Positions 1 through 64,000 of a stretch of DNA of 64,000 bases are shown here, one piece after another. The position numbers and the translations under genes were made by a program. Origin of the DNA: Ehretia macrophylla. Lineage: Eukaryota; Streptophyta; Magnoliopsida; Boraginales; Ehretiaceae. The stretch covers positions 29,977,853 through 30,041,852 of the forward strand of contig CM075773.1 of assembly GCA_037974665.1 (NCBI GenBank). Direction: 5' to 3'. Each line of letters begins with the position of its first letter. Position 1 is the stretch's first letter. The notes below the pieces were generated by a model, which had not been told where the DNA came from, did not search any database, and saw nothing but the letters and a program-made list of their open reading frames with translations.

Positions 1-1761
1 CATGTATTTATAGCTTTGTAACATTTTCTGCGGTTAAATGTTGTGATTGCAAATTAAATTGTGAAATGAATAGTATTTTATGAATAGTAAAACCTTGAAA
101 CGTTGAAATTGCGCTGTTATGCTTTCTGTTGATGTAGAAATGTGCTAGGTATGCTAGAATGCTAAAATGTGTGGTTTGTTTGGGTTGCGTAGTGGAAAAA
201 ACGAGAATTAAGCCTTTGGGAAAGTTGGGGTCGTTTTGGTCGACTTTTGCGTTTTCTCGTTTTGCGTGTTGGCATTGCTTCGGGAGGCCATGGAAGCACT
301 TTTGGTGCGATTATGGCGTTGGTTGGGTGTTTGGTTGGTATAGTTGTAGTTCAAACGAGAAAGGGGGAAATCGGGGCTTTGCGCGAGTTCTAGGGTAAAG
401 TAAGGTTTCGGGGTCTTTAGACGTGCCTTATGGTGACCTAGGAGGGTTGGCGAAGTCGGTTTCCAGAACTCTTGGCTCGTTTGGAAATGGTAGCATTTTG
501 ATAGTTGGGGCCGATTTGTGTTTTTGTGTGTTTTCTTGTCTTTATGCTTATAGAATGTTTAGAATTACTTGGAATACTTGTTTGAGTTGTTTTGGATTGA
601 ATTACTTATCAAATTGCTGCTATTGCGTGCGAGAGTAACCTACTTTGTTATTCTTTCACGTGTGGCTTTATCACTTGTTTATCGCCTTGTATCGAGTCTT
701 GCATTGCATAGTGTCTCGCGCGTGAGTGATGGGCCTCTCTGGGTAGCCTTGGGTTGCCAGTGTTGGTTGCTCTAGCTCCGCTGCTATTCCCTTTCTCGCT
801 TGGGTTGCCTCCCAGGGAGATTTGGGTCGTAGGATTGATGGATACTTCCGGGGTATTCCAAACTGGTGTTATAAGGTGGTTTAGGCCGGCGCGTCATCGT
901 TAAAGTCATCGGAATCGTGATCGGTACATTACTCGCTCGAGTGAACCATAGCCTTCAAAGTGTGGTATAGCTTTGATTGGTTGTGTTAATGCTTTCTTTA
1001 GTTGTTTAATTGTATTGTTGTTTATATTGAATGCCTTTTATTGATTGTATTGCTTAACTGTACCTATTTGCATTGCACGATCTTCTTTCTCTCCAATTCG
1101 ATATCTGTCTCGCCCTCACTGAGTATACGTGTTGTGTATACTCACTCCTCACCACCACATTTCAGGAAATGCCCTGTTAGCTGGAAAGTTCGTGATTTCG
1201 TGAAAGTCCGTGCTTGAAGAGTTGTCTTGAGTGCCTATGTAACTTGAGTTGTCAAAGTTGTCAAGTTGTATGCTTTTATGTTGTATGTAATTATTGTTAA
1301 AAGAAATGTAATGTAAATCTAGCTATGTAGTTGGAATGGTTTGATAAGTTAGATTATGTATATAGTTAATGTAGCTTAACTTCAATGCATGGCTGTATTG
1401 TCCAAAGGAGAAGAATTAGAATGGCATGATAGTTTATTTTATGCAGTAGCTTTGTATGGTTTAATTGCCTAAATTGAATGTACTTGTCAAAATGAAAAGA
1501 TAGGTTAGTTTTTAAATTGGAAATGTATGTATACTTGCTGAGTTTAAATTGTTGAGAACCGAGGCTCGGATGGCCTTGAGGAAGTTTTGTATGGTTGGAC
1601 ACGGTGGTGGTCCATTTATATGCTATTACAGGTTTTGCATTTCGCCTATAAACAGGGGAGACTCCGTCCGTTTTCCCTGAAAATTTTGCCCGGGTTTGGT
1701 TTGGGTTGTGATTAGTTTGATTGATAGAACTCCCGGTCTCGAGAGGGATCGGGGTGTCACA
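1..1761 (+). mobile_element. Partial LTR of a Tekay/Del-like Ty3/gypsy element, right-hand end (solo LTR or 3' LTR)
   Basis: No coding capacity is visible. The stretch shares its order of landmarks with the LTRs further right: a GCATTGCATA box near 700, TCGCTTGGG near 797, the block GGGTCGTAGGAT near 826, and CCTCACTGAGT followed by ACTCACTCC and a TTTCAG box at 1112-1166. It ends in GGGGTGTCACA directly against satellite sequence, so the right LTR terminus is at about 1761; 1759 is the alternative. Apart from the landmarks the sequence is clearly different from the other LTRs here, so I treat it as a related but separate family. The left end lies outside the window, so its target duplication cannot be checked and I cannot tell a solo LTR from the 3' LTR of a complete element. 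The open frames in it are short and lack known domains. Confidence 0.75.
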
Positions 1762-3245
1762 CTGTGCGCCGCGTAACTCCTTACGGATCAAAAGTTATGG
1801 GCATCGGAGCGACGGAGACCTGGTCACAAACCCTACGTCCTCGGTTCGCGGGCCCGGCCTCTACGTGAAGCGAAGTTGTCTTGCCCAAGGTGTCGTGTTA
1901 TTCGGGAATAGAAATATGATGGATTATGTTGTCGTCCTTTTCGCGGCTCACAACCTACGATCCGGGACTAAAAAATAGCAGAAACGAAGAAAGGTGTCCC
2001 GAAATTGATTAAAACGTTCGATTTTGTGCTCAGAAAATAGGCGCAGCTTAGCAGGCTTGGTGCCCACATCGTACAGCTCTCGGAGAGCTTTCCAACAGTG
2101 TGCTATGCACCGTATAACTCCTTATGGATCCAAAGTTATGGGCACTGGAGCGACTGATACCTGGTTACAAGCCCCGTGCCCTTTGTTTGCGGGCCCAGCC
2201 TCTATGTTAAGTGAAGTTGTCTTGCCCAATGTGCCGTGTGATTCAGTAATAGAAATGTGATGGATTAGGTTGTCATCCTTTTCGCAGCTAACGACGTACG
2301 ATTCGGGACAGAAAAACAGCGCAAAAGAAGAAAAGTATCCCGACCCTGATGATAACATTTGATTTTGGACTCCGAAAATAGTGGCAGCTGAGCAGGCTAG
2401 GTGCCCCCATCGTAGAGCTCTTAAAGAGCTTTCCAACGGTATGCTGTGCGCCACATAACTCCTTACGGATCAAAAGTTATGGTCACCGGAGCGACGGATA
2501 CCTGGTAACAAGCCCCACGCCTTCTTTTTGCGGGCCTAGCCTCTACGTGAAGTGAAGTTGTCTTACCCAAGGTGCCGTGGAATTCGGTATTCGAAATGTG
2601 ATGGATTAAGTTGTCGTCCTTCTCGCGGCTCACGTCGTACGATCTGGAACAGAAAAACAGCGCAAAAGAAGAAAAGTATCCCGAACCTGATGAAAACGTT
2701 CAATTTTGGACTCCAAAATAGTTGCAACAGAGCAAGCTAGGTGCCCCCATCGTAGAGCTCTCAGAGTGGTTTCCAACTGTATGATGTGTGCCATGTAACT
2801 CCCTACGGATCAAAAGATAAGGGCACCAGAGCAACGGATACCTGGTCACAAGCCCCACGCCCTCTGTTTGCGGGCCCAACCTCTACGTGAAGTGAAGTTG
2901 TCTTGCCCAAGGTGCCATAGGATTCGGTAATAGAAATGTCATGGATTAGGTTGTCGTCCTTTTCGAGGCTCACGACGTACGATCTGGGATGGAAAAATAG
3001 CGCAAAAGAAGAAAAGTGTCCCAAAACTGATGAAAACGTTCGATTTTAGGCTTCGAAAATAGGCTCAGCCGAGCAGTTTTGCTGCCACCATTGTAGAGCT
3101 CTCGGAGAGCTTTCCAACGGTATGCTGTGCGCCGCGTAACTCCTTACAAATCCAAAGCTATAGGCACCAGAGTGACGGATACCTGGTAACAAGCTCCACG
3201 CCCTCTGTTTGCGGGCCTAGCCTCTACATTAAGTGAAGTTGTCTT
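1762..3245. repeat. ~340-bp tandem satellite, block 1 (about 4.4 monomers)
   Basis: Head-to-tail copies of the same monomer that fills most of the window. Anchor words recur every 340-341 bp: AACTCCTTACGGATC, TTATGGGCACCGGAGCGACG, GAAGTTGTCTTGCCC, GATGGATTAGGTTGTCG and GAGCTCTC. The left boundary is the LTR terminus at about 1761 and the right boundary is the insertion point of the solo LTR at 3246. The final bases GTCTT (3241-3245) are repeated at 6809-6813 as the target duplication. No gene is present; the minus-strand open frames are a property of the monomer. Confidence 0.95.
3241..3245. repeat. Target site duplication GTCTT, left copy
   Basis: GTCTT lies immediately before the LTR start TGTGAGG and is repeated immediately after the LTR end GTGACA at 6809-6813. 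In uninterrupted monomers the same place reads GAAGTTGTCTTGCCC, so removing the LTR and one copy restores an intact monomer. Confidence 0.93.
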
Positions 3246-3251
3246 TGTGAG

Positions 3252-3480
3252 GCCCGACCTCGATTTGCGTGCGATACCTCGTTTCATGTGCCCTAATCTT
3301 GATTTGCATGCCTTGACCTAGGTTTAAGAATTGTGTTCGTTTTGTGTGCCGTGCATTGAATTACGTGCATTCATTTAGGGTTGCGTGCATTTACTAGAAA
3401 AATGTGCATTCGTCTCGTTGTTCGTGTCCTACCTCGTAATGCGTGCCGTAGACCTAGGAAAGCATGCCCTCTCGCTAATC
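3252..3480 (+). repeat. Degenerate short tandem repeat at the LTR start (CGTGC/GCACG words)
   Basis: The first 230 bp of the LTR contain a run of degenerate units of roughly 17-25 bp built around CGTGC or TGTGC followed by an A/T-rich part and ACCTAGG- or ACCTCGT-like words. The equivalent arrays in the other LTRs lie at about 12480-12692, 21480-21707 and 26990-27419. The last is clearly longer, so the array varies in copy number between family members. Confidence 0.6.
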
Positions 3481-3930
3481 AAGAAAGCATCTTGCACGAA
3501 ACACTAGGTCATTAATTAATCCTACAAAATGCACTAACTATTATTAAATTACTAATTCAACCCACTAGAAGACAAAATCTCACAAAAAGCTAGACATTCC
3601 TTATTCTTTTTGCACTTTCAACACACAATTAAATAATGCTCAAAAGATGACACAAAATCAGATTTTTTATAGCCTTGGCCGACCACCACATGAGTTTTGT
3701 GCTTGCTTGCTCAATTCAATTTAATTCTAGACAACTTATGACAACTCTATGACACAAATGCATAAAAAATTAGCTCAAAAACCTTTGCAAAAGCTTCCAA
3801 TTCTCGACCAACTACTCCTTGCCCATGCTAGGAATTTCAAAATACATCTTGAAGACACAAAAAAGCTGAAATTTTGCTGCCCAAGGCCGAATATGCTTCA
3901 TCAATTGCAAGGCTTCTATTTTTTTTTCAT

Positions 3931-3992
3931 TTCTCTCATTTTCCTCTCACATTTCTCTCTCTCCCTCTCATTCTTCTCTCTCTCTCTCGGCC
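3931..3992 (+). repeat. CT-rich (GA) microsatellite within the LTR
   Basis: A pyrimidine-rich tract dominated by CTCTCT steps. The same feature, read as GAGAGA on the plus strand, occurs in the minus-strand LTRs at about 11911-11950, 20920-20956 and 26461-26490, always next to a GGCCGAG or GGCCTTGG word. GA/CT tracts are common near plant promoters and could belong to the LTR promoter, but no TATA box or start site can be assigned from sequence alone. Confidence 0.6.
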
Positions 3993-4519
3993 TTGGCTGA
4001 GTTTCTTCCCTTCATAGCTCATCTTCATCATACCATAGTTAATCAAGACAAGCCACAAGCAAAGGAACTCGACCAAGCTAGCTACGATGCAAGAATCACA
4101 CATGCATGCTCCTTGAGTCACCATTTCGGCCTTGGTGAGTTTACTAGCTTCCATTTCTTTTCTTCTTGTTCTAACCACATGCATGTACTAAGAACTTGGC
4201 CACTAAGCTAGGAAAAATAGAGAAAATCGAGTTGGAGTCTCGGCTAAGCAAGGAAGAAGAAGAAATTTGTGCTTCATCAAAGTTTTGTGCATCTTCTTGT
4301 TGATTTGCTAAGGTGAGGGCTAAAACTTCTTGAAAATCCTTCAAAAATCCACATGCATGCTCTTAAATGTATGTCTTTGCTTCTGTACTTGAGTTATATG
4401 TGTGTTCATAAGCTTTTACAACCATGAATGGCAAGATTTTGGCTTGAAGATGATGATAGATGAAATCGGGTTTGGTGACAGCTCTCTGTCTTGTTGTTAT
4501 GAGGTGCGTTTGGTTAGGT

Positions 4520-4935
4520 AAATGATGCTTAAAATGCATGAAAATTGGTAGGTAACTAGTTTTGCCAGTTCTTAACATTTTTCCCAGAAATAGGCCAAAG
4601 CTAATTTTGCATCTAAGGTCATAAAAATGGCAAATCGTTAAAATGTGTCCAAATCTGGAAGTCTGGAAAAATGAAGCAGGTTTTGGCAGATGCACTGACC
4701 TTGTGGAACGAACCAGTTTTGACTTAGTAAATGATGTCCAAAATGCATGAAATTTGGTGTGCTGATATATTTTTCAGTTTTGGACATTTTTGTCAGAAAT
4801 GGACTAAGGCTTAATATGACCCTAAGGACCTCAAAAACGACAATTATCAAAATGTGTGCAAATCTGGACAGTTTTGTGCAATCCCACTGTTTTGGCTATA
4901 ACTATTGATCTCGAACTTCAAATGATGCAAGATTT
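4520..4935 (+). repeat. Diverged ~208-bp tandem duplication inside the solo LTR
   Basis: Two similar copies start at about 4520 and 4728. Both begin AAATGATG and continue with AAATGCATGAAA, a CCAGTT- or TCAGTT-like word, an ACATTTTT-CAGAAAT word and AAAATGTGT-CAAATCTGGA. The solo LTR at 23661-27419 also has both copies (about 25560-25920, minus orientation). The LTRs of the element at 9400-21707 have one. Confidence 0.65.
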
Positions 4936-6113
4936 GTTTCTGATTTTAGTTCACTTCTTAAGATTTAATTTGACATCTTATTCACTGGAATTGGAGATTG
5001 TTTGCTTGTCTTAATGATTGTGAGAAAACAGCCTATTGCAGTGAGGGTTTCATTTAGTTATATGCTTAGAAAATTTGTTGTAACTTCTCTTGTGGTATTA
5101 ATTGCTTGGGATTGTGGCATTGAAATGTTGTGTGGACTGTTTTGAGTACTTGGGGATGTTGAATTAATTGATGCATGGCTTGAGATTGATTTTGAGTTGA
5201 CTTGGGGCTTAATTGCACGGGTAAGCACGAAATGGAAACCCTAGTGACTAGGCGAACTTGCTAAGTGTTGATCCTTTGAATATTGAGTGTAATTATATGT
5301 TTAGTAGGCTTCTCGTAGTTGCCTTATAGCCCTAAATGTGATTTTGATTCGTTGCATGTTGACAAATAGGCCTTTATTGCATCCGAACCACGTAGATTGT
5401 TGTTGCATGTTGAATAACGTTATTATTTGATTACGTGGACGTTGAAATGAGTTATATGACCTGATTTACATGTGTTACATGGCTGCCCGTTTAATGTTCA
5501 TATAACTCCATATGCTTTTCAAGTGAAATTACTTGTCTATTCGTGCCTCGCTTGTTTACTTGTCAATGTGCAATCTTATGACTGTCCGGAGGCAACCTAC
5601 TTTGTTGTCTTCCTAATGTGATATATTAAATGTCATAAATATGCATTGCATACAAGGTTGCAACCTTTCATTCTGGCGTGGTAGCGTTCACGCACACCGG
5701 GTAGCATCAGGCTTGCCGGTGCAACCGTGACTACCATTGTCCAATTTCCTCTCTCGCTTGGGGGCTAGACTTCCTCGGACAGTTGGGTCGTAGGATTTCG
5801 GGGTACATCCGGAGTACACCCACTTGGCGTGTTAAGGGGATGATTTGAAGTCGGCCGCAACAACTGAGAGCAAAAGCTCACCGTATCATTTTCACTATAT
5901 GTATAAGTACTCTCGCTTGGTTCCTAAAGGATCTCGGGGAGGAAAGACTGGTAATTGTGTTCCTTTACTTTATATTATTGTTATGTACTTAATTGTGTTA
6001 TATTCATGCTTGCAAAAGGATTTTCATAAGTTGAACCGAAAAATGAGTTTCAAAACCTATTTCTCGTTCCCCCTCACTGAGTTCATAAGGACTCACCCTC
6101 TTTTATCATCTCA

Positions 6114-6176
6114 GGTGAAGAAGATCAAGAACAGGTACCTGAGGACGATGTGCCTAACGATGATTCCTTGGAGTGA
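6114..6176 (+). other. Conserved 20-codon acidic reading frame after a splice-acceptor-like tract in the LTR
   Basis: A pyrimidine-rich stretch ending in CATCTCAG is followed by GGTGAAGAAGAT and 20 open codons rich in Glu and Asp, closed by TGA. The other three LTR copies of the family keep the same 20-codon length and stop position on their coding strand, at 10005-10067, 18111-18173 and 24293-24355, with mostly conservative differences (Asp/Glu, Ser/Pro). No start codon is in frame within it, so it could only be translated as part of a longer or spliced product. It may simply be a conserved non-coding LTR segment. Confidence 0.4.
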
Positions 6177-6271
6177 TTGCCTGTCCTATGTGCTTTGCGT
6201 GATTATGGCTATTTGTGAACTATGCTACTTGAAGACTATTTCTTTTTATGTTGCTTAATGTGTAATGTAAA

Positions 6272-6296
6272 AGACCCCCGTTGTAATTTGGGGTCT
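6272..6296 (+). other. Stem-loop AGACCCC / GGGGTCT near the LTR 3' end
   Basis: Seven-base complementary arms flank an 11-base loop. The equivalent in the LTR at 17504-21707 (17988-18012) is also perfect. The copy near 9881 has one mismatch and the copy near 24176 keeps five pairs. Its place near the transcript end of the LTR would suit an RNA structure linked to termination or polyadenylation, which is inference. Confidence 0.55.
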
Positions 6297-6808
6297 AATT
6301 TTGGGTTGTACTGATATTAACTAGACAGACACTAGACACTACTATGATCGTTTTGCTATTATTACTGCTAGTATCTATAATAGGATTATGAAGTATTAGG
6401 TAAAGGCTAAGTAAAATGAACCAACCAAATCTTAAGCAGGTACATGTTATTAAGCTATGATCAACAAGTACTTTTGTAACGAGGATTAACAAACAAACGA
6501 GACATAGTATCATGCTAGGTTATTAATCAAACGAGACATCGAGACAACCAGTAGGCATTTTAATTGATGATAAATAGTAATCTTAGTTGGAAATGAATTT
6601 GAGATGGTAAATTTTGAGGCGTTTAGAGAATTAGGTCAAACCAAAGAGCCCAATTACAACCGTTATGCTGCCGGTTTTTCGAAAAATTTTGGAGTTTAGG
6701 CCAAAACATTAAGTGTTAAATCTTCATGAACGGTTAAGTATGAGACGTGACTTGAATGATTAGATTACACCCTAGTCTAACCTTTATAGGCCGGGTTGGG
6801 GCGTGACA

Positions 6809-9399
6809 GTCTTGCCCATGGTGCCGTGGGATTCAGTAATAGAAATGTGATGGATTAGGTTGTCGTCCTTTTCGAGGCTCATGACGTACGATCCGGGACA
6901 GAAAAATAGCACAAAAGAACAAAAGTATCCCGAACCTGATGAAAACGTTCAATTTTGGACTCCGAAATAGCTGCAGTCGAGCAGGCTAGCTGCCCCTATT
7001 GTAGAGCTCTCAGAGAGCTTTCCAACGATATGTTGTGCGCCGCGTAACTCCTTAAGGATCCAAATTTATGGGCACCAGCGCGACAGATACCTAGTCACAA
7101 GTCCCATGCCCTCGGTTTGCGGGCCCAACCTCTACGTGAAGTGAAGTTGTCATGCCCATGGTGCCATGTGATTCGGTAATAGAAATGTGATGGATTAGGT
7201 TATCGTCCTTTTTGCGGCTCACGACGTACGATCCGAGACGGAACAACAGTGTAAAAGAAGAAAAGTGTCCCGAAACTGATTAAAACGATCGATTTTGTGC
7301 TCTGAAAATAGGCACAGCCTAGCAGGCTTGCTGCCTCAATTGTAGAGCTCTTGGAGAGCTTTCCAACGGTATGCTGTACGACGCGTAACTCCTTACGAAT
7401 CAAAAGTTATCGGCATCGGAGCGGCGGATAATGGTCACAAGCCCCACGCCCTCAGTTTGCGGGCGCAGCCGGTACGTGAAATGAAGTTGTCTTGCCCAAG
7501 GTACCGTGTGATTCGGTAATAAAAATGTGATGGATTAGGTTTTCATCCTTCTCACGACTCACGACGTACGATCTGGGATAGAAAAACAGCGCAAAAGAAG
7601 AAAAGTGTCCCGAAACTAATGAAAACGTTCGATTTTGGACTCTGAAAGTAGTGGCAGCCAAGCAAGCTTGGTGCCCCCGTTGTAAAGCTCTCGGAGAGCT
7701 TTCCAACAGTTTGCTGTGCGATTCGTAACTCCTTACGGATCAAAAGTTATAGGCACCGGAGGGATGGATACCTGGTCCCAAGCCCCACGCCCTCTATTTG
7801 CAGTCCCAGCCTCTACATGAAGTGAGTTGTCTTGCCCAAAGTGCCGTGTGATTCGGTAATAAAAATGTGATGGATTAGGTTGTCGTCCTTTTCGCGGCTC
7901 AAGACGTACGATCCGGGACCAAAAAACCGCACAAAAGAAGAAAAGAGTCCCAAAACTTATGAAAAAGTTTGATTTTGGGCTCCGAATATAGCTGCAACCA
8001 AGCAGGCTAGGTGCCTCCAGCGTAAAGCTCTCAGAGTGCTTTCCAATGGTATGCTGTGCGCCACGTAACTCCTTACGGATCAAAAGTTATGGGCACCGGA
8101 GCGACAGATACTTGTCACAAACCCCACGCCCTCGGTTTGCGAGCCCAACCTCTACGTGAAGTGAAGTTTTCTTGCCCAAGGTGCCATGTGAATCTCTAAT
8201 AGAAATGTGATGGATTAGGTTGTTGTCCTTTTCACGACTCATGACGTACAATCCGGTATGGAAAAAAAGCGCAAAAGAAGAAAAGTGTCACAAATGTGAT
8301 GAAAACGTTTGATTTTGTGTTTGAAAACAGGCACAGCAGAGCAGGCTAGGTGCCCCCATTGTATAGCTCTCGGAGTGCTTTCCAATGGTATGCTATGCAC
8401 TGCGTAACGCTTTACGGATCAAAAGTTATAGGCACCGGAGCGACGGATACCTGTTCACAAGTCTCACGCCCTCTGTTTGCAGTCCCAGCATCTACGTGAA
8501 GTGAAGTTGTCTTGCCCAAGGTGCCATGTGAATCGCTAATAGAAAAGTGATGGATTAGGTTGTCGTCGTTTTCGCGGCTCACGACGTACGAACTGGGAAG
8601 AAAAAATATCGCTAAAGAAGGAATGTGTCCCAAAACTGATGAAAATGTTTGATATTGTGCTCCAAAAGTAGTGGCAGCCGAGCAGCCTAGCTGCCCCCAT
8701 TGTAGAGCTCTCAGAGAGCTTTCCAACGGTATGTTGTGCACCGCGTAACTCCTTACAGATCAAAAGTTATGGGCACCGGAGTGACGGATACCTGGTCACA
8801 AGCCCTACGCCCTCGGTTTGCGGGCCGAGCCTCGACGTGAAGTTAAGTTTTCTTGCCCAAGGTGCCGTGTGAATCACTAATAGAAATGTGATGGATAAGG
8901 TTGTCGTCCTTTTTGCGGCTCACGACGTAGATCCTAGACCGAAAAACAGCACAAAAGAAGAAAAGTATCCGAAAACTGATAAGAATGTTCGATTTTGGGC
9001 ATCGAAAACAGGCGCAGCCGAGCAGGCTGGGTACCCCCTTCGTAGAGCTCTCGAAGAGTTTTCCAACTGTATGATGTGCACCGCATAACTCTTTACGGAT
9101 CAAAAGTTATGGGCACCGGAGCAACGAATACCAGGTCACAAGCCCCACGCCCTCTGTTTCTTGCCTAATGTGCCGTGTGATTCGGTAATAGAAATGTGAT
9201 GGATTAGGTTGTCATCATTTTTGCGGCTCATGACGTACGATCCGGGATGAAAAAACATCGCAAAAGAAGAAAACTGTCACAAAATTTATGAAAATATTCA
9301 ATTTTGGGCTCCAAAAATAGGCGCGACTGAGTAAGCAAGTTGCCCTCATCGTAGAGCTCTCATAGAGCTTTCCAAAGGTATGTTGTGCACCGCGTAACT
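6809..9399. repeat. ~340-bp tandem satellite, block 2 (about 7.6 monomers)
   Basis: This continues block 1 in phase after the solo LTR; its first five bases are the right copy of the GTCTT duplication. Monomers match the rest of the array. Around 9160 one monomer lacks about 37 bp between CTCTGTTT and TCTTGCC. The last part (about 8820-9399) carries rare variants such as GGGCCGAGCCTCGACGTG, GATGGATAAGG and CGACTGAG. These recur together at about 39440-39990 and 49650-50190, so this block belongs to the same higher-order repeat system as the long array on the right. It ends at the insertion site of the element at 9400, with TAACT as target duplication. Confidence 0.95.
9395..9399. repeat. Target site duplication TAACT, left copy
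   Basis: TAACT precedes the element end TGTCACGCC and is repeated at 21708-21712, directly after CCTCACA. The intact monomer reads GCGTAACTCCTTACGG at this place. Confidence 0.93.
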
Positions 9400-12300
9400 T
9401 GTCACGCCCCAACCCGGCCTATAAAGGTTAGACTAGAGTATAATCTAAACATTCAAGTCCTTTCAAGTACTTAATCGTTCAAGGAGGTTTAGCACTTAAC
9501 GTTTATCCTAGACTCCAAAATTTTTCTTAAAAACCGGCAGCATAACGGATGTAATTGGGCTCTTTGGTTTGACCAAGTTCTCTAAACACCTCAAAATTTA
9601 CCATCTCAATTCCATTTCCAACTTAAATTACTATTTTACCATCAATTGAATTGCCTATTGGTTATTTCGACATCCTGTTTGATTTATAACCTAGCATGAT
9701 ACTATGTCTCGTTTGTTTGTTTGACCTCGTTTCAAAATATACCTGTTTAAGATTGGATAAATTCATTTACTTAGTCCTTACTAATGCACCATAACCTATG
9801 ATAATACTAGCGGTAATAAAAGCATAACGATCATAGTAATGTCTAGTATCAGTCTACTTAATATAAGTACAAACCAAAGTTAGACCTCAAATTACAACGG
9901 GGGTCTTTTACATCATGACATCGCGTAACACAAAAGGGAATAGTCTTCAAGTAACATAAAGTTCACAAGTAGTCACGTTCAAGCAAAACAACAATGACAG
10001 GCAATCACTCCAGGGGTTCATCATTAGGCACATTGTCCTCGGGTACCTGTACCTGTTCTTCTTCACCTGTGATGAAAGAGAGGGTGAGTCCTTATGAACT
10101 AAGTGAGGGGGAAATGAGAAATACATTTTGAAACTCATTTTCCGGTTCAATTATGAAAACTCCATTTGAAAACATGTCACGTATTACAAATAATAAGGTA
10201 CGCAAATATATGAAACAAATCGAGTAACAGATACATTTACCAATCATTTCAAGGATACGGTGAGCATTTACTCTCAATATCAATTTCGATTCATTTGGTG
10301 CAGCCGACTTCAATAATCCACTTATCGCTCCCAATTGGGTGTGCTCTAGATGTACCCCGAAACCTACAACCCAACTCTCCAAGGGTAGAATGTCAAGCGA
10401 GAGAGGGAATTGGACCATGGTAGTCACGGGAGAACCGGCAAGCCCTATGCCGCCTGGCATTCGTGAAACGCTACCATGCCACAATGAAAGGTTGCAACCT
10501 CGTATGCAATGCACATTTATAACATTTAACATATCACATTAGGAGGACAACAAAGTAGGTCGCCTCCAAACATTTATAAGATCGCACGTTGTCAAGTAGT
10601 CAAACAAGGCACGATAAGACAAGTAATTTCACTTGAAAAGCATATGGAGTCATATGAACATTAAACGGGAAGCCATGTAACACATGTAAGTCAAGCCATA
10701 TAACTCATTTCGAAGTTCACGTAATCAAGTGATACGATTATTCAACATGCAACAACATCTACATGGGTTTGGTTGCAAGAAAAGCTTATTTAACAACATG
10801 CAATGGTCAAAATCACATTTGAAGCTATAAGACATTTACGGGCAGCCCACTAAGCATATAATTTCCACACAATATACAAATGATCAATACTTAGCAACTA
10901 CCTAGTCATTAGGGTTTCCATTTCGTGTATATTCGTGCAATTTGAGCCTCAACCCAACTCAAAGTCAATCTCAAACCATGCATCATTTAATTCAACATCC
11001 TCAAACATTCAAAACAGTCCACACAACATCCCGAAACTACAATTCCAAGCATTTAATTCAACAAGAGAAGTCACCACAATTTTTCTAAGTACAACATTAA
11101 GTGAAACTGTTACTGCAATAGGCTGTTTTCTCACAATAAATTGGATAAACAAACAATCTCCAAATCCAGTGAATAAGATATAAAATTAAATCTTAAGAAT
11201 TTAGCTAAAATCAGAAACAAACCTTGCATCAATTGGAGTTCGAAATCATTAGTTATAGCCGAAACAGTGAGGTAGCACAAAACTGTCCAGATTTGCACAC
11301 TTTTTAGAAACTGACGTTTTTGAGGTCCTTAGGGTCAGTTTTAGCCTTGGTCCATTTCTGACAAACTTGTCCAGAACTGAAAACTCTAGAAGAACACCAA
11401 TTTTCATGCAATTTAAACATCATTTTCCTAGCTACAATTATCTCAAAACAGACTGGTCAGAGAGCTGTCAACAATTTTGACTTCACCTAGCATCATTTTC
11501 AAGCCAAGATCTTGCCATGCATGGTTGTTTAAGCTTATGAACGACCATATAACTCAAGTACAGAAGCAAATACACTCATCTATGAACATTCATGTGAATT
11601 TATGAGAAGTGTTCAAAGGGGTTGAGCCCTCACCTTAGCAATCAACCACAAGATGCTCAAAAACCTTGTTAGCTTTTCTCTATTTTTCCTAGCTTAGTGG
11701 TCAATCTCTTAGCACATGCATGAGGTCATAACATGAAGAAAAGAAATGGATGCCAAGAAGCTCACCTAGGCCGAATAGAAGTCTTCAAAGCACATGCATG
11801 AGAATTTTTGAACTCTAGCTAGCTTGCTTCGACTTTCTTGATGGTTGCTTGACTTGATTAACTATGTTGTGAGGAAGAGAAGCTATGGAGGTAGTAATGT
11901 GCAGCTAGGGCCGAGAGAGAGAGAGAAATGAGAGGGAGAGAGAGAAGAATGAAAGAGAATGAAAGCTTAAGCATTTGGTCGGCTATATGCCTTGCAAGAA
12001 TTCTGATTTTTGTGTTATTCTTTTGAGCATTTGAATTATCTAAGCATGGCATTTGAGTGGGCCGAGAATGAGAGAGAATTTGAGGCAAAAAGGAAAGTGA
12101 ATTTGTTAGAAAATGGTGGCATGCTTGTCTCGGCCTTGGGCTTCGCAAAATGCAGAATTTTTTTATCTCCAAGAGCATATTTGAATCATCTTTTAGCATG
12201 GTTGATTTTTGAAATAGCAAAATGTGCACAAATCCTCACATGGTCGGCCAAGCATGTGGGAAAATTCTGAATTTTGTCTTGGTTAAGATTATTTTATTGC

Positions 12301-12692
12301 TTGTGTTTGGAAGTGCAAAAAGAAAAGGAATAAAGAATGAAGAAGGTTTAGTGTTTGGTGCATTTTTTGTCTTCTAGTGAGTTGAATTAGGATTATTATA
12401 TTGATAGTGGATTTTGTAGGATTGTTTAATAGTCTAGTGCTCCGTGAAATATGCTTTCTTGCTTAGCATGAAGGCACGCTTTCCTAGGTCTAGGGCATGC
12501 ACTACGAGGTAGGACACAAACTACGAGAATGCACATTTTTCAAGTAAATGTACGCAACCCTAAATAAATGCACGTAATTCAATGCATGGCACATAAAATG
12601 AACACTATTCTTAAACCTAGGTCATGGCATGAAAATCTAGGTTAGGGCACACGAAGCGAGGTTTCGCACGCAAATCGGGGTCTGGCCTCACA
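9400..12692 (-). repeat. 3' LTR of the chromovirus (3,293 bp)
   Basis: It runs from TGTCACGCC at 9400 to GGCCTCACA at 12692, which on the element's strand reads TGTGAGGCC...GGCGTGACA. It is 911 bp shorter than its partner LTR. Most of the difference is a duplication of about 870 bp present only in the partner. A further stretch of about 44 bp, including GCTTAGCCG, is missing here near 11660. Confidence 0.93.
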
Positions 12693-12707
12693 TCCTCCCC
12701 TCCTTAA
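12693..12707 (-). promoter_or_regulatory. Polypurine tract next to the 3' LTR
   Basis: On the element's strand the bases just before the 3' LTR read AAGGAGGGGAGGA, an almost pure purine run touching the LTR start TGTGAGG. This is the expected primer site for plus-strand DNA synthesis in LTR retrotransposons. Confidence 0.85.
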
Positions 12708-12755
12708 AAGAATTTCGTCCCGAAATTCAATATTACCTTGAAATAAATCTAGGTA

Positions 12756-12905
12756 CTACTGCTCCATCTGGTCTCGCCTTTCCCATGTTGCTTCTTCGAT
12801 TCCATGATGATCCCACAACACTTTCACCATAGGTATAGTTTTGTTGCGCAACTCCTGATCCTGTTGGTCTAGGATCCGAATGGGCTTCTCCTCGTAAGAC
12901 AAGTT
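12756..12905 (-). pseudogene. Chromodomain at the C-terminus of integrase (fossil pol)
   Basis: The minus-strand translation has a segment of about 45 residues with PIRILDQQDQELRNK, then VKVLWDHHG, then EEATWE. This matches the C-terminal chromodomain of plant chromoviruses, in which hydrophobic and aromatic residues around the VLW...ATWE strand form the fold. In the family, this domain follows the integrase GPY/F module and directs insertion toward chromatin with particular histone marks. Its presence fits the location of all three family members inside a satellite array. Part of a broken polyprotein. Confidence 0.85.
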
Positions 12906-12989
12906 CTCCCGCAGCTGCAACGGCTCCGGTTCCAAGATTTGCGACGGATCAGGATGATACTTCCGCAGCATCGAAACATGAAAGACGTC

Positions 12990-13995
12990 GTGAACATTGG
13001 AGAGATTTTGGGGTAGTGCTAGGCGATACGCCAACTTGCCAACCTTCTCAATTACCTCAAATGGTCCAACAAACCTCGGGCTCAACTTTCCACATTTTCC
13101 ATGTCTAATCAGTCCCCTCCGGGGTGATATCTTCAAGAATACCTTGTCGCCGATCTCAAACTCGAGACTCCGTCTCCGTTGGTCTGCATAACTTTTCTGC
13201 CTGCTCTGGGCGGTAAGCATCCGTTTCCGGATGAGATGGATATTATCAACAATCTTCATAAGTTCAGGTAAAAGGATCGGGTCAAAAGTCTTCGTCTCAC
13301 CTACTTCATCCCAGTAAATTGGGAATCGACACTTATGTCCATACAGCGCCTCAAATGGGGCCATCCCTATAGTGGCCTAATAACTATTGTTGTAGGCGAA
13401 CTCCGCTAGAGATAGATATTTCTCCCAACCTTTCCCAAAGTCTAAAACACACGCCTCAGCATATCCTCCAGAATCTGAATAGTTCTCTCCGATTGACCAT
13501 CCGTCTGAGGGTGATAAGCCGTGCTAAAATTCAACTTCGTTCCCAAAGCTTCCTGCAATCTCTTCCAAAATCGGGAAGTAAAACGAGGATCCCTATCCAA
13601 TATAATACTCACACGCATTCCGTGCAATCTTACAATCTCCGCCACATACATATCTCCCAATTCCTCAGGACTATCCTTCTTGTTCATCGGTAAGAAGTAC
13701 GCTGACTTAGTCAATCTATCCACTATAACCCAAACGGCATCATGACCCTTTCGTGATCTAGGCAGGTCCATAACAAAATCCATAGTGATATGTTCCCATT
13801 TCCATTGAGGAATCTCCAAAGGCTGAAGTAAACCTGCGGGTCATTGATGTTCTGCTTTGACTCTCTAGCAAGTCAAACACCGTGCTACAAACTCCGCAAT
13901 TTCTCTTTTCATGTTATTCCACCAATAGTGTTGCTTCAAATCTCGATACATCTTTGTTCCGCCGGGATGAATAGTATATCTTGAATTGTGGGCTT
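12990..13995 (-). pseudogene. Integrase region: HHCC finger, catalytic core and GPY/F module (fossil pol)
   Basis: In coding order the region shows a zinc-binding finger with two His (in [14 protein letters not shown]) and a later CLTC pair. A core follows with the first acidic residue in [11 protein letters not shown], the second in [10 protein letters not shown], and the Glu in [20 protein letters not shown], the D,D,E arrangement. The GPY/F-type motif is VGPFEVIEKVGKLAYRL. The retroviral integrase family joins element DNA ends to the target with a short stagger, here the 5-bp duplication. Broken. Confidence 0.9.
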
Positions 13996-14274
13996 CCTCA
14001 AGAATCTTCTTTTTCAGCTTCGGCTCGTTCGGAACACAAATCCGGTTCCTAAACCTCCAAATACCATCATCATGAAACTTGAAATTTGCATTGTTTTCCT
14101 TAATATTCTGAAATTGTTGGTCCATCTGTTGAGCCTCTCGTATCTCAGACAACAAGATCGATTGAACTTGGGTAGTGGCAAAAAGTAACCCTTTCTGAGT
14201 CAATTGTGGTTTCCACAGAAATGCTTCCTCCAACAACTCCTGCACCTTGACCTCTAGTCGTGTCATGCTTGCCT

Positions 14275-14625
14275 TTCTTCTTAAGGCATCTGCAACTACG
14301 TTTGCCTTACCGGGCACATAATTAATTGAGCAGTTATAATCATCCAAAAGCTCCATCCATTGCCTTTGCCTCATATTCAACTCCTTTTGAGAGAACAAGG
14401 ATTTCAAGCTCTTATGATTAGTAAATACCTCAAACTTGTTACCCCACAGATAATGCCTCCATTTCTTGAGTGCAAACACAATAGCCGCTAACTCTAAATC
14501 ATGCGTCGGGTAATTCATCTCATACGGCTTCGATTTCCTAGAAGCATATGCAATCACTCTTCCATTTTGCATCAATACACATCCCATTCCTTCTTTCGAA
14601 GCATCACTATTGATTACAAAACCTT
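14275..14625 (-). pseudogene. RNase H domain (fossil pol)
   Basis: The minus-strand translation shows [19 protein letters not shown] at the start, [19 protein letters not shown] in the middle and [10 protein letters not shown] followed by [15 protein letters not shown] at the end, the usual order for Ty3/gypsy RNase H with its acidic active-site residues. It degrades the RNA strand of the RNA/DNA hybrid during reverse transcription. It lies between reverse transcriptase and integrase, as expected for Ty3/gypsy. Confidence 0.9.
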
Positions 14626-14879
14626 GACTCCCTTCAGGCAACGCAAGAACTGGTGCGCTAGCCAATCTTTTCTTCAACTCATGCAAACTGCTCTCACACT
14701 TATCATCCCACACGAACTTGGTTTTCTTTTGAGTGAGCTTTGTAAGTGGTCCTGCAATCTTAGAGAAATCCTTCACGAATCTCTGATAATAGCCGACTAG
14801 ACCAAGAAAACTCTGAACCTCCGTAACATTTCCGGCTTCTTCCAAGACATCACTGCATCAATCTTTGCTAGATCCACCG

Positions 14880-15480
14880 CTATTCCTGTTGGGATAAGAT
14901 ATGCCCCAAAAATGCAATCTGCTGCAGCCAAAATTCACACTTGCTAAACTTCGCATACAATTGGTGCTCTCGAAGTTTCTGCAGTACCAACCGCAGATGT
15001 TGTTCATGCTCCGCCTCCGATTTCGAGTATACTAAAATATCATCAATGAAGATCACCACAAATTGGTCCAAGTAGGGTTGAAACACCCTATGCATCAAAT
15101 CCATAAAAGCTGCAGGGGAATTAGTTAGTCCAAAAGGCATCACCACATATTCATAATGCCCATATCTCGTCCTAAAAGCCATTTTAGGTACATCTTCCTT
15201 CTTGATCCGCAATTGATAATACCCTTGCCTCAATTCGAGTTTCGAATACACTTTGGCTCCTTGCAGTTGATCAAATAACTCGTCAATTAGGGGAAGTGGG
15301 TATTTATTCTTGACAGTTACTTGGTTCAAACCTCGGTAGTCAATACATAGCCTCAACATTCCGTCTTTCTTCTTCACAAATAGAACTGGCGCACCCCCCG
15401 GTGTAGAACTTGGTTGAACAAACCCCTTCTTCAATAATCCTTGAAATTGGTCCTTCAATTCTTGTAGCTCGGCTGGTGCC
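14880..15480 (-). pseudogene. Reverse transcriptase domain (fossil pol)
   Basis: Motifs in order are [67 protein letters not shown] and the catalytic FIDDILVYS (the YxDD position as FIDD), followed by the thumb-side CEFWL and FLGH. This is a typical Ty3/gypsy reverse transcriptase and the strongest single piece of evidence for the element's superfamily. It copies the element RNA into DNA, primed by the tRNA at 17482-17492. Confidence 0.95.
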
Positions 15481-15499
15481 ATACGATAGGGAGCTTTTG

Positions 15500-16090
15500 A
15501 TATCGGTTAGGCGCCAGGCAGCAACTTTATAACAAACTCGATTTCCCGATTCGGGGGTAAGCCGGGTAATTCTTCAGGGAACACATCTGCATAGTCTTTG
15601 ATCACAGGCATCTCCTCCAACTTAGCTTTATCCGACGGCTTGTTGATAAGGTAAGCCAAGTATCCGCTGGACCCCTTCCTCAAGGACTTTATTGCTTTTG
15701 TAGATGAAATTATGGAACTCTCGGTGAAATCTCTTTGACCCATAATCTCCAGTATTGGTTGATCAGGTACCCAGAACGTTATAATCTTCTCACGACAATC
15801 CAGTTGGACATGATGTTTTGCTAGCCAGTCTATCCCTAAAATGACCTCGTAATCTCGAAAAGGTAATACAATAAGATTGGCTGAGAATTCCCTATCCTTA
15901 ATTTGGATTTTACATGCTTTACAAGCTGAACTAGTTACAAGTTTAGAAAGCATTGGAGTACTAACTTCTACTTCTTATGGCAAACATACAACTTTCAATT
16001 TCACATGTTCCACACATAAGGGAATAATAAATGAATGAGTAGCACCCGGATCAATTAACACCTTAACAGGTTGATTCAGTATGAAGAATG
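15500..16090 (-). pseudogene. Aspartic protease region (fossil pol)
   Basis: The minus-strand translation near 16030-16070 contains the active-site-like LIDPGATHSF. Downstream follow VILGIDWLAKHH and the linker segment DVFPEELPGLPPNREIEF that leads into reverse transcriptase in plant Ty3/gypsy elements. The protease of this family works as a dimer and cleaves the Gag-Pol precursor. Part of a broken reading frame. Confidence 0.85.
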
Positions 16091-16199
16091 TACCTTTAAC
16101 AACAGCGGTCTCATTTGGAATCTCCTCGCATTCAATAGCATAGGCTTGAGCCTGAACCCTAGGAACTGGAGTCTTGCCTCTACCAGCTGGTTTACCCTG

Positions 16200-17244
16200 A
16201 TTCTATCCCCCTTTCCATTTAGGGCAATCCTTAATCCGGTGCTGATCGCTGCCACAACCCATACATTTCCCCAATTTTCTCCAACACTGGGCCTCGGTGT
16301 GGCCCTTCTTGTTATAGTACGAACAGATGGCAGCCTGAGAAGTAGGTGAACTACCTTGTGGATCCGCGGGTGGAAGATGCTGATGGCGCCTTAGTCGGGC
16401 CACGGTTATTCACTGACCTATTCTGGCTCTGGCCTTGACCGCGACTCTGACTCTGGAATTTCCTCTACTGACCCGGAGGCTGGTAAGGTTTCTTGCTCGG
16501 CTGACTCGAACCGGCTCCATCTAGTTTCCTCTTCTCAACTCGAGAAGCAGCAGCAAAGAGAGCAGAGTAAGTATCGAAATCATGAGAAGCTAACTGGTCC
16601 TGAATCTCTGGCCTCAATCCAACAGTAAATTTCCACATTTTTGCCTATGGAGTACAAACAATATATTGAGCATAATGGGGCAGTCGGTCAAAATGAGCCT
16701 CGTACTGGGCCACCGTCATATTACCCTGGGTCAAGTGCATGAACTCCTCGATCCGCCTCTGCCTAGAAACTGCAGGTACATATTTCTCCTTAAATGCCTT
16801 AACGAAATTACCCCACAAGCGAGGTGTTTGATCAGTCTCCCACAGTGCCTCTACAGTGTGCCACCAATGCTCGGCATCCCCGTGCAACAAAAATACAGCA
16901 AACTCCACTTTCTCTTCATCTGTATAACCAAGTGGCCTGAAGATCTTCTCAATCTCGGACAGCCAAGCCTCTGCTTTCTCATCATCAGCTTCCCCATAGA
17001 ATTTAGACGGGCGAAAGTCAAGGAACTCCTTCATTTTGCTGTGTCTCCCATGGTTACCCTCATTCCTGTTGTTGATGTTGTTGTTGGCTTCACGAGCATC
17101 CTGACGCTCCATCACACGTGATACACGATCCATGGCATTTGCCATCATATTAAACATAGCTATACCGGGATTAGTCTGATAGGCATCCCCGGTCTCTTGA
17201 GGTTCACCGCTCCTATTAGTGGTACGGGTACTAAGGCCAGCCAT
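16200..17244 (-). pseudogene. gag region with two zinc knuckles (fossil)
   Basis: The likely start is the ATG at 17244 (MAGLSTRTTN). The capsid-type segment includes FLDFRPSKFYGEADDEKAEA and FAVFLLHGDAEHWW, characteristic of the plant retrotransposon gag family of Tekay/Del elements. Near the C-terminal end (about 16200-16400) lie two knuckle-like motifs, CSYYNKKGHTEAQC and the canonical CX2CX4HX4C motif CMGCGSDQHRIKDC, which bind nucleic acid in the family. Gag forms the virus-like particle in the cytoplasm. The region is broken and cannot be a functional gene. Confidence 0.88.
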
Positions 17245-17503
17245 CTATAGGCACATATTACGATGCGCAATTTATTGAAATATGACAATTAAGAATCTAA
17301 CGCATATGATATGCAACATAATATAGGTACAATTCTAGAAACATTTAAGGCATGTAAGTCACTTAAGCACATAGAACATAGAAGACACATTTATCACACA
17401 ATAACACATGGACAAGTCATCCTAATTATCTTAGGGCTCTACCCACGGTCCGAGAGTTAAACCCAGCTTAAGCAATCTAATCTCTGATACCATTCTAATA
17501 TAG
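17245..17503 (-). other. Leader between 5' LTR and gag, with the primer site
   Basis: About 260 bp with no coding signal lie between the LTR and the gag ATG on the minus strand. It contains the primer site close to the LTR and otherwise A/T-rich sequence. This is a normal leader length for the family. Confidence 0.8.
17482..17492 (-). promoter_or_regulatory. Primer binding site for initiator-Met tRNA
   Basis: On the element's strand it reads TGGTATCAGAG, complementary to the 3' end of plant initiator methionine tRNA. An 11-base spacer separates it from the LTR end at 17504. This is the usual primer of Tekay and many other plant Ty3/gypsy elements. Confidence 0.92.
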
Positions 17504-20500
17504 TGTCACGCCCCAACCCGGCCTATAAAGGTTAGACTAGGGTGTGATCTAAATATTCAAGTCCTTTCAAAAGTGCTTAATCGTTCAAGGAGGTTTAGCA
17601 CTTAACGTTTATCCTAGACTCCAAAATTTTTCTGAAAAACCGGCAGCATAACAGATGTAATTGGGCTCTTTGGTTTGACCTACTTCTCTAAACACCTCAA
17701 CATTTACCATCTCAATTCCATTTCCATCTAAGATTACTATTTTACCATCAATTGAATTGCCTATTGGTTATTTCGACATCCCGTTTGATTTATAACCTAG
17801 CATGATACTATGTCTCGTTTGTTTGTTTGACCTCATTTCAAAATATAGCTGTTTAAGATTGGATAAATTCATTTACTTAGTCCTTACTAATGCACCATAA
17901 CCTATGATAATACTAGTGGTAATAAAAACATAACGATCATAGTAATGTCTAGTATCAGTCTACTTAATATAAGTACAAACCAAAATTAGACCCCAAATTA
18001 CAACGGGGGTCTTTTACATCATGACATCGAGTAACACAAATGGGAATAGTCTTCAAGTAATATAAAGTTCACAAGTAGTCACGTTCAAGCAAAACAACAA
18101 TGACAGGCAATCACTCCAGGGGTTCATCATTAGGCACATTGTCCTCGGGTACCTGTACCTGTTCTTCTTCACCTGTGATGAAAAAGATGGTGAGTCCTTA
18201 TGAACTCAGCGAGGGGGAAACAAGAAATACATTTTGAAACTCATTTTCCGGTTCAATTATGAAAACTCCTTTTGAAAACATGTCACGTATTACAAATAAT
18301 AAGGTACGCAAATATATGAAACAAATCGAGTAACAGATACATTTACCAATCATTTCAAGGATACGGTGAGCATTTGTTCTCAATATCAATTTCGATTCAT
18401 TTGGTGCGGCCGACTTCAATAATCCACTTATTGCTCCGAATTGGGTGTACTCCGAATGTACCCCGAAACCTACGACCCAACTCTCCAAGGGTAGAATGCC
18501 AAGCGAGAGAGGGAATTGGACCATGGTAGTCACGGGAGCACCGGCAAGCCCTATGCCGCCCGGCGTTCGTGAAACGCTACCATGCCACAATGAAAGGTTG
18601 CAACCTCGTATGCAATGCACATTTATAACATTTAACATATCACATTAGGAGGACAACAAAGTAGGTTGCCTTCGAACAGTTATAAGATCGCATGTTGTCA
18701 AGTAGTCAAACAAGGCACGATAAGACAAGTAATTTCACTTGAAAAGCATATGGAGTCATATGAACATTAAACGGGCAGCCATGTAACACATGTAAGTCAA
18801 GCCATATAACTCATTTCGAAGTCCACGTAATCAAGTGATACGATTATTCAACATGCAACAACATCTACGTGGGTTTGGTTGCAAGAAAAGCTTATTTAAC
18901 AACATGCAATGGTCAAAATCACATTTGAAGTTATAAGACATTTACGGGCAGCCCACTAAGCATATAATTTCCACACAATATACAAATGATCAATACTTAG
19001 CAACTACCTAGTCATTAGGGTTTCCATTTCGTGTATATTTGTGCAATTTGAGCCTCAACCCAACTCAAAGTCAATCTCAAACCATGGATCATTTAATTCA
19101 ACATCCTCAAACATTCAAAACAGTCCACACAACATCCCGAAGCTACAATTCCAAGCATTTAATTCAACAAGAGAAGTAACCACAATTTTTCTAAGTACAA
19201 CATTAAGTGAAACACTTACTGCAATAGGCTATTTTCTCACAATCAATAGGATAATCTAAAAATCTCCAAATCCAGTGAATAAGATGTCAAATTAAATCTT
19301 AAGAAGTTAAATAAAATCAGAAACAAACCTTGCATCAATTGGAGTTCGAAATCATTAGTTATAGCCGGAACAGTGAGGTAGCACAAAACTGTCCAGATTT
19401 GCACACTTTTTGGAAATTGACGTTTTGGAGCTCCTTAGGGTCAGTTTTAGCCTTGGTCCATTTCTGACAAACTTGTCCAGAACTGAAAAATCTAGCAGCA
19501 CACCAATTTTCATGCAATTTCAACATCATTTGCGGTCATCTCTGAACAGTTATAAGATCGAACGTTGTCAAGTAGTCAAACAAGGTACGATAAGACAAGT
19601 AATTTCACTTGAAAAACATATGGAGTCATATGAACATTAAACGGGCAGCCATGTAACACATGTAAGTCAATCCATATAACTCATTTCGAAGTCCACGTAA
19701 TCAAGTGATACGATTATTCAACATGCAACAACATCTACGTGGGTTTGGTTGCAATAAAAGTTTATTTAACAACTTGCAATGGTCAAAATCACATTTGAAG
19801 TTATAAGACATTTACGGGCAGCCCACTAAGTATATAATTTCCACACAATATACAAATGATCAATACTTAGCAACTACCTAGTCATTAGGGTTTCCATTTC
19901 GTGTATATTCGTGCAATTTGAGCCTCAACCCAACTCAAAGTCAATCTCAAACCATGCATCATTTAATTCAACATCCTCAAACATTCAAAACAGTCCACAC
20001 AACATCCATTCCAAGAATTTAATTGAACAAGAGAAGTCACCACAATTTTTCTAAGTACAACATTAAGTGAAACCCTTACTGCAATAGGCTGTATTCTCAC
20101 AATCAATAGGATAATCAAACAATCTCCAAATCCAGTGAATAAGATGTCAAATTAAATCTTAAGAAGTTAGCTAAAATCGAAAACAAACCTTGCATCAATT
20201 GGAGTTCGAAATCATTAGTTATAGCCGAAACAGTGAAGTAGCACAAAACTGTCCAGATTTGCACACTTTTTAGAAATTGACGTTTTTGAGGTCCTTAGGG
20301 TTAGTTTTAGCCTTGGTCCATTTCTGACAAACTTGTCCAGAACTGAAAAATATAGCAACACACCAATTTTCATGCAAGTTCAACATCATTTTCCTAGCTA
20401 AACTTTCCTCGAAACAGACTGGTCAGAGAGCTATCAACAATTTCGACTTCACCTAGCATCATTTTCAAGCCAAGATCTTGCCATGCATGGTTGTTTAAGC

Positions 20501-21707
20501 TTATGAACGACCATCTAACTCAAGTACAGAAGCAAATACACACATCTATGAACATGCATGTGAATTTTTGAAGAGTTTTCAAAGGGTTTTAGCCCTCACC
20601 TTAGCAATCAACCACAAGATGCTCAAAAACCTTGTTGAAGCACAACCTTCTTCCTCTCCTTGCTTAGCCGAAAACCCAACTAGCTTTTCTCTATTTTTCC
20701 TAGCTTAGTGGTCAATCTCTTAGCACATGCATGAGGTCATAACATAAAGAAAAGAAATGGATGCCAAGAAGCTCACCTAGGCCGAATAGAAATCTTCAAG
20801 GCACATGCATGAGAACTTTTGAAATCTAGCTAGCTTGCTTCGACTTCCTTGATGGTTGCTTGACTTGATTAACTATGTTGTGAGGAAGAGAAGCTATGGA
20901 GATAGTAATGTGCAGCTAGGGCCGAGAGAGAGAGAGAGAAATGAGAGGGAGAGAGAGAAGAATGAAAGAGAATGAAAGCTTAAGCATTTGGTCGGCTATA
21001 TGCCTTGCAAGAATTCTGATTTTTGTGTTATTCTTTTGAGCATTTGAATTATCTAAGCATGGCATTTGAGTGGGCCGAGAATGAGAGAGAATTTGAGGCA
21101 AAAAGGAAAGTGAAATTGTTAGAAAATGGTGGCATGCTTGTCTCGGCCTTGGGCTTGGCAAAATGCAGAATTTTTTGTCTTCAAGAGCATATTTGAATCA
21201 TCTTTTAGCATGGTTGATTTTTGAAATAGCAAAATGTGCACAAATCCTCACATGGTCGGCCAAGCATGTGGGAAAATTCTGAATTTTGTCTTGGTTAAGC
21301 TTATTTTATTGCTTGTGTTTGGGAGTGCAAAAAGAAAAGGAATAAAGAATGAAGAATGTTTAGTGTTTGATGCATTTTTTGTCTTCTAGTGAGTTGAATT
21401 AGGATTATTATATTGATAGTGGATTTTGTACGATTGTTTAATAGTCTAGTGCTCTGTGAAAGATACTTTCTTGATTAGCGTGAAGGCACGCTTTCTTAGG
21501 TCTAGGGCACGCACTACGAGGTAGGACACGAATTACAAGATTAACGCACATTTTTCAAGTAAATGCACGCAACCCTAAATGAATGCACGTAATTAAATGC
21601 ATGGCACATAAAATGAACACAATTCTTAAACCTAGGTCATGGCATGCAAATCTAGGTTAGGGTACATGATGCGAGGTTTCACACGCAAATCGGGGTCAGG
21701 CCTCACA
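17504..21707 (-). repeat. 5' LTR of the chromovirus (4,204 bp, carrying an internal duplication)
   Basis: It starts TGTCACGCC and ends GGCCTCACA on the plus strand, matching the 3' LTR at both ends. It is longer because of an internal tandem duplication of about 870 bp (18671-19530 and 19541-20390). Outside that it tracks the 3' LTR with a few percent substitutions. Confidence 0.93.
18671..20390 (-). repeat. ~870-bp tandem duplication inside the 5' LTR
   Basis: GAACAGTTATAAGATCG occurs at 18674 and again at 19544. The following sequence repeats down to CAACATCATT, ending at 19530 and 20390. Between the copies is a short odd junction, TGCGGTCATCTCT. In about 235 aligned bases I counted about eight differences between the two copies, similar to the divergence between the two LTRs. 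Confidence 0.85.
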
Positions 21708-23660
21708 TAACTCCTTACGGATGAAAAGTTATGGGCACCGGAGCGACGAATACCTGGCCACAAGCCCCACGCCTTTTGTTTGCGGGCCTAGCCTCTACGT
21801 GAAATGAAGTTGTCTTGCCCAAGGCGTCGTGTGAATCGGTAATAAAATGTGATGGATTAGGTTGTCGTCCTTTTCGCTGCTCACGACGTACGATCTGGGA
21901 CGGAAAAACAGTGCAAAAGAAGAAATGTGTCCCGAAATTGATAAAAACGATCAATTTTGTGCTCCAAAAATAGGTGCAGCCGAGCAAGCTGGATGCCCAC
22001 GTCGTAGATTTCTCGGAGAACTTTTCAACGGTATGCTGTGCACCACGTAACTCCTTACGGATCAAAAGTTATGGGCACCGGAGCGACGAATACCTTGTTA
22101 CAAGCCCCACGCCCTCAGTTTGAGGGCCCACCCTCTATGTGAACTGAAGTTGTCTTGCCCAAGGTGTCATATGATTCGGTAATAGAAATGTGATGGATTA
22201 GGTTGTCGTCCTTTTCGCAGCTCACAACGTACGATCCGGGACAGAAAAAAGTGCAAAAGAAGAAAAGTGTCCCAAAACTTATGAAAATGATCAATTTTGG
22301 GCTCTGAAAATAGGCACAGAAAAGCACAATTGGTGCCTACATCGTAGAGCTCTCCGAGAGCTTTCCAACGGTATGCTGTTCGCCGCATAACTCCTTATGG
22401 ATCAAAAGTTATAGGCACCGAAGCGACGGATACCTGGTCACAAGCCCTACGCCCTCTGTTTGCGGGCCCAGCCTCCACATGAAGTGAAGTTGTCTTGCCC
22501 AAGGTACTGTGAGATTTGGTAATAGAAATGTGATAGATTAGGTTGTAGTCCTTTCGCGGCTCACGACGTACGATCCGGGAAAGAAAAATAGCGCAAAAGA
22601 AGAAAAGTGTCTCGAAACAGAGGAAAATGTTCGATTTTGGAGTCCGAAAATAGTGGCAGCCGAGCAGGCTTGGTGTCCCCATCGTAGACCTCTCGGAGAG
22701 CTTTCCAACTGTATGCTGTTCGCCGCGTAACTCCTTAAGTATCCAAAGTTATGGGCACTGGAGCGACGGATACCTGGTAACAAGCCTCACGCTCTCTGTT
22801 TGCGGGCCTAGCCTCTACGTGAAGTGAAGTTGTCTTGCCCAAGGTGCCGTGTGATTTGGTAATAGAAATGTGATTCATTAGGTTGTCGTTCTTTTCGCGG
22901 CTCACGACGTACGATCCGGGAAAGAAAAACAGCGCGAAAGAAGAAAATTGTCTCGAACGTGATGAAAACGTTCAATTTTGGACTCTAAAATAGTTCCAGC
23001 CGAGCAGGCTAGGTGCCCCCATCGTAGAGCTCCTAGAAAGCTTTCCAACGGTATACTGTTCGCTGTATAACTCCTTACGGATCAAAAGTTATGGGCACCG
23101 GAGCGATAGATACCTCGTCATAAGCCCCACTCCCTCTGTTTGCGGGCCCAGCCTCTATGTGAAGTGAAGTTGTCTTGCCCAAGGTGCCGTGTGATTCGGT
23201 AATAGAAATGTAATGGATTAGGTTGTCGTACTTTTCGTGGCTCACGACATACGATTCGAGACGGAAAAACAGCGCAAAAGAAGAAAAATGTCCCGAAACT
23301 GATGAAAATGTTCAATTTTGTGCTCTGAAAATAGGCACAGCCTACCAGGCTAGCTGGCCCCAGTGTAAAGCTCTCGGAGAGCTTTCCAACGGCATGTTGT
23401 GCGCCGCATAACTCCTTACGGATCAAAAGTTGTGGACATTGGAGCGACGGATACCTAGTCACAAGCCCCATGCCCTCTGTTTGCAGGCCCAGCCTCCACG
23501 TGAAGTGAAGTTGACTTGCCCAAGGTGCCGTGTTATTCGGTAATAGAAATGTGATGGATTAGGTTGTCATCCTTTTCGTGGCTCACAATGTACGATCTGG
23601 GATGTAAAAACAGCGCAAAACAAGAAAAGTGTCCCAAAACTGATGAAAACATTAGATTTT
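21708..23660. repeat. ~340-bp tandem satellite, block 3 (about 5.7 monomers)
   Basis: It starts with the right TAACT duplication (21708-21712) and resumes exactly where block 2 stopped (CCTTACGG), so blocks 2 and 3 were one array before the chromovirus arrived. Monomers carry the usual anchors and dyad. It ends within a GATTTT word at the insertion site of the next solo LTR. Confidence 0.95.
23656..23660. repeat. Target site duplication ATTTT, left copy
   Basis: ATTTT precedes the LTR end TGTCACGCC and recurs at 27420-27424 just after CCTCACA. Intact monomers read CGATTTTGGGCTC at this point. Confidence 0.9.
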
Positions 23661-26600
23661 TGTCACGCCCCAACCCGGCCTATAAAGGTTAGACTAGGGT
23701 GTGATCTAAACATTCAAGTCACGTCTTGCACTTAACCGTTCATGAAGATTTAACACTTAACGTTTTGGACTAAACTCTAAAATTTATCGATAAACCGGCA
23801 GCATAACGACTGTAATTGGGCTATTTGGTTTGACCTAATTTTCTAAACGCCTCAATTATTCCAATCATTAATCCAATTCCATTAAGGACTCCTATTTGTC
23901 ACCAACCGATTTACCTACTAGTTTATCTTGAAAGTCTCGTTTGGTTAATAAGCCTAACATGATAACTATGTCCCGTTTATCTGTCCATTTCCTATCATGC
24001 AAGTACCTATTATCCTTTAGTTTGCAAATGAGCACCTAAGTGAAATTAGATAGAATTAACTTAGTTGATTGTTCATCTAGTGGTTTGAGTTCCTACGATA
24101 GCTACTAATTAAGAAAACGAAAGCAAACAACCAAATAAAAGTTCGTCCGGTTATAGATAGTACTATCCCAGAATTAGACCCAAATTACAACGGGGTCATT
24201 TACATCAATAAAATGAATAGTTTGCAATCAAACACAACATCCATAAAGCAACCACTTTTAGGAAAAGCACAAAAGCACGTAGGGACAGGCAATCACTCTA
24301 AGGAATCATCATTAGGCACATCATCCTCGGGTACCTGTTCTTGATCTTCTTCACCTGAGATGATAAAAGAGGGTGAGTCCTTATGAACTCAGCGAGGGGA
24401 AAATGAGAAATACGTTTTGAAACTCATTTTCCGGTTCAATTATGAAAACTCTTTTTTTAAAAACATGTCACGTATTACAAATAATAAGGTACGCAAATAT
24501 ATGAAATAAATCGAGTAACAGATACATTTACCAATCATTTCAAGGATACGATGAGCATTTGCTCTCAATATCAATTTCGATTCATTTGGTGTGGCCGACT
24601 TAAATAATCCACTTATCGCTCCTAATTGGGTGTACTCCGGATGTACTCCGAAACCTATAACCCAACTCTCCGAGGGTGAAATGCCAAGCGAGAGAGATAA
24701 TTGGACCATGGTAGTCACAGTAACACCGGCAAGCCCGATGCCGCCCAGCGTGCGTGAAACACTACCATGCCACACTGAAAGGTTGCAACCTCGTATGCAA
24801 TGCACATTTATAACATTTAACATATCACATTAGGAGGACAACAAAGTAGGTCACCTCCGAGAAGTTATAAGATTGCACGTTATCAAGTAATCAAACGAGG
24901 CACGATAAGACAAGTAATTTCACTTGAAAGGCATATAGAGCCATATGAACATTAAACAGGCAGTCATGTAACACATGCAAGTCAAGCCATATAACTCATT
25001 TCGAGGTCCACGTAATCAAATGATATGATTATTCAACATGCAACAACATCTACGTGGGTTCGAATGCAAGAAAAGCCTAATTGTCAACATGCAATGATCA
25101 AAATTACATTTAAGCTTATAAGGGAAACTACGGGCAGCCTACTAAACATATAATTCCACAATATCCAAATAATCAACACTTAGCAAAACTACCTAGTCAT
25201 TAGGGTTTCCATTTCGTGCATATTCGTGCAATTTGAGCCTCAACCCAACTCAAAGTCAATCTCAAACCATGCATCATTTAATTCAACATCCTCAAACATT
25301 CAAAACAGTCCACACAACATCCCGAAGCTACAATCCCAAGCATTTAATTCAACAAGAGGAGTCACAACAATTTTCTAAGCACAACATTAAGTGAAACCCT
25401 TACTGCAATAGGCTGTTTTATCACAATCAATCGGATAAGCAAACAATCTCCAAATTCAGTGAATAAGATTTCAAATTAAATCTTAAGAAGTTAACTAAAA
25501 TCAGAAACAAACCTTGCATCAATTGGAGTTCAGGATCATTAGATATAACCGAAACAGTGGGATAGCACAAAACTGTCCAGATTTGCACACATTTCGATAA
25601 TTGACGTTTTTGAGGTCCTTAGGGTCAGATTCAGCCTTAGTCCATTTCTGACCAAATTTTCCAGAACTGAAAAATCTAGCAGTACACCAATTTTCAAACA
25701 TTTTGGACATCAATAACTAAGTAAAATCGGATTCGTTCTACAAGGTCAGTGCATCTGCCAAAACCTGCTTCATTTTTCCAGATTTCCAGATTTGGTCACA
25801 TTTTAAAGATTTGCCATTGTGAGGACCTTAGCGTCGAAATTAGCTTCGGCCTATTTCTGGGAAAAATGTTCAAAACTGTCTAAACTAGTCACCTACCAAT
25901 TTGAAAGAATTTTCAACATCATTTTCCTAGCTAAACGTACCTCGAAACAGACTGGTCAGAGAGCTGTCAACAATTCGACTTCACCTAGCATCATTTTCAA
26001 GCCAAGATCTTGCCATGCATGGTTGTTTAAGCTTATGAACGACATATAACTCAAGTACAGAAGCAAAGACATACATTCATGAGCATGCATGTGGATTTTT
26101 GAAGGATTTTCAAAATGTTTTAACCCTCACCTTAGCAATCAACCAAAAAGATGCACAAAAACTTGTTGAAGCTCAAATCTCTTCTTCTTCTTGCTTAGCC
26201 GAGATTCCAACTTGGTTTTCCCTATTTTTACTAGCCTAGTGACCAACCTCTTAGTACATGCATGAGGTTAGAACAAAAAGAAAAGAAATGGAAGCTAAGA
26301 AACTTACCTAGGGCCGAATAGAAGACTTCAAAGGACATGTATGTGTAGTTTTCGCATCCTAGCTTGTTTTCTTGAGTTTCTTTGATGGTTGCTTGTCTTG
26401 TTGCACCATATGATGAAGAAGATGAGCTAGGAGGTGGTGAGAACTCAGCCAAAACCGAAATGGAGAGAGAAGAATGAGAGGGAGAGAGAAAAATTGAGGA
26501 AGAAATGAAGAAATGGCAAAATTATGACAAGGAATAAATCTTTTGCAATCTTCAATGCTTATGGTCAGCCTTGGGCAGAAAAATTCCTGATTTTGTGTCT

Positions 26601-27419
26601 TCAAGATGTGAAATTTAAAATGTTAGCATGGGCATAGGTGGTTTGGTCGAGCAAGGTGAGAAATTTGAGGTGGTTTTGAGCATTTTTTTTATGCATTGAT
26701 AAGTGTTTTTGTCATAACTTGTTTAGAACTAATTTTTATGCATTTGTGTCATTAGAATTGTCATAGGAATGTTGGGAAATTAGGGAATCTAGGTAGAATA
26801 AAATATAGGAATGTTTGTTGATGAGTTGAATTATGAATAGAATAATAGATAGTGGGAAATGTAGGAATAGTTTAGTATTATTTTATTGTTAGTGGAGTTT
26901 GTAGAGAATTTGAATTAGGAATATAATATTGGTTAGTGGATTGTGTAGGATTATTTTAGTGTCTAGTGCTTTGTGTAGGATTCTTTCTTGATTAACGTGG
27001 TGGCACGGATTCGTAGGTCTAGGGCACCAATTACGAGATAGACATGAACTTCAAGGCTAAGGCATGTATTTCAAGACTAATGCATACAATCCTAGGTGAA
27101 TGCACGTAACCTAATGCGAGGCACGTAATTTAATGCAATGCATGCAAATCAAGGCATGACTCCATATCTAGGTTAAGGTACGCAATTCAAGATTAGGGCA
27201 CACGAAACGAGATAACGCACGTACATCGAGGTCAGGGCACGTATATCTAGGTATCGCACGTTAGTTGGGGATTAGAGTATACTATTCTAGGTCAAGGCAC
27301 GTATGACGAGGTATGCACGAAAACCAAGACAAGACACGTAATCCAAGGTCGGTCATACAGTTCTGGGTCTAAAGCACGCAAATCAAGGTAAGGCACGTTA
27401 TTCTGGGTCGAGCCTCACA
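23661..27419 (-). mobile_element. Solo LTR of the same chromovirus family (3,759 bp)
   Basis: It runs from TGTCACGCCCC to GAGCCTCACA on the plus strand and is flanked by ATTTT on both sides. It has the family blocks on the minus strand, including the conserved 20-codon acidic frame (24293-24355), the GAGAGA tract (26461-26490), and the stem-loop near 24176. It has the two-copy state of the internal ~208-bp repeat, like the solo LTR at 3246-6808, so these two may belong to one subfamily. The GCACG-rich array at its start (on the plus strand the last 430 bp, 26990-27419) is markedly expanded. No gag-pol remains. Confidence 0.92.
26990..27419 (-). repeat. Expanded GCACG-type minisatellite at the start of the solo LTR
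   Basis: About 430 bp of degenerate units of roughly 17-25 bp, most containing GGCACG or CGCACG followed by an A/T-rich half and an AGGT word such as ATCAAGGT, ATCTAGGT or TTCTGGGT. It is about twice as long as the matching region in the other LTRs. Confidence 0.65.
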
Positions 27420-29170
27420 ATTTTGGGCTCTGAAAATAGGCGCAATCGAGCAGGCTTGGTGTCCACGTCGTAGAGCTTTCAGAGAGCTTTCCAACGGTAT
27501 GCTGTGTGCTACATAACTCCTTATGGATCAAAAGTTATAGGCACCGGAGCGACGGATACCTGGTTACAAGCCCCACGCCCTCAGTTTGTTGGCCCAGCCT
27601 CTACATGAAGTGAAGTTGTCTTACCCAAGGTGCCATGGGATTCAGTAATAGAAATGTGATGGATTAAGTTGTCACCTTCTCGCGGCTCACGACATACGAT
27701 CCGGGAGAGAAAAACATCGCAAAAGAATAAAAGTATCCCGAAACTGATGAAAACATTCGATTTTGGACTCTGAAAATAGTGGCAGCCTAGCAAGCTGGGT
27801 GTCCTCATCGTAGAGCTCTCAGAGAGCTGTCTAACAGTATACAGTGCACCACATAACTCCTTACGGATCTAGAGTAATGGGCACCAGAGCGACGGATACC
27901 TAGTTACAAGCCCCACACCCTCTTTTTGTGGGCCCAACCTCTACGTTAAGTGAAGTTGTCTTGCCCAAGGTGCCCTGTGATTTGGTAATGGAAATGTTAT
28001 GGACTAGGTTATCGTCCTTTTCGCGACTCACGACATACGATCTGGGACAGAAAAATAACACAAAAGAAGAAAAGTGTCCCGAAATTGATGAAAATATTCT
28101 ATTTTGGATTCTAAAAATAGTGGTAGCCGAGCAGGATAGGTACCCCAATCTTAGAGCTCTCAGAGAGCTTTCCAACGGTATGCTGTGCACCGCGTAACTC
28201 CTTATGGATCAAAAGTTTTGGGCACCGGAGCTAGGGATACTTGGTCACAAGCCCCACGCCCTTTGTTTGTAGGCCCAGCCTCTACGTGAAGTGAAGTTGT
28301 TTTGCCCACCATGTGATTCGGTAATAGAAATGTGATGGATTAGGTTGTCGTCCTTTTCGCGGCTCATGACTAACGATACGGCACGAAAAAATAGCACAAA
28401 AGAAGAAAATTATCCGGAAGTTAATGAAAATGTTCAATTTTGGGTTCTGAAAATTGGCACAGCCGAGCAGGCTTGTGCCCATGTCGTAGAGCCCTCAAAG
28501 AGCTTTCCAATGGTATACTTTGCGCCGCATAACTTCTTATGGATCAAAAGTTATAGGCACCGAAGCGACGGATACCTGGTCACAAGCCCCACGCCCTCTG
28601 TTTGCGGGCCCAGCCTCTACGTGAAGTGAAGTTGTCTTGCCCAAGGTGCCATGGGATTCGGTAATAAAAATGTGATGGATTAGGTTGTCGTCCTTTTTGC
28701 GGCTCACGACGTACGATCTGGGACAGAAAAATAGCGCAAAAGAAGAAAAGTGTTCTGCAACTGATGAAAACGTTCAATTTTGGACTCTGAAAATTGTGTT
28801 AGCCAAGCAGGCTTTGTTCCCCCGTCGTAGAGCTCTCAGAGAGATTTTCAACGGTATGCTGTGTGCCGAGTAACTCCTTACGGATCCAAAGTTATGGGAA
28901 CAAGAGCGACGGATACCTGGTAACAAGCCCCACGCCCTCTGTTTGCGGGCCCAGCCTCTACCTTAAGTGAAGTTGTCTTGCCCAAGGTGCAGTGTGATTC
29001 GGTAATAGAAATAAGATGGATTAGGTTGTCGTCCTTTTTGCGGCTCACGACGTACGATCCGCGATAAAAAAATAGCACAAAAGAAGAAAAGTATCCCGAA
29101 CCTGATAAAAACGTTCAATTTTGGACTCCGAGATAGTTGCAACCGAGCAAGCTAGGTGCCCCCATCGTAG

Positions 29171-29185
29171 AGCTCTCAGAGAGCT
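29171..29185. repeat. Example of the 15-bp dyad present in nearly every monomer
   Basis: AGCTCTC-A-GAGAGCT has perfect 7-bp arms around one central base (A or G in most monomers). It contains the SacI word GAGCTC on its left edge. It sits just before TTTCCAACGG in the monomer. Confidence 0.85.
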
Positions 29186-32100
29186 TTCCAACGGTATGTT
29201 GTGCGCCGCGTAACTCCTTACGGATCAAACGTTATGGGCACCGGAGCGACGGATACCTGGTCACAAGCCCCACGCCCTTTGTTTGCGGGCCCAGCCTCTG
29301 CGTGAAGTGAAGTTGTCTTGCCCAAGGTGCTATGGGATTCGGTAATAGAAATGTGATGGATTAGGTTGTCTTCCTTTTCGAAGCTCACGATATACGATCC
29401 GGGACGAAAAAATAGCGCAAAAGAAGAAAAGTGTCACAAAACTGATGAAAACGTTTGATTTTGTGCTCTGAAAACAGTCACAGTCTAACAGGCTTGTTGC
29501 CCCTATCGTAGAGCTCTTGGAGAGCTTTCCAACGGTATGTTGTGCGCCACATAACTCTTTACGGATCGAAAATTATGGGCACCAGAGCGACGGATACCTG
29601 GTCACTAGTCCCGCGCCCGCTATTTGCAAGACCAGCCTCTACATGAAGTGAAGTTTTCTTGCCCAAGGTGTCGTGTGATTCGGTAATAAAAATGTGATGG
29701 ATTAGGTTATCGTCCTTTTCGCGGCACACGACATACGATACGGGACAGAAAAATAGCACAAAAGAAGAAAAGTGTCCCGAGGCTGATGAAAATGTTCAAT
29801 TTTGGGTTCTAAAAATAGGTGCAGCCGAGCAATCTTGGTTCCCACATCGTAGAGCTCTCGGAAGGCTTTCCAACGATATACTGTGTGCTGGATAACTCCT
29901 TATGGATCAAAAGTTATAGGCACCGGAGCGAAGGATACCTGGTCACAAGCCCCACGCCCTCTGTTTGCGGGCCCAGCCTCTACGTGAAGTGAAGTTGTCT
30001 TGCCCAAGGTGCCGTGGGATTTGGTAATAGAAATGTGATGGATTAGGTTGTCGTCCTTTTCACGGCTCACGACGTACTATCCGGGACAGAAAAGTAGCAC
30101 AAAAGAAGAAAAGTGTCCTGAAACTGATGAAAACGTTCGATTTTAGACTACGAAAATAGCGGCAGCCAAGCAAGCTTGGTGCCCCCGTCGTAGAGCTATC
30201 GGAAAGCTTTCCAACGGTATGTTGTGTGCTGCGTAACTCCTTACGGATCCAAAGTTATGGACACCGGAGCGACGGATACCTGGTCACAAGCCCCACGCCC
30301 TTTGTTTGCGGGTCCAGCCTCTATGATAAGTGAAGTTGTCTTGCCTAAGGTGCCATGTGATTCGGTAATAAAAATGGGATAGATTAGGTTGTTGTCCTTT
30401 TCGAGGCTCACGACGTATGATCAGGGACAGAAAAACAGCGCAAAAGAAGAAAAGTGTCCCAAACCTGATGAAAACGTTCAATTTTGGACTCCGAAAATAG
30501 TGGCAGCCGAGTAGGCTAGGTACCCCTATCGTAGAGCTCTTAGAGAGCTTTCCAACGGTATGCTATGCCCCGCGTAGCTCCTTACGGATCAAAAGTTATG
30601 GGCACCGAAGGGACGGATACTTGGTCACAAGCCCTACGCCCTCTGTTTGCGGGCCCAGCCACTACGTGAAGTGAAGTTGTCTTGCCCAAGGTGCCATGTG
30701 ATTCGATAATAGAAATGTGATGGATTCGGTTGTTGTCATTTTTGCGGCTCACGACGTACGATACGGGATAAAAAAATAGCACAAAAGAAGAAAATTATAC
30801 CGAAACTGATGAAAATCATCAATTTTGGGTTCTGAAAATAGGCACAGCCGAGCAGGCTTGGTTCCCATGTCGTAGAGCTCTTGCAGAGGTTTCTAACGGT
30901 ATGCTTTGCGCCGCATAACTCCTTATGGATAAAAAGTTATAGGCACCGGAGCAACAGATACCTGGTCACAAGCCCCACACCCTCTATTTGCAGGCCCAGC
31001 CTCTACGTGAAGTGAAGTTATCTTGCCCAAGATGCCATGGGATTCGATAATAGAAATGTGATGGATTACGTTGTCGTCCTTTTCACGGCTCACGACGTAT
31101 GATCCGAGACAGAAAAACCGTGCAAAAGTAGAAAAGTGTCCCGAAACTGATGAAAACGTTCAATTTTGGAATCCAAAAATTGTGGTAGCTAAGCAGGCTT
31201 TGGGCCCCTGTCGTAGAGCTCTTGGAGAGCTTTCCAACGGTATGCTGTGCGCCGCGTAACTCCATACGGATCCAAAGTTATGGGCATCGGAGTGACGGAT
31301 AACTGGTCACAAGCCACACACCCTCTGTTTTCGGGCCCAGCCTCTACGTTAAGTGAAGTTGTCTTGCCCAAGGTGCCATGAGATTCAGTAATAGAAATGT
31401 GATGGATTAGGTTGTCGTCCTTTTCGCGGCTCACGACGTACGATCCGGGATAAAGAAAAACAGCGTAAAAGAAGAAAAGTGTCCCGAACCTGATGAAAAC
31501 ATTCGATTTTGGACTAAAAAATTGTTGCAGTCGAGCAGGCTAAGTGCCCTCATCGTAGAGCTCTCAGTGACCTTTCCAACGGTATGCTATGCGCCGCGGA
31601 ACTCCGTGCGAATCAAAAGTTATAGGCATCGGAGCGATTGATACCTGGTGACAAGCCCCACGCCCTCTATTTGCGGGCCCAGCCTCTACGTGAAGTAAAG
31701 TTGTCTTGCCTAAGGTGCCTTGTGATTCGATAATAGAAATGTGATGGATTCGGTTGTCGTCTTTTTCGCAGCTCACGACATACGATCCGGGACGGAAAAA
31801 CAGCGCAAAAGAAGAAAAGTATCCCAAAACTGATGAAAACGTTCGATTTTGTGCTCCGAAAACAGGGATAGCTGAGCAAACTTGCTACCCCCGTCGTAGA
31901 GCTCTCGGAGAGGTTTCTAACGGTATACTATGCGCCGCGTAACTCCTTACAGATCAAAAGTTATGGGCACCGGAGCGATGAATACCTGGTCACAAGCACC
32001 ACTCCCTCTGTTTGCGGGCCTAGCCTCTACATTAATTGAAGTTGTCTTGCCCAATGTGTCGTGTGATTCAGTAATAGAAATGTGATGAATTAGGTTGTCG

Positions 32101-32678
32101 TTCTCTTCGCGGCTCACGACGTACGATCTGGGATAGAAAAATAGCACAAAAGAAGAAAAGTGTTCCGAAACTGTTGAAAACATTCGATTTTGGACTCCGA
32201 AAATAGTAGCAGCCAAGCAGGTTTGGTGCCCCCGTCGTAGACCTCTCAGAGAGCTTTCCAACGGTATGCTGTGCGCCACGTAACTCCTTACGGATCAATA
32301 GTTATAGGCACCGGAGCGACGGATACCTGGTCACAAGCCCCACGCCATCTGTTTGCAAGCCCAGCCTCTTCGTGAAGTGAAGTTGTCTTGCCCAAGGTGC
32401 TGTGTGATTCGGTAATAGAAATATGATAGTTAGGTTGTCATCTTTTTCGCGGCTCACGACGTACGATCCGGGACAGAAAAATAGCACAAAAGAAGAAAAT
32501 TATCCTAAAACTGATGAAAATGTTCAATTTTGAGTTCTGAAAATAGGTGCAGCCGAGCAGGCTTGGTGCCCACATCGTAGAGCTCTCGGAGGGGTTTCCA
32601 AAGGTATGCTTTGCGTCGCATAACTCCTTATTGATCAAAAGTTATAGGCGCCGGAGCGACGAATACCTGGTCACAAGC

Positions 32679-32699
32679 CCTGCAAACTCTATTTGCGGG
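32679..32699. repeat. Hairpin-variant monomer, imperfect copy
   Basis: CCTGCAAA-CTCTA-TTTGCGGG, one mismatch from the perfect 8-bp-arm hairpin seen at 54691, 56395 and 61163. Ordinary monomers read CACGCCCTCTGTTTGCGGG here and have no such arms. Confidence 0.7.
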
Positions 32700-33399
32700 C
32701 CCAACCTCTACATGAAGTGCTGTTGTCTTGCCAAGGATGCCTTGTGATTCAGTAATAGAAATGTGATTGATTAGGCTGTCGTCCATTTCGTGGCTCACAA
32801 CGTACGATTCGGGACATAAAAACAGTGCAAAAGAAGAAAGGTAATCCGAAACTGATGAAAACGTTCAATTTTGGACTCTGAAATAGTTACAGCCGAGCAG
32901 GCTAGGTGCCCCCATCATAGAGTTCTCAGAGAGCTTTCTAACGGTATGTTGTGCACCCTGTAACTCCTTACGGATCAAAAGTTATGGGCACCGGAGCGAC
33001 GGATACTTAGTCACAAGCCCCACGCCCTCTGTTTGCGGGCCCAGCCTCTACGTGAAGTGAAGTTGTCTTGCCCAAGGTGCCATGGGATTCAGTAATAGAA
33101 ATGTGATGGATAAGGTTGTCGTCCTTTTTACAGCTCACGACGTACGATCCGGCACAAAAAAATAGCAGAAAAGAAGAAAAGTGCCCGAACCTAATGAAAA
33201 CGTTCAATTTTGGACTTCGAAATAGTAGCAGCCGAGTAGGCTAGGTTCCCCTATCGTAGAGCTCTCAGAGAGCTTTCCAACGATATGTTATGCGCAGCGT
33301 AACTCCTTACGAATCAAAAGTTATGGACACCGAGGCGACGGATACTTGGTTATAAGCCCCACGCCCTCTGTTTGCAGGCCCAGCCTCTACGTCAAGTGA

Positions 33400-36300
33400 A
33401 TTCGTCTTGCCCAAGGTGCCGTGTGATTCGTAATAGAAATGTGATGGATTAGGTTATCGTCCTTTTCGCAGCTCACGACGTACGATCCGGGATGAAAAAA
33501 TAACACAAAAGAAGAAAAGTGTCCCGAAACTGATAAAAATGTTCGATTTTGGGCTCCGAAAATAGGTGCAACCGAGCTGGCTTCTTGTCCCGTCGTAGAG
33601 CTCTCGGAGAGCTTTCTAATGGTATGCTGTGCCCCGCGTAACTCCTTACGGATCAAAAGTTATGGGCACCGGAGCAACAGATACCTGGTCACAAGCCCCA
33701 CGCCCTCTTTTTGCGGGCCCAACCTCTACGTGAAGTGAAGTTGTCTTACCCAAGGTGTCATGGGATTCGGTAATAAAAATGTGATGGTTCAGGTTGTCAT
33801 CCTTCTCACCACACACGACGTACGATCTGGGGCAGAAATATTGCACAAAAGAACAAAAGTGTCCTGAAACTGATGAAAATGTTCGATTCTGGACTCCAAA
33901 AATTGTGGCATCGGAGCAGGCTTTGTGCCTCCATCGTACAGCTCTCAAAGAGCTTTCCAACAGTATGTTGTGCGCCGCGTAACTCCTTACGGATCCAAAG
34001 TTATGGGCACTGGAGCGACGGATACCTGGTCACAAGCCCTACGCCCTCTCTTTGCGGCCCCAACCTCTACATTAAGTGAAGTTGTCTTGCCCATGGTGCC
34101 GTGTGATTCGGTAATAGAAATGTGATGGATTAGGTTGTCATCCTTTTCGCGGCTCAAAAAGTACGACCCGGGACAGAATAACAGCACAAAAGAAGAAAAG
34201 TGTCCCAAACCTGATGAAAACATTCAATTTTAGACTCTGAAAATAGTGGCAGCAGAGCAGGCTAGGTGCCCCCATCATAGAGCTCTCAGAGAGCTTTCCA
34301 ATGGTATGTTGTGGCTTGTGTAACTCTTTTCGGAGCAAAAGTAATGGGCACCGGAGCGATGGATACCGAGTCACAAGCCCTACGCCCTCTGTTTGTGGGC
34401 CCTGCCTCTACGTGAAGTGAAGTTGTCTTGCCCAAGGTACCGTGTGATTCAGTAATAGAAATATGATGGATTAGGCTGTCATCCTTTTCGTGCCTCACGA
34501 CGTATGATACGGCATAGAAAAACAGCGCAAAAGAAGAAAAGTGTCCTGAAACTGATGAAAACGTTCGATTTTGTGCTACAAAAAAGGTACAATCGAGTAG
34601 GCTTGTTGTCCCCATCGTAGAGCTCTCATAGAACTTTCCAACGGTATGTTGTGCGCCGCGTAACTCCTTACGGATCATATGTTATGGGCACCGGAGCGAT
34701 GGAGACCTGGTCATAAGCCCCACGCCCTCGGTTTGCGGGCCCAGCCTCTACGTGAAGCGAAGTTGTCTTGCCCAAGGTGCCATGTGATTCGGTAATAGAA
34801 ATGTGATGGATTAGGTTGTCGTCCATTTCGTGGCTCAAGACGTACGAATGGGACTGAAAAACAGCGCAAAAGAAGAAAAGTGTCCCGAACCTGATGAAAA
34901 CATTCAATTTTAGACTTTGAAAATAGTGGCAGCTAAGCAGGCTAGGTGTCCCCATCGTAGAGCTCTCAGAGAGCTTTCCAATGGTATGTTGTGCGCCGCG
35001 TAACTCCTTACGGATCAAAAGTTATGGGCACCAGAGCGACGGATACCTGGTCACAAGCCCCACGACCTCTGTTTGCTGGCCCAACCTCTACGTGAAGTGA
35101 AGTCGTCTTGCCCAAGGTACCGTGTGATTCGGTAATAGAAATATGATGGATTAGGTTGTCATCCTTTTCGCGGCTCACGACGTATGATACGGCACAGAAA
35201 AACAGCGCAAAAGAAGAAAAGTGTCCTGAAACTGATGAAAACGTTCGATTTTGTGCTACAAAAAAGGTAGTGTCAAGTAGGCTTGTTGTCCCCATCGTAG
35301 AGCTCTCGGAGAGCATTCTAACGGTATGCTGTGCTCCGCGTAACTCCTTACGGATCAAAAGTTATAGCCACCGGAGCGATGGTTGCCTGGTCATAAGCCC
35401 CACGCCCTCTGTTTGTGGGCCCGGCCTCTATGTGAAGTGAAGTTGTCTTTCACAAGGTGCTGTGTGATTCGATAATAGAAATGTGATGGATTAGGTCATC
35501 GTCCTTTTCGCGGCTCACAACGTACGATCCAGGACGAAAAAACAACGCAATAGAAGAAAAGTGTCTCGAAACTGATGAAAACATTCAATTTTTGGCTTTG
35601 AAAATAGGTGCAGCAGAGTAGGGTTGGTGCCCACATCGTAGAGCTCTCAGAGCGCTTTCCAACGGTATGTTGTACGCCGCATAACTCCCTATGGATCAAA
35701 AGTTATAGGCACCGAAGCGACGGATACCTGGTCATAAGCTCCACGCCCTCTGTTTGCGGGCCCAGCCTCTACATGAAGTGAACTTGTCTTGCCCAAGGTG
35801 CCGCTGTATTTGGTAATAGAAACGTGATGGATTAGGTTGTCGTCCTTTTCGTGGCTCACGGCGTACGATCGGGGACAAAAAAGTAGCGTAAAAGAAGAAA
35901 AGTGTCCTGAAACTGATGAAAATGTTTAATTTTGGACTCTGAAAATAGCAGTAGCCAAGCAGGCTTAGTGCCGCTGTCATAGAGCTCTCGGAGAGCTCTC
36001 CAACGGTATGCTGTGCGCCGCGTAACTCCTTACGAATCAAAAGTTAAAGACACGGGAGCGACGGATACCTGGTCTCAAGCCCCACGCCCACTGTTTGCGG
36101 GCCCAGCCTCTACGTGAAGTGAAGTTGTCTTGCCCAAAGGTGCCATAGGATTCAGTAATAGAAATGTGATGGATTAGGTTGTCGTCCTTTTCGCGGCTCA
36201 AGACGCACGATCCGAGATGAAAAAATAGCGCAAAAGAAGAAAAATGTCCCGAAACTGATGAAAACGTTCAATTTTGGTCATCAAAAGCAGCTAAGCAGGC

Positions 36301-39300
36301 TTGGTGCCCCCGTCGTAGACCTCGCGGATAGCTTTTCAACAGTATGCTGTGCGCCATGTAACTCCTTACTGATCAAAAGTTATGGGCACCGGAACGACAG
36401 AAACCTGGTTACAAACCCCACGCCTTCCGTTTGCGGGCCTAGCCTCTACGTGAAATGAAGTTGTCTTGCCCAAGGTATCGTGTGATTCGGTAATAGAAAT
36501 GTGATGGATTAGGTTGTTGTCCTTTTCGCGGCTCACAACGTACGATCCAGGACGGAAAAACAACGCAAAAGAAGAAAAGTGTCCCGAAACTGATGAAAAC
36601 TTTTGATTTTGGACTTTGAAAATAGGCGCAGCCGAGTAGGCTTGGTGCCCCCGTTGTAGAACTCTCAGATAGCTTTCCAACGGTATGTTGTACACCACGT
36701 AACTCTTCACGGATCCAAAGTTATGGGCACTGGAGGGACGGATACCTGGTCATAAGCCCCACACCCCTGGTTTGCGGGCCTGGCCACTACATGAAGTGAA
36801 GTTGTCTTGCCGAAGGTACCATGTGATTTGGTAATAGAAATGTGCTGGATTAGGTCGTCGTCTTTCCGCGGCTCACAACGTACGATCTGGGACGGAAAAA
36901 AACTCAAAAGAAGAAAAATGTCCCAAAATTGATGAAAACGTTCGATTTTGGGCTTTGAAAATAGGCGCAGCCGATTAGGCTTGGTGCCCACGTCGTAGAG
37001 CTATCGGAGAGCTTTCCAATAGTTTGCTGTGCACCGTATAACTCCTTACGGATTAAAAGTTACAGGTACCGGAGCGACGGACATCTGGTAACAAGCCCCA
37101 CGCCCCTGCTTTGCAGGCCCATCCTCTACGTGAAGTGAAGTTGTCTTCCCCAAGGTGCCATGGGAATTGGTAATAGAAATGTGAATGATTAGGTTGTCGT
37201 CCTTTTTGCGACTCACGACGTACGATCCAGGACAGAAAAATAGCACAAAAGAAGAAAAAGGTTCTGAAACTTATGAAAATGTTCAATTTTGGATTCCGAA
37301 AATAGCGGCATCCATGCAGGCTTGGTGCCCTCGTCGTTGAGCTCTCGGAGAGCTTTCCAACGGTATGTTGTGCGCCGCGTAACTCCTTACGGATCAAAAG
37401 TTATAGGCACCGGAGCGACAGATACCTTGTCACAAGCCGCACGCCCTCAGTTTGCGGGCCCAACTTCTTCGTGAAGTGAAGTTGTCTTGCTCAAGGTGTC
37501 GTGGCATTCGGTAATAGAAATGTGATGGATTAGGTTGTCGTCCCTTTCATGGCTCAAGACGTATGATCCGGGACGGAAAAATAGCGCAAAAGAAGTAAAG
37601 TGTCCCGAAACTGATGAAAATGTTCAATTTTGGTGACCGAAAACAAGCGCAGCTGAGCAGGCTTATTGCCCTTGTTGTAGAGCTTTCGGATAGCTTTCCA
37701 ACGGTATGTTGTGCGCCATGTAATGCCTTATGGATCAAAATTATGGGCACCGGAGCGACAGATACCTAGTCACAAACTCCACGCCTTCCATTTGTGGGCC
37801 CAGCCTCTACGTCAAGTGAAGTTGTCTTGCATTAGGTGCCGTGTGATTCGGTAATAGAAATGTGATGGATTAGGTTGTCGTCCTTTTCGCGGCTCAAGAC
37901 GTATGATCCGGGATGAAAAAACAGCGCAAAAGAAGAAAAATGTCTCAAAACTTATGAAAATGTTTGATTTTGGGGTCCAAAAATAGGGTACCCCAATGGT
38001 TTGCTGTGCGCCGCACAACTCCTTACGGATCAAAAGTTATAGGCACCGGAGCGACGAATATCTTGTCACAATCCCTACGCCCTCGGTTTGCGGACCCAGA
38101 CTTTACAAGAAGTGAAGTTGTCTTGCCCAAGTTGCCATGTGATTCGGTAATACAAATGTGATGGATTAGGTTGTCGTCCTTTTCACGGCTCACGACGTAT
38201 GATCCGGAACGGAAAAAAAGCGTAAAAGAAGAATAGTGTCCCAAAACTTATGAAAATGTTCGATTTTGGGCTCCAAAACAGGGGCAGCCGAGCAGGCTAG
38301 GTGCCTCCATCATAGAGCTCTCAGAGAGCTTTTCAACTGTATACTGTGCGCCACGTAACTCCGTACAGATCAGTAGTTATGGGCACCGGAGCGACGGATA
38401 CCTGGTCATAAGCCCCACGGCCTCTGTTTGCGGCCCCAGCCACTACTTGAAGTAAAGTTGTCTTGCCCAAGGTGCCCTGGGATTCGGTAATAGAAATGTG
38501 ATAAATTAGGTTGTCGTCCTTCCTCGCGGCTCACGACGTACGATCCGGGACAGAAAAACAGCGCAAAAGAAGAAAAGTGTCACGAAATTGATTAAAACAT
38601 TCAATTTTGTACTCCAAAAATAGTGGCAGCAGAGCAGGCTAGGTGCCCCCATCGTAGAGCTCTCAAAGAGCTTTCTAACGGTATGTTGTGCGCCGCGTAA
38701 CTCCTTACGGATCAAAAGTTATGGGTACCGGAGCGACGGATACGTGGTCACAAGCCCCACACATTCCGTTTGCGGGCGCAGCCTCTACGTTAAGTGAAGT
38801 TGTCTAGCCCAAGGTGTCGTGTGATTCTGTAATAGAAAAGTGATGGATTAGGTTGTCGTCCTTTTCGCAGCTCACGACGTACGATCCGGGACAGAAAAAC
38901 AGCGCAAAAGAAGAAAAATGTCACTAAATTGATGAAAATGTTCGATTTTGGACTCCGAAAATAGTGGCAGTCGAGCAGGATAGTTGCCCCCATCGTAAAG
39001 CTCTCAGAGAGCTTTCCAACGGTATGTTGTGCACTGCGTAAGTCCTTACGGATCAAAAGTTATAGGCACCGGAAAGTTATAGGCCCCACGCCCTCTATTT
39101 GCGGGACCAGCCTCTACGTGAAGTGAAGTTGTCTTGCCAAGGTGCCATGTGATTTAGTAATAGAAATGTGATGAATTAGGTTATCGTCCTTTTCGAAACT
39201 CACGACGTTTGATCTGGGACTGAAAAACAGCGCAAAAAAAGAAAAGTGTCCCGAAACTGATGAAAACGTTCGATTTTGTGCTCTGAAAATAGGTACAGCC

Positions 39301-42300
39301 GAGCAGGCATGGTACCCCCGTCGTAGAGTTCTCAGAGAACTTTCCAACGGTATGCTGTGCGGCGCGTAACTCCTTACGGATCCAAATTTATGGGCACCGG
39401 TGCGACAGATACATGGTCACAAGCCCCATGCCCTTTGTTTGTGGGCCGAGCCTCGACGTGAAGTGAAGTTTTCTTGCCCAAGGTGCCATGTGAATTGCTA
39501 ATAGAAATGTGATGGATAACGTTGTCGTCCTTTTCGCAGCTCACGACGTATGATCCGGGATAGAAAAATAGTACAAAAGAAGAAAAGTGTCCTGAAATTG
39601 ATGAGAATGTTCGATTTTGGGCATCGAAAACAGGCGCAGCCGAGCAGGCTGGGTGCCCCCATCGTAGAGCTCTCGGAGAGTTTTCAAACTGTATACTGTG
39701 TACCGCGTAACTCCTTAAGGATCGAAAGTTATGGGCAAATGAGCGACGGAGACCTGGTCACAAGCCACATACCCTCGGCTTATGGGCCCAACCTCTAAGT
39801 GAAGTGAAGTTGTCCTGCCCAAGGTGCCGTGGGATTCGGTAATAGAAAAATGATGGATTAGGTTGTCATCCTTTTCGCAGCTCACGACGTACGAACCGGG
39901 ACGAAAAAATAGCGCAAAAGAAGAAAACTGTCACAAAACTTATGAAAATATTCAATTTTGGGCTCCAAAAATAGGCACGACTGAGCAGGCTATTGCCCAC
40001 ATCGTAGAGCTCTCACAGGGCTTTCCAAAGGCATGCTTTGCGTCGCGAAACTCCTTACGGATCAAAAGTTATAGGCACTGGAACGACGGAAACCTGGTCT
40101 TAAGCCCCACGCCCTCAGTTTGCGGGCCCAGCTTCTATGTGAAGCGAAGTTGTCTTGCCCAAGGTGGCGTGGGATTCGGAAATAGAAATGAGATGGATTA
40201 GGTTTTCGTCCTTTTCCCATCTCACGACGTACGACCCGGGACCAAAAAACAGGGCAAAAGAAGAAAAGTGTCCAAAAACTGATGAAAATGTTTGATTTTG
40301 CGCTCCGAAATTAGGCGCAGCCGAGCAGGCTTGCTGCCCCAGTCGTAGAGCTCTCGGAGAGCTTTTCAACAGTATGTTGTACGCCTCGTAACTCTTTGCG
40401 GATCAAAAGTTATGGGCACCGGAGCGACGGAGACCTGGTCCAAAGCCCCATGCCCTCGGTTTTCGGGCCCAGCCTCTACGTGAAGCGAAGTTGTCTTGCC
40501 CAAGGTGGCGTGGTATTCGGTAATAGAAATGCGAGGGATTAGGTTGTCGTCCTTTTCCCGGTTCACAACGTATGATCCGGGATTGAAAAAAAGCGCAAAA
40601 GAAGAAAAGTGTCCCAAAATTGATGAAAATGATCAATTTTGGGCTCTGAAAATAGGCGCAGACGAGCAGGATTGGTACCCACGTTGTAGAGCTCTCGGAG
40701 AGCTTTCCAACGGTATGTAGTGCGCCGCATAACTCCTTATGGATCAAAAGTTATAAGCACCGGAGCGACGGATACTAGGTCACAAGCCCCACACCCTTTG
40801 TTTGGGGGCCCAGCCTCTACGTGAAATAAAGTTGTCTTGCCCAACGTGATTGGGATTCAGTAATAAAAGTGTGATGGATTAGGTTGTCGTCCTTTTTCCG
40901 GCTCACGACGTATGATCCGAGACAGAAAAATAGCGCAAAAGAAGAAAAGTATCACAAAACTGATGAAATAATTCGATTTTGCACTCCGAAAATAGTGGCA
41001 GCCAAGCAGGCTTGGTACCCTAATCGTAGAGCTCTCGGAGAGCTTTTCAACGGTATGCTGTGCGCCGCATAACTCCTTACGAATTCTAAGTTATGGGCAC
41101 CGGAGCGGCGGATACCTGGTAACAAGCCCCACGCCCTCTGTTTGCGGGCCTAGCCTCTACGTTAAGTGAAGTTGTCTTGCCCAAGGTGTCGTGTGATTCG
41201 GTAATAAAAATGTAAAGGATTAGGTTGTCGTCCTTTTCGCGGCCCACGACGTACGATCCAGGACAGAAAAATAGTGCAAATGAAGAAAAGTAACCGGAAC
41301 CTGATGAAAACATTCAATTTTGGACTCCGAAATAGATACAGCCGAGTAGGTTAGGTGCCCCCATCGTAGAGCTCTCGAAAAGCTTTCCAACGGTATGTTG
41401 TGAGCTGCGTAACTCCTTACGGATCAAAAGTTATGGGCACCGGAGCGACGGATACCTGGTCACAAGCCCCACGCCCTATGTTTGCGGGCCCAACCTCTAC
41501 GTTAAGTGAAGCTGTCTTCCCCAAGGTGTCGTGTGATAAGGTAATAGAAATGTGATGGATTAGGTTGTCGTCCTTTTCGTGGCTCACGACGTACGATTCA
41601 GGACAGAATAACAACGCAAAAGAAGAAAAGTATCCCGAACCTAATGAAAACATTCAATTTTGGACTCCAAAATAGTTGCAGCCGAGCAGGCTAGGTGTCC
41701 CCATCATAAAGCTCTCATAGAGCTTTGCAACGGTATACTGTGCGCCGCGTAACTCCTTACGGATCAAAAGTTATGGGCACCGGAGTGACGTATACCTCGT
41801 CACAAGCCCCACGCCCTCTGTTTGCGGGCCCAGCCTCTACGTGAAGTGAAGTTGTCTTGCCCAAGGTGCCGTGTGATTCGGTAATAGAAACGTGATGGAT
41901 TAGGTTGTCGTACTTTTTGCGACTCACGACGTACGATACGAGACGGAAAAACAGCGCAAAAGAAGAAAATTATCCCGTAACTGATGAAAACGTTCGATTT
42001 TGTGCTTTGAGAACAGGCACAGTCTAGCAGGCTTGCTGCCTCCATCGTAGAGCTCTCGGAGAGCTTTCCAACGGCATGCTATGCCGCGTATAACTCTTTA
42101 CGGATCAAAAGTTATGGGCACTGGAGCGACGGATACCTGGTTACTAGCCCCACGCCCTCTGTTTGCAAGCCCAGCCTCTACGTGAAGTGAAGTTGTCCTG
42201 CACAAGGTGCCGTGTTATTCGGTAATAGAAATGTGATGGATTAGGTTGTCATCCTTTCCGCAGCTCACGACGTACGATCCGGGATGCAAAAACAGCGCGA

Positions 42301-43050
42301 AAGAAGAAAAGTGTTCCAAAACTAATGAAAACGTTCGATGTTGTGCTCTGGAAATAGGCACAGCCGAGCAGGCTTGCTGCCTCCATCGTAGAGCTCTTGG
42401 AGATCTTTCCAACGGTATGCTGTGCGCCGCATAACTCTTTGCGGATCAAAAGTTATGTGCACTGGAGTGATGGATACCTGGTCATTAGCCCCGCGCCCTC
42501 TGTTTGCAAGCCCAGCCTTTACGTGAAGTAAAGTGTCCTGCACAAGGTGCCGTGTTATTCGGTAATAGTAATGTGAAGGATTAGGTTGTCGTCCGTTTCG
42601 CTGCTCACAACGTACGATCCAGGACAAAAAAATAGCGCAAAAGAAGAAAAGTGTCCCAAAACTAATGAACACGTTTGATTTTGGGTTCTAAAAATTGGCG
42701 CAGCTGAGCAACCTTGGTGACCACGTCGTAGAGCTCTCATAGAGCTTTCCAACGGTATGATGTGCGCTGAATAACTCCTTATGGATCAAAAGTTATAGGC
42801 ACCGGAGGGACGGATACCTGGTCACAAGCCTCACGCCCTCTGTTTGCGGGCCCAGCCTCTACGTGAAGTGAAGTTATCTTACCCAAGGTGTCATGGGATT
42901 CGGTAATAGAAATGTGATGGATTAGGCTGTCGTCCATCTCGCGGCTCACGACGTACGATCTGTGACAGAAAAACAGCGCAAAAGAAGTAAAGTGTCTCGA
43001 AACTGAGGAAAATGTTCGATTTTGGACTCCGAAAATAGTGGCAGCCAAGC
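33400..43050. repeat. Higher-order repeat segment, copy 1 of the ~10.2-kb duplication
   Basis: Rare monomer variants occur in the same order as in 44600-52750. Examples are TGGTTCAGG (33785), GTGCTACAAAAAAGG (34573, 35253), GTGGCATTCGG (37501), ATGAGAATGTTCG (39601), GCAGACGAGCAGGATTGG (near 40657), TGTGAGCTGCGTAACTCC (near 41399) and GGTGACCACGTCG (near 42716). The offset to the second copy is mostly 10,155-10,214 bp. It is 11,168 or 10,488 bp at the left because of an extra dimer here, and 9,812 bp at the right because of about one monomer lost or gained. Ends are approximate. Confidence 0.75.
34240..35600. repeat. 680-bp tandem dimer (two-monomer unit, two copies)
   Basis: The marker GTGCTACAAAAAAGG is at 34573 and 35253, exactly 680 bp apart. 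Both are followed by GAGTAGG- or AAGTAGG-GCTTGTTGTCCCC, and each is flanked by the same pair of monomer types. The second large segment (near 45741) has this dimer only once. Confidence 0.75.
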
Positions 43051-43899
43051 AGTCTTGGTACCCACGTCATAGAGCTCTCGGAGAGCTTTCCAACTGTATG
43101 GTGTGCGCCGCGTAACTCCTTAGGGATCCAAAGTTAAGGCACCGGAGTGACGGATACCTGGTAACAAGCCCCACGCCCTCTGTTTGCGGTCCCAGCCTCT
43201 ACGTGAAGTGAAGTTGTCTTTCCCAAGGTGTCATGTGATTCGGTAATAGAAATGTGATAGATTAGGTTGTTGTCCTTTTCGAGGCTCACGACGTATGATC
43301 AGGGACAGAAAAACAGCGCAAAAGAAGAAAAGTGTCCCAAACCTGATGAAAACTTTTGATTTTGGACTTCGAAAATAGTGGCAGCCGAGCAGGCTTTGTG
43401 CCCCCGTTGTAGAGCTCTCAGAGATCTTACAAACAGAATGATGTGCGCCGCGGAACTCCTTATGGATCAAAAGTTATGGCACCGGAGCGACGGATACCTG
43501 GTCGCAAGCCCTACGCCCTCTGGTTGCGGGCCCAGCCACTACGTGAAGTGAAGTTGTCTTGCCCAAGCTGCCTTGTGATTCAGTAATAGAAATGTGATGG
43601 ATTAAGTTGTCGTCATTTTTGCAGCTCACGACGTATGATACGGGACGAAAAAACAGCGCAAAAGAAGAAAAGTATCCCAAAACGGAAAAAAAATGTTTGA
43701 TTTTGGGCTCTGAAAATAGGCGCAGCCAAGCAGGCTTGGTGCCCACGTCGTAGAGCTCTTAGAGAGCTTTCCAATGGTATGTTGTGCGCCACATAACTCC
43801 TTATGGATCAAAAGTTATAGGCACCGGAGCGACGGATACCTAGTAACAAGCCCCACGCCCTCTTTTTGCAGGCCCAACCTCTACGTGAAGTGAAGTTGT

Positions 43900-44950
43900 C
43901 TTACCCAAGGTGTCGTGGGATTCGGTAATAAAAATATGATGGTTCAGTTGGTCGTCCTTCTCACCGCTCATGATGTACGATCCGGGACAGAAAAATTGCG
44001 CAAAAGAACATAAGTGTCCTAAAATAGATGAAAACGTTCAATTTTGGACTCGAAAAATTGTGGTATCCGAGTAGGCTTTGTGCCCTCATTGTACAACTCT
44101 TGGAGAGCTTTCCAACGGTATGCTGTGTGCCGTGTAACTCCTTACGGATCAAAAGTTATGGGCACCGGAGCGACGGATACTTGGTCATAAGCCCCACGCC
44201 CTCTGTTTGTAGCCCCAGCCTCTACGTCAAGTGAAGTTTTCTTGCCCAAGGTGCCATGTGATTCGGTTATAGAAATGTTATGGATTAGGTTGTCGTCCTT
44301 TTCGCGGCTCACGACGTACGATCCAGGACAAAAAAATCGTGCAAAAGAAGAAAAGTATCCCAAAACTGATGAAAACGTTCGATTTTGAATAGGCACAGCC
44401 TAGCAGGCTTGGTTATCCCATCATAGAGCTCCCGGAGAGCTTTCCAACGATAAGTTGTGCGCCGCGTAACTCCTTATAGATCAAAAGTTATGGGCACCGG
44501 AGCGACGGATACCTGGTCACAAGACCCATGCCCTCTATTTGCAGGCCCAGCCTCTGCATGAAGTGAAGGTGTCTTGCCCAAGGTGCAGTGTTATTCGGTA
44601 ATAGAAATGTGATGGATTAGGTTGTCATCCTTTTCGCGGCTCACAATGTACGATCCGGGACCGAAAAACAGCGCAAAAGAAGAAAAGTGCCCCGAAAATG
44701 ATAAAAATGTTTGATTTTGGGCTCTGAAAATCGGCGAAGCCGAGAAGGTTTGCTGCCCCGTCGTAGAGCTCTCGGAGAGCTTTCCAACTGTATGTTGTGC
44801 GCCCCATAACTCCTCATGGATCAAAAGTTATAGGCACCGGAGCGACGGATACCTGGTCACAAGCCCCACACCCTCTTTTTGTGGGCCCAACATCTACGTG
44901 AAGTGAAGTTGTCTTACCCAAGGTGTCGTGGTATTCGGTAATAAAAATGT
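43900..44950. repeat. ~1.01-kb trimer step with the TGGTTCAGG monomer type
   Basis: TGGTTCAG-type monomers with AAAATTG-GCAAAAGAACA and ATTGTGG-ATC markers start near 43940 and again at 44953, about three monomers apart. The intervening monomer near 44385 is shortened. Boundaries are approximate. Confidence 0.5.
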
Positions 44951-47900
44951 AATGGTTCAGGTTGTCGTCCTTCTCGCCGCTCACGACGTACGATCCGGGA
45001 CAGAAAAATTACGCAAAAGAACAAAAGTGTCCCGAAACTGATGAAAACGTTCAATTTTGGACTTCAAAAATTGTGGCATCGGAGCAGGCTTTTTGCCCCC
45101 ATCCTACAGCTCTTGGAGAGCTTTCCAACGGTATGTTGTGCGCCGCATAACCCCTTAGGGATCCAAAGTTATGGGCCCCGGAGCGACAACTACCTGTCCC
45201 CAAGCCCCCCACCCTCTGTTTGCCGCCCTAGCCTCTACGTTAAGTGAACTTGTCTTGCCCAAAGTGCCGTGAGATTCGGTAATATAAATGTGATGGATTC
45301 GGTTGTCGTCCTTTTCGCGGCTCACGATGTACGATCTGTGACAGAAAAACAGCGCAAAAGAAGTAAAGTGTCTCGAAACTGAGGAAAATGTTCGATTTTG
45401 GACTCCGAAAATAGTGGCAGCCAAGCAGTATAGGTGCCCCCATCGTAGAACTCTCAGAGAGCTTTCAAACGGTATGTTGTGCCCCATGTAACTCCTTACG
45501 GATCAAAAGTTATGGGCACCGGAGCGATGGATACCTAGTCACAAGCACCATGCCCTCTGTTTCCGGGCCCAGCCTCTACGTGAAGTGAAGTTGTGTTGCC
45601 CAAGGTGCCATGTGATTTAGTAATAAAAATGTGATGGATTAGGTTGTCGTTGTTTTCGCGGCTCACGATGTATGATACGGTACGAAAAAATAGCGCAAAA
45701 GAAGAAAAGTTTCCCGAAACTTATGAAAATGTTCTATTTTGTGCTACAAAAAAGGTACAGTCGAGTAGGTTTGTTGTCCCTATCGTAGAGCTCTCAGAGA
45801 GCTTTCCAATGGTATGCTGTGCGCCGCGTAACTCCTTATGGATCAAAAGTTATGGGCACCGGAGCGATGGTTGCCTGGTCATAAGCCCCACGCCCTCTGT
45901 TTGCGGGCCCGGCCTCTATGTGAAGTGAAGTTGTCTTGCACAAGGTACCGTGTGATTCAGTAATAGAAATGTGATAGACTATGTTGTCGTTCTTTTCGCG
46001 GCTCACAACATATGATCCAAGATGGAAAAACAACGCAAAAGAAGAAAAGTCTCCCGAAACTGATGAAAACAATCAATTTTGGGCTTTAAAAATAGGCGCA
46101 GCTGAGTAGGGTTGGTACCAACGTCGTAGAGCTCTCATAGAGCTTTCCAACAGTATGTTGTGCGCCGCGTAACTCCTTACGGATCAAACGTTATGGGCAC
46201 TGGAGCGACGAATACCCGGTCACAATTCCCATACCATCACTTTGTAGGCCCAGCCTCTACGTGAAGTGAAGTTGTCTTGCCCAAGCTACCATGGGATTCA
46301 GTAATAGAAATGTGGTGGATTAGGTTGTTGTCCTTTTTGCGGCTCAAGACGTACGATCCGGGACAGAAAAACAGAGGAAAAGAAGAAAAGTGTCCCGAAA
46401 TAGATGAAAACGTTCAATTTTGGTTATCGAAAATAGGCGCAGCTAAGCAAGCTTGGTACCCCCGTCGTAGACCTCGCGGATAGCTTTCCAACGGTATGTT
46501 ATGCACCATGTAACTCCTTACTGATCAAAAGTTATGGGCACCGGAGCAACGGATACCTGGTGACAAGCCCCACACCATCGGTTTACGGGCCCAGCTTCTA
46601 TGTGAAATGAAGTTGTCTTTCCCAAGGTACTGTGGGATTCGATAATAGAAATGTGATGGATTAGGTTGTCGTCCGTTTTACGGATCACAACGTACGATCC
46701 GGGACGGAAAAATAATTCAAAATGAAGAAAAGTGTCCCGAAACTAATGACAACATTTAATTTTCAGCTCCGAAAATTGGCGCAGCCAAGCAGGCTTGCTA
46801 CACCCATTGTAGAGCTCTCGGAGGGATTTCCAACGGAATGTTGTACGCCACAAAACTCTTTACGGATCAAAAGTTATGGGCACCGGAGGGACGGATACCT
46901 AGTCATAAGCCCCACGCCCTCGGTTTACGGGCTTGGCAACTACGTGAAGTGAAGTTGTCTTGCCCAAGGTACCGTGTGATTCGGTAATAGAAATGTGATG
47001 GATTAGGTTGTCGTCTTTTTCATGGCTCACAACGTACGATCTGGGATGGAAAAACGATGCAAAAGAAGAAAAGTGTCTCGAAATTGATGAAAACATCCGA
47101 TTTTGGGCTTTGAAAATAGGGCCATCCGATTAGGCTTGGTGCCCACATCGTAGAGCTGTCGGAGAGCTTTCTAATAGTTTGTTGTGCACCGTATAACTCC
47201 TAATGGATCAAAAGTTAAAGGCACCGGAGCAACGGATACCTGGTCACAAGCCCCACGCCCCCTGTTTGTGGGCCCAGCCTCTACGTGTAGCGAAGTTGTT
47301 TTGCCTATGGTGCCATGGGATTTGGTAATAGAAATGTGATGGATTAGGTTGTCGTCCTTTTCGACGCTCACGACGTACGATCCGGGATAGAAAAATAGCA
47401 CAAAAGAAGAAAAGTGTCCTGAAACTGATGAAAATGTTCAATTTTGGATTTCGAAAATAGCGGCATCCCAACAGGCTTGGTGCCCCCGTCGTAGAGCTCT
47501 CAGAGAGCTTTCCAACGGTATGTTGTGCGCTGCGTAACTCCTTACGGATCAAAAGTTATAGGCACCGGACCGACGGATACCTGGTCACAAGCCGCACGCC
47601 CTCGGTTTGTGGGCCCAGCTTCTTCGTGAAGTGAAGTTGTCTTGCCCAAGTTTCCGTGGCATTCGGTAATAGAAATGTGATGGATTAGGTTGTCGTCCCT
47701 TTCGCGGCTCAAGACGTATGATTCGGGATAGAAAAACATCGCAAAAGAAGAAAAGTATCCCGAAACTGATGAAAACGTTCAATTTTGGTGACCAAAAACA
47801 GGCACAGCTGAGTAGGCTTTTTCTCCTTGTCGTAGACCTCTCGGATAGCTTTCCAACGGTATGTTGTGCGTCGTGTAACTCCTTACGGATCAAAAGTTAT

Positions 47901-50900
47901 GGGCACCGGAGCAACGGATACCTAGTCACAAACCCCACGCCTTCCATTTGTTGGCCCAGCCTCTACGTCAAGTGAAGTTTTCCTGCATTAGGTGTCGTGT
48001 GATTAGGTAATAGAAATGAGATGGATTAGGTTGTCGTCCTTTTCGCGGCTCAAGACGTACGATCCGGGATGAAAAAAACAGCGCAAAAAAAGAAAAATGT
48101 CTCAAAACTTATGAAAATGTTCGATTTTGGGGTCTAAAAACACGCACAACCGAGAAAGCTAGGTACCCCGATCGTACAGCTCTCAGAGTGCTTTCCAATG
48201 GTATGCTGTGCGCCGTGTAACTCCTTACGGATCAAAAGTTATAGGCACCGGAACAACGGATACCTGGTCACAATCCCAACTCCCTCGGTTTGCGGGCCCA
48301 GCCTCTACATGAAGTGAAGTTGTCTTGCCCAAGTTGTCGTGTGATTCGGTAATAGAAATGTGATGGATTAGGTTGTTGCCCTTTTCGCGGCTCACGACAT
48401 ACGATCCGGGATGAAAAAATAGCGTAAAAGAAGAATAGTGTCCCAAAACTTATGAAAATGTTTGATTTTGGGCTCCAAAAACAGGGGCAGCCGAGCAGGC
48501 TAGGTGCCTCCATCGTAGAGCTCTCAGAGAGCTTTGCAACTGTATGATGTGCGCCACGTAACTCCATACAGATCAAAAGTTATAGGCACCAGAGCGACGG
48601 ATCCCTGGACCCGAGCCCCACGCCCTTGGTTTGCGGGCCCTGCCTCTACGTGAAGTGAAGTTGTCTTGCCCAAGGTGCCGTGGGATTCGGTAATAGAAAT
48701 GTGATGGATTAGGTTGTCATCCTTTTCGCGGCTCATGACATACGATCCGGGACTGAAAAATAGAGCAAAAGAAGAAAGTGTCCCGAAATTGATGAAAATA
48801 TTCGATTTTGGACTCCAAAAATAGTGGCAACTGAGCAGGCTTGGTGTCCCCGTCGTAGAGCTCTCCGAGGGCTTTCCAACGGTATGTTGTGCGCCGCGTA
48901 ACTCCTTACGGATCCAAAGTTATGGGCACTGAAGCGATGAATAACTGGTCACAAGCCCCACGCCCTCTGTTTGCGGGCCCAGCCTCTACGTTAAGTGAAG
49001 TTGTCTTGCCCAAGGTGCAGTGTGATTCGGTAATAGAAATGTGATGGATTAGGTTGTCGTCCTTTTCAGGGCTCACGACGTACGATCCGCGACAAAAAAA
49101 CAGCACAAAAGAAGAAAAGTGTCCCAAACCTGATGAAAACATTCAATTTTAGACTCTGAAAATAGTGGCAGCAGAGCAGGCTAGGTGCCCCCATCATAGA
49201 GCTCTCAGAGAGCTTTCCAATGGTATGTTGTGCGCCGCGTAACTCCTTGCGGATCCAAAGTTATGGGCACCGGAGCGACAGATACCTGGTCACAAGCCCC
49301 ACGCCCTCTGTTTGCGGGCCCAGCCTCTACGTTAAGTGAAGCTGTCTTGCCCAAGGTTCCATGTGATTTAGTAATAGAAATGTGATGAATTAGGTTATCT
49401 TCCTTTTCGCGACTCACGACGTATGATCCGGGATAGAAAAATAGCTCAAAAAAAGAAAAGTGTCTCGAAATTGATGAAAACGTTCGATTTTGTGCTCTGA
49501 AAATATGCACAGCCGAGCAGGCATGGTCCCCCCGTCGTAGAGTTCTCAGAGAGCTTTCCAACGGTATGTTGTGCGCCGCGTAACTCCTTACGGATCCAAA
49601 TTTATGGGCACCGGTGCGACGGATACCTGGTCACAAGCCCCACGCCCTCTGTTTGTGGGCCGAGCCTTAACGTGAAGTGAAGTTTTCTTGCCCAAGGTGT
49701 GGTGTGAATCACTAATAAAAATGTGATGGATAAGGTTGTCGCCCTTTTCGCAAGTCACGACGTACGATCCAGCACAGAAAAACAGCACAAAAGAAGAAAA
49801 GTGTCCTAAAACTTATGAGAATGTTCGATTTTGGGCATAAAAAACAAGCGCAACCGAGCAGGCTGGGTGCCCCCATCGTAGATCTCTCGGAGAGTTTTCA
49901 AACTGTATACTGTGCACCGCATAACTCTTTACGGATCAAAAGTTATGGGCACCGGAGCGACGGATACCTGGTCACAAGCCCCACGCCCTCTGCTTGCGGT
50001 CCCACCCTCTACGTGAAGTGAAGTTGTCTTGCCCAAGGTGCCGTGTGATTCGGTAATAGAAATGTGATGGATTAGGTTGTCGTCCTTTTCAACGCTCACG
50101 ACGTACGATTAGGGACGAAAAAACCTCGCAAAAGAAGAAAACTATTACAAAACTTATAAAAATATTCAATTTTAGGCTGCAAAAATAGGCGCGACTGAGC
50201 AGGCTAGTTGCCCCCATCGTAGAACTCTCGGAGAGCCTTCCAACGGTATGCTTTCCGCCGCGTAACTTCTTACAGATCAAAAGTTATGGGCACCAGAGCG
50301 ACGAATACCTGGTCACAAGCCCCACGCCCTCGGTTTGTGAGCCCATCCCCTACGTGAAGTGAAGTTGTCTTACACAACGTGCCGTGGGATTCGGTAATAA
50401 AAATGTGATGGATTAGGTTGTTGTCCATTTCGCGACTCACGACGTACGATCCGGGATAAAAAAATAGCGCAAAAGAAGAAATGTGTCCCGAAATTGATGA
50501 AAACGTTCGATTTTGTACTCCAAAAATAGGCGCAGCTAAGCAGGCTTGCTTCCCCTATTGTAGAGCTCTTGGGGAGCTTTTCAACGGTATGTTGTACGCC
50601 TCATAACTCCTTATGGATCAAAAGTTATAGGCACCAGAGCGACGGATACCATGCCCTCAGTTTGCGGGCCCACCCTCTATGTGAACTGAAGTTGTCTTGC
50701 CAAAGGTGCCGTGTGATTCGGTAATAGAAATGTGATGGATTAGGTTGTCGTCCTTTTCGCGGCTCACAACAAATGATCCGGGACAGAAAAAAAGCGCCAA
50801 AGAAGAAAAGTGTCCCAAAACTGATAAAAATGATCAATTTTGTTCTCTGAAAATAGGCGCAGACGAGCAAGATTGGTGCCCACGTCGTAGAGCTCTCGGA

Positions 50901-52750
50901 GAGCTTTCTAATGGTATGCAGTGCGCCGCATAACTCCTTGTGGATCAAAAGTTATAGGCACTGGAGCGACGGAGACCTGGTCCCAAGCCCCACGCCCTCG
51001 GTTTGTGGGCCCAGCCTCTACGTGAAGCGAAGTTGTCTTGCCCTAGGAGCCGTGGAATTCGGTAATAGAAATGTGATTGATTAGGTTGTCGTCCTTTTCA
51101 CGGCTCACGACGTACGTTTCTGGACGGAAAACAGCGCAAAAGAAGAAAAGTATCCCGAAACTGATGAAATCATTCGATTTTGGACTACGAAAAATAGTGG
51201 CATCCCAGCAGGCTTGCTATCCTCATCGTAGAGCTCTCGGAGAGCTTTTCAACGGTATGCTGTGTGCCGCATAACGCCTTACGGATTCTAAGTTATGGGC
51301 ACCGGAGCGACGGATACCTGGAAACAAGTCCCACACCCTCTGTTTGCGGGCCCAGCCTCTACGTTAAGTGAAGTTGTCTTGCCCAAGGTGTCTTGTGATT
51401 CGGTAATAGAAATGTAATGGATTAGGTTGTCGTCCATTTCGCGGCCCACAACGTACGATTCGGAACAAAAAAACAGCGCAAATGAAGAAAAGTATCCTGA
51501 ACCTGATGAAAACGTTCAATTTTGGACTTCGAAATAGTTACAACCGAGCAGGCTAGGTGCTCCCAACGTAGAACTCTCGGAAAGCTTTCCAACGGTATGT
51601 TGTGAGCTGCGTAACTCCTTACGGATCAAAAGTTATGGGCACCGGAGCGACGGATACCTGGTCACAAGCCCCACGCCCTATGTTTGCGGGCCAAACCTCT
51701 ACGTTAAGTGAAGTTGTCTGTCGTCCTTTTCGCAGCTCACGACGTACAATCCAAGATAAAAAAACAGTACAAAAGAAGAAAAGTATCCCAAACCTGATGA
51801 AAACGTTCAATTTTGGACTCCAAAATAGTTGTAGCCGAGCAGGCTAGGTGTCCCCATCGTAGAGCTCTCGGAGAGCTTTCCAACGGTATGCTGTGTGTCG
51901 TATAACTCCATACGGATCAAAAGTTATGGGCACCGGTACGACGGAGACCTGGTCACAAGCCCCACGCCCTCTGTTTGCGGGCCCATCCTCTACGTATAGT
52001 GAAGTTGTCTTGCCGAAGGTGCCGTGTGATTCGGTAGTAGAAATGTGATGGATTAGGTTGTCGTACTTTTTGCGGCTCACGACGTATGATTAGGGACGGA
52101 AAAACAACACAAAAGAAGAAAAATGTCCCGTAACTGATGAAAACGTTCAATTTTGTACTCTAAGAATAGGCACAGTCTAGCAGGCTTGCTGCCCCCATCG
52201 TAGAGCTCTCAGAGAGCTTTCCAACGGCATGCTGTGCGTCGTGTAACTTTTTACGAATCAAAAGTTATGGGCACCGGAGCGACGGATACCTGGTCACTAG
52301 CCCCATGCCCTTTGTTTGCAAGCCCAGCCTCTACGTGAAGTGAAGTTGTCCTACACAGGGTGCCGTGTTATTCGGTAATAGAAATGTGATGGATTAGGTT
52401 GTCGTCCTTTTCGCGGCTCAGAACGTACGATCCAGGATGGAAAACAATGCAAAAGAAGAAAAGTGTCCCAAAACTGATGAACACGTTCGATTTAGGGTTC
52501 TAAAAATAGGTGCAGCCGAGCAGACTTGGTGACCACGTCGTAGAGCTCTCGTAGAGCTTTCCAACGGTATGCTGTGCGCCGCATAACTCCTTATGGATCA
52601 AAAGTTATAGGCACCGGAGGGACGGATACCGGGTCACAAGCCCTACGCCCTCTATTTGTGGGCCCAGCCTCTACATGAAGTGAAGTTATCTTGCCCGAGG
52701 TGCCATGGGATTCGGTAATGAAAATTTGATGGATTAGGTTGTCGTCCTTT
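44600..52750. repeat. Higher-order repeat segment, copy 2 of the ~10.2-kb duplication
   Basis: The counterpart of 33400-43050, with markers at 44953, 45741, 47656, 49815, near 50858, near 51601 and near 52528. Similarity is very high in places: around 51601 and 41399 about 110 bp differ at about one position. A monomer near 51718 lacks about 80 bp that copy 1 retains, and copy 1 has deletions near 37985 and 39075 that copy 2 lacks, so both copies have changed since duplication. Confidence 0.75.
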
Positions 52751-53223
52751 TCACGGCTCATGACGTACGATCCGGGACGAAAAAATAGAGCAAAAGAAGA
52801 AAAATATCCCGAAAATGATGAAAACGTTGATTTTGTGCTCCGAAAATAAGTGCAGTCAAGCTGGCTTGGTGCCCTCGTCGTAGAGCTCTTGGAGAGCTTT
52901 CCAACGGTATACTGTGGGCCGAGTAACTCTTTACGGATCCAAAGTTATGGGCACAGGAGCAACGGATACCTGGTAACAAGCCCCGCACCCTCTGTTTGCG
53001 GGCCCAACCTCTACGTTAAGTGAAGTTGTCTTTCCCAAGGTGCAGTGTGATTCGGTAATAGAAATGTGATGGATTAGGTTGCCGTCCTTTTCGCGGCTCA
53101 CAACGTACGGTCCGGGACAGAAAAATAGCGCAAAAGAAGAAAAGTATCCCGAACCTGATGAAAAAGTTCAATTTTGGACTCTGAAATAGTTTCAGCCTAG
53201 CAGGCTAGGTGCTCCCATCGTGG

Positions 53224-53238
53224 AGCACTCAAAGTGCT
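53224..53238. repeat. Dyad variant with matching changes in both arms
   Basis: AGCACTC-A-AAGTGCT. The fourth base of the left arm changed from T to A and its partner in the right arm from A to T, so that pair is kept, while the innermost pair is lost. A single case, so it may be chance. Confidence 0.55.
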
Positions 53239-53547
53239 TTCCAACAGAATACTGTGCGCCGCGTAACTCCTTACGGATCAAAAGTTATGGTCACCGGAGC
53301 GACGGACCTAGTCACAAGCCCCACGCCCTCTGTTTGCGGGCCCAGCATCAACGTGAAGTGAAGTTGTCTTGCCCAAGGTGCCATGTAATTCGGTAATAGA
53401 AATGTGATGGATTAGGCTGTCGTCCTTTTAGAAGCTCACAACGTACGATCCGGGACGGAAAAACAGCACAAAAGAAGAAAAGTATCCCGAAACTAATGAA
53501 AAAGTTTGATTTTGTGCTCTGAAAATAGGCACAGTCTAGCAGGCTTG

Positions 53548-53563
53548 CCCCCCCCCCCCCCCC
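53548..53563. repeat. 16-base C homopolymer inside a monomer
   Basis: Other monomers have GCTTGCTGCCCCCATCG here. This one has GCTTG followed by 16 C and then ATCG. It could be a true slippage expansion or a sequencing or assembly artefact. Confidence 0.9.
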
Positions 53564-53639
53564 ATCGTAGACCTCTCGGAGGGCTTTCCAACGGTATGCT
53601 GTGCGCCGCATAACTCTTTACGGATCAAAAGTTATGTGC

Positions 53640-55340
53640 ACCAGAGAGACGGATGCCTGGTCACAAGCCCCATGCCCTCTGTTTGCAAGCCCAGCCTCTA
53701 CGAGAAGTGAAGTTGTCCTGTACAATGTGCCGTGTTATTCGATAATAGAAATGTGATGTAATTGGTTGTCGTCCTTTTCGTGACTCACGACGTACGATCC
53801 TAGACGGAAAAACAGCAGAAAAGAAGAAAAGTGTCCCAAAACTGATGAAAACGTTCGATTTTGTACTCTGAAAGCAGGCACAGCCTAGCAAGCTTGCTGC
53901 CCCCATTGTAGAGCTCTCGGAGAGCTTTCCAACGGTATGCTGTGCGGCACGTAACACCTTACGGATCGAAAGTTATGGGCACCGGAGTGACGGATACCTG
54001 GTCACAAGCCCTACGCCATCTGTTTGCGGGCCTAGCCTCTACGTTAAGTGAAGTTGTCTTGCCCAAAGTGCCGTGTGATTCGGTAATAGAAATGTGATGG
54101 ATTAGGTTATTGTCCTTTTCGTGGCTCACAACGTACGATCTGGGACAGAAAAATAGCGCAAAAGAAGAAAAGTGACCCGAACCTATTGAAAACATTCGAT
54201 TTTGAAATCCAAAAATAGTGGCAACCGAGCAAGCTAGGTGCCCCTATCGTAGAGCTCTCAGAGAGCTTTCAAACGGTATGCTGTGCGCCGTGTAACTCCC
54301 TATGGATCAAAAGTTATGGGCACCGGAACGACAGATACCTAGTTACAATCCCCACACCCTCTGTTTGCGGGCCCAGCCTCTACGTGAAGTGAAGTTGTCT
54401 TGCCCAAGGTGCCGTGTGATTCGGTAATAGAAATATGATAGTTAGGTTGTCGTCTTTTTCGCGGCTCACGACGTACGATACTGGACGAAAAAATAGCGTA
54501 AAAGAAGAAAATTATCCAAAAACTAATGAAAATGTTCAATTTTGGGTTCTGAAAATAGGCATAGCGGAGCAGGCTTGGTGCCCATGCCATAGAGCTCTCA
54601 AAGAGGTTTCCAACGGTATGCTTTGCGCCGCATAACTCCTTGTGGATCAAAAGTTATAGGCACCGGAGCGACAGATACTTGGTCACAAGCCCCGCAAACT
54701 CTATTTGCGGGCTCAGCCTCTACGTGACGTGAAGTGGTCTTGCCCATGATGCCGTAGGATTCGGTAATAGAAATGTGATGGATTAGGTATCGTCCTCTTC
54801 GCAGCTCACGACGTACGATCCAGGACAGAAAAACAGCGTGAAAGAAGAAAAGTATCACGAAACTGATGAAAACGTTCAATTTTTGACTCTGAAAATTATG
54901 GCAGCCGAGCAGGCTCTATGCCCCTGTCGTAGAGCCCTCAGTGAGCTTTCCAACGGTATGCTGTGCGCTGCGTAACTCCTTACGGATCCAAAGTTATGGG
55001 CACCGGAGCGACGGATAACTGGTTACAAGCCCCACGCCCTCTGTTTGTTGGCCCAGCCTCTATGTTAAGTGAAGTTGTCTTGCCCAAGGTGCCGTGTGAT
55101 TCGGTAATAGAAATGTGATGGATTAGGTTGTCGTCCTTTTTGCGGCTCACGACGTACGATCCGGGACGAAAAAAAAACATAAAGGAAGAAAAGTGTCCTG
55201 AAACTAATGAAATAGTTTGATTTTGTGTTATGAAAATTGGCACAGTCGAGCAGGCTAGTTACCCCCAACGTAGCGCTCTCGGAGAGCATTCCAACGGTAT
55301 GTTGTGCGCCGCATAACTCTTTACAGATCAAAAGTTATGT
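53640..55340. repeat. Five-monomer (1.70-kb) higher-order unit, copy A1
   Basis: Markers such as GTCCTG-ACAATGTGCCGTGTTATTC, GCCTAGCAAGCTTGCTGCCCCC (53884) and GAAAACATTCGATTTTGAAATCC recur 1,703 bp later in 55341-57045 and again about 6,472 bp later near 60353. Includes the ATGATAGTTAGG monomer (near 54435) and a hairpin-variant monomer (54691). Ends are approximate. Confidence 0.75.
54691..54711. repeat. Hairpin-variant monomer, perfect inverted repeat
   Basis: CCCGCAAA-CTCTA-TTTGCGGG has perfect 8-bp arms and a 5-base loop. The right arm is the normal monomer sequence. The left arm replaces the usual CACGCCC word with the reverse complement of the right arm. Confidence 0.88.
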
Positions 55341-57045
55341 TCACCGGAGCGACGGATGCCTGGTCACTAGCCCCACGCCCTCTGTTTGCAAGCCCAGCCT
55401 CTATGTGAAGTGAAGTTGTCCTGCACAATGTGCCGTGTTATTCAGTAATAGAAATGTGATGGAATCGGTTGTCGTCCTTTTCGCGGCTCACGACGTACGA
55501 TCCTGGATGGAATAACAGCGCAAAGGAAGAAAAGTATCCCGAAACTGATGAAAACATTCGATTTTGTACTCTAAAAACAGGCACAGCCTATCAAGCTTGC
55601 TGCCCCCATTGTAGAGCTCTCGGAGAGCTTTCCCACAATATGTTTTGCACCGCGTAACTCCTTACAGATCAAAATTTATGGGCACCGGAGCGACAGATAC
55701 TTGGTCATAAGCCCCACTCCCTCTATTTGCGAGCCCAGCCTCTACATGAAGTGAAGTTCTCTTGCCCAAAGTACCGTGTAATTCGGTAATAGAAATGTGA
55801 TGGGTTAGGTTATCGTCCTCTTCGCGGCTCACAACGTACGATCCGGGACAGAAAAATAGCGCAAAAGAAGAAAAGTAACCCGAACCTGTTGAAAACATTC
55901 AATTTTGAAGTCTAAAAATAGTGGCAACCGAGCAAGCTAGGTGCCCCTATAGTAGAGCTCTCGGAGAGCTTTCCAACGATATGCTGTGCACCGCGTAGCT
56001 CCCTATAGATCAAAAGTTATGGGTACTGGAACGACGGATACCTAGTCACAAGCCCCAGACCCTCTATTTGCGGGCCCAGTCTCTACGTCAAGTGAAGTTG
56101 TCTTGCCCAAGGTGCCGTGTGATTCGGTAATAGAAATGTAATAGATTGGGTTGTCGTCCTTTTTGCGGCTCAAGACGTACGATCCGGAAAGGAAACACAG
56201 CACAAAAGAAGAAAATTGTCCTAAAATTGATGAAAATGTTAAATTTTGGGTTCTGAAAATAGCCGTAACCAAGCAGGCTTGGTTCCCACGTCGTAGAGCT
56301 CTCGGAGAGCTTTCCAACGATATACTGTGTGCTGCATAACTCCTTATGGATCAAAAGTTATAAGCACCGGAGCGAAGGATACCTAGTCACAAGCCCCGCA
56401 AACTCTATTTGCGGGCTCAACCTTCTACGTGAAGTGAAGTTGTCTTGCCCAAGGTGCCGTGGGATTCGGTAATAGAAATGTGATGGATTAGGTTGTCTTC
56501 TTTTTCGCTGCTCACGACGCAGGATCCGGGACAGAAAAGCAGCGCAAAAGAAGAAAAGTGTCCCGAAACTAATGAAAACGTTCGATTTTTTGCTCTGAAA
56601 ATTATGGCAGCTGAGCCGGCTTTATGCCCCTGTCGTAGAGCTCTCGGAGAGATTTCCAACGGTATATTGTGCGCCGTGTAACACCTTACACATCCAAAGT
56701 TATGGGCACAAGAGCGACGGATACCTCGTAACAAGCCCCACGCCCTCTGCTTGCGGGCCCAGCCTCTACGTTAAGTGAAGTTGTCTTGCCCAAGGTGCAG
56801 TGTGATTCGGTAATAGAAATGTGATGGATTAGGTTGTCGTCCTTTTCGCGGCTCACGGCGTACGATTCGCGACAAAAAAATAGTACAAAAGAAGAAAAGT
56901 GTCCCGAACCTGATGAAAACGTTCGATTCTGGACACCGAAATAGTTGCAGCCAAGCAGGCTATGTGCCCCCATCGTAGAGCTCTCAGAGAGCTTTCCAAC
57001 GATATGCTATGCGCCGCATAATGTCTTACGGATCAAAAGTTATGG
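55341..57045. repeat. Five-monomer (1.70-kb) higher-order unit, copy A2
   Basis: The tandem neighbour of A1 and very close to the unit at 60110-61815 (offset about 4,769 bp). Shared runs include GATCCTGGATGGAATAACAG, GGCACAGCCTA-CAAGCTTGCTG, AAGTAACCCGAACC, GCCCCTATAGTAGAG and GATTCTGGACACCGAAATAG. Confidence 0.75.
56395..56415. repeat. Hairpin-variant monomer, perfect inverted repeat
   Basis: CCCGCAAA-CTCTA-TTTGCGGG. It is 4,768 bp before the copy at 61163, so it is part of the 14-monomer unit. Confidence 0.88.
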
Positions 57046-60000
57046 GCACCGGAGCGACGGATACCTGGTCACAAGCCCCACGCCCTCTCTTTACAGGCGC
57101 AGCCTCTACGCGAAGTGAAATTGTCATGCCTAAGGTGCCGTGTGATTCGGTAATAGAAATGTCATGGATTAGGTTATCGTCTTTTTCACAGCTCGCGATG
57201 CACGATCCGGGACGGAAAAAGATCGCAAAATAAGAAAAGTGTCCCAAAACTGATGAAAATGTTCGATTTTGGGCACTGAAAATAAGCACAGCCGAGCAAG
57301 CTTGTTGCACTCGTCGTAGAGTTCTCAAAGAGCTTTCCAATGGTATACTGTGCGCCGCATAACTGCTTACGGATCAAAAGTTATGGGCACCAGAGCGACG
57401 GATACCTGATCACAAGCCCCACGCCCTCTGTTTACGGGCCCAACCTCTGCGTGCAGTAAAGTTGTCTTACCCAAGGTGCCGTGGGATTCAGTAATAGAAA
57501 TGTGATGGTTCAGGTTGTTGTCCTTCTCGCGGCTCACGACGTACGATCCAGGATAAAAAACAGCGCAAAAGAAGAAAAGTGTCCCGAAATTGATGAAAAC
57601 GTTCAATTTTGGACTCCAAAAATTGTGGCATCCGAGCAGGCTTTGTGCCCCTATCGTACAGCTCCCAGAGAGCTTTCCAACGGTATGCTATGCGCCGTGT
57701 AACTCCTTACGGATCTAAACTTATGGGCACAAGAGCGACAAATACCTAGTCACAAGCCCCACGCCCTCTGTTTCCGGCCCTAGCCTCTGCGTTAAGTGAA
57801 GTTGTCTTGCCCAAGGTGCCGTGTGATTCGGTAAAAGAAATGTGATGGATTAGGTTATTGTCCTTTTTGCGGCTCACGACGTATGATCCGGGACAGAAAA
57901 ACAGCGCAAAAGAAGAAAAGTGTTGCGAATCTGATGAAAATGTTCAATTTTGGACTCCAAAAATAGTGGCAGCCGAGCAGGCTATGTGCCCCCTTCGTAG
58001 AGCTCTCAATGAGATTTCAAACTGTATGTTGTGCCCCGTGTAACTCCTTACGGATCAAAAGTTATGGGCATCGGAGCGATGGATACCAAGTCACAAGCCC
58101 TACGCCCTCTGTTTGCGGGCCCAGCCTCTACGTGAAGTGAAGTTTTCTTGCCCAAGGTACCGTGTGATTCGGCAATAGAAATGTGATGGATTAGGTTGTC
58201 GTCCTTTTCGAGGTTCACGACGGACGATCCGGGACGAAAAAATAGCGTAAAAGAAGAAAAGTGTCCTGAAACTGATGAAAACATTCGATTTTGTGCTACA
58301 AAAAAGGTACATTTGAGTAGGCTTGTTGTCCCCATTGTAGAGCTCTTAGAGAGCTTTCCAACGGTATGCAGTACACCGCGCAACTCCTTACGGATCAAAA
58401 GTTATTGGCACCGGAGCGACGGTTACCTGGTCATAAGCCCCACGCCCTCTGTTTGCGGGCCCGGCCTCTACGTGAAGTGAAGTTGTCTTGCCCACGGTAT
58501 TGTGTGATTCAGTAATAGAAATGTGATGGATTAGGTTGTCGTCATTATCGCAGGTCACGACGTACGATCCGGGACGAAAAAATAGCACAAAAGAAAAAAA
58601 GTGTCCCGAAACTGATTAAAACATTCAATTTTGGAATACGAAAACAAGTGCAGCCGAGAAGGTATGATGCCCACATCGTAGAGGTCTCGGAGAGCTTTCC
58701 AATGGTATGTTGTGCGCCGCGTAACTCCGTACGGATCAAAAGTTATGAGAACTGGAGCGACGGATATCTGGTCACAAGCCCACGCCATCTGTTTGCGAGC
58801 CCAACCACTACGTGAATTGAAGTTTTCTTGCCCAAGGTGCCGTGGGCTTTGGTAATAAAAATGTGATGGATTAAGTTGTCGTCCTTTTCGAGGCTCACGA
58901 CGTACGATCCGGTACAGAAAAATAGCACAAAAGAGGAAAAGTGTCCCGGAACTAATGAAAATGTTCAATTTTGGGCTCTAAAAATAGCGGCAGCCAAGCA
59001 GGCATGGTGCCCCCGTCGTAGAGCAATCGGAGAGCTCTCCAACGATATACTATGCACCGCGTAACTCCTTACGGATCAAAAGTTATAGGCACCGGAGCAA
59101 CGGATACCTGGTCACAAGCCCCACGCCCTCTGTTTGTCGGCCCAGCCTCTTCGTGAAGTGAGTTGTCTTGCCCAAGGTGCAGTGGAATTTGGTAATAGAA
59201 ATGTGGTGGATTAGGTTGTCGTCCTTTTAGCGGCTCAAGACGTACGATCCGGGACGAAAAAATAGTGCAAAAGAAGAAAATTGACCTGAAATTGATGAAA
59301 ATGTTCAGTTTTGGTTACCGAAAACAGGCGCAGCTGAGCAAGCTTGGTGCCCCCGTCGTAGAGCTCTCAGATAGCTTTCCAACGGTATGCTGTGCGCCAT
59401 ATATCTCCTTACGGATCAAAAGTTATGGGCACCAGAGTGACAGATACCTGGTCACAAACCCCACGCCCTCATTTGTGGGCCCAGCCTCTACGGGAATTGA
59501 AGTTGTCTTGCCCAAGGTACCGTGGGATTTGGCAATAGAAATGTGATGGATTAGGCTGTCGTTCTTTTTGCGACTCAAAACGTACGATCCGGGATGGAAA
59601 AATAATGCAAAAGAAGAAAAGTGTCCCAAAACTGATGAAAACGTTTGATTTTCGGCTTCGAAAATAGGCGCAGCCTAGTAGGCTTGGTGCCCCCGTTGTA
59701 GAGCTCTCAGATAACTTTCCAATGGGATGCTGTGCACCGCGTAACTCCTCACGGATCCAAAGTTATGGGCACCGGATGGATGGATACCTGGTCATAAGCC
59801 CCACGCCCTTTGTTTGAAGGCCCGGCCACTGTGTGAAGTGAAGTTGTCTTGCCCAAGGTACCGTGTGATTCGGAAATAGAAATGTGATGGATTAGGTTGT
59901 CGTCCTTTTCGCGGTTCACAACGTTTGATCCAGGATGGAAAAACAGTGCAAAAGTAGAAAAGTGTCCCGAAAATGATGAAAACGTTCGATTTTGGGCTTT

Positions 60001-60109
60001 GAAAATAGGTGCAATTGATTAGTCTTGGTGCCCACATCGTAGAGCTCCTAGAGAGCATTCCAACGGTATGCTTTACGCAGCATAAATCCTTATGGATCAA
60101 AAGTTATAG
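57046..60109. repeat. Nine-monomer segment B1 of the 4.77-kb (14-monomer) unit
   Basis: From about 57450 onward it matches 62220-64000 at an offset of 4,770 bp. Shared markers are GGACTCCAAAAATTGTGGCA (57611 and 62381), CCTTACGGATCTAAACTTATG, GTGCTACAAAAAAGG, GAGGTCTCGG (58681 and 63452) and GAGAGCTCTCCAACGATATA. The first monomer is less similar to its partner. The last part (59300-60109) has its counterpart beyond the window edge. Confidence 0.75.
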
Positions 60110-61815
60110 GCACTGGAGCGACGGATACCTGGTCACAAGCCCCACGCCCCCAGTTTGCAAGCCCAGCCTCTATGTGAAGTGAAGTTGTCTTGCACAAGGT
60201 GCCGTGTTATACGGTAATAGAAATGTGATGGAATCGGTTGTCGTCCTTTTCGCGGCTCACGACGTACGATCCTGGATGGAATAACAGCGCAAAAGAAGAA
60301 AAGTATCCGAAAACTGATGAAAACATTCGATTTTGTACTCTAAAAACAGGCACAGCCTAGCAAGCTTGCTGCCCCCATTGTAGAGCTCTCGGAGAGCTTT
60401 CCAACGGTATGCTGTGCGACACGTAAGTCCTTACGGATCAAAAGTTATGGGCACTGGAGCGACGGATACCTGGTCACAAGCCCCACGCCATCTGTTTGCG
60501 GGCCTAGCCTCTACATTAAGTGAAGTTGTCTTGCCCAAAGTGCCGTGTGATTCGGTAATAGAAATGTGATGGATTATGTTGTTGTCCTCTTCGCGGCTCA
60601 CAACATACGATCCGGGACAAAATAGTAGCGCAAAAGAAGAAAAGTAACCCGAACCAGTTGAAAACATTCAATTTTGAAGTCTGAAAATAGTGGCAACCGA
60701 GCAAGCTAGGTGCCCTTATAGTAGAGCTCTCAGAGAGCTTTCCAACGATATTCTGTGCGCCACGTAGCTCCCTATAGATCAAAAGTTATGGGTACCGGAA
60801 TGACGGATACCTAGTCACGGGCCCCAGACCCTCTGTTTGCAGGCCCAGCCTCTACGTGAAGTGAAGTTGTCTTGCCCAAGGTGCCATGTGATTCGGTAAT
60901 ATAAATATAATAGTTAGGTTGTCGTCTTTTTCGCGGCTCATGACGTACGATACTGGACGGAAAAACAGCGCAAATGAAGAAAATTATCCTAAAACTGATG
61001 AAAATATTCAATTTTGGGTTCTAAAAATAGGCGCAACGGAGCAGGCTTGGTGCCCACGTCGTAGAGCTCTCGGAGAGCTTTCCAACAGTAAGCTTTGCGT
61101 CGCATAACTCCTTATGGATCAAAAGTTATAAGCACCGGAGCGACGGATACCTGGTCACAAGCCCCGCAAACTCTATTTGCGGGCTCAGCCTTTACGTGAC
61201 GTGAGGGTGTCTTGTCCATGGTGCTGTGGGATTCGGTAATAGAAATGTGATGGATTAGGTTATCGGCCTTTTTGCGGTTCACGACGTACGGTCCGGGACA
61301 AAAAAACAGGGCAAAAGACGAAAAGTATCCCGAAACTGATGAAAACGTTCAATTTTTTACTCTGAAAATTATGGCAGCCGAGCAGGCTTTGTGCCCCTGT
61401 CGTAGAGCTCTCAGAGAACTTTCCAACGGTATGCTGTGCGCCACGTAACACCTTACGGATCCAAAGTTATAGGCACCGGAGCAACGGATACTTGGTAACA
61501 AGCCCCACGCCCTCTGTTAGCGGGCCCAACCTCTACGTTAAGTGAAGTTGTCTTGCCCAAGGTGCCATGTGATTCGGTAATAGAAATGTGATGGATTAGG
61601 TTGTCGTCCTTTTCGCGGCTCACGACGAACGATCCGGGATTAAAAAAAATAGTAAAAAACAATAAAAGTGTCCCTAACTTGATGAAAACGTTCGATTCTG
61701 GACACCGAAATAGTTGCAGCCAAGCAGGCTCTATGCCCCCATCGTAGAGCTCTTGGAGAGCTTTCTAACGATATGTTATGCGCCGCATAACTCCTTACCG
61801 ATCAAAAGTGATGGG
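60110..61815. repeat. Five-monomer (1.70-kb) higher-order unit, copy A3
   Basis: A third copy of the A unit, about 4,769 bp after A2 and about 6,472 bp after A1, so the order across the right end of the window is A1-A2-B1-A3-B2. Confidence 0.75.
61163..61183. repeat. Hairpin-variant monomer, perfect inverted repeat
   Basis: CCCGCAAA-CTCTA-TTTGCGGG, the same as at 54691 and 56395, carried by the repeated A unit. Confidence 0.88.
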
Positions 61816-64000
61816 CGCCGGAGCGACGGATACCTGGTCACAAGCCCCACGCCCTCTGTTTGCGGGCCCAGCCTCTACGTGAAGTGAAATTGATTTGACC
61901 AAGATGCCGTGTTATTCGGTAATAGAAATGTGATGGATTAGGTTGTCATCATTTTCGTGGCTCACGATGTACGATGCGGGACGGAAAAATAGCGCAAAAG
62001 AATAAAAGTGACTGAAAACTGATGAAAACGTTTGATTTTGGGCTCTAAAAATAGGCACAGCCGACCAGGCTTGGTGCCCATGTTGTAGAGCTCTCGGAGA
62101 GCTTTCCAACGGTATGATGTGCGTCGCATAACTCCTTATGGATCAAAAGTTATAGGCACCGGAGCGACGGATACCTGGTCAGAAGGCCCACGCCTTCTGT
62201 TTGCGGGCCCATCCTCTACGCGAAGTAAAGTTGTCTTACCCAAGGTGCTGTGGGATTCAGTAATAGAAATGTGATGGATTAGGTTGTCATCCTTCTCGCG
62301 GCCCACGACGTACGATCCGGGACAGAAAAATAGGGCAAAAGAAGAAAAGTATCCCGAAACTGATGAAAGCGTTCAATATTGGACTCCAAAAATTGTGGCA
62401 TCCGAGCAGGCTTTGTGGCCCCATCGTACAGCTCCCGGAGAGCTTTCCAACGGTATGCTATGCGCCGTGTAACTCCTTACGGATCTAAACTTATGGGCAC
62501 TAGAGCGACAAATACTTAGTCACAGGCCCCACACCCTCTGTTTACGGGCTCAGCCTCTGCGTTAAGTGAAGTTGTCTTGCCCAAGGTGTCGTGTGGTTCG
62601 GTAATAGAAATGTGATGGATTAGGTTGTTGTCCTTTTCGCGGCTCACGACGTATGATCCGGGACAGAAAAACAGCGCAAAAGAAGAAAAGTGTCACGAAA
62701 TTGATGAAAACGTTCAATTTTAGACTCCAAAAATAGTGGCAGCAGAGCAGGCTAGGTGCCCCCATTGTAGAGCTCTCAAAGAGCTTTCTAACGGTATGTT
62801 GTACGCCGCGTAACTCCTTACGGATCAAAAGTTATGGGCACCGGAGCGATGGAGACCTGGTCATAAGCCCCAATGCCCTTTGTTTGCGGGCCTAGGCTCT
62901 ACGTGAAGTGAAGTTTTCTTGCCTAAGGTGGTATGGGATTTGGTAATAGAAATGTGTTGGATTAGGTTCTAGTCCTTTTCGTGGCTCACAACGTACGATC
63001 CAGGACGGAAAAATAGCGCAAAAGAAGAAAAGTGTCCAGAAACTGATGAAAACATTTGATTTTGTGCTACAAAAAAGGTACAGTCGAGTAGGCTTGTTGT
63101 CCCCATTGTAGAGCTCTCGGAGAGCTTTCCAACGGTATGCAGTACGCCGCGCAACTCCTTACGGATCAAAAGTTATTGGCACGGGAGCGACGGTTACCTG
63201 GTCATAAACCCCACACCCTCTGTTTGCGGGCCCGGCCTCTACGTGAAGTGAAGTTGTCTTGCCCAAGATACCGTGTGATTCGGTAATTGAAATGTGATGG
63301 ATTAGGTTGTCCTTTTTTTCGCAGGTCACAACGTACGATCCGGGATGAAAAAATAACGCAAAAGAAGAAAAGTATCCTGAAACTGATGAAAACGTTCAAT
63401 TTTGGGCTTTGAAAATAGGCGCAGCCGAGTAGGATTGGTGCCCACATCGTAGAGGTCTCGGAGAGCTTTCCAACGGTATGTTGTGCGCCGCATAGCTCCT
63501 TAGGGATCAATAGTTATAGGCACCGGAGCGACGGATACCTGGTCACAAGCCCACGCCCTCTGTTTGTGAGCCCAACCACTACGTGAACTGAAGTTTTCTT
63601 GCCCAAGGTGCCGTGGGCTTTGGTAATAAAAATGTGATGGATTAGGTTGTCGTCCTTTTCGCGGCTCACGACTTACGATCCGGTACAGAAAAATAGCGCA
63701 AAAGAGAAAAAGTGTCCTGAAACTAATGAAAACGTTCAATTTTGGACTCCAAAAATAGTGGTAGCCAAGCAGGCATGGTGCCCCCGTCGTAGAGAACTCG
63801 GAGAGCTCTCCAACGATATACTATGCGCCGCATAACTCCTTACGGATCAAAAGTTATAGGCACCGGAGCAACGGATACCTGGTCACAAGCCCCACGCCCT
63901 CTATTTGCCGGCCCAGCCTCTTCGTGAAGTGAGTTGTCTTGCCCAAGGTGCAGTGGAATTCGGTAATAGAAATGTGGTGGATTAGGTTGTCGTCCTTTTC
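61816..64000. repeat. Segment B2 of the 4.77-kb unit (continues past the window)
   Basis: Matches B1 at an offset of 4,770 bp up to the window end, so at least one further stretch of this repeat should lie to the right. Confidence 0.75.

Follow-up and report, generated by a model that had tools for sequence, protein, structure and literature searches.

The 341-bp satellite of Ehretia macrophylla that fills most of the window (the whole 64-kb stretch of contig CM075773.1 analysed here) is homologous to the spacer part of the 5S rDNA unit of the same genome. The array is probably a 5S-rDNA-spacer satellite that originated by loss of the gene block, in-phase amplification and spread, and that is now silent and, in places, part of the pericentromeric heterochromatin.

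Satellite array in the window

By alignment to the consensus, the 341-bp monomer accounts for 42,611 bp of the window in about 125 copies, with 107.3 copies in 27418–64000 and 17.7 upstream (Table 1). Tandem Repeats Finder (TRF) reports a period of 340–341 over 27418–37973, 37993–51719, and 51719–64000, as well as in three smaller arrays (1762–3245, 6809–9159, and 21706–23649). The head-to-tail satellite of about 340 bp noticed in a preliminary description of this DNA is thus real, and given its length and regularity it is not a chance event; the figure of about 125 monomers in the window stands for the whole window, and the stated interval 27420–64000 holds about 107. The array start given there, position 27420, is correct to the base: position 27419 is the last of a retrotransposon that is flanked on either side by the 5-bp duplication ATTTT.

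The monomer pieces number 129, of which 120 count as full length (300 or more positions aligned; mean length 340.0) and 9 are partial, and all satellite matches in the window lie on the + strand. Identity of monomers to the consensus ranges from 85.9 to 92.7% (mean 89.6%), and mean pairwise identity between monomers of the main array is 82.8%, flat with distance. There is no higher-order repeat in the window array, in which only two old segmental copies depart from the flat pairwise identity. Nor is there an internal 170-bp half-repeat of the monomer: none of the best eight self-match shifts is near 170, and the best self-match is 107/341 at shift 21, against a mean of 84.8.

Table 1. Positions of satellite segments and insertions in the window
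Feature	Position	Strand	Basis
Satellite segment, 4.4 monomers	1762..3245	+	alignment
Insertion, TG...CA ends, 5-bp duplication GTCTT of satellite, possibly solo LTR	3246..6808	.	
Satellite segment, 7.6 monomers	6809..9399	+	alignment
Ty3-type LTR retrotransposon (by domains), TAACT 5-bp duplication of satellite	9400..21707	-	
Satellite segment, 5.7 monomers, transposon on either side	21708..23660	+	alignment
Insertion, first 15 letters as in the 9400 element, 5-bp duplication ATTTT, possibly solo LTR	23661..27419	.	
Main array, 341-bp gene-less 5S-spacer satellite, about 107 monomers, runs off the window	27420..64000	+	TRF, alignment; start by phase and 5-bp duplication
First monomer of main array, starting 2 letters into the consensus phase	27420..27757	+	

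Divergence among the window monomers is star-like. Transitions are concentrated in particular contexts (CG 16.7%, CHG 13.8%, CHH 5.8%, A/T 2%), and transversions are also not rare (2–5% by context). The star-like divergence together with the CG and CHG decay suggests that the array is old and probably methylated. The satellite probably has no role beyond that of constitutive, methylated heterochromatin, which in places would be pericentromeric; methylation and heterochromatin are here read from base changes only.

The largest insertion (9400–21707) carries gag, reverse transcriptase (RT), RNase H, and integrase zinc-binding domains, by which it is assigned to the Ty3 type. Between its LTRs, which are at least 3 kb long, 120 of the 3,160 aligned sites are different (3.8%, leaving indels aside). 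Chromovirus insertions had been proposed for this array; a Ty3-type element is indeed present and is likely a chromovirus, but this is not proven, because the match to Pfam Chromo, the domain expected after the integrase, is weak (13.4 bits, E 0.073; Pfam cut-off 25.1). The 3246–6808 insertion ends in the reverse complement of the 15 letters with which the 9400 element begins, so that the two belong to one family and lie in opposite orientations; inside the 3246–6808 insertion, no paired ends were found.

Homology to the 5S rRNA gene unit

In the 1.58-Gb genome (20 contigs), the 341-bp monomer plus one additional block makes up the 677-bp units of five arrays on C10. The block is identified as 5S rRNA by Rfam (65 matches, 76–116 bits against a cut-off of 38), and the best 5S genes score up to 118.7 bits and are full length. 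In the consensus of one array on C10 (L021, at 27.0 Mb), the block containing a complete 5S gene measures 336 bp and sits between monomer positions 247 and 248, a site that reads GGAT^TAGG in the monomer consensus. The gene is antisense to the satellite consensus, and the block also includes a T-rich run after the gene and a short upstream region. Within L021, gene-bearing 5S units pass in phase and without a break into gene-less 341-bp monomers. A 531-bp unit on C14 is a further deletion form that lacks about 150 bp across the border between block and satellite; by reading of the alignment, TGT is shared at the join.

Across 12 loci (on C4, C8, C9, C10, C14, and C17), satellite flanks 83 of 90 5S genes on both sides; of the other seven, five are cut by the locus end and two, at an array end, have satellite on one side. 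The preliminary description had raised the possibility of a satellite not described before; that it is an unrelated satellite was not borne out, since the monomer is the 5S spacer of the 677-bp units and flanks nearly all of these genes. The window itself has no 5S block, the only match being 16 bases long (E 0.73), and no Rfam match to any RNA family was obtained in its 64 kb. Long gene-less arrays exist separately from the rDNA, and a probe spanning the block site, and hence specific to gene-less units, has 674 exact matches. Copy numbers of 5S sequence in this plant are very high, with 20,172 exact copies of a 54-base 5S core.

Cassandra-type retroelements are small LTR elements carrying 5S sequence, and the 5S-bearing units might be tandem elements of this type with the 341 bp as their internal part. 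The LTRs of Cassandra elements are reported to contain 5S sequence, and the elements to occur in tandem arrays resembling 5S rDNA (PMC7215508). All five 677-bp consensus sequences have, at the gene's 3' end, a purine-tract-like stretch with one or two mismatches to a polypurine-tract motif. However, the primer binding site TGGTATCAGAGC, the search pattern for Cassandra in the same source, is absent: its best match falls inside the 5S gene with three mismatches of 12 in four of the five consensus sequences, and has four mismatches in the fifth, thus at least 3/12 in all. The gene is moreover full length and is followed by a T run, and we consider a Cassandra identity highly improbable.

Direction of change

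In an unrooted consensus tree, gene-bearing units (677 and 531 bp) and gene-less units are split with 97% bootstrap, which amounts to one transition. Midpoint rooting, which assumes equal rates and was applied to a tree without outgroup species, placed the root inside the gene-bearing side in three of four variants and on the dividing branch in the fourth. Consensus sequences differ at 19–43 positions among gene-bearing groups vs. 5–15 among gene-less groups. From these results we infer that the block was lost rather than gained. One 677-bp 5S unit would have lost its 336-bp gene block by deletion, and the resulting spacer-only 341-bp unit would have been amplified in phase, at first adjoining 5S arrays and later away from them, before spreading to most chromosomes. 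The gene-less satellite would then have diversified into a type II close to the 5S state and a type I, that of the window. The window array shows little recent turnover, its decay falls mainly on CG and CHG sites, and retrotransposons have inserted into it.

The converse history is that the 341-bp satellite came first, that a single monomer inserted into a 5S unit of 336 bp, and that the composite 677-bp unit replaced the older units. A length of 336 bp is plausible for a whole plant 5S unit, each 677-bp unit holds one full monomer, and the single transition between gene-bearing and gene-less units in the unrooted tree fits either direction. The jumper satellite of Phaseolus, furthermore, is reported to have invaded 5S rDNA (Ribeiro 2017; PMC8724763). 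Against this, none of the 90 5S genes is seen clear of satellite, although the seven at locus or array ends are only partly testable, and both the rooting in three of four variants and the larger differences among gene-bearing groups favor the gene-bearing units as the older. The satellite-free 336-bp 5S unit expected under such an invasion gave no match to a junction probe; this zero is weak because few units match the probe (across the 12 loci, which hold about 90 genes, its first half has only three exact matches). Invasion is unlikely; the direction of change is not proven, because the midpoint root assumes equal rates in a tree without outgroup species and satellite invasion of 5S rDNA is on record.

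Chromosomal distribution

In exact-match samples, gene-less arrays are seen on 18 of the 20 chromosomes, mostly in the interior; C11 and C15, which are the two shortest contigs, gave none. Compared with the gene-less arrays, the 5S genes with the best scores are closer to the chromosome ends. Main interior blocks include those at 40–42 Mb on C3, 24–28 Mb on C5, 44–51 Mb on C7, 54–64 Mb on C9, and 36–40 Mb on C12. Seven chromosomes (C1, C2, C8, C10, C13, C14, and C16) have satellite in separate places, such as 33–57, 112–117, and 123.5–124.7 Mb on C1 and 6–19 and 42–47 Mb on C8, and there is a small extra block at 58 Mb on C5. Exact satellite matches on C1 span more than 20 Mb.

The mostly interior location makes a pericentromeric setting plausible, and to this extent the suggestion of a centromeric or pericentromeric array stands; a centromere-core role is unsupported, the window array being old and without higher-order repeat and the blocks being separate. 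Whatever their origin, the 341-bp arrays might carry CENH3 and thus be working centromeres, as their presence on most chromosomes, often with one main interior block, a monomer length of about two nucleosome repeats, and the long single-orientation domains on C1 would suggest. This is doubtful, however, given the distant separate blocks on C1, C8, and C5, the two chromosomes on which no array was seen, the lack of a higher-order repeat in the window array, and the mere nine occurrences of a 106-base consensus piece genome-wide; a single block per chromosome is typical of a centromere satellite, but is not strictly required.

A broader proposition, which we regard as speculative and rather unlikely, is that 5S rDNA and its gene-less spacer offshoot form the main chromosome-scale heterochromatin of this genome. 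Spacer-only copies would then number roughly 10^5 and 5S genes tens of thousands, both in blocks of several megabases, and interior domains of most chromosomes, possibly kinetochore sites too, would be 5S units that lost their gene.

Comparison with known systems

This one genome keeps the gene-bearing form, an internally deleted 531-bp form, the gene-less form, and an in-phase junction, and illustrates clearly, at the level of sequence, how a housekeeping gene array can give rise to a satellite. It also cautions against assuming that an "unknown" satellite close to retrotransposons must be a centromere repeat in its own right. No report of a 340/341-bp satellite of this identity or of the 677-bp 5S unit of this plant was found among open-licence papers; a match at 673–677 bp refers to the analysed 5S region of another plant, Lagoseris, and a match at 341 bp to a repeat of pika.

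Satellites related to rDNA are of a known kind, and it is the scale and the clean junction that are notable here. Spacer-only satellites from rDNA are described in potato, Vicia, and tomato, but these are related to 35S rDNA spacers, whereas the present one is related to the 5S spacer. Satellites from 5S rDNA are known in the fish Hoplias, where they are centromeric, and in the frog Physalaemus (PcP190); in PcP190, 120 bp that resemble the transcribed region of 5S are retained (PMC11675491), whereas nothing of this kind is left in the window monomer. Pikes (Esox) resemble E. macrophylla in that their 5S genes number in the tens of thousands and occupy large blocks on many chromosomes; in these animals, however, the 5S units themselves are amplified at (peri)centromeres, rather than a gene-less spacer satellite (PMC5437419).

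Among plants, the 170-bp jumper satellite of Phaseolus occurs as a single monomer within the 5S spacer and in thousands of further copies elsewhere, at pericentromeric and subtelomeric sites, and is interpreted as an invader of 5S rDNA (Ribeiro 2017; PMC8724763); the satellite described here is 341 bp long, and its tree leans the other way. PLsatB (325 bp), from the B chromosome of Plantago lagopus, is likewise a 5S-rDNA-related plant satellite of similar length that is massively amplified (Kumke 2016; PMC6410184). PLsatB is reported to be B-specific and to include 5S rDNA fragments, whereas the 341-bp satellite consists of spacer only, with no gene sequence in the window, and is found on 18 of 20 chromosomes.

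Structure and Age of the Array

The window array is an old, abundant satellite of gene-less 5S-spacer units. Alignment to the consensus recovered the tandem repeat of about 340 bp reported in the preliminary description. It covers 42,611 bp on the plus strand, divided among four stretches that phase analysis resolves as a single array split by three insertions. Each insertion is flanked by a 5-bp satellite duplication (GTCTT, TAACT, and ATTTT); because they also share TG...CA ends and further end letters, the three probably represent one transposon family. Full-length monomers account for 120 of the 129 monomer pieces in the window, the commonest lengths being 341 bp (n = 57) and 340 bp (n = 43).

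Window monomers have a mean identity of 89.6% to the consensus, and main-array monomers a mean pairwise identity of 82.8%, the same at all distances; pairwise monomer identities revealed no higher-order repeat in the window array. Two old segmental copies occur in the array, monomer pairs 30 and 14 apart being traces of old segmental duplications of ~10 and ~5 kb (Table). In the window monomers, transitions away from the consensus reach 16.7% at CG, 13.8% at CHG, 5.8% at CHH, and ~2% at A/T, and transversions 2–5% in every sequence context; such CG/CHG-heavy transitions are the trace that long CG/CHG methylation would be expected to leave. The LTRs of the largest insertion differ at 120 of 3,160 aligned sites, and this insertion is younger than the array that it split.

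Table. Locations of features in the window and in other sampled loci
Feature	Location	Description
Window	G000:C10:29977853-30041852	
Segmental copies	window ~37-42 kb vs 47-52 kb; 56-59 kb vs 60-64 kb	90-95% identity vs 83% average; coordinates estimated from monomer numbers
Last gene of 677-bp 5S array	L021 (C10:27.0 Mb), 8490-8608	
Variant 5S unit	L018 and L014 (C10:18 and 2 Mb)	640 bp, among 677-bp units; Tandem Repeats Finder also gives 1,316-1,317-bp periods
Separate tandem repeat	L019 (C10:22.00 Mb), 8079-9409	311 bp, 4.3 copies, 98% alike, adjoining N stretch
One-orientation domains	G000:C1:33.1-36.1 Mb	Long, mostly of one orientation; minus, then plus, then minus, among matches listed
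rbcL-like open frame	L078 (C20:13.876 Mb)	Intact, 487 aa, nuclear contig
Low-G+C sample	L062 (C8:75.00 Mb)	600 bp, G+C just 10%

Relationship to the 5S rRNA Genes

The C10 arrays at 2, 14, 18, 25, and 27 Mb have 677-bp units, in which another block (336 bp in the L021 consensus) interrupts the 341-bp monomer; this block holds a complete 5S rRNA gene, with ATAAA at -27 and a T run after the gene. These five loci gave 65 Rfam 5S matches of 76–116 bits (cut-off 38 bits), and L022, L041, and L046 a further five. Satellite lies on both sides of 83 of the 90 5S genes in 12 loci; five others run into the boundary of their locus, and two, at array ends, have satellite on one side. The four best-scoring 5S genes (C17, C4, C8, and C9; flanks checked for these four of 47 scored matches) likewise sit in 677-type satellite units. 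The consensus gene has eight exact matches within the 12 loci, and a 54-base core has 20,172 exact genome matches; because that core was found 20 times in eight position-chosen loci with 70 Rfam 5S matches, this suggests ~7 x 10^4 5S genes in the genome, provided that these loci, most of which lie on C10, are representative.

The two unit types are physically joined in L021, where the array continues past its last gene as 341-bp monomers, in phase and with unchanged orientation. At positions 140 and 221 all three full monomers there have G, which is also the usual letter in 5S units; the corresponding frequencies in window monomers are 5 and 31%. The block lies at GGAT^TAGG, where one base is shared as read from the alignment.

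Gene-less units could derive from 5S units by loss of the gene block, or the satellite could have invaded 5S rDNA. The group-consensus tree, for which 531-bp units were aligned in register, reads (677 modern, 677 L017), 677 L021, 531 / type II / L025 / type I (type I being the window form, type II that near the 5S state), with 97% support for the split between gene-bearing and gene-less units, a single gene/no-gene transition. A further tree, built from 182 individual units sampled from the monomers and units retrieved, comes closest to this division with a split that groups 51 of the 52 gene-bearing units; a topology uniting all 52 is not rejected (p-AU 0.674). At the seven fixed differences between the 677 and 341 groups, the 531-bp units agree with the 341 group six times and with the 677 group once, so that most letters peculiar to the 677 units probably arose later. 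Of four midpoint-rooting variants, three place the root inside the gene-bearing side; the fourth puts it on the branch between the two sides. The 531-bp unit of C14 is a deletion form that keeps the gene and lacks ~150 bp, mostly block plus ~5 satellite bases, with TGT common to both sides of the join. On this evidence, loss of the gene block is judged considerably more probable than invasion.

Copy Number and Chromosomal Position

Exact matches across the assembly (1,579,978,469 bases, 20 contigs) number 2,554 for a 50-base consensus probe, 133 for 75 bases, 51 for 83, and nine for 106, a steep drop that argues against a large young array of exactly the window consensus. Exact-match calibration and an independence estimate give 1.3–2.4 x 10^5 satellite copies, to an order of magnitude only, the 190 calibration monomers including very few matches (two with the 50-mer and one with the 70-mer, which has 674 matches). 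The satellite is present in 10 of 20 sampled 10-kb stretches of C10 (one of the ten at only 6%; among the 20, one lies inside the window and one is 81% N), and it or its 5S form at 3 of 39 position-chosen sites outside C10.

Positions of the 50- and 75-base probes refer to the first 100 matches listed of each. An 88-base gene-less-only probe has 60 matches, on 16 of the 20 chromosomes; C3 and C14 also carry the satellite (83-base probe), and the exact-match probes found none on C11 and C15. The median relative distance to the nearest chromosome end is 0.29 for gene-less matches vs. 0.10 for 47 scored 5S matches, with 7 and 49%, respectively, within a tenth of an end (p = 0.0002 when medians of 16 and 11 chromosomes are compared). 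The 5S set comprises best-scoring candidates only, with 16 on C4 and some interior (C2, C4, and C8), so this contrast is at most suggestive of gene-less arrays lying more interior than 5S genes. TTTAGGG-type telomere repeats occur in the contig-start samples of C2 and C10 (the samples from C1 and C19 contain nothing but N, and half of the C20 sample is N).

A 70-base gene-less probe has 674 matches, and the first 100 listed span 33.1–56.9 Mb of C1. The orientation switches at 33.1–36.1 Mb of C1 (Table) look like large inversions within arrays. The proposal of a centromeric or pericentromeric repeat, for which copy number and chromosome positions had been put forward as a check, fared unevenly: the satellite is abundant and on 18 of 20 chromosomes, but it occupies separate places on several of them. 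Since the spreads are this large and the places separate, broad heterochromatin, partly pericentromeric, would fit better than centromere cores.

Among other sequences, the 311-bp repeat of L019, a locus with no Rfam match, is possibly 35S rDNA spacer or another satellite. Many broken or partial rbcL-like frames accompany the intact one, and these frames on a nuclear contig are probable plastid DNA insertions.

Comparison With Known Systems

The suggestion that the satellite had possibly not been described before stands insofar as the open-licence literature yielded no matching report, either of a plant satellite of 340/341 bp or of a 5S unit of 677 bp (a paper on this plant may exist), but its kind is familiar, as rDNA-born satellites, 5S cases included, are already known. 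Interest lies in its scale and in the retention, within one genome, of gene-bearing, internally deleted, and gene-less forms and their physical junction. Cassandra arrays, which mimic 5S rDNA (PMC7215508), were also considered; comparable reported systems include the 5S-related PLsatB of Plantago lagopus (PMC6410184), 5S-derived satellites in Hoplias and Physalaemus, the jumper satellite reported to have invaded 5S rDNA in Phaseolus (PMC8724763), and extreme 5S amplification in pikes (PMC5437419).
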